Origin: Cannabis sativa
Taxonomy: Eukaryota > Streptophyta > Magnoliopsida > Rosales > Cannabaceae
Length of the DNA: 64,000 bases
Assembly (NCBI RefSeq): GCF_029168945.1
Contig: NC_083603.1
Location: 34,879,396 to 34,943,395, forward strand
Reading direction: 5' to 3'
Numbering within the stretch: the stretch's first letter is position 1; every line of letters starts with the position of its first letter. The notes under the pieces are model-generated. The model was not told the origin of the DNA and did no database searches. It saw only the letters and a list, made by a program, of their open reading frames with translations. Position numbers and translations under genes: made by a program. Below are positions 1 through 64,000 of this stretch, piece after piece.

Positions 1-784
1 CACTGTACAGGGATTAAATTACCGTAACACCCTACAATGTATTTTATCCTTAAAACACTTAACCCTGTATAAATGATATTTCACCTAAGTGAAATGAGAT
101 CTCCACCATTTGTCTTCGTTTGGTTAAGCTCGAAGGAAATCATCCTTCACTTCTATTTGCCAAATAGAAGCTATAGATTCCATATTTATGTTAGCGCTCC
201 CACTCAATTGCATTACCGTGTTCCCAAAATGTACGTATCACCCTGATACAAAACTAGGCTTAACTAACAAATCAAAGAACACGAGTAACACTCTTGAAAT
301 TGAGCCTAACCATATAAGGATTTCGATCATGTGATCTAGGATCAACAGTTGATATTGAATTGAATAGATATTACGGTAAGTTTTAACATATCTAATCAAA
401 GTTCAATATCGGTCCCTTCCGATGTATACTCCATACATCCGATACTGGTAAACTTTGCCAATGTCCTGGAAAGGACATAACACTTTTCCAAGGTGTAAGA
501 ATACCTATTGCTGATTATACCATGTCAGTCTAAATCCAGTGTTCTGACAAATCAGGGAATCAACTTTTGAACATACAATAAAGATTATATTCCACTGTGC
601 TGACAACACTATAATCTTTAACCAACTCATATGTTCTGGACTTAAAAAGAATTCATACATTATATACATATAATCATGAAATGAATCATGTGAACCATGC
701 AACATAAAATGTTATTTCTGATCTTTATTAATAAGTAAATCTGATTATATGAAATGAGTTTTATTTAGGGCGTAAAACCCAACA
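1..784 (-). mobile_element. Ty1/copia LTR, partial (cut by window start)
   Basis: This stretch is the reverse complement of the first ~780 bases of the copia LTRs seen complete at 3043-4936 and 58096-59983. It ends at 784 with the reverse complement of the LTR start TGTTGGGTTTTA. No polypurine tract follows it on the right, so it is either the 5' LTR of a minus-strand element whose body lies left of the window or a solo LTR. The next five bases are caaac, a candidate TSD whose partner is outside the window. It separates the CACTA part at 785-2708 from whatever lies left. Confidence 0.85.
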
Positions 785-936
785 CAAACTACTGTTATAT
801 ATGTGTTATTTGTCGTTATACAGCCATGTTCAAAATTTTTGGGGTCATTCAATTACAACCGTTATGCTGCTGAAATTTCGGTAGAATTTGGATAAAATTT
901 GATATATATATATATATTATGTTCTGTTTTGTTTAG

Positions 937-2168
937 GGTCCACTCGCTCAACCGCCCTCAACACGTGATGCGTCAAAGGGGAAAGCTCCGATGCTTTCTC
1001 CACAAGGTCGTGGTGCACGGGAAGATGACTTGTTCACGGAAGAGAAGATGGCGTTGATCCCTAATTCGCTAAAATGGATGATTCATGAATTCTTGAGGCT
1101 CAAAGATAAACGTGATATAATCACAATTCTTGTCCCTCGAGGATTCATTGCACCGCGTACCCAGATCACGTTATCTGGAGAGGATTTGCAGCAGGTTGCT
1201 ACGTGTGACTACATCGGCAACCAGGGAATGTTGTTTGGAATGATGTATACTCTTCTTTAATCTAATTAACCTTATATCAAATTATAGTTAAATTATTATA
1301 AGACACTAACAATTTTTTTGGCAGGCACATATGGGAGAGCATCAACGGTCTGAGAAAAATTTTCAAGTTTTACGACCCAGAGCTTCTCATAGTGCATGGG
1401 ATCAACGATGAAGAAAAGAGTCAGTCTTTTGACGATGCGGCAAGACGATTGGCTAATTGGTTATCATTAATGAACAACAACCACCAAATGTTCTTTATTC
1501 CTTGGAATATCGGGTAAACTTTATTAAATTCTTTAGTGCTAATTGTTCATATCTATATTATGTCTTCAAATTATTTTTATACTATCTTACTTATATTCTA
1601 ATATAATTTTCTAGGATGCATTGGACGCTAGTGGTGGTTACGCCAAGGAAAATTATCCATTTAAACCCTATAAGTGGCCGCCCAATTTCCGAAGTAATAG
1701 AACAAATGATCGGAAGGTAATAATTTAATGACTTCTTATGTAACGAATTTAAATTAACTAACGAATTGAAATGCTAATATAATTTTCCCAAACAGGGCAT
1801 TCATGTATATAGGGAACGCACATGAGTATCTTGGCCCGTGGCAAGGAATTAACCAAGCAAACTGTCCAAGACAACCTAAAAGCCAAGAATGCGGTTTTTA
1901 TGTTTTGAAATATATCACTGATATCGTCGCACGTGCCAACCCCAGCCGTTACATGCAAGATCAAAAAGCTGTAAGTTTTAATTATTGATTATAGTATATA
2001 AATTCTATAATAACAAATATATAATATACATATACATAAACTAATATAAATTTTTAATTTTTTTAACAGTTTGGGGGTAAGAAGCAATACGATCCAAAAA
2101 CAGAATTGTTACCACTACAGCGAAAGTGGATCGAACAATTGATGGCGGTGATTCACGGTGACGATTGA
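937..2168 (+). CDS. ULP1-like cysteine protease (C48 family), C-terminal part, five exons
   Basis: Proposed exons are 937-1244, 1325-1513, 1615-1716, 1796-1970 and 2070-2168, with a TGA stop at 2166-2168. All introns are GT..AG, phases match and the joined frame is open, including upstream of the first ATG (991), so the 5' part is missing. The C48 signature is visible: a His-Trp at 1619-1624 (MHWTLVVV), and SQECGFYVLKYI in exon 4 with the Gln and nucleophile Cys. The residue where the catalytic Asp is expected appears as Asn in IIHLNPISG (codon 1664-1666). Such proteases are presumed to be SUMO-protease-like proteins carried by CACTA or Mutator-like transposons; their role in transposition is unknown. 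Exon limits are read by eye and have no transcript support. It could be functional coding sequence or a recent relic. Confidence 0.8.
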
Positions 2169-2473
2169 GGTTGAAAGGTCGAAGAATATTTCTTCATTAT
2201 GTAATTTTTATAGATTAACTTGTAGTTAGATTTATTAACATATTAATATTTTTAACTAATTTTACATTAGTGTTTGTGTAATATTAATTACTTTTATGAA
2301 ATTAAATTATGTATTTTACCCAAATTTAAATAATATTTAATTTACATTTTAAAAAATAAATATGTAATTTAAATTAAATAAAATAATATATAAATTAATA
2401 ATTATATAATTAAAATGTAATTAAAATTATATAATTAAATTAAAAAAAAATGAAAAAAACTGAAATTTGCGTA

Positions 2474-2665
2474 CCTATGGGGTCGGTTGCTACGCCACAT
2501 ATGGCGTCAGTTATTGGCTAGGAACCGACGCCATAGGTACCCCTATGGCGTCGGTTTCCAGCTAATAACCGACGCCATAGGGGTACATATGGCGTCGGTT
2601 CATATAAACCCTTTAGCGTCGCTCTGATCAGCGTCGGTAGCGAATTTCGCGAAAACCGACGCTGA
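2474..2665. repeat. CACTA subterminal repeats, palindromic
   Basis: The motif tatggcgtcggtt and its complement aaccgacgccata recur at least six times in about 190 bp, alternating in orientation. Together they form near-perfect palindromes, for example around 2523-2556 and 2566-2600. Subterminal repeats of this kind bind the element's own transposase in En/Spm elements. The GC-rich block stands out from the AT-rich sequence on both sides. Confidence 0.85.
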
Positions 2666-2694
2666 AAGGGCTTAAAAACTGCATCTAAAGGGGG

Positions 2695-2708
2695 TTTTTG
2701 TAGTAGTG
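2695..2708. repeat. CACTA right terminal inverted repeat
   Basis: tttttgtagtagtg marks the element's right end. CACTA elements make a 3-bp TSD; gta follows, but the left end is not visible for comparison. Confidence 0.8.
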
Positions 2709-3042
2709 GTAAATTCTATGCCATGCTAAATATATTGTAATAAAGAATTATGAGCTCAAGGCATAATTAAGTTAGACTCGGTAAATTATGTGTAAGGCAT
2801 AATTGAGTTTGATAATGATGCGGTCTAGGGTTATTACCCTAGAATTTATATGAAGGTGAGAAAGCGATGATGTACAATAATATTGCTAATGAAGTGAAAG
2901 CATGAATCACGGTTATTAATCTTTATAAGTGTTATTTTGAGCATGCAATAATATGTTATATGAGTGATTATTTGGTATGCAAGTTAGGGTTATTACCCTA
3001 AGATTTTATATGTTATAATGTATATTGAATGTATGTATATAT

Positions 3043-4936
3043 TGTTGGGTTTTATGACCTAAATAAAACTCATTTCAATATAATCAGATTTACTTATTAA
3101 TATAGATCAGAAATAACATTTAATGTTGCATGGTTCACATGATTTATTTCATGATTATATGTACATAATGTATAAATTCATCTGAAACCCTTTTCACATA
3201 CTTGATCCTGTTTATTGTGCCGTCAACATATTGGAAAGTAAACATGACTATGTGAATAAAGTTTCCTAGATTTATAAGACATAGGGTTTTACTGATATGA
3301 TAATCTACTAAAAAGTTTACTTGCATTTGGAGAAGTGCTTTGTTCTTTCCAGAGCATTGGTTAAAGTAAAGCTCAGGTTGGATGCATGGAGTATGCATCG
3401 GAAGGGACCGATATTGAACTTTGACTTAAATTTATTAAACTTACCGTAATATCTATTCAAGTCAATATCGCCTAGTTGATCCTAGATCAAATGATCTTAA
3501 TCCTGTTATGATTAGGCTCGATCTCGAGAGGCTATTCGTGTTCTTTGATTTGTTAGTTAAGCCTACTTTTAGGTCAGGGTGATACGTACATTTTGGCAAC
3601 ACGGTAGTGCAATTGAGTGGGAGCGCTAACATAAACATGGAATCTATAGCTTCTATCTGGAGAATAGTAAGTAAAGGATGATCTCCTTCGAGCTTGATCA
3701 AACGAAAATAAATGGTGGAGATCTCATTTAACATAAGCTGAAATATCATTTATACGGGGTCAAGTGTTTTAAGGATTAAATACAATGTAGGGTGTAACGG
3801 TAATCTAGTCCCTTTACAGTGTTGATCATTCATATAGAGGATCATTGATCAAATTAAGATTATAACAATAGATAACTAATGATGTGTCTATATGGTGGAA
3901 CATATATAGCATTCTATATACTGAGAGTGCAATTCTAAGTTCTATGCGTGGATTCGACGAAGAATTAATAAGTTAGTGAATTTTAGTAATAAATTCTTGA
4001 TCTACTTATTGGAAGCTCGGTTATATAGACCCATGGTCCCCACACTAGTGGAGATAATATTTCTTGTAAGACTCATATAGTTGGTTTTGATTAATCAATT
4101 ATAATTCTCAAATTAGACTATGTCTATTTGTGAATTTTTCACTAAGTAAGGGTGAAATTGTAAAGAAAGAGTTTTAGGGGCATATTTGTTAATTATGATA
4201 CTTTGTATGGTTCAATTAATAAATATGATAAATGACAATATTATTTAATAATTATTTATAGTTATTAAATAGTTAGAATTGACATTTAAATGGTTGAATT
4301 AGAAAATTCACATTTTTGAGAAAATCAGATGCAGAAAAGATAAAACTGCAAAATTGCAAAAAGTGAGGCCCAAATCCACTATGCATGGTCGACCACTTTT
4401 ATAGGGAATTTAAACTGATGTTTTCATTATTTTAATGCGAAATAATTCAAACCTAACCCTAGTGGAATGCTATAAATAGATAGTGAAGGCTTCAGGAAAT
4501 TTACACTAAATTGCACACTTCTGATTCAGAAAAAACTGAGCCTCTCTCTCTCCCTATCTTTGGCCGAACCCACTCTCTCTCCCTCTTCTTCATTAAATTT
4601 TGAAATTGTTAGTGTATGAGTAGTGCCCACACACAGCAAGTGATACCTCAATCATAGTGAGGAAGATTGTGAAGAAAGACTTTCAGCAAGAAAGAGTTTA
4701 AGCACTAAAGATTCAGAGAAAGAGATCCAGGTTTAGATATTGATAATGCTCTGCTACAGAAAGGAATCAAGGGCTAGATATCTGAGCGGAAGGAGTCATT
4801 ATATTCCGCTCCACCCAATGTAAGGTTTCTCAAACTTTATATGTGTTTATTTCATCGTTTTAGAAAGTTCATATTTAGGGTGTTAATCAACATACTTGTG
4901 AGTAGATCTAAGATCCTGGTAAAATAATTTCCAACA
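3043..4936 (+). mobile_element. Solo Ty1/copia LTR (1,894 bp)
   Basis: Starts TGTTGGGTTTTATGACC and ends ATAATTTCCAACA, flanked by the 5-bp duplication tatat at 3038-3042 and 4937-4941. It is closely similar over its whole length to the 5' LTR at 58096-59983 and more distantly to those of copia A. There is no internal region, primer site or second LTR between the duplications, so it is the product of LTR-LTR recombination. Confidence 0.93.
4470..4479 (+). promoter_or_regulatory. TATA box of the solo LTR
   Basis: ctataaatag is followed about 70-90 bases later by a CT-rich stretch (4543-4580), the same arrangement as in every complete LTR of this family here. It probably marks the U3/R border. 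Confidence 0.6.
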
Positions 4937-5128
4937 TATATATCAAGAGTTATGTGTATAAGACATAACCTGGTTAGACCCTGTATATATCATCAAGGAT
5001 AAACCACTAAAAGAACGTAATGTATGAATATGTATATATGAACAGGGTTATGCGAGCAAAGCATAATCAAGTTAGACTCGGTAACTATAACCGACATAAA
5101 CACTAGTAAGGCCTTACTATAAATGGAC

Positions 5129-5290
5129 GTGTGAGCCTAACACGTGGGTCTATGCTACATAGACATAAATAGAGTGTGAGCGTAACACGTGGGTCTATGC
5201 TATATAGACATAAATAGATGTGTGAGCGTAACACGTGGGTCTATGCCACATAGACATATATAGGTGTGTGAGTGTAACACGCAGGTCTAT
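5129..5290. repeat. Tandem repeat, ~45-bp unit, about 3.5 copies
   Basis: Units start with gtgtgagc at 5129, 5174, 5220 and 5266 and share the core taacacgtgggtctatg...catagacata. They differ by a few substitutions. They lie inside the putative gypsy LTR remnant, in a position like the arrays in the other gypsy LTRs of this window. Confidence 0.85.
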
Positions 5291-5759
5291 ATTGAATATA
5301 CAAATAGTGCAATAGCACCATTAATTATGTGTTATATATTTATTGTTGACATGGTTATTTATACTGTCTTGCTTGGCTTGGCTCACGGGTGCTCTACTAT
5401 GCAGGAAAGGGTAAATCAGTCTGTGATGCCATGAGTGCGAGACCTTGGCCATGCTTGTACATGTTTGGGCCACACTAGACCAAGTAGGTTGGGGTCTACC
5501 GGTGATGTATTTTGTAACTCCAATTTTGCTGCTTAGGCCGGCTCGTAAAATGAACTTGTAATATTTTTATGACAGTATTTACGAGATCCCAAAACATGTA
5601 TCTTTTGGTTGTAAAGTTTAAAGTTGTTACAAGTTTAATTTTCATTTTGTTTCAAATAAAGTTTAAATTTCCGGCGCTTATCTTTCTAGTAATCCCTATT
5701 TAAGGGATTAGGGTTTCGTAATCCGTTGGTGTAGCTTGTCTAATTTTTAGGGCGTTACA

Positions 5760-6392
5760 AAATCTATTTTCACAAATTCCATATGTGATGTCAGGGCTAA
5801 GAATATAACATTTAAACTTTTTTTCGTCGTTTCTTTCTCTAGAACCATCTAGTAATTGCCAAGTAACACAAAAACGATTTGAACATAAAGAAAAATGAAA
5901 GGCGAAAACAATGAAGATTTGACATTAAAACACTAAAGACGATTGACTTTAGGCAAAGTAATACAAAACAAGATCTTCCCATCCTACATAGTCATATACA
6001 TATAAACAAAAAAAAAATTGAAGACAGACCATCCTAATATAAAATTTAATAAAATAAGTTGGTAAGATATCTAAGAAGATCTGAAAGATGTAAACAAAAA
6101 GTTTTTCAAAACTTTTGTGTTACTAGACAGTAGAAAATATTATACAATACATAATTAGAACCACATATGAACAATTTGCCTCCTTATTTTGTTTGATTTA
6201 CAATCAATGGAAAAGAATAAAGTGACCAACTACAAATTAAAAAAACATTTTGAAGGTAACAATTTTATTAAAGAGTGATTGAGAATACAGAAAAAGTGGA
6301 TTTGAGTAGGGAAGACAAATTAATTAAAATAATCTACACAGTTCTTCAACTTCAGGAAAGGAGCCATATTTTGATTACCTAGATCATGTATC
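5760..6392. other. AT-rich sequence, no feature recognised
   Basis: Between the LTR-like end at 5759 and the solo LTR at 6393 I see no long frame, terminal repeat or known motif. It continues after the solo LTR at 8288. Confidence 0.5.
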
Positions 6393-8282
6393 TGATGGAA
6401 TTTATTTTATCAGGATCTTAGATCTACTCACAAATATGTTGTTTAACACACTAAATATGAACTTTCTAAAACGATAATTAAATACATATAAAGTTAAGAA
6501 AACCTTACATTGGGGGCAGCGGAATAATGTCTCCTTCCACTCATATCTCTAACCATTGTATCCTTTCTGTCGCAGAGTATTATCAAGATCTGAGCCCGAA
6601 TGTCCTTCTCTTTGTGTGTGATCCTTCACAGTCTTCCAATCTATGATTGAGGTACCACTTGCTGTGTGTGGGCACTACTCTATCACTAAGGCTCGAAATT
6701 GTGAAGAGGAAAAGAGAGAGAGGTAGGGTCGGCTACAGAGAGAGAAAGTGGAAGGCTCAGTTTTTCTGAAAAAAAAAAGCAATCTGAAGAAAACTTGTTG
6801 AAAACTTATTTTTGACTGAGCCATCACTTTCTATTTATAGGCAACTACTAGGTTTAGGTTAGTAATTATTTGGCATAAAAATAATGAAAATATTAATTGG
6901 AAAACCTCACCCAAGTGGTCGGCCATAGGTGTTAATGGACCTTACATGGATTTTGCAGTTTTCACAATTTTTTATTTCTATCTTTTCAAAAACGCCAATT
7001 TTCCAATTCTAACAATTTAAATGTCAAAACTAATTATTTAATAACTAAAATATATTATTAAATAATATTATCATTTAATATAATTATTAATCAGACATAT
7101 AGAGTCTCTTAATTAATAAATAAACCTAGAATCTCTTTTCTTTACAATTTCACCCTTGCTTAGTGAAAATTCATAAATTAGACATAGTCTAACTTTAGAA
7201 TTTTAATTGATTAATGATAAATCATTTATTGAGTCTTACAAGCAGTATGGTCTCAGCTAGAATGGGGACCATGGATCTATATGCTGAGCTTCCAATAAGT
7301 GAACCAAAGTTACTAAGTAAATCCCTACTTATTAATTCCTTGTTGAATCCACTCTTAGAACTTAGAATTGCACTCTCAGACTTATATAGAGCATTCTATA
7401 TGTTTCACGATATAGATATGCTATCTCATTTAGCCATTGTTATAATCTTAATGTGATCAAAGATCCTTTATATAGATTATTTACATCAAGATGGGATAAG
7501 TTTACCGTTTTCACCCCTCAACGTATTTGGCCCTTAAAACACTTAGCTACCTGTAAATGATGTTTTAGTGATCTAAGAAATAGTCACTGAAACAAGAGCT
7601 CATCCATTTACTTCTATTTAGCTAAGCTCGAAGGGAATCATCACTTGACTTCTATACACCAGTAGAAGCTATAGATTCCATATTTATGTTCAGCGCTCCC
7701 ACTTAATCATACTATCATGTTCCCAAAATATATGTATCAACCTGACCCAAAAGTAGGCTTAACTAAAAAATCAAAGAACATGAATAACACTCCTGAGTCG
7801 AGCCTAGGCATATCAGGATTTAGATGTTTTTTAATCTAAGATCAACTACTGATATTGACTTGAAAAGATACAACGGTAAGTTTATAATATCTTAACTAAG
7901 TTCAATATCGGTCCAGTCCAATGTATACTCCATCCATTCGAAACCAGTATACTTTACCAATGTCCTGGAAAGAACATAACACTTACTCCAAGTGTAAGTA
8001 CACATCATCGCTGATTATTATATCAGTGTAAATCCAAAACACTAATGAAACAGGGACTTAGTCTTTTGAATTATATAATCACAATCACATTCCACTATGT
8101 TAACAATACTGTAATTGTGAATAAATATATGTTCTGGACTTAACAGATTTTGTGTATTATATATATTAAACATATTAAACCATAAGCAGGTAAAATTCAT
8201 GCAAACATAAATCACTTCAAATTTCTTATATTGATAACTAATCAGATTGTAAAGGGTTTTATTTAGGACACAAAACTCAACA
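6393..8282 (-). mobile_element. Solo Ty1/copia LTR (1,890 bp), minus strand
   Basis: The 5-bp duplication gtatc stands at 6388-6392 and 8283-8287. On the minus strand the LTR begins TGTTGAGTTTTGTGTCC and ends ATTCCATCA. It is alignable throughout with the LTRs of the gag-only element (14296-16243), including a TATA box read as ctatttatag at 6831-6840 and a region rich in gagaga (6711-6745). The only frame of note inside (7214-7456) is LTR sequence, not a gene. Confidence 0.92.
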
Positions 8283-9040
8283 GTATCATCTTATTCTTAA
8301 TAAGCATAATGCTTTTTTTCATCAAAATAAAGAGATAATTTTATAGATCTACAGTAACTAATAATATACATCTATGTAAAAATATATATAAGAAAACACC
8401 TTTAACTATATCATATCACAAGTTATTGTGCACAACAAGTATATGCACAATGCAACAACGACCAACCTAATCAAAGTATATAAATTTTTTTATAAATAAT
8501 TCTATTTCAAGACTCTAATTAGTCAATGCAATAAATAAACAAATCATCTTTTAAAACTAAATAAAATCATAGCCAAATATCCTACCTAAATCAAATTTTT
8601 ATCCAAATTCTATATTTAATCAAATAGAGACTGAATCGAGCCTTCAAATCAGCCAAAATCAAACAATAGAGTGAGAAAGAGAGTGAGATGTGTGAGAGAG
8701 GGAGAGAGGTGTTATAGAATTAATAAGGCATTTGATGCAGAAAAAAAACCATGAAACTGTTTTTCAATATGAGTTTTCCCATCACTAGGCAAAAAACATG
8801 TATATTATCAAAAGCTACATAAACCAATTAATATAACACAATAAACTTTAGATAAATGCCATCAGAGATAAATACAGAAAGCAACACCACCGAAAGCAAA
8901 TAAAGATCATCATCATAATCAACACAACCAACACTACTACTACAACTAACACAACAGAACATAAATGAGACTATACCAACAGAACAGAAAAGCACACAAG
9001 AGAATTCAAAGCTCAAGCAAGGAATCAAGTCTCTTTGAGC
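8283..9040. other. Non-coding AT-rich flank
   Basis: Contains a GA-rich tract (8670-8710) and short CAA/CTA-rich stretches (8915-8960). No supported gene is present. The left copy of the MITE target duplication, ctttgagc, is at 9033-9040. Confidence 0.5.
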
Positions 9041-9568
9041 TAGGGGTTTACAAAAATTTTGTAAACCGCCCAACCCGAATAACCCGCCCAAACCAAACTG
9101 ACAAAACCGATAAAAAATACAAACCGACATAACTCGATAAAATTCTAAACCGCCCAATAAGTTAATTGGATGGGTTGAAAATTGACCCAAACCGCCCAAT
9201 TAAACCGTCCAACCCGATTTAACCCCATTTTTACTTTTTATTTTATTATATATATATATAATATATATTAAAAAAAAAAAGTCCCAAATCCTAAAATTCT
9301 TTCTCAACCTCTCAATAAAATTCTTCCTCACATATATTGTGTATTTATGTGGTTAATTTTTATTTTAGTTGAAACTACAAAAAAAAAAAAAACCTCTTAT
9401 TTCGGTTTGGGTGGGTTAACCCGACCAAACTGCCCAAACCGTCGGTCGGGTTAAGATTTTATTTTTTTTAATTGGGTAGGTTGTATGCAGAATTTTACAA
9501 ACCGATCTTTACGTTGGGTTAGAAAATATGTAGTATAAACCGACTAAACCGACTGATGTACAGCCCTA
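9041..9568. mobile_element. hAT-type MITE (528 bp)
   Basis: The element is bounded by the 8-bp duplication ctttgagc (9033-9040 and 9569-9576), the length typical of hAT insertions. It starts taggggtttacaaa and ends tgtacagcccta, giving short imperfect terminal inverted repeats. The subterminal parts carry many copies of accgcccaa, aaccgac and their complements (gggcggttt-like words). No transposase frame is present, so it is non-autonomous. An AT microsatellite lies inside at 9240-9270. Confidence 0.88.
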
Positions 9569-9576
9569 CTTTGAGC

Positions 9577-10073
9577 TACCATCAGGTTTGTTATGATCTT
9601 TAATTGAACAGAAAAGCCAATTGGGCAATCAAACATAAAGGAAACATATTATAATGAATTAAAACAAGTCTAGTTTGAACCCCAACTGCCGCCGCGCGAC
9701 AGCACAACCACCGCTGGTAACGTCTAAGACTCTAGTGTTTGATTCCACAAGCACCTCCTCAATGCCAACGCTACCTACTGAAAACCTCCAATCCGTTCCC
9801 AAAACCTTCGTCTCCAATTAACTCACATACAACCAGAAAATGAAAGAGAGAGAGAGAGATACTGGTGCAACAACAGTGAAAAGGAAGGGAATAGCTGAAG
9901 AGGAATGACACGACAAGGGCTTTACCAAGCTACATTTTGGAGAGATGTTAATTTTCCAGGTAAATAAAACACGGGTTTTTAAGAGATGTTAATTTTCCCA
10001 TTGTGTAAAGGTAAGGGTAGCCCACAGTAAAATGAAAACTCCATTCCAAAAAATTAAAAATGCATACCAAACA
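9577..10073. other. Flank with a possible relict exon
   Basis: No confident gene. On the minus strand 9817-9659 is open for 53 codons with balanced base composition and ends in TAA, which could be a last-exon relict. A GA microsatellite lies at 9845-9861. The 16-mer agatgttaattttcc plus one base occurs twice (9943 and 9984). aaaca at 10069-10073 is the left target duplication of the large element that follows. Confidence 0.4.
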
Positions 10074-10503
10074 TGTGACAGTCAGTATTCCCGTGATCCG
10101 TAAGGGGAAATACCGGGTAAGCTGTGCAATCCCACATCGCCTGGGGAAGGTCAAGTGGGATGATTCTGAGGCTGTGTGGGTATGGGACTACAAAGTTGAA
10201 GAGAGCTTAAATGGATTGATTGGTACTACCTATATCAACAAGGTGCATCTTGTTTTTCGGTAGCCCATCTCGAAAGAACTCCACAGTTAAGCGTGCTTGA
10301 CATGGGGCAATTTCAGGATGGGTGACCTCCTGGGAAGTTTTCCCAGGAAGCGTGCGAGTGAGGACAAAGCACGCTGGAAACACTCATGTTGGTCTGTAGG
10401 GTCAGTCATCAGTCCATAAAGCAGCCAGAGTGGCGTACTCGTGTATAAGAGCCATTAGTCCGTGGGTGTAAGGGCCCAATGGAGGCTTGAAGCGAGGACG
10501 CTA
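10074..10503 (+). repeat. 5' LTR of the chimera, Cassandra-type
   Basis: Begins tgtgacagtcagtattccc and contains cccacatcgcc and a 5S rRNA domain, all typical of Cassandra LTRs. It ends at gaggacgcta, directly before the primer site. The interrupted 3' copy ends gacgttaca, so the 5' copy seems to lack two bases at its very end. The frames 10060-10263 and 10462-10671 inside and just after it are not genes. Confidence 0.85.
10264..10345 (+). promoter_or_regulatory. 5S rRNA-derived internal pol III promoter inside the LTR
   Basis: The A-box agttaagcgtgcttg (10285-10299) and the intermediate element plus C-box ggatgggtgacctcctggga (10316-10335, continuing agt) are identical or nearly so to plant 5S rRNA genes, with a 5S-like spacing. 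The flanks diverge and the start and end of a true 5S gene are absent. It is therefore a co-opted 5S promoter and not an rRNA gene. It should recruit TFIIIA/TFIIIC and pol III; activity is inferred. Confidence 0.88.
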
Positions 10504-10506
10504 ATT

Positions 10507-10519
10507 TGGTATCAGAGCC
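10507..10519 (+). other. Primer binding site, initiator Met-tRNA type
   Basis: tggtatcagagcc follows the LTR end after three bases (att). The sequence after it (gccaggttgtcttccg) is the gypsy leader, identical in wording to that of the intact gypsy near 49540, not Cassandra. The LTR/gypsy switch therefore lies at or just before this site. Confidence 0.85.
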
Positions 10520-10785
10520 GCCAGGTTGTCTTCCGAAGATCGTCACGACATGTACAGTCATCATCAGCAGTTAGCTCGTTCCACGATTCAGTAAGCCTTT
10601 ATTGCTTTAGTAGTGTATTTATTTATTTTATGAATAAGAAAAGCCTAATAGGAAGCATGTTAGTAGCCTGATAGTAGAATAGGCGCACGTTTCTTTTTTA
10701 ATTTCCAAATTAAGCGGCATTAGTAAGCTCTCCTTGAATACGACCTGATATGCCAACTCTTGGTTTCGCAGGCGGTTCCGACTAG

Positions 10786-10839
10786 ATGGACGCCAGGCGG
10801 ACTACCAGGAGCCAGGGCAATTCAGTGGGGTCGAATTAA
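10786..10839 (+). other. 17-codon upstream reading frame before gag
   Basis: ATG at 10786 opens a frame that ends with TAA at 10837-10839. It lies in the same frame as gag, whose first long stretch starts at 10993, and another TAG lies between. The same 17-codon frame with the same stop is present in the intact gypsy (49221-49274, minus). It may be a real uORF or the N-terminus of gag with an inherited nonsense mutation. Confidence 0.5.
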
Positions 10840-10992
10840 GGTCAGGGAGCTCAGTTTCCCCCGCTAGCTAGGGGCCGAGGTAGAGGTCCCAAAGGCAGGG
10901 CTCGTGGTCGGGGTGTTGAGAACCCGCCACAGGCTGCCCAGGCTCCCCAAGCCGATTAGGGAGCCCAGAATTGGGAGGTTAGGTTTGCTGAA

Positions 10993-13545
10993 ATGCAAGC
11001 CCGGATAGAGGAACAAGACTTAGAGATTCAGAGGTTGAGGCAGCAGGGGGCTCCTGCAGTGCCTGTGCCAGTAGTTCCAGTGGCACCCGGCCTTATTGCT
11101 CAGGCCAAAATAGTGGTGGCGGCCAACAGATTGGAACCTTTGTATGAACGGTTCCGGAAGCAAGCACCTCTGGTCTTTTTGGGAGGTCCAGATGTGATGA
11201 AGGCGGAGCAGTGGCTAATGGTGATCACCAAAATCCTGAACTTTATGGGTGTCACCGGGAACGACAGAGTGGTGTGTGCCACTTTCCAGTTTCAAGAAGA
11301 TGCTCTAGTCTGGTGGGACATGGTGTCTCAGATCCATGACGTCACCACCATGACCTGGGAAAGGTTCCAGGAACTCTTCAACGCCAAGTATTATAATGAG
11401 GCGGTCAGAAGCGCCAAGAGGAAAGAGTTCGCTCGCCTGACCCAGCGAGAGAATATGAGCGTGACCGAGTATACTACTCAGTTTGATCGGTTGGCGAGGT
11501 TAGCCTCGGGTATTGTGCCAACCGACTTCAGCAAGAAAGAGAAGTACCTGGACGGGTTAAATGCGAAGATTAAACATGACTTGATGATCACCACTGACGA
11601 CAAGACCACCTATGCTGAGATGGTGGAGAAGACACTACGAGCTGAGGGCGCAGTTGGATGTATGTCGGAGTCAGCTAGTACTCCGGCGAGTGGCGGGGCT
11701 CCTACCCCTCCTGCATCAGGTTTTAGCAGGGGGAGTAGTGGTTCGGCCATGGACCAGAAGAGGAGAGCATCCACTGCATCCGGAGGTTCGAGTCAGAACA
11801 AGAGGTTCCGGGGGAACCAGAATAGATGTAGTCGTCCTAGTGGTGCAGAGACCCGATTCTCCTATCCCGAGTGCCCCAGCTGCAAAAGGCACCATCAGGG
11901 TGAATGCAAGGGTCGGGGATGCTTTCACTGTGGCATGCCCGGACACTTCAAGAGGGATTGTCCCTAGCTCCAATCAGAGGCACCGAGGGCTCCGGCGATA
12001 CCCACTCCAGCTAGGGTGTTCGCCATCACTCAGGCTGATGCAGATGCCAGCCCATCAGTTGTAACAGCTCAGCTTTCTGTTAGTAACTCGCTTTACTCAG
12101 TACTGTTTGATTCTGGGGCTACATATTCTTATGTGGCAGCCAGAGTCTTTAGTAAATTGGATAGACCGTATGATAGATATGAATCAGGGTTTGGAACCCT
12201 ATTACCTGGCGGAGAGTTAGTTATCTCCAAAAGGTGGATTAGGTCTATGCCGATCAGGATAGATGGTAGAGAGTTAAGTGCTGACTTGATAGAGATGAGC
12301 CTAGTAGAGTTCGATATTATTTTAGGAATGGATTTCCTATCTAAATATTCGGCGAGTATTGATTGCAAAAGGAAGATGGTGATCTTCCAACCGGAAAGTG
12401 AAGAACCATTCGTGTTTGTTGGCTTAGTTCGGGGATCTCGGATCCTGGTCATTTCGGCCATGTCAGATAGGGAATTATTACATGGTGGATGCTTAGGGTT
12501 TCTGGCCGTGGTGGTGGACACCACTCAGCCAGATAGCATTCGGCCAGAGGACATCAAGGTGGTTCGGGAATTTTTAGATGTTTTTCCCGAAGAACTTCCA
12601 GGGTTACCACCTCAGCGGGAGATTGACTTCGTGATAGATTTGGCACCAGGGGTGGAACCGGTTTCCAAAGCTCCATATAGGATGGCTTCAGCTGAACTTA
12701 AGGAATTAAAGATTCAACTCCAAGGGTTGCTTGACATAGGGTTTATTCGGCCTAGCGTGTCACCCTGGGGAGCCCCAGTTTTATTCGTCAAGAAGAAAGA
12801 TGGAACTATGAGGATGTGCATCGACTACAGAGAATTGAACAAGCTGACGGTGCAGAATAAATATCCATTACCTAGGATCGATGATTTGTTCGATCAACTT
12901 CAGGGGAAGACGGTCTTTTCTAAGATTGATCTCCGTTCGGGTTATCATCAGTTGAGAATCCGAGAGGAGGACATTCCGAAGACGACTTTCCGCACTAGGT
13001 ATGGACATTATGAATTCCTGGTTATGTCGTTTGGATTAACCAATGCTCCTGCAGCATTCATGGATTTGATGAATAGAGTATTCAAGGATTTCCTCGATAT
13101 CTGTGTGATTATGTTTATCGACGACAACCTCGTGTACTCTCAATCAGAAGAGGAGCATGAATTACATCTTCAGATGGTACTGCAACGGCTTCGGGAACAC
13201 AAGCTTTATGCCAAGTTCAAGAAATGCGAATTTTAGCTATCTCAGGTGTCCTTCCTAGGGCACATTGTGAGCAAAGATGGGATCAAGGTGGATCCCGGGA
13301 AGATCGAATCCGTCAGGGATTGGCCGAGACCGAAGGCAGTGACAGAGATGAGAAGCTTCTTGGGTTTTGCTGGGTACTACCGTAGGTTCGTGGAAGGGTT
13401 CTCTAAAATTTCAATGCCCCTAACCGAACTTACAAAGAAGAATCAGCGGTTTGTCTGGTCAGACAAGTGCGAAGCTAGTTTTCAGGAGCTGAAGCAGAGA
13501 TTGATTACCGCTCCAGTGCTAGATTTGCCTTCGGACAACGAGAAG
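10993..13545 (+). pseudogene. gypsy gag-pol, first part (gag, protease, reverse transcriptase), broken
   Basis: A single frame with premature stops. Gag (from 10993) has the retrotransposon capsid region (LVWWDMV...[11 protein letters not shown]) and an intact CCHC knuckle [14 protein letters not shown] near residues 310-323. It stops at TAG 11965-11967. In the same frame follow an aspartic protease ([11 protein letters not shown], coded near 12108) and reverse transcriptase ([29 protein letters not shown], where the intact relative has Ile instead of Asn after IDD). A second stop, TAG, is at 13234-13236. The frame then runs through the RT thumb/connection region until the copia insertion at 13546. 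The protein relates closely to the minus-strand polyprotein at 44700-49067. The stops look like C-to-T/G-to-A transitions, common in methylated plant repeats. Confidence 0.93.
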
Positions 13546-14295
13546 TGTTGGGTTTTATGCCCTAAATAAAACTCTGTTTCAATGTAATCAAGATTATTCA
13601 ATATCAATAAAGTAAAATAAGTATTTTTTCATTCATTTGTGTATGTTTTGGTTCACTTAATCAATTGCTTGTCTATTTGATTTATAAATTCATCCAAACC
13701 CCTTTTCACATACTTGATCATGTTTATTGTGTTGTCAACACAGTGGAAAGTAAACATGACTATGTGAATAAATTATTCCTAGATTTATCAGAACACTGGG
13801 TTTTACTGATATGACAATCTACAACAGAGTTTACTTGCATTTGGAGAAATGTTATGTTCTTTCCAGAACATAGGTTAAAGTAAAGCTTAGGTTGGATGCA
13901 TGGAGTATGCATTGGAATGGACCGATATTGAACTTTGAATTAGATTTTTGAAACTTACTGTAAATATCTGTTCAATTCAATATCATAAGTTGATCCTAGA
14001 TCACATGATCGAAATCCTGATATGGTTAGGCTCAATTTCGAGAGTATTATTCGTGTTCTTTGTTTTGTTAGTTAAGCCTAATTTTTAGTCAGGGCAATAC
14101 ATACATTTTGGGAACACGGTAGTGCAATTGAGTGGGAGCGCTATCATAAACATGGAATCTATAGCTTCTATCTGGCGAATAGTAAGCAAGGGATGATCTC
14201 CTTCGAGCTTGACCAAACGAACATAAATGGTGGAGTACTCATTTCACATAAGCTGAAATATCATTTATACGGGGTCAAGTGTTTTAAGGAATAAA
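13546..14295 (+). repeat. Copia A 5' LTR, first piece
   Basis: Starts tgttgggttttatgcc and matches 37552 onward. It is cut at ataaa (14291-14295), the target duplication of the inserted gag-only element. It continues at 23231. Confidence 0.92.
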
Positions 14296-16243
14296 TGTTG
14301 GTATTATATTTATCCAGGATCTTAGATCTATTTGCAAGTATGTTGATTTAACAACCTAATATTGAACTTCTAAAACGATGAACTAAACACATAAAAGTTA
14401 AGAATAACTTACAGTGATTGCAGCGGAATTTATGTCTCCTTCCACTCAGATCTCTAACCCTTGATTCCTGTCTGTAGCAGAGTATAATCAAGATCTGAGC
14501 CCGAAAGTTCTTCAGTTGGATGTGATCCTTCACAGTCTTCCAAACTATGATGAGATACTGAATGATGTGAGTGGGCACTTCTCTCTCACTAAGGAATTTC
14601 GAAATCTCTCTTTGTTTTTCTCTCTTAATTTCGTGTGATATACTTTGCAAAGCAAAGTTTTCTCAAGCAAAAACATTCATACAAAGAGAGGAGAGGGGCT
14701 GCTATAAATAGGAAAAGGGAAGATCACAACTTTCCAAATAAACAGTTTCCTCTTTTACTGTGTAATTGAATAACTGCCTTATTTAGTGTGATTCACCACT
14801 TTCCTATTTAGGCTAGGCTTTGACTAGCAATTAAATGACATATTAAATTGAAAATAATAATTGGAAAAAAGGCATTGATGTGGCCGGCCATGGTGTGAAT
14901 GGGCCTCACATGATTTTTGCAGTTTCCTCAATTTTATTTCTATTTCTCCAAAAATGCCATTTTTCCAATTCTAATCATTTAAATAACAAAACCAATTATT
15001 TAATAACTAAAATAGATTATTAAATAACATTGCCATTTAAAATTAGTTATTAATTCAGACATGCAAAGTCTCATAATTAATAATTAAACCTAGAAACCCT
15101 CTTATTTACAATTTCATCCCTAAACTGTGAGAATTCACAAATTAGACATAGTCTAACTTTTAGAATTATAATTGATTAATCATAAATCAATTATAGAGTT
15201 CTACAAACAGTATAATCTCAACTAGAATGGGGACCATGGATCTATATTCTGAGCTTCCAATAAGTTGAACCGATTTACCAAGTAAATCCCTAACTTATTA
15301 ATTCCTCGTTGAATCCACTCTTAGAACTTGGAATTGCACTCTCAGACTAATATAGAGCATATCATATGTTTCACGATATCAATATGCTATCTCATTTAAC
15401 CATTGTTATAATCTTAATGTGATTTAGAGATCCTCTATATAGATGATTTACATCGAGACGGGACCAATTTACCGTTTACACCCCTCAATGTATTTTGCCC
15501 ATTTGAACACTTAGTTACCTGTAAATGATGTTTTAGTGATCTAATATATAGTCACTGAAACAATAGCTCATCCATTTACTTGTATTTAACTAAGCTCAAA
15601 AGGAATTATCACTTTACTTCTATACACCAGTAGAAGCTATAGATTTCCATATTTATGTTTAGCACTCCCTATTCAGTTATGCTATCATGTTCCCAAAATA
15701 TATGTATTATCCTGACTCAAAGCAGGCTTTAACTAATAAATCAAAGAACAAGAATAGCACTCCTGAGATTGAGCCTAAGCATATCAGGATTTAGATTCTC
15801 TTAATCTAAGATCAACTTCTGACATTGACTTGGAAAGATACAACGGTAAGTTTACAATATCTTTAACCAAGTTCAATATCGGTCCAGTCCAATGCATACT
15901 CCATGCATTCGAAACCAGTATACTTTACCAATGTTCTGGAAAAAACATAACACTTACTCCAAGTGTAAGTATACTTCATCGCTGATTATCACATCAGTGT
16001 AAATCCAAAACACTAATGAACAGGGACCAAATCTTTTGAATCATATAATCACAATCACATTCCACTGTATTGACGATACTGTAATTGTGAATAACTATAT
16101 GTTCTGGATTTAACTGATTTTGTGCATATATCAAGTATATGTATTAAACCATAAACATGTAACATACATGTAAACATACTTCACTTCTAAATTGATAACT
16201 AATCAGATTGTAATGAGTTTTATTTAGGGTATAAAACCCAACA
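14296..16243 (-). repeat. 3' LTR of the gag-only copia
   Basis: On the plus strand it begins tgttggtattatatttatcc and ends ataaaacccaaca; aactcccacttgcac (polypurine tract, other strand) follows. The frame at 14348-14650 is LTR sequence, repeated at 21330-21632, and not a gene. Confidence 0.92.
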
Positions 16244-18020
16244 AACTCCCACTTGCACTAACATAAAACAAGTAGTGCATTACAATCAATCTTTTGTCTT
16301 GATCCTCCGATCAAGTGTAGTATCTTTGAATTCACCCATATATCTGGAATCAGGTTCATGAGACACATGAAACCTTCCCTTACTTATGCTTTACTCGTCA
16401 AGGGATACTGAAATCCTTACTGCCCATTAAGTACATCTGAACAACCAGAAGACATATCTCTCAAATTTTAAAATTTGGAATTGAGATAATGCAGTGTAGA
16501 ATTTTCTTCAGTAAAATAACTTTCTGGTAATTTTAATTTACAAAGTTATATCTTCTCTGATGAAGCTTGAATAATTATAGATGGGTTATAACACTCTTCT
16601 ATAATGATTCCTCCACCCCCAGAGTAACCACCATCTCACAATGAGTCGGTGTGCATATCAGGATCACTAATGAATAGTTCCTTAATAACATATACGTCAC
16701 TTTTGTAAATCTTTCTTGATTGTCCCCTAATGTTCCCCATTTGATTACATCTCAGATGGCTCCCACTCAATAGCAGATGTCTGGTTAGAAACTTTTAACC
16801 TTTTACTATTGTTTCTAGGAACATCTCGTTGTGACTTATTATCTTAAGCCGAAATTGTAAGTTTCTTTAAGATTAGTTCAACAACATAGCAGTCTAGTAT
16901 TTGAAGTGAAAAATACTTGCTAGAGATTTAAGCAATCAAATCAAGATACCATAAAATGTTATGAGAAATAGACATCTTGAATCAGTCTTTCGAATAGACT
17001 ATGCAAGAATTCTTCTATCTTACTCTCATAATTCTGATAAGTTATTTCTATCCATGTGAATGGTTAGACTTGTTTTTACCAGAGGTGTTCTTAAGTTCCT
17101 ATCACAATTATCAACCAAACAAAGATGGGTAAAGAATTTTAATATTCTCCCACTCAGCCAAGGTAATGTGAAACATTATCAAAGAACTTTAATTGTATCA
17201 ATAACTATTACAACAGTAAATCTAAACTGGAACATATAATCAAGATCAAGGATTTATTCTGATAATAGCTAATTTATTATATTATTTCCATGTTTAAAAA
17301 TATGTGCCACAAAGGGTACTGTAGAATAAAGTCCACCCCTAAGTTTATAGAGATTATGGTCCACCCCTAAAGGTTGTAAATCTCTAAGTGTGATAGAGAG
17401 TCTGTGGAGTTGAATATAATCCAGAGTTCATTAGATATAAAAAATCGTTTGAACTGCATATTATTCTTAACTTTTCTCCACCCCTATCAGATCAAAAGAT
17501 CTTTTTATTAAACAAATTCTCAAATAATTGTTTTTGAAACCAACAATTATTCATAAACATAGAAATAACTTCAAGTGTTTATGTAGTAATAACTCTGTAA
17601 AGAGTTTAAATACTTTTTGAATTTGCATCAATAATAAAAACACATACACATTCAAACATAATAAATATAATAATCGGTAATAGATAAAATAAAGAGCTGA
17701 AGCTCAACTCCTAAATTGCAATATAATTGAAAAAGATATTTTATTATAAACCAAAAATTGTTTGCAATATTTATGAGAACCAAACAGGGAATTAAGATCC
17801 CAAAACTTGAAATCCAAATTGTTTGAAAAACTAAACAATTAATTCAAATGAAAGAGCTTCTTCTTTATTATAGACAATCTCCATCCACCATCCAGCTTTC
17901 TAATCCAACTCGTTAAGATAGCACCCGAGTTTAAGAGGCTTTAGCTATAAGAAGAATAATAAACAAGGTTAGTAGTCCAGAATTATTAATCCAAAAGGAT
18001 AATAATTCACTAAAAACACA
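16244..18020 (-). other. Non-coding 3' region of the gag-only copia
   Basis: The space where pol would stand has no open frame. The true polypurine tract borders 16244. Purine-rich motifs of the type ggggtggag or gagtgggag (read on the minus strand) recur near 16612, 16759, 17149, 17331, 17361 and 17478. The rest is AT-rich. Confidence 0.7.
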
Positions 18021-18893
18021 TCAGTTTATAAAGAAAATACCTTGTTTCTTTGCGAGATACTTAGGACATTGGGATTTCCAATGGCCTTTCTCATTGCAGT
18101 AGAAACATTTTCCTTTTTGTGTATTGCCAGAAGCTCCAGCATTTTTGTTTCTAGCTGCATTCGCAGCTTGAGCTCGCTTCTTGGCATTTTTCCACTTCTT
18201 CTTATGATGGGATTTGGAAGTAGAAGCAACAAGTGCCTCAGGATTACTTGTCTTATTACCATTTCCAGAATTCTGAGGTTTATTCCCTCTTTTCTTGGGA
18301 CCTCCAATCAAATTTTCATATGTCTGAAGGTCATTGACTAAAGTATGAAAGTCCTGTTCCTTCTTATTCATGACATAATTTGATGTGTAGGGCAGAAAAT
18401 TTGGAGTCAGGCTATTCAAGATGAGACTCACTTGAGTAGTCTGATCCATTTCAGCACCATGATTCTGGGCTTCTTGGAAATAACTAGCCATCTGGAGAAG
18501 GTGATCACGCACATTCTGATGGGGTTCCATCCGTGCGTTGATGAATTTCTTAGTCGCGTCGAAACGAGACTGAATAGATGCCATACCGAATAGCTCAGTT
18601 AACTGCATCATGATTTATGCAGCCGTGACAGTGTTTGCAAACCTTGTTTTCAAGGTGTCAACCATACTGGAAAGCATGAAGTAACGAGCTTTATTGTTAG
18701 CATTATGCCAACGCTCGAACTTCTCTTTTACAGCTTTGGTTGCATTGTCACTTGGCTGCTCAGGGGACGGCTCAGTCAACACAAACGAGGCACTTTCACC
18801 TATGAGAGCAATATGAATGTTCTCTCTCCACTTTGGGAAGTTAGACCCATTTAGCTTATTTTCAGTTAAGAGTGACAACATGGGATTTGACAT
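18021..18893 (-). pseudogene. copia Gag polyprotein with one nonsense codon
   Basis: The frame begins with ATG at 18893 (MSNPMLSLLTENKLNGSNFP), typical for plant copia Gag, and has the UBN2-type capsid region (FPKWRENIHIAL, then MMQLTELFGMASIQSRF). It ends with a CCHC knuckle CFYCNEKGHWKSQC and a basic linker. A single TAA at 18615-18617 splits it after residue 92; the frame resumes immediately and runs to 18021, about 290 residues in all. No protease follows the knuckle, so Gag alone was the product. Gag binds and packages element RNA into cytoplasmic particles. The frame at 18026-18307 and the plus-strand frame at 18042-18341 are shadows. Confidence 0.9.
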
Positions 18894-21277
18894 TTCAATT
18901 CAGGATACTACAAGATAATACATAGATATCAGTTATGGTTTATCACAAAATCTCATTTAGAAATTATCAGCATACAGCAAGTAGGAATGACTAGAGAAAA
19001 TACAAAAAAAAAAATTCAATCCTAAATAATTTCCAAGGTTTTCAACAAACTGATATTAGTGTCCCGTTTAGGCGAGAGTCAAAGCTATCATTCATTGAAT
19101 AGAGTTGTCAGCTCATCTAGAATAGCAAACCTTCTAGCAACCTTTTATTCGATCGAAAAGAGAATCTGACGTTGTCCCGTTTAGGCGAGAGTCAAGGTCA
19201 TTCTTATTTCATGAGCTTCTACCATTGTTTCATATGTTTGTAAGTCTTATACAGTACCCACCATTAGGGTGGTTAATACTAATATAAAACACTTACAAAC
19301 ATACTTATCTTTCGAGATTAAACGGTGCTAACTTGCTAATGAACGTTCCTCCATTAGGGAGGATTACTCACTAAAACAATAGCTATGTAAAACACACAAT
19401 GGAGATCGAATATCTCAAAATAATAAAGCTCATTGTTTAAATTGTATTTTCTTCTATTATTTATTTATTTTAAATCTATATCTATTTATTAAATTTTAAA
19501 TTTAGAATAGAATCTAAATAAAATTTAATTTAATATTTGTAAAATTAAACTTAGATGGTTAAGAAAATAAAATGAATTATTTCCATCTTAGTGTTAATTT
19601 TCCAACAAATATTAAGAAAATTACTTAATATTTAATTCTTTATTTAATTAAATACAAGAAAAATACAAATAGTTTATCTAGAAATGAAATTCATTAAACT
19701 ATGTTTTTTCTTAAATTAATTTCGAAGAAATTAATTATGTTGCTATTCAATTTTTATTAGGTCAAACTAATATAATTAACCTAGCACAGTTATTCAAATC
19801 AGGCAAATGGGCCTTCACAATTGGGGTTGTTCATGTGAGGGGGAGCTGGGTCCAGTATGTCGCACCCACTTCTAAGGCTCCCAACTCTCACACAAGGCCC
19901 AAAAGAGAGGAATTTAACCTTAAAATGAACAACTGTTATTAATTGAATAGGCCCATTAACTAAATGAGCCTAAATAAAATCTATCAGGTTATGACATTTT
20001 ATTTAGCAACAACAACCTATATGTATCTATAATAGAAATTAAACATATAGGCTCACACAGGCACACAGATTTGGATGGATCCTATCATGTTACTAGGTCA
20101 TACACAGATGAAAGAAGTTTGTAAAAATTACCTGTTACAAATTATCAACTTGATCTATCATCAATTAAACCATGGGTTAAAATCAGATCATTTGATCTGT
20201 CAACAAGTTAACCCTGACAATTTAGATCAAGTAATAATAGGTTTTAGGAAAACTTACAAACAATCTCAAACACATACTCCTGCAACAAGGTTAGATCTGG
20301 ATAGTTGGATGTAGGATTTATTTAATTTTAAATCTATATTTCGAAAAATAATATTAAAATTAAACCTACCATTTTGAAAAATTAGGTTTTGGGTAACCTA
20401 AATGTCATTTCAAAATAAATTGCTAACTTTCCTTTTAAATTTCATGTTATTTAATAAATTAAATAATAAAATAGAAAATGGTAAATACATACCCTTTTCT
20501 TATTTTACAACTTAATTTAATTGAAAAAATAACAAAATTTAAAAGTTAAGAAAAATACCTTATTTCCTCTTTTAAAATTATCATGATTATTTTTCTCTTA
20601 TTTTAATTAAGGTCAAGTTACCAAAAAAAAATATCTGACCTTAAAAAAAATAAAATAATCAAATTTTAAAAGGAAATAAGAAAAGAGGTAAGCAAAACTT
20701 GATTTTTCCCATTTTCAAAATCAAATTGCACTAATATCTAAAATTAATTTTAAAAATTAAAATTAATTTATTTCTCATAATTAGATTTGAAATTTGAAAA
20801 ACAAAAATCAACATACAAAACTACACAAAAAATCAGAATTTAATTCCATGAAATAGCATGAAAAATCGAAGAAAACGAAGAAAATAGCAGGTGGTACGGA
20901 CATCATGCAAAGCATGCTGTCCGCGCGCGTGGGAGAGGAGCCACAGCCCAGAAATCTGGGCGCAAGCACCCCTGCGCATGATTTCCGCGCGCGTAGGGAA
21001 GGTGCTCACCTCCTACGTTTTTCCCGATTTTCAAAAATTCATAACTAATTCAAATTAAATCGAAATCGAGTTCTGTAAAAAAGTAAATTGCTTAGAATTT
21101 TCCAAACTATCCAATAAAAATAATTCCAGATACAGAAAATCAATTATTTTATCCAGAATTCACAAACATCAATCAAACATCAATATGACACAACATGAAA
21201 CCATCCAAATCACAAGCAAATCGTTTTAAGTCCAAATTTCTTGCAAGCAAATCAGTTACCATGGCTCTGGTGCCAGT
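18894..21277 (-). other. Leader of the gag-only copia
   Basis: Non-coding, between primer site and gag. It shares blocks with the leaders of copia A and the 58096 element: twin cgcgcgcgga words in a GC-rich island (20890-21017), the segment near 19800-19890, two stem-loops and a duplicated 20-nt motif (19061-19363). The primer site next to 21278 reads tggcaccagagcc on the minus strand, with two changes from tggtatcagagcc. The frame 20075-20314 is part of this leader. Confidence 0.8.
19061..19363 (-). repeat. Leader module: two stem-loops and duplicated 20-nt motif (gag-only copia)
   Basis: On the plus strand the stem-loops read tcctccattagggagga (19347-19363) and ccaccattagggtgg (19258-19272). 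The motif gtcccgtttaggcgagagtc is at 19061-19080 and 19174-19193. The same order occurs in copia A and in the 58096 element. Confidence 0.85.
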
Positions 21278-23225
21278 TGTTGGTATTATATTTATCCAGG
21301 ATCTTAGATCTATTTGCAAGTATGTTGATTTAACAACCTAATATTGAACTTCTAAAACGATGAACTAAACACATAAAAGTTAAGAATAACTTACAGTGAT
21401 TGCAGCGGAATTTATGTCTCCTTCCACTTAGATCTCTAACCCTTGATTCCTGTCTGTAGCAGAGTATAATCAAGATCTGAGCCCGAAAGTTCTTCAGTTG
21501 GATGTGATCCTTCACAGTCTTCCAAACTATGATGAGATACTGAATGATGTGAGTGGGCACTTCTCTCTCACTAGGGAATTTCGAAATCTCTCTTTGTTTT
21601 TCTCTCTTAATTTCGTGTGATATACTTTGCAAAGCAAAGTTTTCTCAAGCAAAAACATTCATACAAAGAGAGGAGAGGGGCTGCTATAAATAGGAAAAGG
21701 GAAGATCACAACTTTCCAAATAAACAGTTTCCTCTTTTACTGTGTAATTGAATAACTGCCTTATTTAGTGTGATTCATCACTTTCCTATTTAGGCTAGGC
21801 TTTGATTAGCAATTAAATGACATATTAAATTGAAAATAATAATTGGGAAAAAGGCATTGATGTGGCCGGCCATGGTGTGAATGGGCCTCACATGATTTTT
21901 GCAGTTTCCTCAATTTTATTTCTATTTCTCCAAAAATACAATTTTTCCAATTCTAATCATTTAAATGCCAAAACCAATTATTTAATAACTAAAATAGATT
22001 ATTAAATAATATTGCCATTTAAAATTAATTATTAATTCAGACATGCAAAGTCTCATAATTAATAATTAAACCTAGAAACCCTCTTATTTACAATTTCATC
22101 TCTAAACTGTGAGAATTCACAAATTAGACATAGTCTAACTTTTAGAATTATAATTGATTAATCATAAATCAATTATAGAGTTCTACAAACAGTATAATCT
22201 CAACTAGAATGGGGACCATGGATCTATATTCTGAGCTTCCAATAAGTTGAACCGATTTACCAAGTAAATCCCTAACTTATTAATTCCTCGTTGAATCCAC
22301 TCTTAGAACTTGGAATTGCACTCTCAGACTTATATAGAGCATATCATATGTTTCACGATATCAATATGCTATCTCATTTAACCATTGTTATAATCTAAAT
22401 GTGATTTAGATATCCTCTATATAGATGATTTACATCGAGACGGGACCAATTTACCGTTTACACCCCTCAATGTATTTTGCCCATTTGAACACTTAGTTAC
22501 CTGTAAATGATGTTTTAGTTATCTAATATATAGTCACTGAAACAAGAGCTCATCCATTTACTTCTATTTAACTAAGCTCAAAAGGAATCATCACTTTACT
22601 TCTATACACCAGTAGAAGCTATAGATTTCCATATTTATGTTTAGCACTCCCTATTCAGTTATGCTATCATGTTCCCAAAATATATGTATTATCCTAACTC
22701 AAAGCAGGCTTTAACTAATAAATCAAAGAACAAGAATAACACTCCTAAGATTGAGCCTAAGCATATCAGGATTTAGATTCTCTTAATCTAAGATCAACTT
22801 CTGACATTTACTTGGAAAGATACAACGGTAAGTTTACAATATCTTTAACCAAGTTCAATATCGGTCCAGTCCAATGCATACTCCATGCATTCGAAACCAG
22901 TATACTTTACCAATGTTCTGGAAAAAACATAACACTTACTCCAAGTGTAAGTATACTTCATCGCTGATTATCACATCAGTGTAAATCGAAAACACTGATG
23001 AACAGGGACCAAATCTTTTGAATCATATAATCACAATCTCATTCCACTGTATTGACAATACTGTAATTGTGAATAACTATATGTTCTGGATTTAACTGAT
23101 TTTGTGCATATATCAAGTATATGTATTAAACCATAAACATGTAACATACATGTAAACATACTTCACTTCTAAATTGATAACTAATCAGATTGTAATGAGT
23201 TTTATTTAGGGCATAAAACCCAACA
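21278..23225 (-). repeat. 5' LTR of the gag-only copia
   Basis: Near-identical to 14296-16243. A TATA-like ctatttatag (minus strand) is at 21684-21693. The polypurine tract is absent on this side and the primer site is present, which fixes the orientation. Confidence 0.92.
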
Positions 23226-23230
23226 ATAAA

Positions 23231-24369
23231 TACATTGTAGGGTGTAACGGTAATTTAATCCCTTTACAGTGTAGATCATTCAAATAGAGGATCAGTGATC
23301 AAATTAGGATTATAACAATAGATAACTAATGATGTGTCTATATGGTGGAACATATAGAGCATTCTATATAACTGAGAGTCCAATTCTAAGTTCTATGCGT
23401 GGATTCAACGAAGAATTAATAAGTTAGTGAATTTTAGTAATAAATTCTTGATCTACTTATTGGAAGCTCGGTTATATAGACCCATGGTCCCCTCACTAGT
23501 TGAGATAATATTACTTGTAAGACTCATTTAATTGATTTTAATTAATCAATTAAATCTCAAGATAGACTTGTCTATTTGAGAATTTATCACTTATTAAGGG
23601 CAAAACAGTAAATAGAGGTTTTGGAGGGCATATTTATTAATTAGGAAACTTTAATTAGTTTTATTATTAATAAAATAAATGACAATATATTATTTGATAA
23701 TTAATTTTAATTATTAAATAATTAGATTTGACATTTATGTGGTTGAACAAAGGAATTGGCAGTTTTTGACAAAACAGGAAACTTACAGTATAGGAAAAGG
23801 AAAGTGGGAAAAGTGGCAAGCCTTGTTTCCACATTGCCTTGGCTGGCCACTTAGCTTCCCTTTTCCCTTTGATTTTTTCAATATTAAATGTCAATTAATT
23901 CAATCATAGCCCTGGGTGGTCTTCTATAAATAGAAGGCAAATGCTTCAGAGTTGAACACATCTCTACAACTGATTCACAACATTATTCTGACAGAATTTT
24001 CTCTCTGAAAATTCTCTCTGACCCGCCACCCTCTCTCTCTCTCTTCCTTCACTGTTTCGAAATCTATAAGTGCTAGAGTAGTGCCCACACACATCAAGTA
24101 ATACCTCAATCATAGTGAGGAAGGCTGTGTAGAATTCAGAAACAACAAAGAAGGACTATCGGGCTCAGATCTTGATTATACTCTGCTACAGAAAGGAATC
24201 AAGGGTTAGAGATCTGAGTGGGAGGAGACATATATTCCGCTGCACCCAATGTAAGATTTTTGATACTGTTATGTGTTTAATTTTCTATCGTTTTAGAAGT
24301 TCATATTTAGGTTGTTAAATCAACATACTTGTGAGTAGATCTAAGTTCCTCGTAAAATAACTTCTAACA
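23231..24369 (+). repeat. Copia A 5' LTR, second piece
   Basis: Continues the LTR after the inserted element and ends aacttctaaca. The TATA box ctataaatag is at 23924-23933 and the CT-rich stretch at 24026-24047. Both pieces together equal the 3' LTR in length (1,889 bp). The frame at 23667-23894 is LTR sequence. Confidence 0.92.
23924..23933 (+). promoter_or_regulatory. TATA box of copia A 5' LTR
   Basis: ctataaatag, also present at 38995-39004 in the 3' LTR. It lies about 90 bases before a CT-rich stretch. The promoter is now separated from its upstream U3 by the gag-only element. Confidence 0.65.
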
Positions 24370-25393
24370 ACTGGTATCAGAGCCATGGTAATTGATTTGC
24401 TTGCAAGAAATTTGGACTTAAAACGATTTGCTTGTTTTTTGGATGGTATCATGTTACTTTGTGTGTCATATTGATGTTTGATTGTTGTTTGTGAATTCTG
24501 GGAAAAATAGTTACTTTTCTGTCTCTGTAATTATTTTTGTTGGATAGTTTGGAAAATTCTAAGCAATTTACTTTTTTACAGAACTCGATTTCGATTTAAT
24601 TTGAATTAGTTATGAATTTTTGAAAATTGGAAAAATCGGGATGATGAGCACCCTCATCACGCGCGCGGAATGGCTGCAAGCAGCCTTCCTGTGCCGTGAT
24701 TCCTCGGCGTGCAACCCCTGGGCGCGCGCGGATGAGTATGCATGGCATGCCATCCGTACAGTTCATCCAATTTTTTAATTTTTTCGATTTTTCATGCTAT
24801 TTCATGGAATTAAATTCTGATTTTTTGTGTAGTTTTGTATGTTGATTTTTGTTTTTCAAATTTCAAATCTAATCATCAGAAATAAATTAATTTTATTTTT
24901 TAAAAATAATTTTAGATATTAGTGTAATTTGATTTTCAAAATAGGAAAAATCAAGTTTTGCTTACCTCTTTTCTTATTTCCTTTAAAATTTGATTATTTT
25001 ATTTTTTTAAGGTCAGATATTAATTTTTTTTTTTTTTTTGTAACTTGACCTTAATTAAAATAAGATCAAAATAATCATGATAATTTTAAAAGAGGAAATA
25101 AGGTATTTTTGTTAACTTTTAAATTTTGTTATTTTTTTAAATTAAATTGTAAAACAAGAAAAGGCTATGTATTTACCATTTTCTATTTTATTATTTGATT
25201 TATTAAATGACATGAAATTTAAAAGGAAAGTTAGCAATTTAATTTTGAAATGACATTTAGGTTACCCAAAACCTAATTTTTCAAAATGGTAGGTTTAATT
25301 TTAATTTTATTTTCGAAATAAATATTTAAAATTAAATAAATCCTACATCCAACTATCCAAATCTAACCTTATTGCAGGAGTAAGTGTTTTAGA
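24370..25393 (+). other. Copia A primer site and leader, first piece
   Basis: Primer site tggtatcagagcc at 24372-24384. A GC-rich island (24650-24760) has the word cgcgcgcgga twice and a palindromic gcatggcatgc. No gag is present here. The leader is cut at ttaga (25389-25393) by the next element and resumes at 32285. Confidence 0.85.
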
Positions 25394-25868
25394 TGTTAGA
25401 CATTTATATATATAAACTGAAATGTATATGAATAAGTATAAAGTGCGGAATTAATAAAACATATATGTACTATAACTAAGGATCGAAATACCTCCAGCCA
25501 TTGAATCTTTAAGCTTCAAACCCAAAAACTTTGATATGCAACAGAAACCGATTGATGTGGGTAATCGGGCTTCCTCGCTCTCTCAACTCTCTTTAGATGG
25601 ATTTTGCTGTTATGAACAGAATGAGTGAGAAGCTCGGGGACCGAGACCCTATATTTATAGGTGAGATACTCCATCAGTATCTGCGCCACATTAATTGTCA
25701 GAATATTTTGACAATTAATTCAGGAAATCAAATCAGGTAATGAATATAGAAATCTGACCATATATAGAATATTACGTAATTGATTCGTCTGTATTCAATG
25801 AATATAAAATATTCATTTATCAGAATCAATAATATTATTTTATTTCCTTAATTAGAAATATTCTAATA
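25394..25868 (-). repeat. 3' LTR of copia D (475 bp)
   Basis: On the plus strand begins tgttagacatttatatat and ends aatattctaata; ttctcccacttggtcag (polypurine tract, other strand) follows. Confidence 0.9.
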
Positions 25869-28800
25869 TTCTCCCACTTGGTCAGCATTTAAACTAAAAC
25901 ATTCAAACCCAAACGTTCCTCATTATATAATAAACATACGAATCATAGCGACATGTCCTCATTATAAGTCGAGTATTATCTTCCATGTATTACGATATAT
26001 TTATTATATAACAATGTACTTTATGTGGCAATGTACTTAAGTGAATAAACCCTAACCCTTATGTTTATTCAGGTCCTCTTACGAGAATTTTCTCAGATGA
26101 AATTAAGGTGCACATAAATATGAGAAAATATCGAAATTAGAGTTTCATTAAATAATTTTTGGTTGTACAAATAAAAAAAATTGCATATGGGTTAACTGAA
26201 TCCCATATTTACTTTATGATCCTTGAATTTGTGTTGCGGCATGCCTTTAGTCAAGGATCTATGCGATCACCCAATTCAGTTTGCGTGATTAATGACCACT
26301 TATCACGCCTTTTTATGGTTAAATACTTAATGTCGATATGCTAGCTTCGACCAGTACTCTTAGAGTTATTAGCCATAAATATTGTAGCTGAATTTATCGC
26401 AAAATTTTCTTAATGGCCTAATGAAACTGTAATTCTGAACTCTAGGCCTACTATGAAACTCTATAATACATCATACGAGATGTATCCTCAAAACAATAAA
26501 TGAATGTGACTTCTATAGTGGAAATAACAATCAAGATTCTCTACAATATAACTTACTGGTAATCTTAAGGACGTAATAAAATATTGATTTACGTGAATCA
26601 ATACAACCAGTGAAGTACATTAGAATCTAATTGGTTAACTATATTTCCAGATGGTCAATTCATCTTAACAAAATATGTATGAATATAATTTTTTTTTAGT
26701 ATCTTAAAGACACCTCATCACTTTGTATGAAGAATAAAGTGGTCTTAACTTTAGTTATTCTGATACTACTTACCGATCCTGAAACAAGTGTAATGCAAAG
26801 TCTTATTCAGACTCTTAGGCATACATTAGGCTTCTAAAATAGAAGCAAATGAATGTTCTTAATTTATTCTCACTCCAGATCATTTTTCAGATGCTGGTTC
26901 GAGTTGAATTTATCACACTTAAAGATAAAAGTTATATCAGATGAATAATACATAATTTTATTTAATCAGAGATGCTGTGGCTACTCTCTAATTAATTAAA
27001 ATTATATATATTATTTATATTCCTTATCTCAAAATAATAATTTGAGATATGAATTATTTCAACTTATATAGAAAACTTTTATCATCATTTGCAAGTAACA
27101 TATTGTCTACGTATAAAACAAATATTACTCCCACTAACCTTCTGGTATATAATTATTTCCATAATTCTCTTTTCAAACCTAAAGGAAAAGATGATATAAT
27201 ACCAATTTGTGAGATGTTTGTTTTAATCTATAAGTAGACACTTTAAGCTTGCATATGTTCACCACTTATTAGAGGAAAATCTTTATGGCAGTCTGTATAC
27301 CTTCTCCTCTAGTTCACTGTTTGGAATTGATTAATGAATTAAAACAAGCAACAAATGCCAAGGTCTATAATAGAATCTTTTATAAAAACAAGTGAGAATG
27401 CAAATCTCATTTATTACTGATTCTTATTTCAAAATGAACTTCTTAGCAATGAATATTCTTTTATATCTTTATGTTTCTCAATGTTGCCTAATGAATATTA
27501 TTGGTGAAAAAACCTATGCTTAATTAATGTTCTCCACCCCATTAGGCAACTTTACTAAAGATAAACTTTATTGCTATTTAAGATATTCATTTCTTCATTC
27601 ATGGCATATTGTACTACAACTTCAATTCTTTATCATTCCATAATTTAATTTGTGTCTCAAATTAATATTGTAGTTGAACTCTTATTGTACAAAATGTGAT
27701 CACTAGAATACATTGATCTTACTGTTCTAATAAGTCATCTTAAGGATGGACCAACAAACTCTTAAAAGAGCAAATGGTTCAATAGCATGTTATTTTAGAA
27801 ATTGTAAGCAATTACTAAATAACATAACTTATTAGAATTTTACCGATGACTTGTATATTATTAATGATTAGTTATGAATTCTCAATAACCAGTAATCTTA
27901 AGGGTTGTTGTGAATCATAATTAATCTAACACTTGAGGTGGAAGTTTGAGAAAATATGAATGATCTTTCTCGGAAACTAGGTTCCTAGATTGCTCACTCC
28001 CACTGATCAAGTCAATTCTTAATTCCACAATTCTAGTGTTGTGAGATGGATAATAAAATATGCAACCCTTAAACCTTATAGCTTTTCAAATGAAATATGC
28101 TCATTTATGGTTTAGGGCCCAGATCTTTTCTTTGACAATTGTACTCTAACTATATATGGGTATTTATAAAATGTGTACATGTCATCAAGTCGGTTTTCAA
28201 CCTTATCACAACTCAAAATATGTTTGAGAAACAACTTTGGTTAGAACACGATTCGATATGTACACCCCATTGTTGAGTATCAATAGACAAAGATTTAGGA
28301 AAGATTGGAGTTTGCTATGTAGGCTCCACCCCATGTCCAAAAAATGCTTGGTTTCTTAAATCTGTTACAGACTATAATTTAGGTGTACCAAGCATATGTA
28401 TCGGGCAATGAACCCATGCTTTTAAAGAAACTTTACAAATACACTGGGAGTTTATCCATACTCACGAATTTTGATGTAGTATTCTCCATTTTATATTTGA
28501 TCTCACTATCTTAATATGCAAAATGCACCATTTCTCTACTTAAGATTTAAATGTCTTTGAAACATATAAATCCATACTTTTGTAGAAAAATTATTTATGT
28601 GAGTAATCGTTAAAAAAGAGATGCAAAATTTGAGTCCATGTCTTCAAAATTAATTGACTTGTATGATTTCTAATATGATAGAATTCTAGTATGCACCGAT
28701 TTTGACTTGTTGGAATACATATTCTTAATGAAATTCACACAAGTTCTAAATAAAGTTAGTAAAATCAAGTGTAATGAAGATCCCCACCATTTACTAACAT

Positions 28801-29419
28801 TTATTCTATTTATGGAGATATGTTCCATAATTTTTGGTGCTATAATGTAGAAGAATTCTTATTAATAACACATTTCTTATTGTCAGATTGAACTTGCATA
28901 TCTTTATGAGTGACATCATTTGTAGTAAAGACCTCTAAATGTGTCTAAATCAAGTTTCAATAGAATCTTGGAACATAAAGATCTTTGCCAATTTTAAAAC
29001 AAAGTCACTACTATATTGCTTGTTCCTTAAACTTCTAAATGTGAGAAGTTATCTTGTCTGTGGATAAGATTTGCTCACAGTTACTGACTTTCTTAGGTTT
29101 ATTTGTAAACCTTGCAAGAAATTATGAATGTGGAATAACAATCTAAAATAATCCACTATGTGTTAATAATCACATTAACTATATTAGAATGAATTCATAC
29201 ACAATAAATTAAAATTTATTGGTGATAATAAATTAAAATTTATTGGTGATGAAATTATCAGAATAAATTTTGAAAATTTCTACTGTTATGGAAGAAATTT
29301 TCTACTAGTATGGAAGAAATTTATGAATAGTGATGTAATAAAATTACATATATAGTTTTGAGGTTTAAATGAATCATGTTTTTACCAATGAATAAACATG
29401 CTTAAATATGAAATCTTAT

Positions 29420-30220
29420 TAAACAAAAATTGCCTGTGGGCTAAATTTTTAATTTAATAAGATTAGATTTAGATGTAGATTATGATAGATTTACACAATT
29501 TATGAAAAACTTAAAGTTTAATATTTCTATCTTAATGAAAGGTATGAAACACTTAATTATTTATAAATGTTTCAAAATTTTATACTTTATGATAAAATTA
29601 TTAAATTAAATCTACATAATTTCCTGTGGGATAAATTAAGAGAATTTAATTTAACATATTAATCATGTGAATATAATAAAATCCCTGTAGGGAAAGATTA
29701 TTATGTTCACATAATTCATGTCCATTATGTGATCTTAATCCACTTAATATATATAATTTTATATAATTAAGGATGCTGTGGCTACTCCCTAATTATTTAA
29801 AATTATGTGGTTCACTAGACACCAAAGTATAAACTGAAGATTAAAATTTTACTAAATCCAAAATTGTCTGTGGGCTAAATTTTAAATTTAATAAAATTAG
29901 ATGAACTTTATGATAGATTTAATTAAACAATTAGTTTTGGAAAATGAAGGTTTATTATCTATCTTTAATTAAATTTGTGATAACACTATTAAATTAAATC
30001 CCCATAACTCCCTGTGGGGTAAATTAAGAGAATTTAATTTAACATATTATCCTAATTAATTATACAAATATAATAAAATCCCTGTGGGGTAAAATTATTA
30101 TACCTATATAATTAATTACAAGTTATGTCCATTAAGGTGAATTTTAATTAATATATAATTTTATACAAATAAGGATGCTGTGGCTACTCCCTAATTATAT
30201 AAAATTATATTTTCACTTTG
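29420..30220. repeat. Two diverged direct repeats of about 400 bp
   Basis: The ordered phrases tgtgggctaaattt, gtgggrtaaattaagagaat, aataaaatccctgt and ggatgctgtggctactccc occur at 29430, 29626, 29679, 29770 and again at 29869, 30015, 30069, 30173. They indicate an internal tandem duplication. Confidence 0.8.
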
Positions 30221-31369
30221 ACATTAGGTATTGGGCTCTACCTAAAAGTAATTTCGTTATTAACATAGTAGACAATCACTGAGATTAATGCTCCTAGTGT
30301 GGTCGTCCGAAGATCATTAAAAACCGTTCTAGATATGAGCATTTGTCCCAAATTCATGTTTTCTAATGTCAAACCACAAAATTACTTACATTTTATTCAT
30401 ATTTTATTCATTTTAGGAAGTTTTATGAATATTTTATGAAGTTTTATGAAACTTAATGTGCTATATAAAATATTCAACCTATCTTAATGTTTGAATATTT
30501 CTAAATATATCTAGCACTATAAAAAGAATTTATGTATAGCATTTAAATCATACAAATCTAAATTAATTGCATTAAACATAAATTTGCCAAATAAATACAA
30601 ATTAATACAATTATTGTATGATAATAAATTAAATGCTTAATTCCATAATATATAATTAATTATGCATTTATGACCATATAATATCTTAAATATTTATACT
30701 AATAATTAATTTGTATAAATAAGGTAATTATACAAATTAGTACAATTAATTATATGGAATGAATTAAATGCAAAATTAAAGACTATACTTAATGGCAACA
30801 TTTTTCAAATTTTATTAATTTAAACAATAAATTACATAAATTTGGTAATAAATAATTAAATGCACAATTATACAAATTGCACAATTATTACATGCCTAAA
30901 TAAATCATGTAATTAATTACCATATTAAAACAAATTTCCATTTTCAGTTTATACTAAATAACATATTAATTCTAAATATATGTATTAAATTAAAAATGGA
31001 AATTAATGAATGTAATTTATTGACTAAATTAACAATAGGAGAATAATTTATATTTCCAAATAAATAAAAAATATATATAAAAAAAATCGAAATTTTTTCC
31101 CTTTTTTTTTTATTTTTTTGAAAAATACACTGCCATAAACGACATGATAAAATTTCCTTAAACTTCCAAAAATCATGAAATCAATTCCAAATGAATCTAA
31201 ATGCAAAAATTAAGACATTCATATAGATTTTATGCATCGAAAATACATAAAACAAAGACTTTAAAAATCACCAAAATTTTCTGAAAAATAATTTTGAGAT
31301 TTCTTTGTTTTTTCAAAGTGGATTTTCATGCTTAGAACAATCTATATTAATATATGAATGTATTAATAC

Positions 31370-31760
31370 ATATACAATATATATATATATAAATATATAT
31401 ACATATATATATACAGAAAAATAAAAATACTGTATGTATATATATAAACATGAAATGTATATATGTATATATTTGTATATAGCATTTAGATATATAAATA
31501 ATATATATATATACAACATATATACGTAATGAAATGAAGAAAAAATATATATATATGTATATGAATATATATATATGAACTGAATGAATAAACAAGTATA
31601 TATGTATGAAAATATATATGTATATATATAATTGAGATTGAATGAATATGAATATATAAATATATACACAAACGAAAATAAATATATATATCAACACTGA
31701 ATTAAATATATATATATAAACACTGTATATACGAGTATATATATATATATATGAAACTCA
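31370..31760. repeat. AT-rich interrupted TA microsatellite
   Basis: Runs of tatata with interspersed cat/gaa words next to the primer-site end of copia D. The Tyr/Ile-rich frames over it are by-products of the repeat. Confidence 0.85.
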
Positions 31761-31802
31761 AACTAAAATCAAGGCAGAGATAAAAACCGCTCTGATACCA
31801 AC

Positions 31803-32279
31803 TGTTAGACATTTATATATATAAACTGAAATGTATATGAATAGGTATAAAGTGCGGAATTAATAAAACATATATGTACTATAACTAAGGATCGAAATAC
31901 CTCCAGCCATTGAATCTTTAAGCTTCAAACCCAAAAACTTTGATATGCAACAGAAACCGATTGATGTGGGTAATCGGGCTTCCTCGCTCTCTCAACTCTC
32001 TTTAGATGGATTTTGCTGTTATGAACAGAATGAGTGAGAAGCTCGGGGACCGAGACCCTATATTTATAGGTGAGATACTCCATCAAGCATTCGCGCCACA
32101 TTAATTGTCAGAATATTTTGACAATTAATTCAGGAAATCAAATCAGGTAATGAATATAGAAATCTGACCATATATAGAATATTACGTAATTGATTCTGTC
32201 CAGATTCAATGAATATAAAATATTCATTTATCAGAATCAATAATATTATTTTATTTCCTTAATTAGAAATATTCTAATA
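31803..32279 (-). repeat. 5' LTR of copia D (477 bp)
   Basis: Nearly identical to 25394-25868. A TATA-like cctataaatatag (minus strand) is at 32058-32070. Confidence 0.9.
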
Positions 32280-32284
32280 TTAGA

Positions 32285-33883
32285 TTGTTTGTAAGTTTTC
32301 TAAAACCTATTATTGCTTGATCTAAATTGCCTTGGTTAACTTGATCATAGATCCTATGATCTAATTTTAACCAAAGGTTCAATTGATGATAAATCAAGTA
32401 AATAATTTGTAACAGGTAATTTTTACAAACTTCTTTCATCTGTGTATGACTTAGCAACATGATAGGATCCATCCAAGTGTGTATGCCTGTGTGAGCCTAT
32501 ATGTTTAATTTCTATTATAGATACATATAGGTTGTTGTTGCTAAATAAAATATCATAACTGATAGATTTTATTTCGGCTCATTTAGTAGTGAGCCTATTC
32601 AATTAATAACAGCTGTTCAGTTTAAGGTTAAATTCCTCTCTTTTGGGCCTTGTGTGAGAGTTGGGAGCCTTTGAAGTGGGTACGACATACTGGACCCAGC
32701 CCCCCCTCACATGAACAACCCCAATTGTGAAGGCCCATTTGCCTGATTTGGATAACTGTGCTAGCTTAATTATATTAGTTTGACCTAATAAAAAAATTGA
32801 TTAGCAACATAGTTAATTTCATTCTTACTTGAAATTAATTTAAGAAAAACATAGTTTGAATAGTTATATTCTGGAAAGCTATATGTATTTTTCTTGTTTT
32901 TAATTAAATATGGAATTATAACCATATAAATTCTTTCTGAATCTTAATTTTATAATTTCATTAAATATTCCTATTTAAGTTGAGATTTAGTTAAATCTAT
33001 CAAATCAACTTAGATTTGAATATTTTTGAATTCCCTATTATAAATTAAGTTGAGGAATTTTGCGAATTGGTTATTAAGATTCTTTAGATATTTTTTAAGT
33101 TGATATTTTATAAATATGGGAACTTAAAATGGAATATCTTCTAAATTAAGTGGTTACTACTTAATTGGTAATATTTAATTAAGTCATTGGTTGAAGAATA
33201 TTTTAAGTTGGGTATTTAGATTTTTTCTAAACAAGTTAAATAAGATATTTTTCAAAATTATTCCATTTTTTGAAATTTAATTAAAGTTTTTTACTTTAAA
33301 TTGTAATATTTCATTATTGAGATATGGAATATAAATGATTAAACAAAATACATTTTTTAAATAATGAGCTTTAATCAAGAGAATTTCGATCTCCATTGTT
33401 GGTTTTACATAGCTATTGTTTTAGTGAGTAATCCTCCCTAATGGAGGAACGTTCATTAGCAAGTTAGCGCCGTTTAATCTTGAAAGATAAGTATTCTTAT
33501 AAGTTTTTTTTATATGGTTTACGACCACCCTAATGGTGGCGACTGTATAAGACTTACAAGAGTGCGAAACAATGGTAGAAGCTCATAAGATAGAATTGCC
33601 TTGACTCTCGCCTAAACGGGACAACGCTGAATTCCAATCTTGATCGAATAAAAGGTTGCTAGAATGTTTGACATTTTAGATGAATTGACAACTCTATTCA
33701 ATGGATGATGCTTTGACTCTTGCCTAAACAGGACACTGTATCAGTTCGTTGGAAACCTTAGAAAATAAACTATGTTAGATTTAGTATTTTTATAACATAT
33801 GTGATTATTTGTTTTCTGAACCTGTGTATGAATTTATAGAACCAAAACCTTACTTCTGTTTATTGATATGTTGTAGTGCCAAT
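32285..33883 (+). other. Copia A leader, second piece
   Basis: Continues from 25393, with the same word order as the other two leaders. It includes the conserved block 32660-32750 (gacatactggacccagcccc), stem-loops tcctccctaatggagga (33432-33448) and ccaccctaatggtgg (33525-33539), and the 20-nt motif at 33603-33622 with a variant at 33715-33734. The frame 32263-32472 (minus) is not a gene. Confidence 0.8.
33432..33734 (+). repeat. Leader module: two stem-loops and duplicated 20-nt motif (copia A)
   Basis: See the leader entry for positions. The two stems differ from each other by paired changes (cctcc/ggagg against ccacc/ggtgg) while the ctaat loop is the same. The second motif copy has two substitutions. 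Confidence 0.85.
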
Positions 33884-36800
33884 ATGAATAACCCTAATCC
33901 CGATCCACTCCTAGTTAGTATCTTTGCAAAAGAACTCAATAGTGTGAAAATGCATCCTGGTAGTTGCATTAACTCGCACCTATTGTTGATGAATCTGAAA
34001 TTCCAAAAGGCAAATCTACTAGGAATTGATTTATCAAAGGAACAATAGGTAAGACTCATACTTTATAGTCTTCCTCAGGAGTATGACAGTTTTGTTCTAT
34101 ATTACTTATTGAACAATCCTCACTCCTCCGACATGGACAAACTCGAGACTGAGTTGAGGGCCCATGAGCGGAATCTGATTGCAATGGGATCTCCTGGTAT
34201 TGCAAACTTTAATCAGAGGAAGAAGATTAAGCATGAGGGCTCTAACAAAGCTGCTTCTTCAAGTACAATTATCAGACATCATGTTCTATGTGCGAATTGT
34301 AATGGAAAGGGACATAAAGAAGAACAATGTCTCAGGCTTCTAGACAATTCAAACAAAGGTGATGCTTTTGTATTTGAATCATGTGTTTTAGAGAACAACA
34401 AATCCACCTGGATTGTTGATTCTGGATCTACTAACCATGTACGTTCTTCATTGCAGCTACTTGAAACTTGGGAGAATCTTCACCCAGATGAGTTAAAGCT
34501 TAAAGTTGGAAATGGCGAGATGGTATCAGTTAAAGCAAGAGGAACAGCCCGAATCAAGTTTAATTCTAAGAAGTTTTTACTTTTAGAGAATGTTTTATAT
34601 ATTCCTAATTTTAGTAGAAACTTGATTAGCATTTCATGTTTACAAACACTTTATTATATATTGAATTTTTCGAGTTCAAATTGTTCAATTTCTCAAAATG
34701 GATTTCATATATGTGTTGCAAACATGGAACGAGCGCTTTATGTTTTAAGACCTGATACTCAAATCTCACTAAATACTGAACTTTTCAATATAGCTAAACC
34801 TAGAAGCCTTAAGAGAAAAGAGATTGATAATGATGATCAAACTTATCTATGGCATTTACGTTTAGGTCATATAGGTTTTGATAGACTCAATAGGCTAACC
34901 AAAGACGGTCCATTGAAAAATGTCGTCTTAGGAGAACTGCCAGTTTGTGAGTCTTGCCTAGAAGGAAAAATGACCAAACGTTCTTTCTCTGCGAAGGGAG
35001 AGCGTGCCAAACAACCCCTAGGGTTAGTACATTCATATGTTTGCGGACCGCTGAATGTAAAAGCTAGAGGAGGTTATGAGTATTTCGTCACTTTCATTGA
35101 CGATTTCTCTAGATATAGTTTTCTTTACCTAATGCAAAAGAAATCTGAAACGTTTGAAAAGTTTCAGGAATTTCATGCTTTGGCTCAAAACCAATTAGAT
35201 AAAACATTAAAGATCTTGCGAACTGATAGGGGTGGAGAATATATGGATATGCAGTTCAAAGATCATTTAACTGAACTTGGAATTGAATCCCAATATACTG
35301 CCCCAAGCACTCCACAGCAGAATGGAGTTGCAGAAAGAAGAAATCGCACTCTCTTAGAAATGGTTAGGTCTATGCTGAGTTATTCAACTCTGCCTACGTC
35401 CTTCTGGGGATATGCTATTCAAATGGAAAACGACATTTTAAATGTTGTACCATCTAAAGCAGTCCCTAAGACACCCGTCGAACTATGGAATGGTCGTACA
35501 CCTAGTTTGCGCCATTATAGGATTTGGGGGTGCCCTGCTCACGTCTTGAGAAAAAAAGAAGGCAAACTGGAATCGCGAACTGAAGTTTGCATGTTTGTCG
35601 GAAATTCTAAAGAGACTAGGGGTGGACTATTCTATAGTCACAAGGATAACAAAGTGTTTGTTTCTACAAACACTACTTTCCTTGAAGATAACTATATGAA
35701 AGACAAGAAACCGAAAAGTGAAATTGTATTAGAGGAAATGCTCACAGATACTATTCCTTCAAATGTACCATCCTCTTCTACTCAAGAAGAGGAACATCCC
35801 ACTCCCTTAGTTGTAGCAACTGAGAAAACTACTACCAAAGCTCGTGTTCAGAAGGTCACCGCTCCTCGTCGTAGTGGGAGGGTTTCTACAAAACCATCTC
35901 GTTATGGCTTGGATGGTGAAATCAATATGGTCGTTGGTGACGGTATTGATGACGACCCATTAACCTATAAACAGGCAATGGCAAGTCCGCAACGGAAGCG
36001 ATGGTCAGCCGGTATGGATTGAGAAATGGATTCCATGAAAAAGAACAAAGTCTGGGAATATGTAGAACCACCTGATGATTTTCGTCCAATTGGATGTAAA
36101 TGGGTCTACAAGAAGAAAAGAGGTGCTGGAGGCGAAGTTGAAACTTTCAAAGCTAGACTGGTCGCCAAGGGTTATACCCAAAGAGAAGGTGTGGACTATG
36201 AGGAAACTTTTAGTCCGGTTGCCATGCTCAAATCCATCCGAATTCTTCTCTCCATAGCTGCCGTTTTAGATTATGAAATTTGGCAAATGGATGTCAGGAG
36301 AGCTTTTCTTAATGGGCTTCTTGAAGAAACCATCTATATGGAGCAACCAGAAGGTTATGTTCTTCCTGGGCAGGAGAATAAAGTTTGCAAATTAAATAGG
36401 TCCATATATGGACTTAAGCAAGCTTCTCGCTCATGGAATAAAAGGTTTGATGAGATCATCAAAACCTACGGCTTTCATCAGAATGAAGGTGAACCTTGTG
36501 TTTACCAACTCAAGGAAAACCAAGTAGTAGTATTCCTGGTCCTTTTTGTTGATGACATTTTTATCATTGGCAACAATGTCAAGAAAATGACTCACATCAA
36601 GGAATGGCTTGACACTCAATTCGACATGAAAGACTTGGGTGAGGCAGCCTATGTTCTTGGTATTCAGATTGTCGGAAACCGAAAGAACAGATCCCTTGCT
36701 CTCTCTCAAACAGCTTACATTGACAAAGTTCTGGAGAGATTTTCCATGACCAATACCAATGGGGCAAACATGCCCTCTAGACATGGTATCCGTCTATCTA

Positions 36801-37522
36801 AGGAACAGTGTCCTACTGATCCTCAAGAGATAGAAGACATGGAAAAAATTCCTTATGCTTCTGCAGTTGGAAGTCTAATGTATGCTATGCTATGCACTAG
36901 ACTAGACATCTGCTATGCAGTTGGAATCGTGAGCAGGTATCAGTCAAATCCAGGACGGGTACATTGGAATGTTGTTAAGTACATTTTGAAATACTTAAAG
37001 AGTACAAGAGATTATGTATTAGTCTACAAGGGTGGTGCTTTAAATCCCTTAGGCTATACAGACTCAGATTTCCAGGGATGTCTTGAAGACAGGAAATCTA
37101 CATCTGGGATGGTGTTTACTCTTGGGGGTGGAGCAGTGGTTTGGAGAAGTGCTAAACAAACTGCGATTTCGGATTCTACCATGGAAGCAGAATACATAGC
37201 TGCGGCTGAAGCAGCTAAAGAGGTTGTCTGGCTTAGGAAGTTCTTCACCAGTCTTGGTGTAGTTCCTGGAATGGAAAGGCCTCAAGTCCTGCTTTGTGAT
37301 AACAATGGAGCTATAGCCAACAGTAAGGAACCTCGGAGCCACAAAAGAAGTAAGCATATAGAAAGAAAGTATCATATTATCAGAGAATATGTGGCAAGAG
37401 GGGATGTACTGGTGGAGAAAGTGGATACGTAGGATAACTAAGCTGATCCATTCACCAAAGTCTTGGCAGTAACTTCATTCGAAAAGCATAGTCAGAATTT
37501 AGGATTAATTGAAATGTACTGA
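33884..37522 (+). pseudogene. copia A gag-pol polyprotein, broken
   Basis: One frame from ATG 33884 to TGA 37520-37522 with four internal stops: TAG 34046, TGA 36020, TAG 37430 and TAA 37439. Gag is shortened, with its middle missing, but keeps a CCHC knuckle CANCNGKGHKEEQC (34289 onward). Then follow protease WIVDSGSTNHV, GAG-pre-integrase (WHLRLGHIGFDRL, CESCLEGKM), integrase core (RTDRGGEY; NGVAERRNRT), RT (GCKWVYKKKRGAGGE; LFVDDIFIIGN) and RNase H (GYTDSDFQGCLEDRKSTSG; EAEYIAAAEA). Domain order PR-IN-RT-RH identifies Ty1/copia. The first catalytic Asp of integrase appears replaced: VHSYVCGPL has Tyr where HTDVCGP-type sequences have Asp. The pol region is otherwise well preserved, so decay is recent. 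Confidence 0.93.
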
Positions 37523-37540
37523 TTTGTTTTATATTAGTGC

Positions 37541-37551
37541 AAGTGGGAGTC
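37541..37551 (+). other. Polypurine tract of copia A
   Basis: aagtgggagtc directly before the 3' LTR; it primes plus-strand DNA synthesis. Confidence 0.85.
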
Positions 37552-39440
37552 TGTTGGGGTTTATGCCCTAAATAAAACTCTGTTTCAATGTAATCCAAAT
37601 TATTCAATATCAATAAAGTAACAGAAGTATTTTTTCATTCATTTGTGTATGTTTTAGTTCACTTAATCAATTGCTTGTCTATTTGATTTATAAATTCATC
37701 CAAACCCCTTTTCACATACTTGATCATGTTTATTGTGTTGTCAACACAGTGGAAAGTAAACATGACTATGTGAATAAAGTATTCCTAGATTTATCAGAAC
37801 ACTGGGTTTTACTGATATGACAATCTACAACAGAGTTTACTTGCATTTGGAGAAATGTTATGTTCTTTCCAGAACATAGGTTAAAGTAAAGCTGAGGTTG
37901 GATGCATGGAGTATGCATTGGAATGGACCGATATTGAACTTTGAATTAGATTTTTGAAACTTACCGTAAATATCTATTCAATTCAATATCATAAGTTGAT
38001 CCTAGATCACATGATTGAAATCCTGATATGGTTAGGCTCAATTTCAAGAGTATTATTCGTGTTCTTTGATTTGTTAGTTAAGCCTAATTTTTAGTCAGGG
38101 CAATACATACATTTTGGGAACACGGTAGTGAGATTGAGTGGGAGCGCTAACATAAATATGGAATCAATAGCTTCTATCTGGCGAATAGTAAGCAAAGGGT
38201 GATTTCCTTCGAGCTTAACCAAACGAGATAAATGATTGAGTACTCATTTCACTTAGTTGAAATATCATTTATACAGGATTAAGTGTTTTAAGGATAAAAT
38301 ACATTGTAGGGTGTTACGGTAATTTAGTCCCTTTACAGTGTAAATCATCCATATAGAGGATCATTGATCACATTAGGATTATAACAATGGATGACTAATG
38401 ATGTGTCTATATGGTGGAACATATATAGCATTCTATATACTGAGAGTGCGATTCTGAGATCTATGTGTGGATTCAACGAAGAATTAATAAGTCAGTGAGT
38501 TTAAGTGGTAAATTCTAGATCTGCTTATTGGAAGCTCGGATATATAGATTCATGGTCGCCTCACAAGTTGACATAATATTACTTGTAAGACTCATTTAAT
38601 TGATTTTAATTAATCAATTAAAAATTCTCAAGATAGACTTGTCTATTTGAGAATTTATCACTTATTAAGGGCAAAACAGTAAATAGAGATTTTGGAGGGC
38701 ATATTTATTAATTAGGAAACTTTAATTAGTTTCATTATTAATAAAATAAATGACAATATATTATTTGATAATTAATTTTAATTATTAAATAATTAGATTT
38801 GACATTTATGTGGTTGAACAAAGGAATTGGCAGTTTTTGACAAAACAGGAAACTATCAGTGTAGGAAAAGGAAAGTGGGAAAAGTGGCAAGCCTTGTTTC
38901 CACATTGCCTAGGCCGGCCACTAAGCTTCCCTTTTCCCTTTGATTTTTTCAATATTAAATGTCAATTAATTCAATCATAGCCCTGGGTGGTCTTCTATAA
39001 ATAGAAGGCAAATGCTTCAGAGTTGAACACAACTGTACAACTCATTCACAACATTATTCTGACAGAATTTTCTCTCTGAAAATTCTCTCTGAGCCGCCAC
39101 TCTCTCTCTCTCTCTTCCTTCACTGTTTCGAAATCTATAAGTGCTAGAGTAGTGCCCACACACATCAAGTAATACCTCAATCATAGTGAGGAAGGCTGTG
39201 TAGAATACAGAAACAACAAAGAAGGACTATCGGGCTCAGATCTTGATTATACTCTGCTACAGAAAGGAATCAAGGGTTAGAGATCTGAGCGGGAGGAGAC
39301 ATATATTCCGCTGCACCCAATGTAAGATTTCTGATACTCTTATGTGTTTAATTTTCTATCGTTTTAGAAGTTCATATTTAGGTTGTTAAATAAACATACT
39401 TGTGAGTAGATCTAAGTTCCTGGTAAAATAACTTCCAACA
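37552..39440 (+). repeat. 3' LTR of copia A (1,889 bp)
   Basis: Starts tgttggggtttatgcc and ends aacttccaaca. Differs from the 5' copy at scattered bases. TATA box at 38995-39004 and CT-rich stretch near 39100-39118. Confidence 0.93.
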
Positions 39441-39445
39441 AGAAT

Positions 39446-40797
39446 TTCATAGTTTATTGCGATGCATCCAGACAGGGTCTGGGGTGTGTGATGATGCAAG
39501 CCGATCGGGTTATCGCTTATGCCTCCCGTCAATGAAAGGATTACGAACAGCAATACCCGACTCATGATCTAGAGTTGGCCGCAGCAGTTTTTGCATTGAA
39601 GATTTGGCGGCATTACCTTTACGGAGAAAGGTGTGAAATCTATACCGACCATAAAAGTCTGAAGTATTTCTTTACTCAGAAAGATTTGAACATGAGACAG
39701 AGACGTTGGTTGGAATTAGTGAAAGATTATGACTGGGAGATTCTTTATCACCCTGGGAAGGCCAATGTAGTGGCCGATGCCCTGAGCAGAAAGGGTCCCG
39801 GGCAAGTAGCTAATATGGTTCAGATCTCACCTCAGCTAGCAGAGGATATGGTTAGATCCGACATTGAGTTTTTGGTAGGTCAGCTTCACAACTTAACGCT
39901 GCAATCTGATCTGTTGGAAAGAATTAAAGCAGCTCAGATGACTGATCCAGAGTTAGTGAAGATCAGAGATGAGGTTTTGGGATTTTTCAGTGTCAAGCAA
40001 CGGGATGCTTTTGTATAAAGCTAGGGTTTGTGTTCCGAATAGTGTGGAACTCAGGAATGAGATCTTTGAGGAGGCTCATTCTACCCCTTATTCTCTGCAT
40101 CCCGGCACCACTAAGATGTACCAAGATCTTAAACCGTACTTCTGGTGGAGCGGTATGAAGAAGAATTTGGTAGAATTCATATCGAGGTGCCTCACTTGTC
40201 AGCAGATTAAGGTTGAACATTTGAGACCAGCAGGGTTGTTACAGCCTTTAACCCTACCTGATTGGAAGTGGGAGGATATCACGATGGATTTTGTGGTCGG
40301 GTTACCTAGGACCACGGGTTTGTTTGATTCCATCTGGGTAGTGGTGGATCGATTCACGAAATGTGCTCATTTTCTGCCTGTTAGAACAACGTTTACAGTA
40401 GATCAGTTGGCAGAATTGTATGTCAGAGAAATTGTAAGACTTCACGGGGTACCGAAGTCTATAGTTTCGGACAGGGATCCGAAATTCACCTCCAAATTTT
40501 GGCAGAGTTTGCAACGAGCAATGGGTACAAAGCTGAAATTCAGTACATCATTCCATCCTCAAAAAGATTGTCAGTCCGAAAGGACAATTCAGATATTGGA
40601 GGACATGTTACGAGCCTGTGTTATGGATTTTAAAGGCTCTTGGAATAAATATCTACCGTTGATAGAATTTTCTTCCAACAACGGTTATCAGAGTACGACA
40701 GGGATGGCTCCTTATGAACTGTTATACGGTAGGAAGTGTAGGTCTCCCATCCACTGGGATGAGACTAGGGAGAGAAAATACCTAGGTCCAGAGTCAA
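39446..40797 (+). pseudogene. gypsy pol, second part (RNase H and integrase) of the chimera
   Basis: Continues the frame interrupted at 13545. RNase [24 protein letters not shown] and [14 protein letters not shown], with a TGA at 39533-39535. Near 39975 a small deletion shifts the frame; the second frame (from about 39969) has the integrase zinc region ([19 protein letters not shown]...CLTCQQIK) and the DDE core ([26 protein letters not shown]). The frame runs into the fold-back junction at 40798. The C-terminal integrase part and the end of pol are missing. The minus-strand frames at 39993 and 40302 are shadows. Confidence 0.92.
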
Positions 40798-42050
40798 TGC
40801 TTGCCTCATTGGTCTGCTGCACTGACTCTGGACCTAGGTATTTTCTCTCCCTGTCTCATCCCAGTGGATGGGAGACCTACACTTCCTACCGTATAACAGT
40901 TCATAGGGAGCCATGCCTATCGTACTCTGATAACTGTTGCTGTTCGTAATCCTTTAATTGACGGGAGGCATAAGTGATAACCCGATCGGCTTGCATCAGC
41001 ACACACCCCAGACCCTGTCTGGATGCATCGCAATAAACTATGAACTTCTCGTTGTTCGAAGGCAAAGCTAGCACTGGAGCGGTAATCAATCTCTGCTTCA
41101 GCTCCTAAAAACTAGCTTCACACTTGTCTGACCAGACAAACCGCTGATTCTTCTTTGTAAGTTCGGTTAGGGGCATTGAAATTTTAGAGAACCCTTCCAC
41201 GAACCTACGGTAGTACCCAGCTAAACCAAGAAGCTTCTAATCTCTGTCACTGTCTTCGGTCTCGGCCAATCCCTGACGGATTCGATCTTCCCGAGATCCA
41301 CCTTGATCCCATCTTTGCTCACAATGTGCCCTAGGAAGGACACCTGAGATAGCCAAAATTCGCATTTCTTGAACTTGGCATAAAGCTTGTGTTCCCGAAG
41401 CCGTTGCAGTACCATCTGAAGATGTAATTCATGCTCCTCTTCTGATTGAGACTACACGAGGTTGTCGTCGATAAACACAATCACACAGATATCGAGGAAA
41501 TCCTTGAATACTCTATTCATCAAATCCATGAATGCTGCAGGAGCATTGGTTAGTCCAAACGACATAACCAGGAATTCATAATGTCCATACCTAGTGCGGA
41601 AAGCCGTCTTCGGAATGTCCTCCTCTCGGATTCTCAACTAATGATAACCCGAACGGAGATCAATCTTAGAAAAGACCGTCTTCCCCTGAAGCTGATCGAA
41701 CAAATCATCGATCCTAGGTAATGGATATTTATTCTTCACCGTCAGCTCGTTCAATTCTCTGTATTCGATGCACATCCTCATAGTTCCATCTTTCTTCTTG
41801 ACGAATAAAATCGGGGCTCCCTAGGGTGACACGCTAGGCCGAATAAACCCTATGTCAAGCAACCCTTGGAGTTGAATCTTTAATTCCTTAAGTTCAGCTG
41901 GAGCCATCCTATATGGAGCTTTGGAAACCGGTTCCACCCCTGGTGCCAAATCTATCACGAAGTCAATCTCCCGCTAAGGTGGTAACCCTGGAAGTTCTTT
42001 GGGAAAAACATCTAAAAATTCCCGAACCACCTTGATGTCCTCTGGCCGAA
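40798..42050 (-). pseudogene. Inverted partial copy of gypsy pol inside the chimera
   Basis: Read on the minus strand, 42050 to about 40945 runs from [16 protein letters not shown] through RT to early RNase H ([19 protein letters not shown]). Then, after a deletion junction near 40940, it jumps to integrase (about 40925-40830) and reaches a hairpin junction at 40798-40830. It carries stops and changes such as FIDDNLV, a variant also present in the plus-strand copy at about 13115 but not in the intact gypsy. No function is expected. Confidence 0.9.
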
Positions 42051-42122
42051 TGGTATCAGAGCCTTGACCCAGCCGGAAGTGTGGTCGACGAGGACGTCGG
42101 ACCCCGTAAGGGGGGGGGTGAT
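42051..42122 (+). other. Cassandra-like internal stretch with primer-site word and polypurine tract
   Basis: Begins tggtatcagagcc (42051-42063), continues with ggaagtgtggtcgacgagga and ends in a G-run polypurine tract (42107-42122) before the LTR start. In Cassandra elements the same order (primer site, short spacer, polypurine tract, LTR) makes up the whole interior. Confidence 0.75.
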
Positions 42123-42240
42123 TGTGACAGTGAGTATTCCCGTGATCCGTAAGGGGAAATACCGGGTAAGCTGTGCAATCCCACATCGCCTGGGGAAGGT
42201 CAAGTGGGATGATTCTGAGGCTGTGTGGGTATGGGACTAC
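42123..42240 (+). repeat. 3' LTR of the chimera, first piece
   Basis: Starts tgtgacagtgagtattccc and matches 10074-10191. Cut at actac (42236-42240) by the gypsy insertion. Confidence 0.9.
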
Positions 42241-44584
42241 TGTTACACCCTAACTAACATAGGCGTATTACGTGATTTTTAAACATGCTGTGCAGCTCGT
42301 TGCTAATCAACGAGGTTTATGGAAAAACGTGATTAATTAAAATTTTTGCTTTTTAATTAAACGTATAAAATAATATTACAAAAGACTCGGGATCCCGATT
42401 ACAAAATCATTTACAAAAAGATTTAACTGTTTAAACAAAATAATTGTCGCCTAGCGACTAGTTACAAGATCAGCCTCGCTGTCCCGAGGATCGTACTCTC
42501 CAGGCCTAACCGCCCCGACATGTACAATCTTCACAAGCTCGTTCACGGTCCATCAGCTTTAGCCTTGCCTTTACCTACACATAAACGTAGAACTGTGAGT
42601 CGACAGACTCCTAAGAAAAGCATAATAATACTCATACATAAATCCCGGTCATGATCAGACGCCCATACCCCTGATCACAACCCTAACTGCTGTGTCCAAC
42701 ACGATACTGAGTCCCGCTACTGCCGTGTCCAACACGGTACTGAGCCACTATTGTCGTGTCCAACATGGTACTGAGTTCTGAACGTTCATAGGGACGGTAC
42801 TATTGACACGTAACAGCTTGATCGGTCGAACCGGTCATACTCCGGCTGCTGGTCATACTCCAGCCTGTACCGACGTGTTACTATATCCACCTGATCGGTC
42901 GAACCGGCCATACTCCCGCTGCTGGTCATACTCCAGCCTGTAACGACGGGATACGTCAATAGTACGGAACCACCAACCTAAGTGTTAGCCTGATCGGTCG
43001 AACCGGTCATACTCCGGCTGCTGGTCATACTCCAGCCTGTACCGACGTGACAGGGTTGGATGGTTTGAAGCCCACATACATAACTAATGTAATCTAACAG
43101 GCTTCCTACATGCACGCTAAACATGTAATCTACATATGCATACTGTTATACTAATCTTACCTGGATTCCGAATTCAGGTCTGTCGGTCAACCTGACTGGA
43201 ACTTTAACTGCACGGCGGATCACAGGCTCCTAAACCATAAAAATCACAACACTATAAGTGACACGCTAAATCACTTCCCGGGGACTTAAACTAGGAACTA
43301 AAAGTTTCCCTATCGATAAAAAGCATGGCAATACCCCCTAAAACATAAAATCGAGGAAATCTAGGGTTTCTGAAAATTTCCCAACCGGTAGACCGGTTCT
43401 GCAACTGGAATTCCGGTTCTGGGAATTACTGGACCCTCATCCGGAATTCCGGTTGCACTACCGGAATTCTGGTTCCTCGCAGGAATTTTTCAAAAATTCA
43501 TAACTCGATCAATTCTAACCCAAATCACACAAGATCTTCCAGACCTGTTCTATATGACCCAAATAACCATTCAAAGGCAACAAAACCACCTAGAACTCAC
43601 AGAATCACAAAACACCATTAAAGACCAAGCTTTGAGTTCCAAAACTCAAACTTGGTTAGAATCCACTAACATGCAATCAAACTAAATCAAACCTACATAA
43701 TCATGCATAACTAAGCCTCTGAAAATGAAAACAACCAACTACAACAAGTAATTACAGATTCCACATATATCTTCAAAATCAAAGCTTTTGAACAAAATCT
43801 CATAAACTTGAACCAAGTAACTAGCCTGCATGAAACCTACTTAATTCCATTCAATTCAAACGTAGAAAATCATAGAAAACAACCCTAAACTACAACAGCA
43901 ACAAACTCAAAATCATCATGCATTTACTCATCTTTATTTCATCAAAATTCAACAATTTTTAAAGAAACAACGAAGAGGAGCTAACCTAGCTTGAAGAATG
44001 CTTAGATTGGAAGAGAAATTACTTGAAAATCAAAGCAAGAACCCAGCTCCTTGCACCCACACACTCAGCCGAGAGAGAGAGGAAAAGAGAGAGAGAGTTT
44101 TGAATTTTCTAACTTTGTGATTTTTTTGTAAAATGAAAATGAATAACATGCAACAACTTACTCTTTGTTTCAGCCAACATTTAATATCAATTAACACTTA
44201 TTTTTCAATTAATAACTCATTAGAAGACAAAATAATAATGGGGCAAAAAGACCATTTTGCCCCTCCACACTAAAACCACATAAAACACACTAAAGGGTAT
44301 TTTTGGGAAATTCTAAATTCCCGGCCATTCCTGACATTCCCAATGTCTAATAAACCGTCCCAAACTACTAACATACTAAGTTGTGATTTCTACTGAGCCA
44401 AACACCGAGTTCCAAAAATACCGGGCACCGGAAATGCAAAATATGAAAACTACTGAATGACATAGCAATGCATTTCTGAATTCAATAATAACAGTATAAT
44501 AAATTATTTAAATAGCTATAAATAATTTTCATAATTAATCATAATTAACTGCTAATTTCCAAATTAAACTAAGCGTGCTTTACA
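42241..44584 (-). repeat. 3' LTR of gypsy B (2,344 bp)
   Basis: On the plus strand begins tgttacaccctaactaac and ends aagcgtgctttaca. Contains tandem repeats (42690-43045) and a block of ccggaattccggttc words (43380-43475). No gene is found in it. Confidence 0.94.
42690..43045. repeat. Tandem arrays in gypsy B LTR
   Basis: A ~30-40-bp unit around gtgtccaacacggtactgag is present three times (42690-42775). A ~65-70-bp unit around gatcggtcgaaccggtcata ... gctggtcatactccagcctg follows three times (about 42820-43045). The matching array in the other LTR is at 50003-50365; the frame 50098-50403 there is repeat sequence. Confidence 0.88.
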
Positions 44585-44587
44585 ACT

Positions 44588-44600
44588 ATCCCCCCCTTAA
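44588..44600 (-). other. Polypurine tract of gypsy B
   Basis: On the minus strand ttaagggggggat next to the 3' LTR. It overlaps the end of the original pol frame. Confidence 0.85.
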
Positions 44601-44699
44601 AAGGATTTCGTCCCCGAAATCTAACCTGAATAACTCTGGATATTGAGCTCTCATATCTGACTCTAGCTCCCAGGTGGCTTCCTCCACCTTGCTGTTTCT

Positions 44700-47600
44700 C
44701 TAGAGAACTTTGACCAATGATATGGTCTTATTTCGAAGGACTTTATCCTTCTTATCCAGGATCTGCACTGGCTGTTCCTCATAAGTCATGTCTGGCTGTA
44801 GCTCAAGGCTCTCATAACTGAGTATATGAGAGGGATCTGAAACGTATTTTCTCAACATCGAGACATGGAATACGTTGTGAACTGCTGATAAAGCTGGAGG
44901 CAATGCTAACCGGTATGCCACTTGACCTATCTTCTCGAGAATCTCGAAAGGTCCTGTAAATCTAGGGCATAACTTGCCTCTTTTCCCGAAACGTTTGATC
45001 CCCTTCATCGGAGATACCCGCAAAAACACATGGTCCCCTACTTGGAACTTAACATCTCTGCGTTTCGGATCTGCGTAACTCTTCTGTCTGCTCTGTGAGG
45101 CAAGCATTCTAGCTTTTATCTTCTCTATTGCCTCATTGGTCCGCTGCACTGACTCTGGACCTAGGTATTTCCTCTCCCCTGTCTCATCCCAGTGGATAGG
45201 AGATCTACATTTCCTACCGTATAACAGTTCATAGGGAGCCAGCCCTATCGTACTCTGGTAACTGTTGTTGTAAGAAAATTCTATCAACGGTAGATACTTA
45301 TTCCATGAGCCTTCAAAGTCCATAACACAGGCTCTCAACATGTCCTCCAATATCTGAATTGTCCTTTCGCACTGACCATCTGTCTGAGGATGGAATGCTG
45401 TACTGAATTTCAGCTTTGTACCCATTGCTCGTTGCAAACTTTGCCAAAATTTGGAGGTGAACTTCGGATCCCTGTCCGAAACTATAGACTTCGGTACCCC
45501 GTGAAGTCTTACTATCTCTCTGACATACAACTCTGCCAACTGATCCACTGTAAATGTTGTTCTAACCGGCAGCAAATGAGCAGATTTCGTAAATCGATCC
45601 ACCACTACCCAGATGGAATCAAATAAACATGTGGTCCTAGGTAACCCGACTACAAAATCCATCGTGATATCTTCCCATTTCCATTCTGGTAGGGTTAGAG
45701 GCTGCAACAACCCTGCTGGTCTCTGATGTTCAGCCTTAATCTGTTGACAAGTTAGGCATCTCGATACGAATTCTACCAAATTCTTCTTCATACCGCTCCA
45801 CCAGAAGTACGGTTTCAAATCTTGGTACATCTTAGTGGTGCCGGGATGCAGAGAATACGGGGTAGAATGAGCCTCCTGAAAGATCTCATTCCTAAGTTCC
45901 ACAGTATTCGGAACACAAACCCTGGCTTTATACAAAAGCATCCGGCTGTCTGACACTGAAAAGTCTTTGGCTTGACCAGCCAACACCTCATCTCTGATCT
46001 TCACTAATTCTAGATCCGTCATCTGAGCGACTTTTATTCTTTCCAACAGGTCAGATTGCAGCGTTAAGTTGTGAAGCTGACCTACCACAAACTCAATGCT
46101 GGATCTAACCATATCCTCTGCTAGCTGTGGTGAGATCTGAACCATACTAGCTACTTGCCCGGGACCCTTTCTGCTCAGGGCATCGGCCACTACATTGGCC
46201 TTTCCGGGATGATAGAGGATCTCACAGTCGTAATCTTTCACTAATTCCAACCAACGCCTTTGTGTCATATTCAAATCCTTCTGAGTAAAGAAATACTTGA
46301 GACTTTTATGGTCGGTATAGATTTCACACTTTTCCCCGTAAAGGTAATGCCGCCAAATCTTCAATGCGAAAACCACCGCGGCCAACTCTAGGTCATGAGT
46401 TGGGTATCGCTGCTCATAATCCTTTAACTGACGGGAGGCATAAGCAATAACCCGATCGGCTTGCATCAACACACACCCCAAACCCTGTTTGGATGCGTCA
46501 CAATAAACTACGAACTTCTCCTTGTCTGAAGGCAAAGCTAGCACTGGAGCGGTAATCAACCTCCGCTTTAGCTCTTGAAAACTAGCTTCGCACTTGTCTG
46601 ACCAAATAAATCGCTGATTTTTCTTTGTAAGTTCGGTTAAGGGCATTGAAATTTTTGAAAACCCTTCCACGAACCTACGGTAGTACCCAGCTAAACCCAA
46701 GAAGCTTCTGATCTCTGTCACTGTCTTCGGTATCGGCCAATCCCTGACGGATTCGATCTTCCCGGGATCCACCTTGATCCCATCTTTGCTCACAATGTGC
46801 CCTAGGAAAGACACCTGAGATAGCCAGAACTCACATTTCTTGAACTTGGCATAAAGCTTATGTTCTCGAAGCCGTTGCAGTACCATCTGAAGATGTAATT
46901 CATGCTCCTCTTCTGACTGAGAGTACACGAGGATGTCGTCGATAAACACAATCACACAGATATCGAGGAAATCCTTGAATACTCTGTTCATCAAGTCCAT
47001 GAATGCTGCAGGAGCATTGGTTAGTCCGAATGACATAACCAGGAATTCGTAATGTCCATACCTAGTGCGGAAAGCTGTCTTCGGAATGTCCTCCTCTCGG
47101 ATTCTCAACTGATGATAACCCGAACGGAGATCAATCTTAGAAAAGACTGTCTTCCCCTGAAGCTGATCGAACAAATCATCGATCCTAGGTAATGGATATT
47201 TATTCTTCACCGTCAGCTTGTTCAATTCCCTGTAGTCGATGCACATCCTCATAGATCCATCCTTCTTCTTGACGAATAAAACCGGGGCTCCCCAGGGTGA
47301 CACACTGGGCCGAATGAACCCTATGTCAAGCAACCCTTGGAGCTGAATCTTTAATTCGTTAAGTTCAGCTGGAGCCATTCTATACGGGGATTTGGAAACT
47401 GGTTCCACCCCTGGTGCCAAATCTATCACGAAGTCAATCTCCCGCTGAGGTGGTAACCCTGGAAGTTCTTCGGGAAAAACATCCAAAAATTCCCGAACCA
47501 CTTTGATGTCCTCTGGCCGAATGGTATCTGGCCGAGTGGTGTCCACCACCACGGCCAGAAACCCTAGACAACCGCCGTGCAACAACTCCCTAGCTGACAT

Positions 47601-49067
47601 AGCCGAGATCACCGGGATCCGGGATCCCTGAACTGAACCGACAAACACAAATGGTTCTTCACTTTCCGGTTGGAAGATCACCATCTTCCTTTTACAATCA
47701 ATGCTCGCCGAATATTTAGATAGGAAATCCATTCCTAAAATAATATCGAACTCTACTAAACTCATCTCTATAAGATCAGCACTTAACTCCCTACCATCTA
47801 TCCTGATCGGCATAGACCTAATCCATCTGTTGGAGATAACCAACTCTCCGCCAGGTAATAGGGTTCCAAACCCTGATTCATATCTATCGAACGGTCTATC
47901 CAATTTACTAAAGACTCTGGCCGCCACATAAGAATGTGTAGCCCCAGAATCAAACAACACTGAATATAGCGAGTTATTAATAGAAAGCTGACCTGTGACA
48001 ACTGATGGGCTGGCATCTGCATCAACCTGAGTGATGGCGAACACCCTGGCTGGAGTGGGTATCGCCGGAGCTCTCGGTGCCTCTGATCGAAGCTGGGGAT
48101 AGTCCCTCTTGAAGTTTCCGGGCATGCCACAGTGAAAGCATCCCTGACCTTTGCACTCACCCCGATGGTGCCTTTTGCAGCTAGGGCACTCGGGATAGGA
48201 GAATCGGGTCTCGGTACCACTAGGACGACTCCCTCTGTTTTGGTTCCCCCGGAACCTCTTGTTCTGACTCGAGCCACCGGAAGCAGTGGGTGGTCTCTTC
48301 CTCTGATCAATGGCCGAACCACTACTCCCCCTGCTAAAGCCTGATGTGGGAGGGGTAGGAGCCCCGCCACTCGCCGGAGTGCTAGCTGACTCCGACATAC
48401 ACCCAACTGCGCCCTCAGCTCGCAGTGCCTTCTCCACCATCTGAGCATAGGTGGTGTTGTCGTCCGTGGTGATCATCAAATCATGCTTGATCTTGGCATT
48501 CAAACCATCAAGGTACTTCTCTTTCTTGCTGAAGTCGGTCGGCACAATTCCCGAGGCTAACCTCGCCAATCGATCAAACTGAGTAGTATACTCAGTGACG
48601 CTTATATTCTCACGCTGGGTCAGGTGAGCGAACTCTTTCCTCTTGGTGCTTCTGACCGCCTCATTGTAATACTTTGCGTTGAAGAGTTCCTGGAACCTTT
48701 CCCAGGTCATGGTGGTGACGTTGTGAATCTGAGACACCATGTCCCACCAGACCAGAGCGTCCTCCTGGAACTGGAAAGTGGCACACACCACTCTGTCATT
48801 ACCGGTGACACCCATGAAGTTCAGGATCTTGGTAATCACCGTCAGCCACTTCTCGGATTTCATTACGTCTGGACCTCCCAAGAAAACCGGAGGTGCTTGC
48901 TTCCGGAACCGCTCATACAGAGGTTCCAATCTATTGGCCACCACCACTATCTCGGCCTGGGCAGCAGGGGCAGGTGTCACTGGAACTACGGGCACTGGAA
49001 CTGCAGGAGCACCCTGCTGTCTCAACCTCTGAATCTCGAGGTCTTGTTCTTCAATCCGGGCTTGCAT
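44700..49067 (-). CDS. gypsy B Gag-Pol polyprotein, 1,455 residues
   Basis: Order: Gag capsid ([11 protein letters not shown] near residue 120), knuckle region near 310-323, aspartic protease ([14 protein letters not shown] at about 373-375), RT ([21 protein letters not shown] at about 708), RNase H ([20 protein letters not shown]), integrase zinc region (CLTCQQI) and core with D1137, D1198, E1234 (exact 35-residue D-E spacing), then a C-terminal region ([13 protein letters not shown]). PR-RT-RH-IN order is Ty3/gypsy; the C-terminus resembles chromovirus/Tekay-like ends. Oddities: the knuckle reads [14 protein letters not shown], so the His and last Cys are replaced. A TAG at 44700-44702 cuts the frame about 35 codons before its natural end at the polypurine tract. 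An in-frame TAG lies 12 codons before ATG 49067, so Gag may once have begun further upstream. The plus-strand frames at 45390, 47701 and 48132-49192 and the minus frame 47798-48448 are shadows. Confidence 0.95.
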
Positions 49068-49220
49068 TTGCGCAAACCGAACCTCCTAATTCTGGGCTCC
49101 CTGATCGGCTGAGGGAGCCTGGGCAGCCTGTGGCGGGTTCTCATCACCCCGACCACGAGCCCTGTCTCGGGGACCTCTACCTCGGCCCCTAACAGGTGGG
49201 GGAAACTGAGCTCCTTGTCC

Positions 49221-49274
49221 TTAGTTCGACCCCACTGAGTTGCCCTGACTCCTGGTAGTCCGCCTGGCGTCCAT
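49221..49274 (-). other. 17-codon upstream frame before gypsy B gag
   Basis: ATG at 49274-49272 and TAA at 49223-49221, at the same place and with the same stop as in the chimera (10786-10839). In frame with gag. Confidence 0.5.
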
Positions 49275-49539
49275 CAGATTAGAACCGCCTGCGGAACCAA
49301 GAGTTGGCATATCAGGTCGTATTCAAGGAGAGCTTACAAATGCCGCTTAATTTGGAAATTAAAAACGAAACATGCGCCTATTCTACTATCAGGCTACTAA
49401 CATGCTTCATAACAGGCTTTTCTTTTTCATAAATAAACAAATAAACTACTAAAGCAATAAAGGCTTACTGAACCGTGAAACGAGCTAACTGCTGATGATG
49501 ATTGTACATGTCGTGACGATCTTCCGAAGACAACCTGGC

Positions 49540-49552
49540 GGCTCTGATACCA
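49540..49552 (-). other. Primer binding site of gypsy B
   Basis: ggctctgatacca on the plus strand is tggtatcagagcc on the minus strand, three bases from the LTR end. Confidence 0.9.
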
Positions 49553-49555
49553 AAT

Positions 49556-51898
49556 TGTAACACCCTAACTAACATAGGCGTATTACGTGATTTTTAAACA
49601 TGCTGTGCAGCTCGTTGCTAATCAATGAGGTTTATGGAAAACGTGATTAAATAAAATTTTTGCTTTTTTAATTAAACTTATAAAATAATATTACAAAAGA
49701 CTCGGGATCCCGATTACAAAATCATTTACAAAAAGATTTAACTGTTTAAACAAAATAATTGTCGCCTAGCGACTAGTTACAAGATCAGCCTCGCTGTCCC
49801 GAGGATAGTACTCTCCAGGCCTAACCGCCCCGACATGTACAATCTTCACAAGCTCGTTCACGGTCCATCAGCTTTAGCCTTGCCTTTACCTACATATAAA
49901 CGTAGAACTGTGAGTCGACAGACTCAGTAAGAAAAGCATAATAATACTCATACATAAATCCCGGTCATGATCAGAAGCCCATACCCCTGATCACAACCCT
50001 AACTGTCGTGTCCAACACGATACTGAGTCCCGCTACTGCCGTGTCCAACACGGTACTGAGCCACTACTGCCGTGTCCAACACGGTACTGAGTTCTGAATG
50101 TTCATAGGGACGGTACTATTGACACGTAACAGCCTGATCGGTCGAACCGGTCATACTCCGGCTGCTGGTCATACTCCAACCTGTACCGACGTGTTACTAT
50201 ATCCACCTGATCGGTCGAACCAGTCATACTCCGACTGTTGGTCATACTCCAGCCTGTACCGACGGGATACGTCAATAGTACGGAACCACCAACCTAAGTG
50301 TCAGCCTGATCGGTCGAACCGGTCATACTCCGGCTGCTGGTCATACTCCAGCTTATACCGACGTGTCAGGGTTGGATGGTTCGAAGCCAACATACATAAC
50401 TAATGTAATCTAATAGGCTTCCTACATGCACGCTAAACATGTAATCTACATATGAATATCGTTATACTAATCTTACCTGGATTCCGAATTCAGGTGTGCT
50501 GGTCAACCTGACTGGAACTTTAATTGCGCGGCGGTTACAGGCTCCTAAACCATAAAAATCACAACACTATAAGTGACACGCGAAATCACATCCCGGGGAC
50601 TTAAACTAGGAACTAAAAGTTTCCCTATCAATAAAAAGCATGGCAATACCCCCTAAAACATAAAATCGAGGAAATCTAGGGTTTCTGAAAATTCCCCAAC
50701 CGGTAGACCGGTTCTGCGACCGGAATTCCGGTTCTGGGAATTACTGGACCCTCATCCGGAATTCCGGTTGCACAACCGGAATTCCGGTTCCTCGCAGGAA
50801 TTTTTCAAAAATTCATAACTCGATCAATTCTAACCCAAATCACATAAGATCTTCCAGACCTGTTTATATGACCCAAATAACCATTCAAAGGCAACAAAAC
50901 CACCTAGAACTCACAGAATCACAAAACACCATTAAAGACCAAGCTTTGAGTTCCAAAACTCAAACATGGTTAGAATCCACTAACATGCAATCAAACTAAA
51001 TCAAACCTACATAATCATGCATAACTAAGCCTCTGAAAATGAAAACAACCAACTACAGCAAGTAATTACAGATTCCACATATATCTTCAAAATCAAAGCT
51101 TTTGAACAAAATCTCATAAACTTGAACCAAGTAACTAGCATGCATGAAACCTACTTAATTCTATTCAATTCAAACATAGAAAATCATAGAAAACAACCCT
51201 AAACTACAGCAGCAACAAACTCAAAATCATCATGCATTTACTCATCTTTATTTCATCAAAATTCAACAATTTTTAAAGAAACAATGAAGAGGTGCTAACC
51301 TAGCTTGAAGAATGCTTAGATTGGAAGAGAAATTACTTGAAAATCAAAGCAAGAACCCAGCTCCTTGCACCCACACACTCAGCCGAGAGAGAGAGGAAAA
51401 GAGAGAGAGAGTTTTGAATTTTCTAACTTTGTGATTTTTTTGTAAAATGAAAATGAATAACATGCAACAACTTACTCTTTGTTTCAGCCAACATTTAATA
51501 TCAATTAACACTTATTTTTCAATTAATAACTCATTAGAAGACAAAATACTAATGGGGCAAAAAGACCATTTTGCCCCTCCACACTAAAACCACATAAAAC
51601 ACACTAAAGGGTATTTTTGGGAAATTCTAAATTCCCGGCCATTCCCGACATTCCCAATGTCTAATAAACCGTCCCAAACTACTAACATACTAAGTTGTGA
51701 TTTCTACTGAGCCAAACACCGAGTTCCAAAAATATCGGGCACCGGAAATGCAACATATGAAAACTACTGAATGACATAGCAATGCATTTCTCAATTCAAT
51801 AATAACAGTATAATAAATTATTTAAATAGCTATAAATAATTTTCAAAATTAATCATAATTAACTGCTAATTTCCAAATTAAACTAAGCGGGCTTTACA
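49556..51898 (-). repeat. 5' LTR of gypsy B (2,343 bp)
   Basis: On the plus strand begins tgtaacaccctaactaac and ends gcgggctttaca. Nearly identical to 42241-44584, with tandem arrays at 50003-50365. Confidence 0.94.
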
Positions 51899-51903
51899 AC
51901 TAC

Positions 51904-52217
51904 ACATTTGAAGAGAGCTTAAATGGATTGATTGGTACTACCTATATCAACAAGGTGCATCTTGTTTTTCGGTAGCCCATCTCGAAAGAACTCCACAGTT
52001 AAGTGTGCTTGACATGGGGCAATTTCAGGATGGGTGACCTCCTGGGAAGTTTTCCCAGGAAGCGTGCGAGTGAGGACAAAGCACGCTGGAAACAATCATG
52101 TTGGTCTGTAGGGTCAGTCATCAGTCCATAAAGCAGCTAGAGTGGCGTACTCGTGTATAAGAGCCATTAGTCCGTGGGTGTAAGGGCCCAATGGAGGCTT
52201 GAAGCGGGGACGTTACA
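51904..52217 (+). repeat. 3' LTR of the chimera, second piece, with 5S domain
   Basis: Continues the LTR cut at 42240. Contains agttaagtgtgcttg (A-box with one change) near 51997 and the intact intermediate/C-box block at 52027-52050. Ends gacgttaca at 52217, followed by the TSD aaaca. Confidence 0.92.
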
Positions 52218-52222
52218 AAACA

Positions 52223-52433
52223 CATGTTAGATTTAGTATTCCTATTCTCGAGTAAGGAAAGTTGTGTACCAAACAACCCCTAAGATGGAAATTCCTCAAT
52301 CATAAGTGAACAAAATCGACGAGGAATTGTAAGAGGATAATGATGACAGTGATGGAAATTGGATTTACATAACGAAAGGACGAAAATAAGAAATACAAGT
52401 AGGAACAATAAAGAAGCTTCTAGTTTTTGATAA
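52223..52433. other. Flank right of the chimera
   Basis: No gene. A faint resemblance to the first part of the Cassandra-type LTR (tagtattcctattctcgagtaagg against cagtattcccgtgatccgtaagg) suggests it is the front of the relic that follows. Confidence 0.3.
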
Positions 52434-52552
52434 CCCACCATGAGCTTACCTTGTAGTTAAGCATACTTAACTTGAGGTAATCTCAAGATGGGAAATCTTC
52501 TAGTGATTTATCTCAGAAAGCGTACGAGTGAGGACAAAGTACGCTAGAAAGA
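52434..52552 (+). repeat. Decayed 5S-LTR relic
   Basis: The order cccacc..., agttaagcatactta, tctcaagatggg, cagaaagcgtacgagtgagg, acaaagtacgctagaaa mirrors 10264-10380 of the chimera LTR at lower identity. The pol III boxes are damaged. It is an older Cassandra-type LTR fragment beside the younger one. Confidence 0.75.
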
Positions 52553-52599
52553 TTCATATTAGAATGCAAAATTAATTGTTATTTCCGAGATTATCAAGA

Positions 52600-53716
52600 G
52601 GAAGGGATGTATTAACAAGTAAAGATTTACAAGGTATCGAGATGGGTATATGTTAGTGAGTTGAAATAAGAAGTGCTCTAATTGAATATCTATCAGAAAT
52701 AAATACTTAACTAGTTATTCAGTTAACTCAGTAGGCCAGTTTAGGAGGTCCAATAGGAGGAATAGAAAGACGTAATTATGAACTATGTACTGTGGAATCT
52801 TATAGTTTTGACCGAGTAATAACAGTTGGACATACTGAGGTAGTATGTTGTCTATCAGTGTAGAAAATTTATACGATAAATGAGGATATAGAATTCATAC
52901 AAAAAAATAGTCTACTTTTGTGAAATCCCAAAGCTGATGTCTTTGGTTATGATGTTAAGGATTAATGATGGTTATCGAGAACTATGGGGATTAAAGTGAA
53001 AATAGCATAATATTTTATTCTTCAGAGATGGGTAATCTGGGAGGATCTATGGAATATTAAAAACATGTCGTGGACATATTTGATAAAAGTTAGATTAATT
53101 GGAATAATCTTTTCTCTTGGCAAAGTGTTTGTCTAAAAGTGATGATTAAATTTACGATTGGTTAGGTACTTTAATAAGTGTGGTACGAGAAAGAGATTGG
53201 ACATCTGTTCACTGGAGTAACACAGGTATAGAAGAACATGATGGACCAAAAATTTCAAAGGAACTTATAAAATCATAGAGTGAGTTCAAGATATATACTC
53301 GCTTCATTGCGTACAAAGAAAAGCTATGCTGATTTAAGGCATAGGGATATTAAATTTCAAGTGGGAGACTCAGTATTTCTTTGAGTATCACCTATAAAAG
53401 AGGTGCATAGATTTGAAAATAATGGAAGATTAAGCCTTAGATACATCTTTCCTTTTTAGATATTCGAGTGGATAGACCAGGTGGCATATTAGTTAGTTTT
53501 ACCACCCTCATTGTTCTGGTTGCATAATGTCTTTCACATTTCTATGTTGAGAAAGTATGTGTCAGATTCGACACGTATTTTGAGTTAGGATGATATTGAA
53601 CTCCAAACAACTTATTTTATTAGGAAGCGACATAGGAATTAGAGTCATAAATGCAAGAGTTGTATCCCCAAATTATTCAGGTAAATTTCGAGGATAAAAT
53701 TTTTATAAGGAGGGGA
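52600..53716 (+). pseudogene. Decayed gypsy integrase and pol end
   Basis: Heavily mutated, with stops and shifts. Recognisable pieces: QMLEDM-like text near 53030-53090, KSYADLRHRDIKFQVGDSVFL near 53322-53382 and [20 protein letters not shown] near 53524-53583, matching the C-terminal third of the gypsy B polyprotein. Ends in a polypurine tract aaggaggggat (53707-53717), followed by the LTR. Confidence 0.85.
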
Positions 53717-56475
53717 TGGTTATAATATCCTGATAAGCCTAATGGTAAATAATTACGGTGTATATTTATATTTTGGGTTAATTAGGTAATAAGTGGGATT
53801 ATGATCCTACTAATCTAGTTCAACATCAATTTTAAATTTGATATAAGTTGCTAAATAAGCGTAATTAATGAAGTAAGGAGATTTATATAGCATATGTGAA
53901 TGTAATCTGAGCTATATGTCAAATAAAAGTATTTTCAGGTGTGGCAACTTTGGAGACTCGATCGGGGGCTAAAAATGTCATAACAAGTTTAATCCATAAA
54001 ATTGAACGAAATATTGTGATAAGTTAATAATGTAGAAACTGGGATAATTAGGAGTATGTGAGATTTGACTTAACGCCCTAGGAATAGAGATTTCTTAGTT
54101 GCTAAGAAATTGTAAGATAATTATTAATAATAAAGTTTTTATTAATATTATTATAATATTTTTATTATTAATATTATATTATTATTATTATAATATTTTT
54201 TAAGTTTAAAAAATAGTACGATATGAACTCTCATTTTCTCCCTTCGACGAAATCCTCTCTTTCTATATTCAGTTTTTTCGATTTTTAATCCTAAAACTAG
54301 CGATCTAAATTCCGATAGTAGCGAGATAGCAGATTCCGAGAGCAAAAAAGCTTAAGGTAAGGTTTAATTCTATATTAATTTTAATATAATTGGTTGCATA
54401 TAGGGGTTTCATGAATTACAATAGTTATGGAGGTTCTGACCTTATAGAATTGTTCTTGGTTAGTCAGGGGAATATTTCCAATATTTTCTTGTTGAACTTG
54501 AGGTGTTTTTGAGTTACAAATTGAGTTTACAACATTTTATAGCTTAAGTCTGAATGTTAATGGCATTTTCTGTTTAAGGGCTCGCTTTTAATTTTGGTTA
54601 CGTTAGAACTGTAGTATATATGGTATATATGTGCTCTGTGAAGTTGGAGTAATTTTGATTGGTTTCGAGGGTGTTTTGATGAGTGCAAAATTTAAGATTT
54701 TCCTACCCAAAAATGGTCTGCTGTTTTTGCCAATATAGACTTTCATTTCTGAAAATTCCGATGACATTTGGAATCGTGTTTTTGTCATAGCTTTTTACTT
54801 GGGTGTTCGTTTTGGACGTTCTATATACTATTTTGAAGCTTGCGATGAGCTCTATCATATTGTGTATGTCTTAAAGTCAAAATATAAGTTTTATTTTAGC
54901 GTATTGGAACAATAGGGTTCGGTAAGAAACCTTAGGTTGTCCTTTGCAACTACAAAGCAGTGTTTTGAGATAAAAACTTATTGGTATATTATTGATATGA
55001 CATAGGGCTTGGGATCATCGATTGTACTCTAAGTAGGTCAGCAAAAATAACTGAACCAGTACTCAAGGTAAGAAAAGTATATTGTACTGCGTAGTACGTT
55101 GTATTGTAATACAATTAATATTGTTATGAATTGATTAATATTAAGATCAAAATATGATCAATATGTTATATAATGAAAAGATTGATTGGGTAAACAATGA
55201 TACTGTGATGACACTATGGACATAATATATGGGCTCACCTGATTAGGTGATGCAATATACCTGGCGGCGTACTAGGCGTAGGTACGGGCATCAGTGACAT
55301 ATGATGAGTACTGAGCGTCGGAACGGGCTCACCTGATTAGGAGATGCAATTTTCCTGATGACATATCGACCGTAGGTACGGGCGTCAGTGATATGAAAAT
55401 GCCTATTTATGGCATAAATCGAAACCATTGTGGGGTTACTTCTTGCCAATGTATCGAGCGTAGGTACAAGTGTTAGTGACATATGATAAGTACTAGGCGT
55501 ACGTACACGCTCGTCTGATTAGGCGATGCGATATATTAGTGCCAGGTTGTGGCATGGGCTCACTTGATTAGATGATGCAATTATATACCGGGCGTATGTA
55601 CGGGCTTGTCTGATTAGGTGATGCGATATATTGGTGCCAGGTTGTGGCATCGGCTCACACCTGATTAGGTTATGCAATTATATGATATATGGGTGCCGGT
55701 TCTTGGCACGGGCTCACCTGATTAGGTGATACAGTTATGGAATATATGGGTGCATGGCTATGGCACGGGATTTCTTGATTAGGCAATGCAATAAAGGATT
55801 ATTAGATTAAAGCATCGATTTGCCAAATTAGGCATTGTGTTGTAATGAAGATTGTTACTTTATGAGGTAATATATATAAATTATATTTTTCAATGAATAT
55901 GATTCTTATTATTGGTATAATAGTTTTGTATTACCAAATATTTGTAAACTGATGCTTATTCATGGGAGATGTCAGTAGTGATTTAAGTTTCATCTTATGA
56001 ACAATGCATCATGGTTTGATTCTGATTGTGTATAAATGATAATATTTGAATAATAAACTATATGATTATTATTATTGTTTTTTTATTGAGTGCTTGTGAC
56101 TCACAGGTGCTATGTGGTGCAAGTAAGGGCAAGGAAAAGTTAGAGCTGCGATGAGGTGACTGCCTTCTCCAGCAATGTACACATTGACCTCACCGGCCTA
56201 TGTCCCGGGTTGCTGGGAGTTGTTTTGTGCTTTATCTATTGTGTATTTTATTTTTATGTGTTTGAGGCATCGTCGTATATAGTTCTTTTGTAAAACTTTT
56301 ATAATAGGGATCCCTAGAACACGCTTTTTAGGCCGTTATAATGTCTATTTTTAGTAATTTATTTTAGTCAAGTTTTTTTAATATTATCATGATTTTAATT
56401 AATTAATTAATCTATTAGTATTAAATTATTTTATAAAATCATACACGTGACGTCCCTATAGATTAGGGCGTTACA
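53717..56475 (+). repeat. Gypsy LTR (~2.76 kb), old, with tandem repeats
   Basis: Follows a polypurine tract and ends gattagggcgttaca. The start near tggttataatatcc is approximate. It is unrelated to the gypsy B LTR by eye, but similar in plan. An AT-rich ATT stretch lies at 54120-54200. The small frames at 54151-55482 are not genes. Confidence 0.75.
55218..55790. repeat. Degenerate tandem repeats in the old gypsy LTR
   Basis: gggctcacctgattaggtga and variants recur about seven times (near 55228, 55328, 55508, 55558, 55601, 55653, 55708) between words such as gcgtaggtacgggc and ttgtggcat. The spacing is irregular. Confidence 0.85.
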
Positions 56476-56483
56476 AACATAAT

Positions 56484-58091
56484 CTCATGGTTTGAGAATT
56501 TCTAGATGCCTTTCCAGAGGAGCTACCAGGGTTACCAATGAAGGAAGAGATTGACTTTGAATTTATTTGATATTGGGAGCAGAACTTGTATCTAAAGCTT
56601 CGTATCAGATGGTACCTACAGAGCTAAAAGGGCCGAAGGTTTAGTTACAAGGGATGTTGGGCTTGAGATTATTGGACCGAGTACCTCACCTTGGGGTACA
56701 CCGGTTTTGTTTGTCATGAAGAAGGACAGAACCTTATGAATGTGTATTGACCATCGAGGGTTAAATGAATTAAGGATAAATAATAAGTATCCTTTGCCAA
56801 GGATAAATGATATGTTTGATCAATTACAGAGAAATGTCTTCTCTAAGATCAATCTTCGATCTTGTTATCACCAGTTGAGGATTCGAGAGGAAGATATTCC
56901 CAAGACAGCTTTTCATACGCAGTTTGGCCACTATGAAAATTACTAGTGATGTCCTTCGAATTAACCAATGTTCCAACGAAATTCATAGATTTAATGAACT
57001 GATTATTCAAGCACTTTCTTTTAGATGACTTCGTAATTGTCTTCGTTGAAGACATTCTGATTTTCTTTGACTCAGAGGCGGCATATTATAGACATCTTTC
57101 GATGGTGTTGCAACATCTCTGGAAACATAAGCTTTATGCTAAACGCAAGAAACACGAGTTCTGGCTACCCCAAGTAAGTTTCGTAGGGCATGAGGTGAAC
57201 AAAGATAGTATCTTGGTAGATCTTGTGATGATTAAAGCAATTTAGAATTTGCCTCGACCCAGGTCTACAACCGAGGTTAAAGGTGTCCTGGGATTAGCAG
57301 GATACTACAGAAGATTTGTTGAAGAGTTTGCTAAGATTTCTACGCCCTTAACGCAATTAACTCGAAAGAATTGAATGTTTGTTTGGAGTAACAAGTGCGA
57401 ATGTAACTTTGAAGAATTAAAGCAGAGGTTAATTATCACACGAGTGTTAACCTTTCTAGTTAGTGATGAGAAATTTGTGATTATTATGACTTTACTAAAC
57501 AAGGGTTAGGGTGTGTTTAGATGCAGTTTGAGAAAGTTATTGCACGTGTGTCTAGGAAATTGAAGAAGTACGAACATTGATATCCCACTCATGATATTGA
57601 GTTAGCAGCAATGGCTTTAACTTTGAAAGTTTGGCCCCATTATTTGTATGGCAAAAATTGCAAAATTTACACAGATCACTAAAGCCTCAAATACTTTTTC
57701 ACTCAGAAGGATTTAAATATGAGTCAGCTGCAGTGGTTAGAATTGGTTAAAGGCTACGACTGCAACATTCTATATCACCTTGTAAAAGCAAATGTGGTAG
57801 CAGATGCACTAAGTTAAAAGGGTCTAGGGCAAGTCTATGAAATGAAGAGGATGTCACCAAAGTTAGCTGAGGATATGATTATGGCGGGGATTGAATATGT
57901 AGTTAGGAGAAAGCTAGCCAATAGAACAATACAGTCTAATTTGTTAGAAAGGATAAAGATAGCCCAACAAAGTGATCCAGAACTATAGGAGTACAAGGAA
58001 AAGTTTAAAGTCGAGTCAACAAAGGGCTTTTCCAACTCATCGAAGAGATTGCTACGATTTAAGGGCAGGGTTTGTGTACCAGGTTATGAAG
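56484..58091 (+). pseudogene. Decayed gypsy RT and RNase H
   Basis: Directly after the LTR end, without primer site or gag, the text starts at [14 protein letters not shown]. It runs through RT ([26 protein letters not shown] in place of FIDDIL) and RNase H ([23 protein letters not shown]) to the start of the integrase zinc region (GRVCVPGYEG), where the copia at 58096 interrupts it. Many stops and frameshifts. The missing front means a deletion or recombination between LTR and pol. Confidence 0.87.
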
Positions 58092-58095
58092 GTAT

Positions 58096-59983
58096 TGTTG
58101 GGTTTTATGCCCTAAATAAAACTCATTTCAATATAATCAGATTTACTTATTAATATAGATCAGACTTAACATTTAATGTTGCATGGTTCACATGATTTAT
58201 TTCATGATTATATGTACATAATGTATAAATTCATCTGAAACCCTTTTCACATACTTGATCCTGTTTATTGTGTCGTCAACACATTGCAAAGTAAACATGA
58301 CTATGTGAATAAAGTTTCCTAGATTTATCAGACATAGGGTTTTACTGATATGATAATCTACAACAGCGTTTACTTGCATTTGGAGAAGTGCTATGTTCTT
58401 TCCAGAGCATTGGTTAAAGTAAAGCTCAAGTTGGATGCATGGAGTATGCATCGGAAGGGACCGATATTGAACTTTGACTTAGATTTATTAAACTTACCGT
58501 AATATCTATTCAAGTCAATATCGCCTAGTTGATCCTAGATCAAATGTTCTTAATCCTGTTATGATTAAGTCAATCTTGAAAGGCTATTCGTGTTCTTTGA
58601 TTTGTTAGTTAAGCCTACTTTTAGGTCAGGGTTATACGTACATTTTGGGAACACGGTAGTGCAATTGAGTGGGAGCGCTAGCATAAACATGGAATCTATA
58701 GCTTCTATCTGGCGAATAGTAAGCAAAGGATGATCTCCTTCGAGCTTGACCAAACGAACATAAATGGTGGAGTACTCATTTCAGATAAGCTGAAATATCA
58801 TTTATAAGGGGTCAAGTGTTTTAAGGATAAAATACATAGTACGGTGTAACGGTAATCTAATCCCTTTACAGTGTAGATCATTCATATAGAGGATCATTGA
58901 TCAAATTAGGATTATAACAATGGATAACTAATGATGCATCTATATGGTGGAACATATAGAGCATTCTATATACTGAGAGGGCAATTCTAAGTTCTATGCG
59001 TGGATTCAACGAAGAATCAATAAGTTAGTGAATTTTAGTGCTAAATTCTTGATCTACTTATTGGAAGCTCGGTTATATAGACCCATGGTCCCCGCACTAG
59101 TTGAGATAATATTGCTTGTAAGACTCATGTCATTGGTTTTGATTAATCAATTATAATTCTCAATTTAGACTATTCTATTTGTGAAATTTTCACTAAGGGC
59201 GAGATTGTAAAGAAGGAGTTTTAGGGGCATATTTGTTAATTATGATACTTTGTATGATTCAATTAATAAATATCATAAATGACAATATTATTTAATAATT
59301 ATGTATAGTTATTAAATAGTTAGAACTGGCATTTAAATGGTTGAATTAGAAAATTGGCGTTTTTAAGAAAATCGGATGCAGAAAAGATAAAACTGCAAAA
59401 TTGCAAAAAATGAGGCCCAAATCCACTATGTATGGCCCGCCACTATTGTAGGCATTTTAAACTGATATTTTCATTATTTTAATGCCAAATAATTGAAACC
59501 TAACCCTAGTGGAATGCTATAAATAGATAGTGAAGGCTTCAAAAAATTTACACTAAATTTTCTACACTTCTGATTCAGAAAAAACTGAGCCTCTCTCTCT
59601 CCCTATCTTTAGCCGCCACTTCCCTCTTGTTTTCTTCTTCAATATTTTGAAATTCTTAGTGTGAGAGTAGTGCCCACACACAGCAAGCAATACCTCAATC
59701 ATAGTGAGGAAGATCGTGAAGAAAGACTTTAAGCAAGGAGGAGTTTCAGCACTAAAGAATCAGAGAAAGAGATCCAGGTTCAGATATTGATAATGCTCTG
59801 CTACAGAAAGGAATCAAGGGCTAGATATCTGAACGGAGGGAGTCATATTATTGCGTTGCACCCAATATAAGGTTTCCTAAACTTTATATGTGTTTATTTC
59901 ATCGTTTTAGAAAGTTCATATTTAGGGTCTTAATCAACATACTTTTGAGTAGATCTAAGATCCTGGTAAAATAATATCCAACA
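58096..59983 (+). repeat. 5' LTR of the 58096 copia (1,888 bp)
   Basis: Starts tgttgggttttatgcc and ends aatatccaaca. TATA box ctataaatag at 59518-59527. Closest relative here is the solo LTR at 3043-4936. Minus-strand frames in it (58197, 58565) also occur in that solo LTR and are not genes. Confidence 0.93.
59518..59527 (+). promoter_or_regulatory. TATA box of the 58096 copia LTR
   Basis: ctataaatag, followed by a CT-rich stretch (59590-59606), as in the other LTRs of this family. Confidence 0.65.
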
Positions 59984-59985
59984 AA

Positions 59986-59998
59986 TGGTATCAGAGCC
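59986..59998 (+). other. Primer binding site of the 58096 copia
   Basis: tggtatcagagcc two bases after the LTR end; pairs with initiator Met-tRNA. Confidence 0.9.
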
Positions 59999-62900
59999 AT
60001 GGTAATTGATTTACTTGCAAGAAATTTGGACTTTAAAACGATTGTTTGTTTGTTTTTGGATGGTATCATGTTGTATTGAGTGTTATTTGATGATTGATTG
60101 GTGTTTGTGAATTTTCGTGAAAAATAATTGAATATCTGTTTCTGGAATTATTTTTATTGGATATTATGGTAAAAATTAAGCAAGTTACTTTTTTACAGAA
60201 CTCAATTTCGATTTAATTTGAATTAGTTATGATTTTTTGAAGTTTCGAAAAAATCGGGGTTGAGCTGAAACCCTTGTGCGCGTGCAGAAATCCTGCCAGA
60301 ACCCACCAGCGCCGAGTTTTCAGGCCCATGCACTCCCCATGCGCACGCGGACGGGTACGCACAGCATCCCGTCCATACAGCTCGTAATTTTTTCGTTTTT
60401 CTTCATTTTTTCATGCCTTTTCATGGAATTAACTTCCGATTTATACTATTACTATTCATAATTCAATTCTAATTATCATTTTGAATTAATTTAATATTTT
60501 TTAAATTTAATTCATGATATTAGTGTAATTTGAATTTAAAAATAGTTAGTATCTATCTTATTTGCTTAATAATCTATCTTATTTTTAAATTTGATTATAT
60601 TTTTTCTTATTTTTAAATTTAAGGTCACATTTTAAATATTTTAAAATTAAATCTTTTTTAAATAATTTGACCTTATTTAAATTTAAAATAAGATAACTAT
60701 AATCATGTAATTTTAAAAAGATGTAAGATATTTTGCTAACTTTTAAATTTTGTTATTTTATTTATTTAAATTACATTTAAAATCTGAAAAAGATATTCAT
60801 TTATCTTTTTTAATTTTTTATTTAATTTTTATTTATAAAATAACATTTAAATTTTAAAAGTACTTAACAAATTTTGAAATGATATTTAGGTTGGTTGAAA
60901 CCTAATTTTTCAAAATTGTAGGTTTAATTTTAAAGTTAAATTTTTAATTTAATTTTTTTTAAAAATTTTCGATTTTTTTTAATTAATTAATTATTTCAAA
61001 ATTAATTATTTAATTTAAAATTAAATAAATCCTACATCCAACTATCCAGCTAACCTTGTTGCAGGAGTATGTGTTTTAGCTTGTGTCTAAGTTTTCAAAA
61101 CCTATTATTACTTGATTGCAAATAGCCATGGTTACTTTTTGCCAGATCTAATGATGTGATGGGTCCCTTGGTCAAGATAATAATTTGTAACAGGTACAAT
61201 GACAATCTTCTTTCATCTGTGTATGACTTAGCAACATGATAGGACCCATCCAAAGTGTGCCTGTGTGAGCCTATGTGTTTAATTTCATTATAGATGCATA
61301 TAGGTTGTTGTTGCTAAATAAAATGTCATAGTTCTTGATAGATTTTACTTAGGCCCATTTAATTTTTGGGTCTATTCAATTAATAACAGTTGTTCATTTT
61401 AAGGTTAAATTCCTCTCTTTTGGGCCATGTGTGAGAGTTGGGAGCCATAGTAGTGGGTACGACATACTGAACCCAGCACCCCCTCACATGTTCCACCCCA
61501 ATTGTGAAGGCCCATTTGCCTGATTTGAATAACTTTACTAGGTTAATTACACTAGTTTAACCTAATAAAATTGATTAGCAACATAATTAATTTCATTTAT
61601 TTTGAAATTAATTTAAGAAAACCATAGTTTAAAGAATTTTATATTCTAAGCTAAACTATATCTATTTTCTTGTATTTAATTATATATAGAATTATAACCA
61701 TCTAGATTCTTTCTGAAGCTTAATTTAAATTTTTCATTAAATATTCCTATTTAAGTTGATATTTAGGTATCTACAACTAACCAACTTAAATATGAATATG
61801 TTTTGGATTTAAAATTTCAAAATTAAGTTGAGGAATTTTAGGCATTGGTTATTAAGATTCTTTAGATATTTTTTTTTAAGTTAATATCTTTTTTAATATT
61901 AACTTAAAATGGAATATTTTAAATATTTTTTAAAGTTAATATCTTTTCGAATATTAACTTAAAATGGAATATTTTTTTTTTTTAAAATTAAGTGGTTACA
62001 ACTTAATTTTTTGATATTTAATTAAATTTAAATTTGAAAATATTTAAGTTCTAGATTTTTTCTAATACAACTTAAATTAGATAATTTTTCAAATTGTGTG
62101 GAAAAGATACTTAGTCCAATAAAATATTTTCTAGATAGTTATTTCTAGACTACTTATTATTTCTAATATTAAATAGGAAAATATTATACATTGTGAAATT
62201 AATTATTTATATAATTAATTTTGGTACAATTTATTTTAAGTATATTTTTCCTAGTATTAAACTAGAGATTAATAATTAAGCCTTCTCTACACTTAATTAT
62301 TTATTTCTTGAATTTAATACATTTAATTAATTTGAAAATTAAATATCTAAGTTGATTTTCATCATGATACTTAAATATTTCTTTTTCATGACACTAAATT
62401 AAATAGAAAATTATTTTTAGTTGAAATTTAATTGTTCAACTAAATTTAAATAATTTTCAAAATATATTTTTTCTTTATTTTATTAATCAAATTTCGAAAT
62501 TGAATTTCTTAAATGCTGGAATTTCGAATTTTATTTGAAAAATAGATTAAAGTTGTAAATTATTTATTTTAATTTGGGACCAACTTAAATCAATGATTTT
62601 TTCATTAATTGATTAATTTAAAATAAATGAATTAAAATATATTATTAGAAATTGAATTAATTAGTCAAAGGAAAATCTAGATAGGTGATATTTTTGATTG
62701 AAGTATTTTTCTAGTGTATTTAATTAAATAGAAAATTAATATTTAAGTTCATACTTAAATATTTGAAATTTTTCTTATATATATTTAATTAAATAGGAAA
62801 ATTATATTTTTTGTTGTAAATTAATTTTATTAATTTTGGGCCAACATTAAATTAGAATAATTTTTCCAGGATTAATTTTTTATTTTAACATGCATTTTCG

Positions 62901-64000
62901 AAAATTGTATCCTTGAATACTTTAATTTTTCGAAATGCAATATATATTTATAGAAAATTAAATTTGAGTTGTAAATTAATTTAAATTAATTTTGTAACAA
63001 CTTAAATTGAATATTTTTCTAAATAATTATTGGAAATTATTACTAAGATGGAAATAATTCATGTTATTTTCATATCCATCTAAGGAAAATTTATAAATAT
63101 TAAATTAAAATTTATATTTAGAATTTTTCATTCTAAATTGGAAATTTTAATTAAATAAATATATATTTAAAATAAATAGATTAAATTAAGAGAATCAAAG
63201 AAAATACAACTCTCTTTAAATAATGAGCTTTATTATTAAGATATTCGATCTCCATTATTGGTTTTACATCGCATTTGTTTTAGTGAGTAATCCTCCCTAA
63301 TGGAGGAACGTTCATTAACAATGTCACACCGTTTAATCTTGAAAGATAAGTAGTTTGTAGGTGTTTTATATGGTATGGATCACCCTAATGGTGGTGACCA
63401 TATTTGACTTACAAATTGCAAAACAATGGTGGAAGCTCATAAGATAGAATTGCCTTGACTCTCGCCTAAACGGGACAACACTGAATTCCAATCTTGATCG
63501 AATAAAAGGTTGCTAGAATGTTTAACATTTTAGATGAGCTGACAACTCTATTCAATGGATGGTAGCTTTGACTCTCGCCTAAACGGGACACTGATATCAG
63601 TTTGTTGAAAACCTTAGAAATTTTTTAGGATTATATGTTTTAGTATTTTCACTAGTCATTCCTACTTGCTATATGTTTATAATTTCTGAATTATGTATGA
63701 ATTTATATTGAACCATGTTATTTTCTGTTATTAAGTTGTAGTTTAATTTCGTATCTTCATTGTTGGTCTAACTTGGCTTGTTTATCTAATGAGATAAATC
63801 CCTAGTGGATTTTCACCATTAAACATACATAATAGTGTTAGATCTCGAAAGATAAATATTGTATATGCGACATCTAGGTGTTCATCAATAGATGACACCT
63901 TAGACTAGTATTTTTACGATATGAAACAAGAAGATTATATAAATAAGATTACTTTGACTTTTTCTAATCGAAGAATCGTTGGATTCTTATTTAAACAACG
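59999..64000 (+). other. Long non-coding leader of the 58096 copia
   Basis: GC-rich island at 60265-60385, conserved block near 61440-61530, then an AT-rich expansion (61590-63230) with local tandem repeats, for example a ~58-bp unit around ttaatattaacttaaaatgg at 61870-61975. Then the stem-loop/20-nt-motif module at 63291-63589. I see no gene; the frame 60276-60461 lies over the GC-rich island and is not convincing. Confidence 0.75.
63291..63589 (+). repeat. Leader module: two stem-loops and duplicated 20-nt motif (58096 copia)
   Basis: Stem-loops tcctccctaatggagga (63291-63307) and caccctaatggtg (63381-63393). gactctcgcctaaacgggac stands exactly at 63457-63476 and 63570-63589. Confidence 0.87.

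Follow-up and report, generated by a model that had tools for sequence, protein, structure and literature searches.

The outer unit and the elements nested in it

The window, by which we mean the whole 64-kb stretch of DNA analyzed, contains at 10074-52217 a single unit flanked by the 5-bp target site duplication (TSD) AAACA, with one copy at 10069-10073 on the left and the other at 52218-52222 on the right. The unit is bounded by Cassandra-type long terminal repeats (LTRs) in plus orientation. The 5' LTR (10074-10503, 430 bp) was delimited by self-comparison and alignment, and the 3' LTR, located by alignment to it, lies in two pieces (42123-42240 and 51904-52217). The two LTRs differ at 8 of 430 compared positions (1.9%), comprising 1 of 118 in the first piece and 7 of 312 in the second, in agreement with the original prediction of an AAACA duplication around matching LTRs of ~430 bp. 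At its very end, where it meets the interior, the 5' LTR lacks 2 bp, reading GCTA against GTTACA in the 3' LTR.

Within the 5' LTR, a 5S A-box (10285-10296) and a C-box (10315-10327) are separated by an 18-nt spacer (10285-10327 in all, plus strand), an assignment made from the published motif and from identities to 5S oligonucleotides. In the available text of its source, the published Cassandra query is an A-box, an 18-nt spacer, a C-box and then the primer binding site (PBS) (PMC7215508), and the full query was matched at 10285-10518, across the 5' LTR and the PBS. Base composition predicts ~4e-6 A-box/C-box pairs for the window; a search of both strands returned the two outer LTRs and nothing else, each with its boxes 18 nt apart as in Cassandra. 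The predicted 5S boxes are thus present in both outer LTRs, which fit the published A-box/18-nt/C-box motif.

Rfam at its own gathering cut-offs gave no match anywhere in the 64-kb window. At a relaxed threshold the 5S model scored the 5' LTR at 16.8 bits (cut-off 38, E 1.1), below two chance-level snoRNA matches, which indicates that, beyond the boxes, the 5S sequence has degenerated, so that the Cassandra call rests on the published box motif together with the 5S oligonucleotides. These oligonucleotides were picked, according to the accessible parts of their sources, for full identity to the 5S sequences of Cannabis, cotton, and maize (PMC6221928; also PMC7274563). Of the three, two have stretches of 15 and 17 nt that recur identically in the 5' LTR; the remaining one has an identical stretch of 8 nt only and matches at 15 of 23 positions without gaps, a value that 21 of 2000 shuffled sequences attained. 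The 3' LTR shares the 17-nt match, and a substitution in its second piece interrupts the 15-nt one. A timothy LTR-marker primer also shares a 15-nt stretch with the LTR, and its source paper carries no mention of Cassandra. As judged by sequence, the assignment of the outer LTRs to the published Cassandra 5S motif is supported.

PBSs of the tRNA-Met type at 10507 and 42051 and a polypurine tract (PPT) at 42108-42118 are further Cassandra features of the unit. The PPT belongs to a Cassandra-type interior that we read from the sequence at 42064-42122 (plus strand). The two LTRs and this interior add up to ~930 bp, a figure that is a sum and not the length of a built sequence. A degraded second 5S-like Cassandra core lies at 52455-52560, ~240 bp downstream of the unit and in the same orientation, and is 76% identical to the 5' LTR along 106 bp.

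The unit is interrupted twice, by a 25.9-kb copia nest in its gag-pol region and by a 9.7-kb gypsy element in its 3' LTR. The first of these later insertions, E1 (13546-39440, plus strand), was classed as copia-type from its ORFs and termini and not from a profile search; it has the TSD AGAAG/AGAAT and contains two further elements recognized by self-comparison, both on the minus strand and neither belonging to the chimera. One, E2 (14296-23225), sits in the left LTR of E1 with the TSD ATAAA, and the other, E3 (25394-32279), has LTRs of ~480 bp and a TSD that is probably TTAGA. Additional LTR copies of the E1/E2 type occur in both orientations at 1-784, 3043-4939, 6390-8282, and 58096-59986.

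The second insertion, G2 (42241-51898, minus strand, TSD ACTAC), was defined by self-comparison and Pfam. It entered the 3' LTR later and is likewise no part of the chimera, but it is a gypsy element of the same family as the DNA inside it. Its LTRs measure 2.35 kb, and one open gag-pol frame of 1455 aa gives Pfam matches to gag, RVP_2 protease, RT, RNase H, integrase, and SH3_Tf2-1, with rve slightly under its cut-off; in this set of domains it resembles chromovirus-like Ty3/gypsy elements, putatively of the Tekay/Del clade. A relative, P0012, has a chromodomain match under the Pfam cut-off (17.7 versus 25.1 bits) in a tail that G2 stops short of, so G2 may not be fully intact. Among the 29 proteins listed, the best-scoring were from Cannabis sativa, namely P0001 (65% across 92% of the 500 residues used) and P0012 (95% across 16%), pointing to Cannabis or a close relative as the probable host. 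Each LTR of G2 carries a 63-bp repeat in three copies, and a gypsy-pol-like stretch, about 68% identical to G2, lies toward the right end of the window at 56488-57881.

A gypsy segment between two PBS copies

With the later insertions set apart, what separates the Cassandra-type LTRs is gypsy gag-pol DNA contained in the one TSD-flanked unit. Pfam searches of three pieces of the chimera returned gag, protease, RT, and integrase matches. Cassandra elements lack coding capacity, and the element, with these pieces inside it, is a Cassandra-LTR chimera and not Cassandra proper.

At the left junction, PBS copy 1 (10507-10519, plus strand, by alignment and motif) is of the tRNA-Met type and runs directly into gypsy sequence, the 31 bases from 10504 onward being identical to G2. 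The forward arm follows in two parts, both on the plus strand and defined by alignment to G2 and by Pfam. Part 1 (10520-13545) holds the leader, gag, protease, and RT and differs from G2 at 237 of 3034 sites; part 2 (39441-40796) holds RNase H, assigned by the G2 alignment, and integrase, for which there are Pfam matches with rve slightly under its cut-off, and differs at 109 of 1350 sites. The Ty3/gypsy order of gag, PR, RT, RNase H, and INT is kept along the 4.4 kb of this arm, which runs from the PBS into integrase and ends short of the C-terminal part of integrase and of the gypsy PPT. The reading frame is split into several ORFs, and the chimera is therefore not autonomous as it stands.

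The sequence then turns round at 40797-40808 (ATGCTTGCCTCA), where TTGCCTCA corresponds to one of the two halves of an inverted repeat of 8 bp that G2 contains. An antisense arm of 1.2 kb, found by self-comparison (40809-42050, minus strand), leads from integrase back to the protease/RT linker, skipping 1.14 kb at about 40939-40943 and some 40 bp more at the turn itself. This arm ends in TGGTATC, which forms the right junction and is at the same time the first bases of PBS copy 2 (42051-42063, plus strand, by alignment and motif), taken as Cassandra's own; the interior, the PPT, and the 3' LTR come after it. Both borders of the gypsy DNA thus lie at a PBS, and the gag-pol is framed by two PBS copies. 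In the self-comparison, the LTRs of G2 were the only gypsy LTRs detected in the unit, and where a gypsy element would have its own LTRs the chimera has 5S-type LTRs that do not match those of G2.

The complete inverted repeat in G2, TGAGGCAA...TTGCCTCA, has a loop of 24 nt and coincides with the turn. In the part of the G2 interior examined, each half has a single occurrence. Folded as DNA, the stretch reaches -9.6 kcal/mol, a value that 8 of 200 shuffled sequences also attained. Nine 8-bp inverted repeats with arms within ~60 nt of each other occur in the G2 interior, which makes the presence of one at the turn unremarkable on its own. The rejoining site, GATACCA, is unique within the 4937 bp of G2 interior examined, a stretch that excludes the PBS. 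At the corresponding position the forward arm carries GATAGCA, and the match between the donor and the PBS may therefore have covered just 6 of 7 bases.

The gypsy gag-pol that the original prediction placed between the LTRs is therefore represented by gag, protease, RT, and integrase pieces that are incomplete, split, and in part repeated in inverted orientation. Its integration as one unit is upheld by the single TSD around the gypsy DNA. The term chimeric retrotransposon stands as regards the chimera, the element itself being defective and partly palindromic, with a PBS-framed segment beside a surviving Cassandra-type interior. We considered two further origins and set both aside. A gypsy element that had evolved a 5S domain would not fit the same-family G2, whose 2.35-kb LTRs are unmatched to the 5S LTRs, and recombination between neighboring elements would not be expected to leave a single TSD and matching outer LTRs. 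That separate events or an assembly error joined Cassandra LTRs and gypsy DNA by coincidence is a thought invited by so heavily nested a region, yet we regard it as very improbable given the outer TSD, the match between the LTRs, the PBS on both borders, and the later insertions that lie inside with TSDs of their own.

Divergence of the arms, LTRs, and insertions

The palindrome arms differ at 33 of 1206 sites (2.7%) over three segments, the skip and the turn being excluded as incomparable, and this divergence is similar to that of the outer LTRs (Fisher p 0.37). Polarized with G2, 31 of the 33 differences fall 16 to the forward and 15 to the reverse arm, two three-state sites being omitted. 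By codon position the arm-to-arm differences number 15/8/8, for which evenness is not rejected (p 0.21). In contrast, the differences from G2 that both arms have in common (n = 59) number 7/5/47, a strong third-position bias (p 9e-7). The absence of such a bias between the arms and its strength in the shared differences suggest that the arms were probably alike at birth, and the bias in the shared differences points to a donor gypsy lineage under coding constraint. From these sequence comparisons, the arms were probably copied from a coding-constrained gypsy element at about the time of integration and then drifted as non-coding DNA.

These values also bear on whether the chimera might belong to a replicating hybrid family, in which a gypsy lineage with Cassandra LTRs was amplified and the present copy was rearranged. 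A rice TRIM, OsajRetroS10, offers a precedent in having larger coding relatives, which carry a duplicated PBS-containing sequence and number three copies, as far as the consulted part of that study goes (PMC4717578). Here the forward arm includes neither the end of integrase nor a gypsy PPT, part of the element forms a palindrome, and arm divergence not significantly above that of the LTRs leaves little sign of cycles after the chimera formed; we judge a hybrid family improbable. The chimera is a partly palindromic, defective, and probably one-off element.

The clock underlying such comparisons is loose. The LTRs of E1 differ at 80 of 1886 sites (4.2%), more than the host LTRs (p 0.017; 0.048 with CpG sites removed) and more than the arms (p 0.031; 0.054 with CpG sites removed), so that E1 is nested yet more diverged than its host, the wrong order under a strict clock. 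The LTRs of G2 differ at 62 of 2341 sites, close to the host LTRs (p 0.41) and to the arms (p 0.91) despite its later insertion. In view of both anomalies, absolute ages are not trustworthy; the excess divergence of E1 may come from rate differences or from an unusual origin of E1.

Origin of the chimera and relation to known elements

Plus-strand strong-stop DNA can prime on minus-strand cDNA through an identical PBS, and the PBS is the usual place where reverse transcripts end and transfer strands. Cassandra and the gypsy family of G2 have an identical 13-nt PBS of the tRNA-Met type. We consider it probable that the chimera arose by misdirected strand transfer at this shared PBS, linking Cassandra cDNA with gypsy cDNA, and by subsequent snap-back, all within one particle. 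Both elements would have been present in such a particle as cDNA or RNA. There, the plus-strand strong-stop DNA of Cassandra, consisting of the LTR and the PBS copied from tRNA-Met, would have annealed to the PBS complement of the gypsy minus strand, and its extension through gag-pol into integrase would have created the left junction. The strand would then have folded back at the 8-bp inverted repeat TGAGGCAA/TTGCCTCA, primed itself, and copied back through integrase and RT. At the GATACCA match it could have rejoined the PBS end of the Cassandra minus strand, which is the natural 3' end of that strand and would have supplied the interior and the 3' LTR, before the double-LTR product entered the genome in a single integration that left a 5-bp TSD. 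The polarity of the junctions fits either direction of synthesis, and they could also have formed in reverse, during minus-strand synthesis. We infer the order of steps, the particle, and the enzymes; the junctions, the TSD, the palindrome, and the relative divergence are present in the DNA itself.

Taken together, the PBS borders, the single TSD, the matching LTRs, the turn at an inverted repeat, and arms about as diverged as the LTRs support formation during reverse transcription. The junctions lie at sites where cDNAs end or transfer, and a single TSD with outer LTRs alike is what template switching leaves. The exception is the 2-bp loss exactly at the left junction, which speaks against a clean strand transfer and for which we assume a later mutation or a slip of the RT. 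That a single copy of the chimera is the basis of the reading also counts against it. The main rival, helped by this loss, is the repair of a break in a resident Cassandra, in which a double-strand break at the PBS would have been patched by copying an ectopic gypsy element, with invasion through the shared 13-bp PBS and with template slips and fold-back giving filler DNA. Microhomology, small losses, and multiple slips are typical of synthesis-dependent repair, and all three are present here, with microhomology both at the turn and at the right junction and with 2 bp lost at the left one; the outer TSD and LTRs are equally accounted for. It requires, however, a chance break at the PBS, which by our estimate makes up roughly 1-2% of the 930-bp element, and under it the divergence of the arms should not exceed that of the LTRs, although it is if anything higher, not significantly so. 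We regard repair as unlikely on balance. The capture by template switching that had been predicted accordingly agrees with the junctions and with the relative age of the palindrome; the gypsy element's own particle may have been its setting.

According to the available portion of a 2024 study, nothing indicates which autonomous LTR family mobilizes Cassandra (PMC10886601). If the reverse transcription reading is right, Cassandra and gypsy nucleic acids met in one reaction, whatever the source of the enzyme. The Cassandra PPT (TAAGGGGGGG with a short leader) and the U5 end (GTTACA) are like those of G2 and unlike those of E1, and the PPT is also unlike that of E2, within a small comparison set. 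The same 12-nt PBS word occurs beside copia-type LTRs at 24372 and 59986 as well, so the shared PBS does not single out gypsy. The chimera suggests the gypsy family of G2, with its long open gag-pol frame, as a candidate Cassandra helper; the original prediction of such a helper is to this extent favored, short of proof. A Cassandra-gypsy fusion made in reverse transcription would, if true, be physical evidence of a shared copying reaction. Tentatively, and with more doubt than confidence, we propose that Cassandra rides in chromovirus-type gypsy particles and that PBS-to-PBS transfer is a general route by which TRIMs gain or lose coding DNA. Two PBS copies around coding DNA would be a searchable signature for any plant genome.

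Like Cassandra TRIMs, the chimera has LTRs with 5S A- and C-boxes 18 nt apart, a tRNA-Met PBS, and a PPT, and its LTRs and interior, at ~930 bp, fall inside the 563-968 bp reported for Cassandra. Unlike them it has gag-pol, the 81 Cassandra elements compared in the available text of the same sources being without coding remains (PMC10853983, PMC7215508). From chromovirus-like Ty3/gypsy elements it differs in that Cassandra LTRs replace the 2.35-kb gypsy LTRs.

Larger coding relatives were described for 11 of 289 TRIM subfamilies in the consulted part of PMC4717578. In the rice pair OsajLTRA10/OsajRetroS10, each side of the TRIM breakpoint carries one copy of a 25-bp sequence whose end is the PBS TGGTATCAGAGCC (PMC4717578). 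We read this as the same plan as in the chimera, with coding DNA between PBS copies, although the text does not say so outright. OsajLTRA10 differs in being a copia element with a full coding region and three copies, and the TRIM OsajRetroS10 was held by the authors to derive from the coding element (PMC4717578). In our case the donor gypsy family is found on its own, bearing different LTRs, which makes the direction one of capture. The PBS-framed plan thus offers an alternative reading of proposed TRIM partners; if the general route proposed above holds, the "autonomous partner" of rice, in which the PBS is duplicated, would be a second such event and not the parent element.

In a literature search over titles and abstract openings, with most subscription journals outside its scope, no Cassandra-gypsy chimera was among the matches listed. 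The Angela complexes of Triticeae are alike in having one TSD, matching outer LTRs, and an origin ascribed to template switching in a shared particle; as far as the available text describes them, they join close relatives through a third LTR, whereas the chimera joins unrelated elements at the PBS and includes an inverted arm (PMC1950507). Template-switch complexes with one TSD are thus already known.
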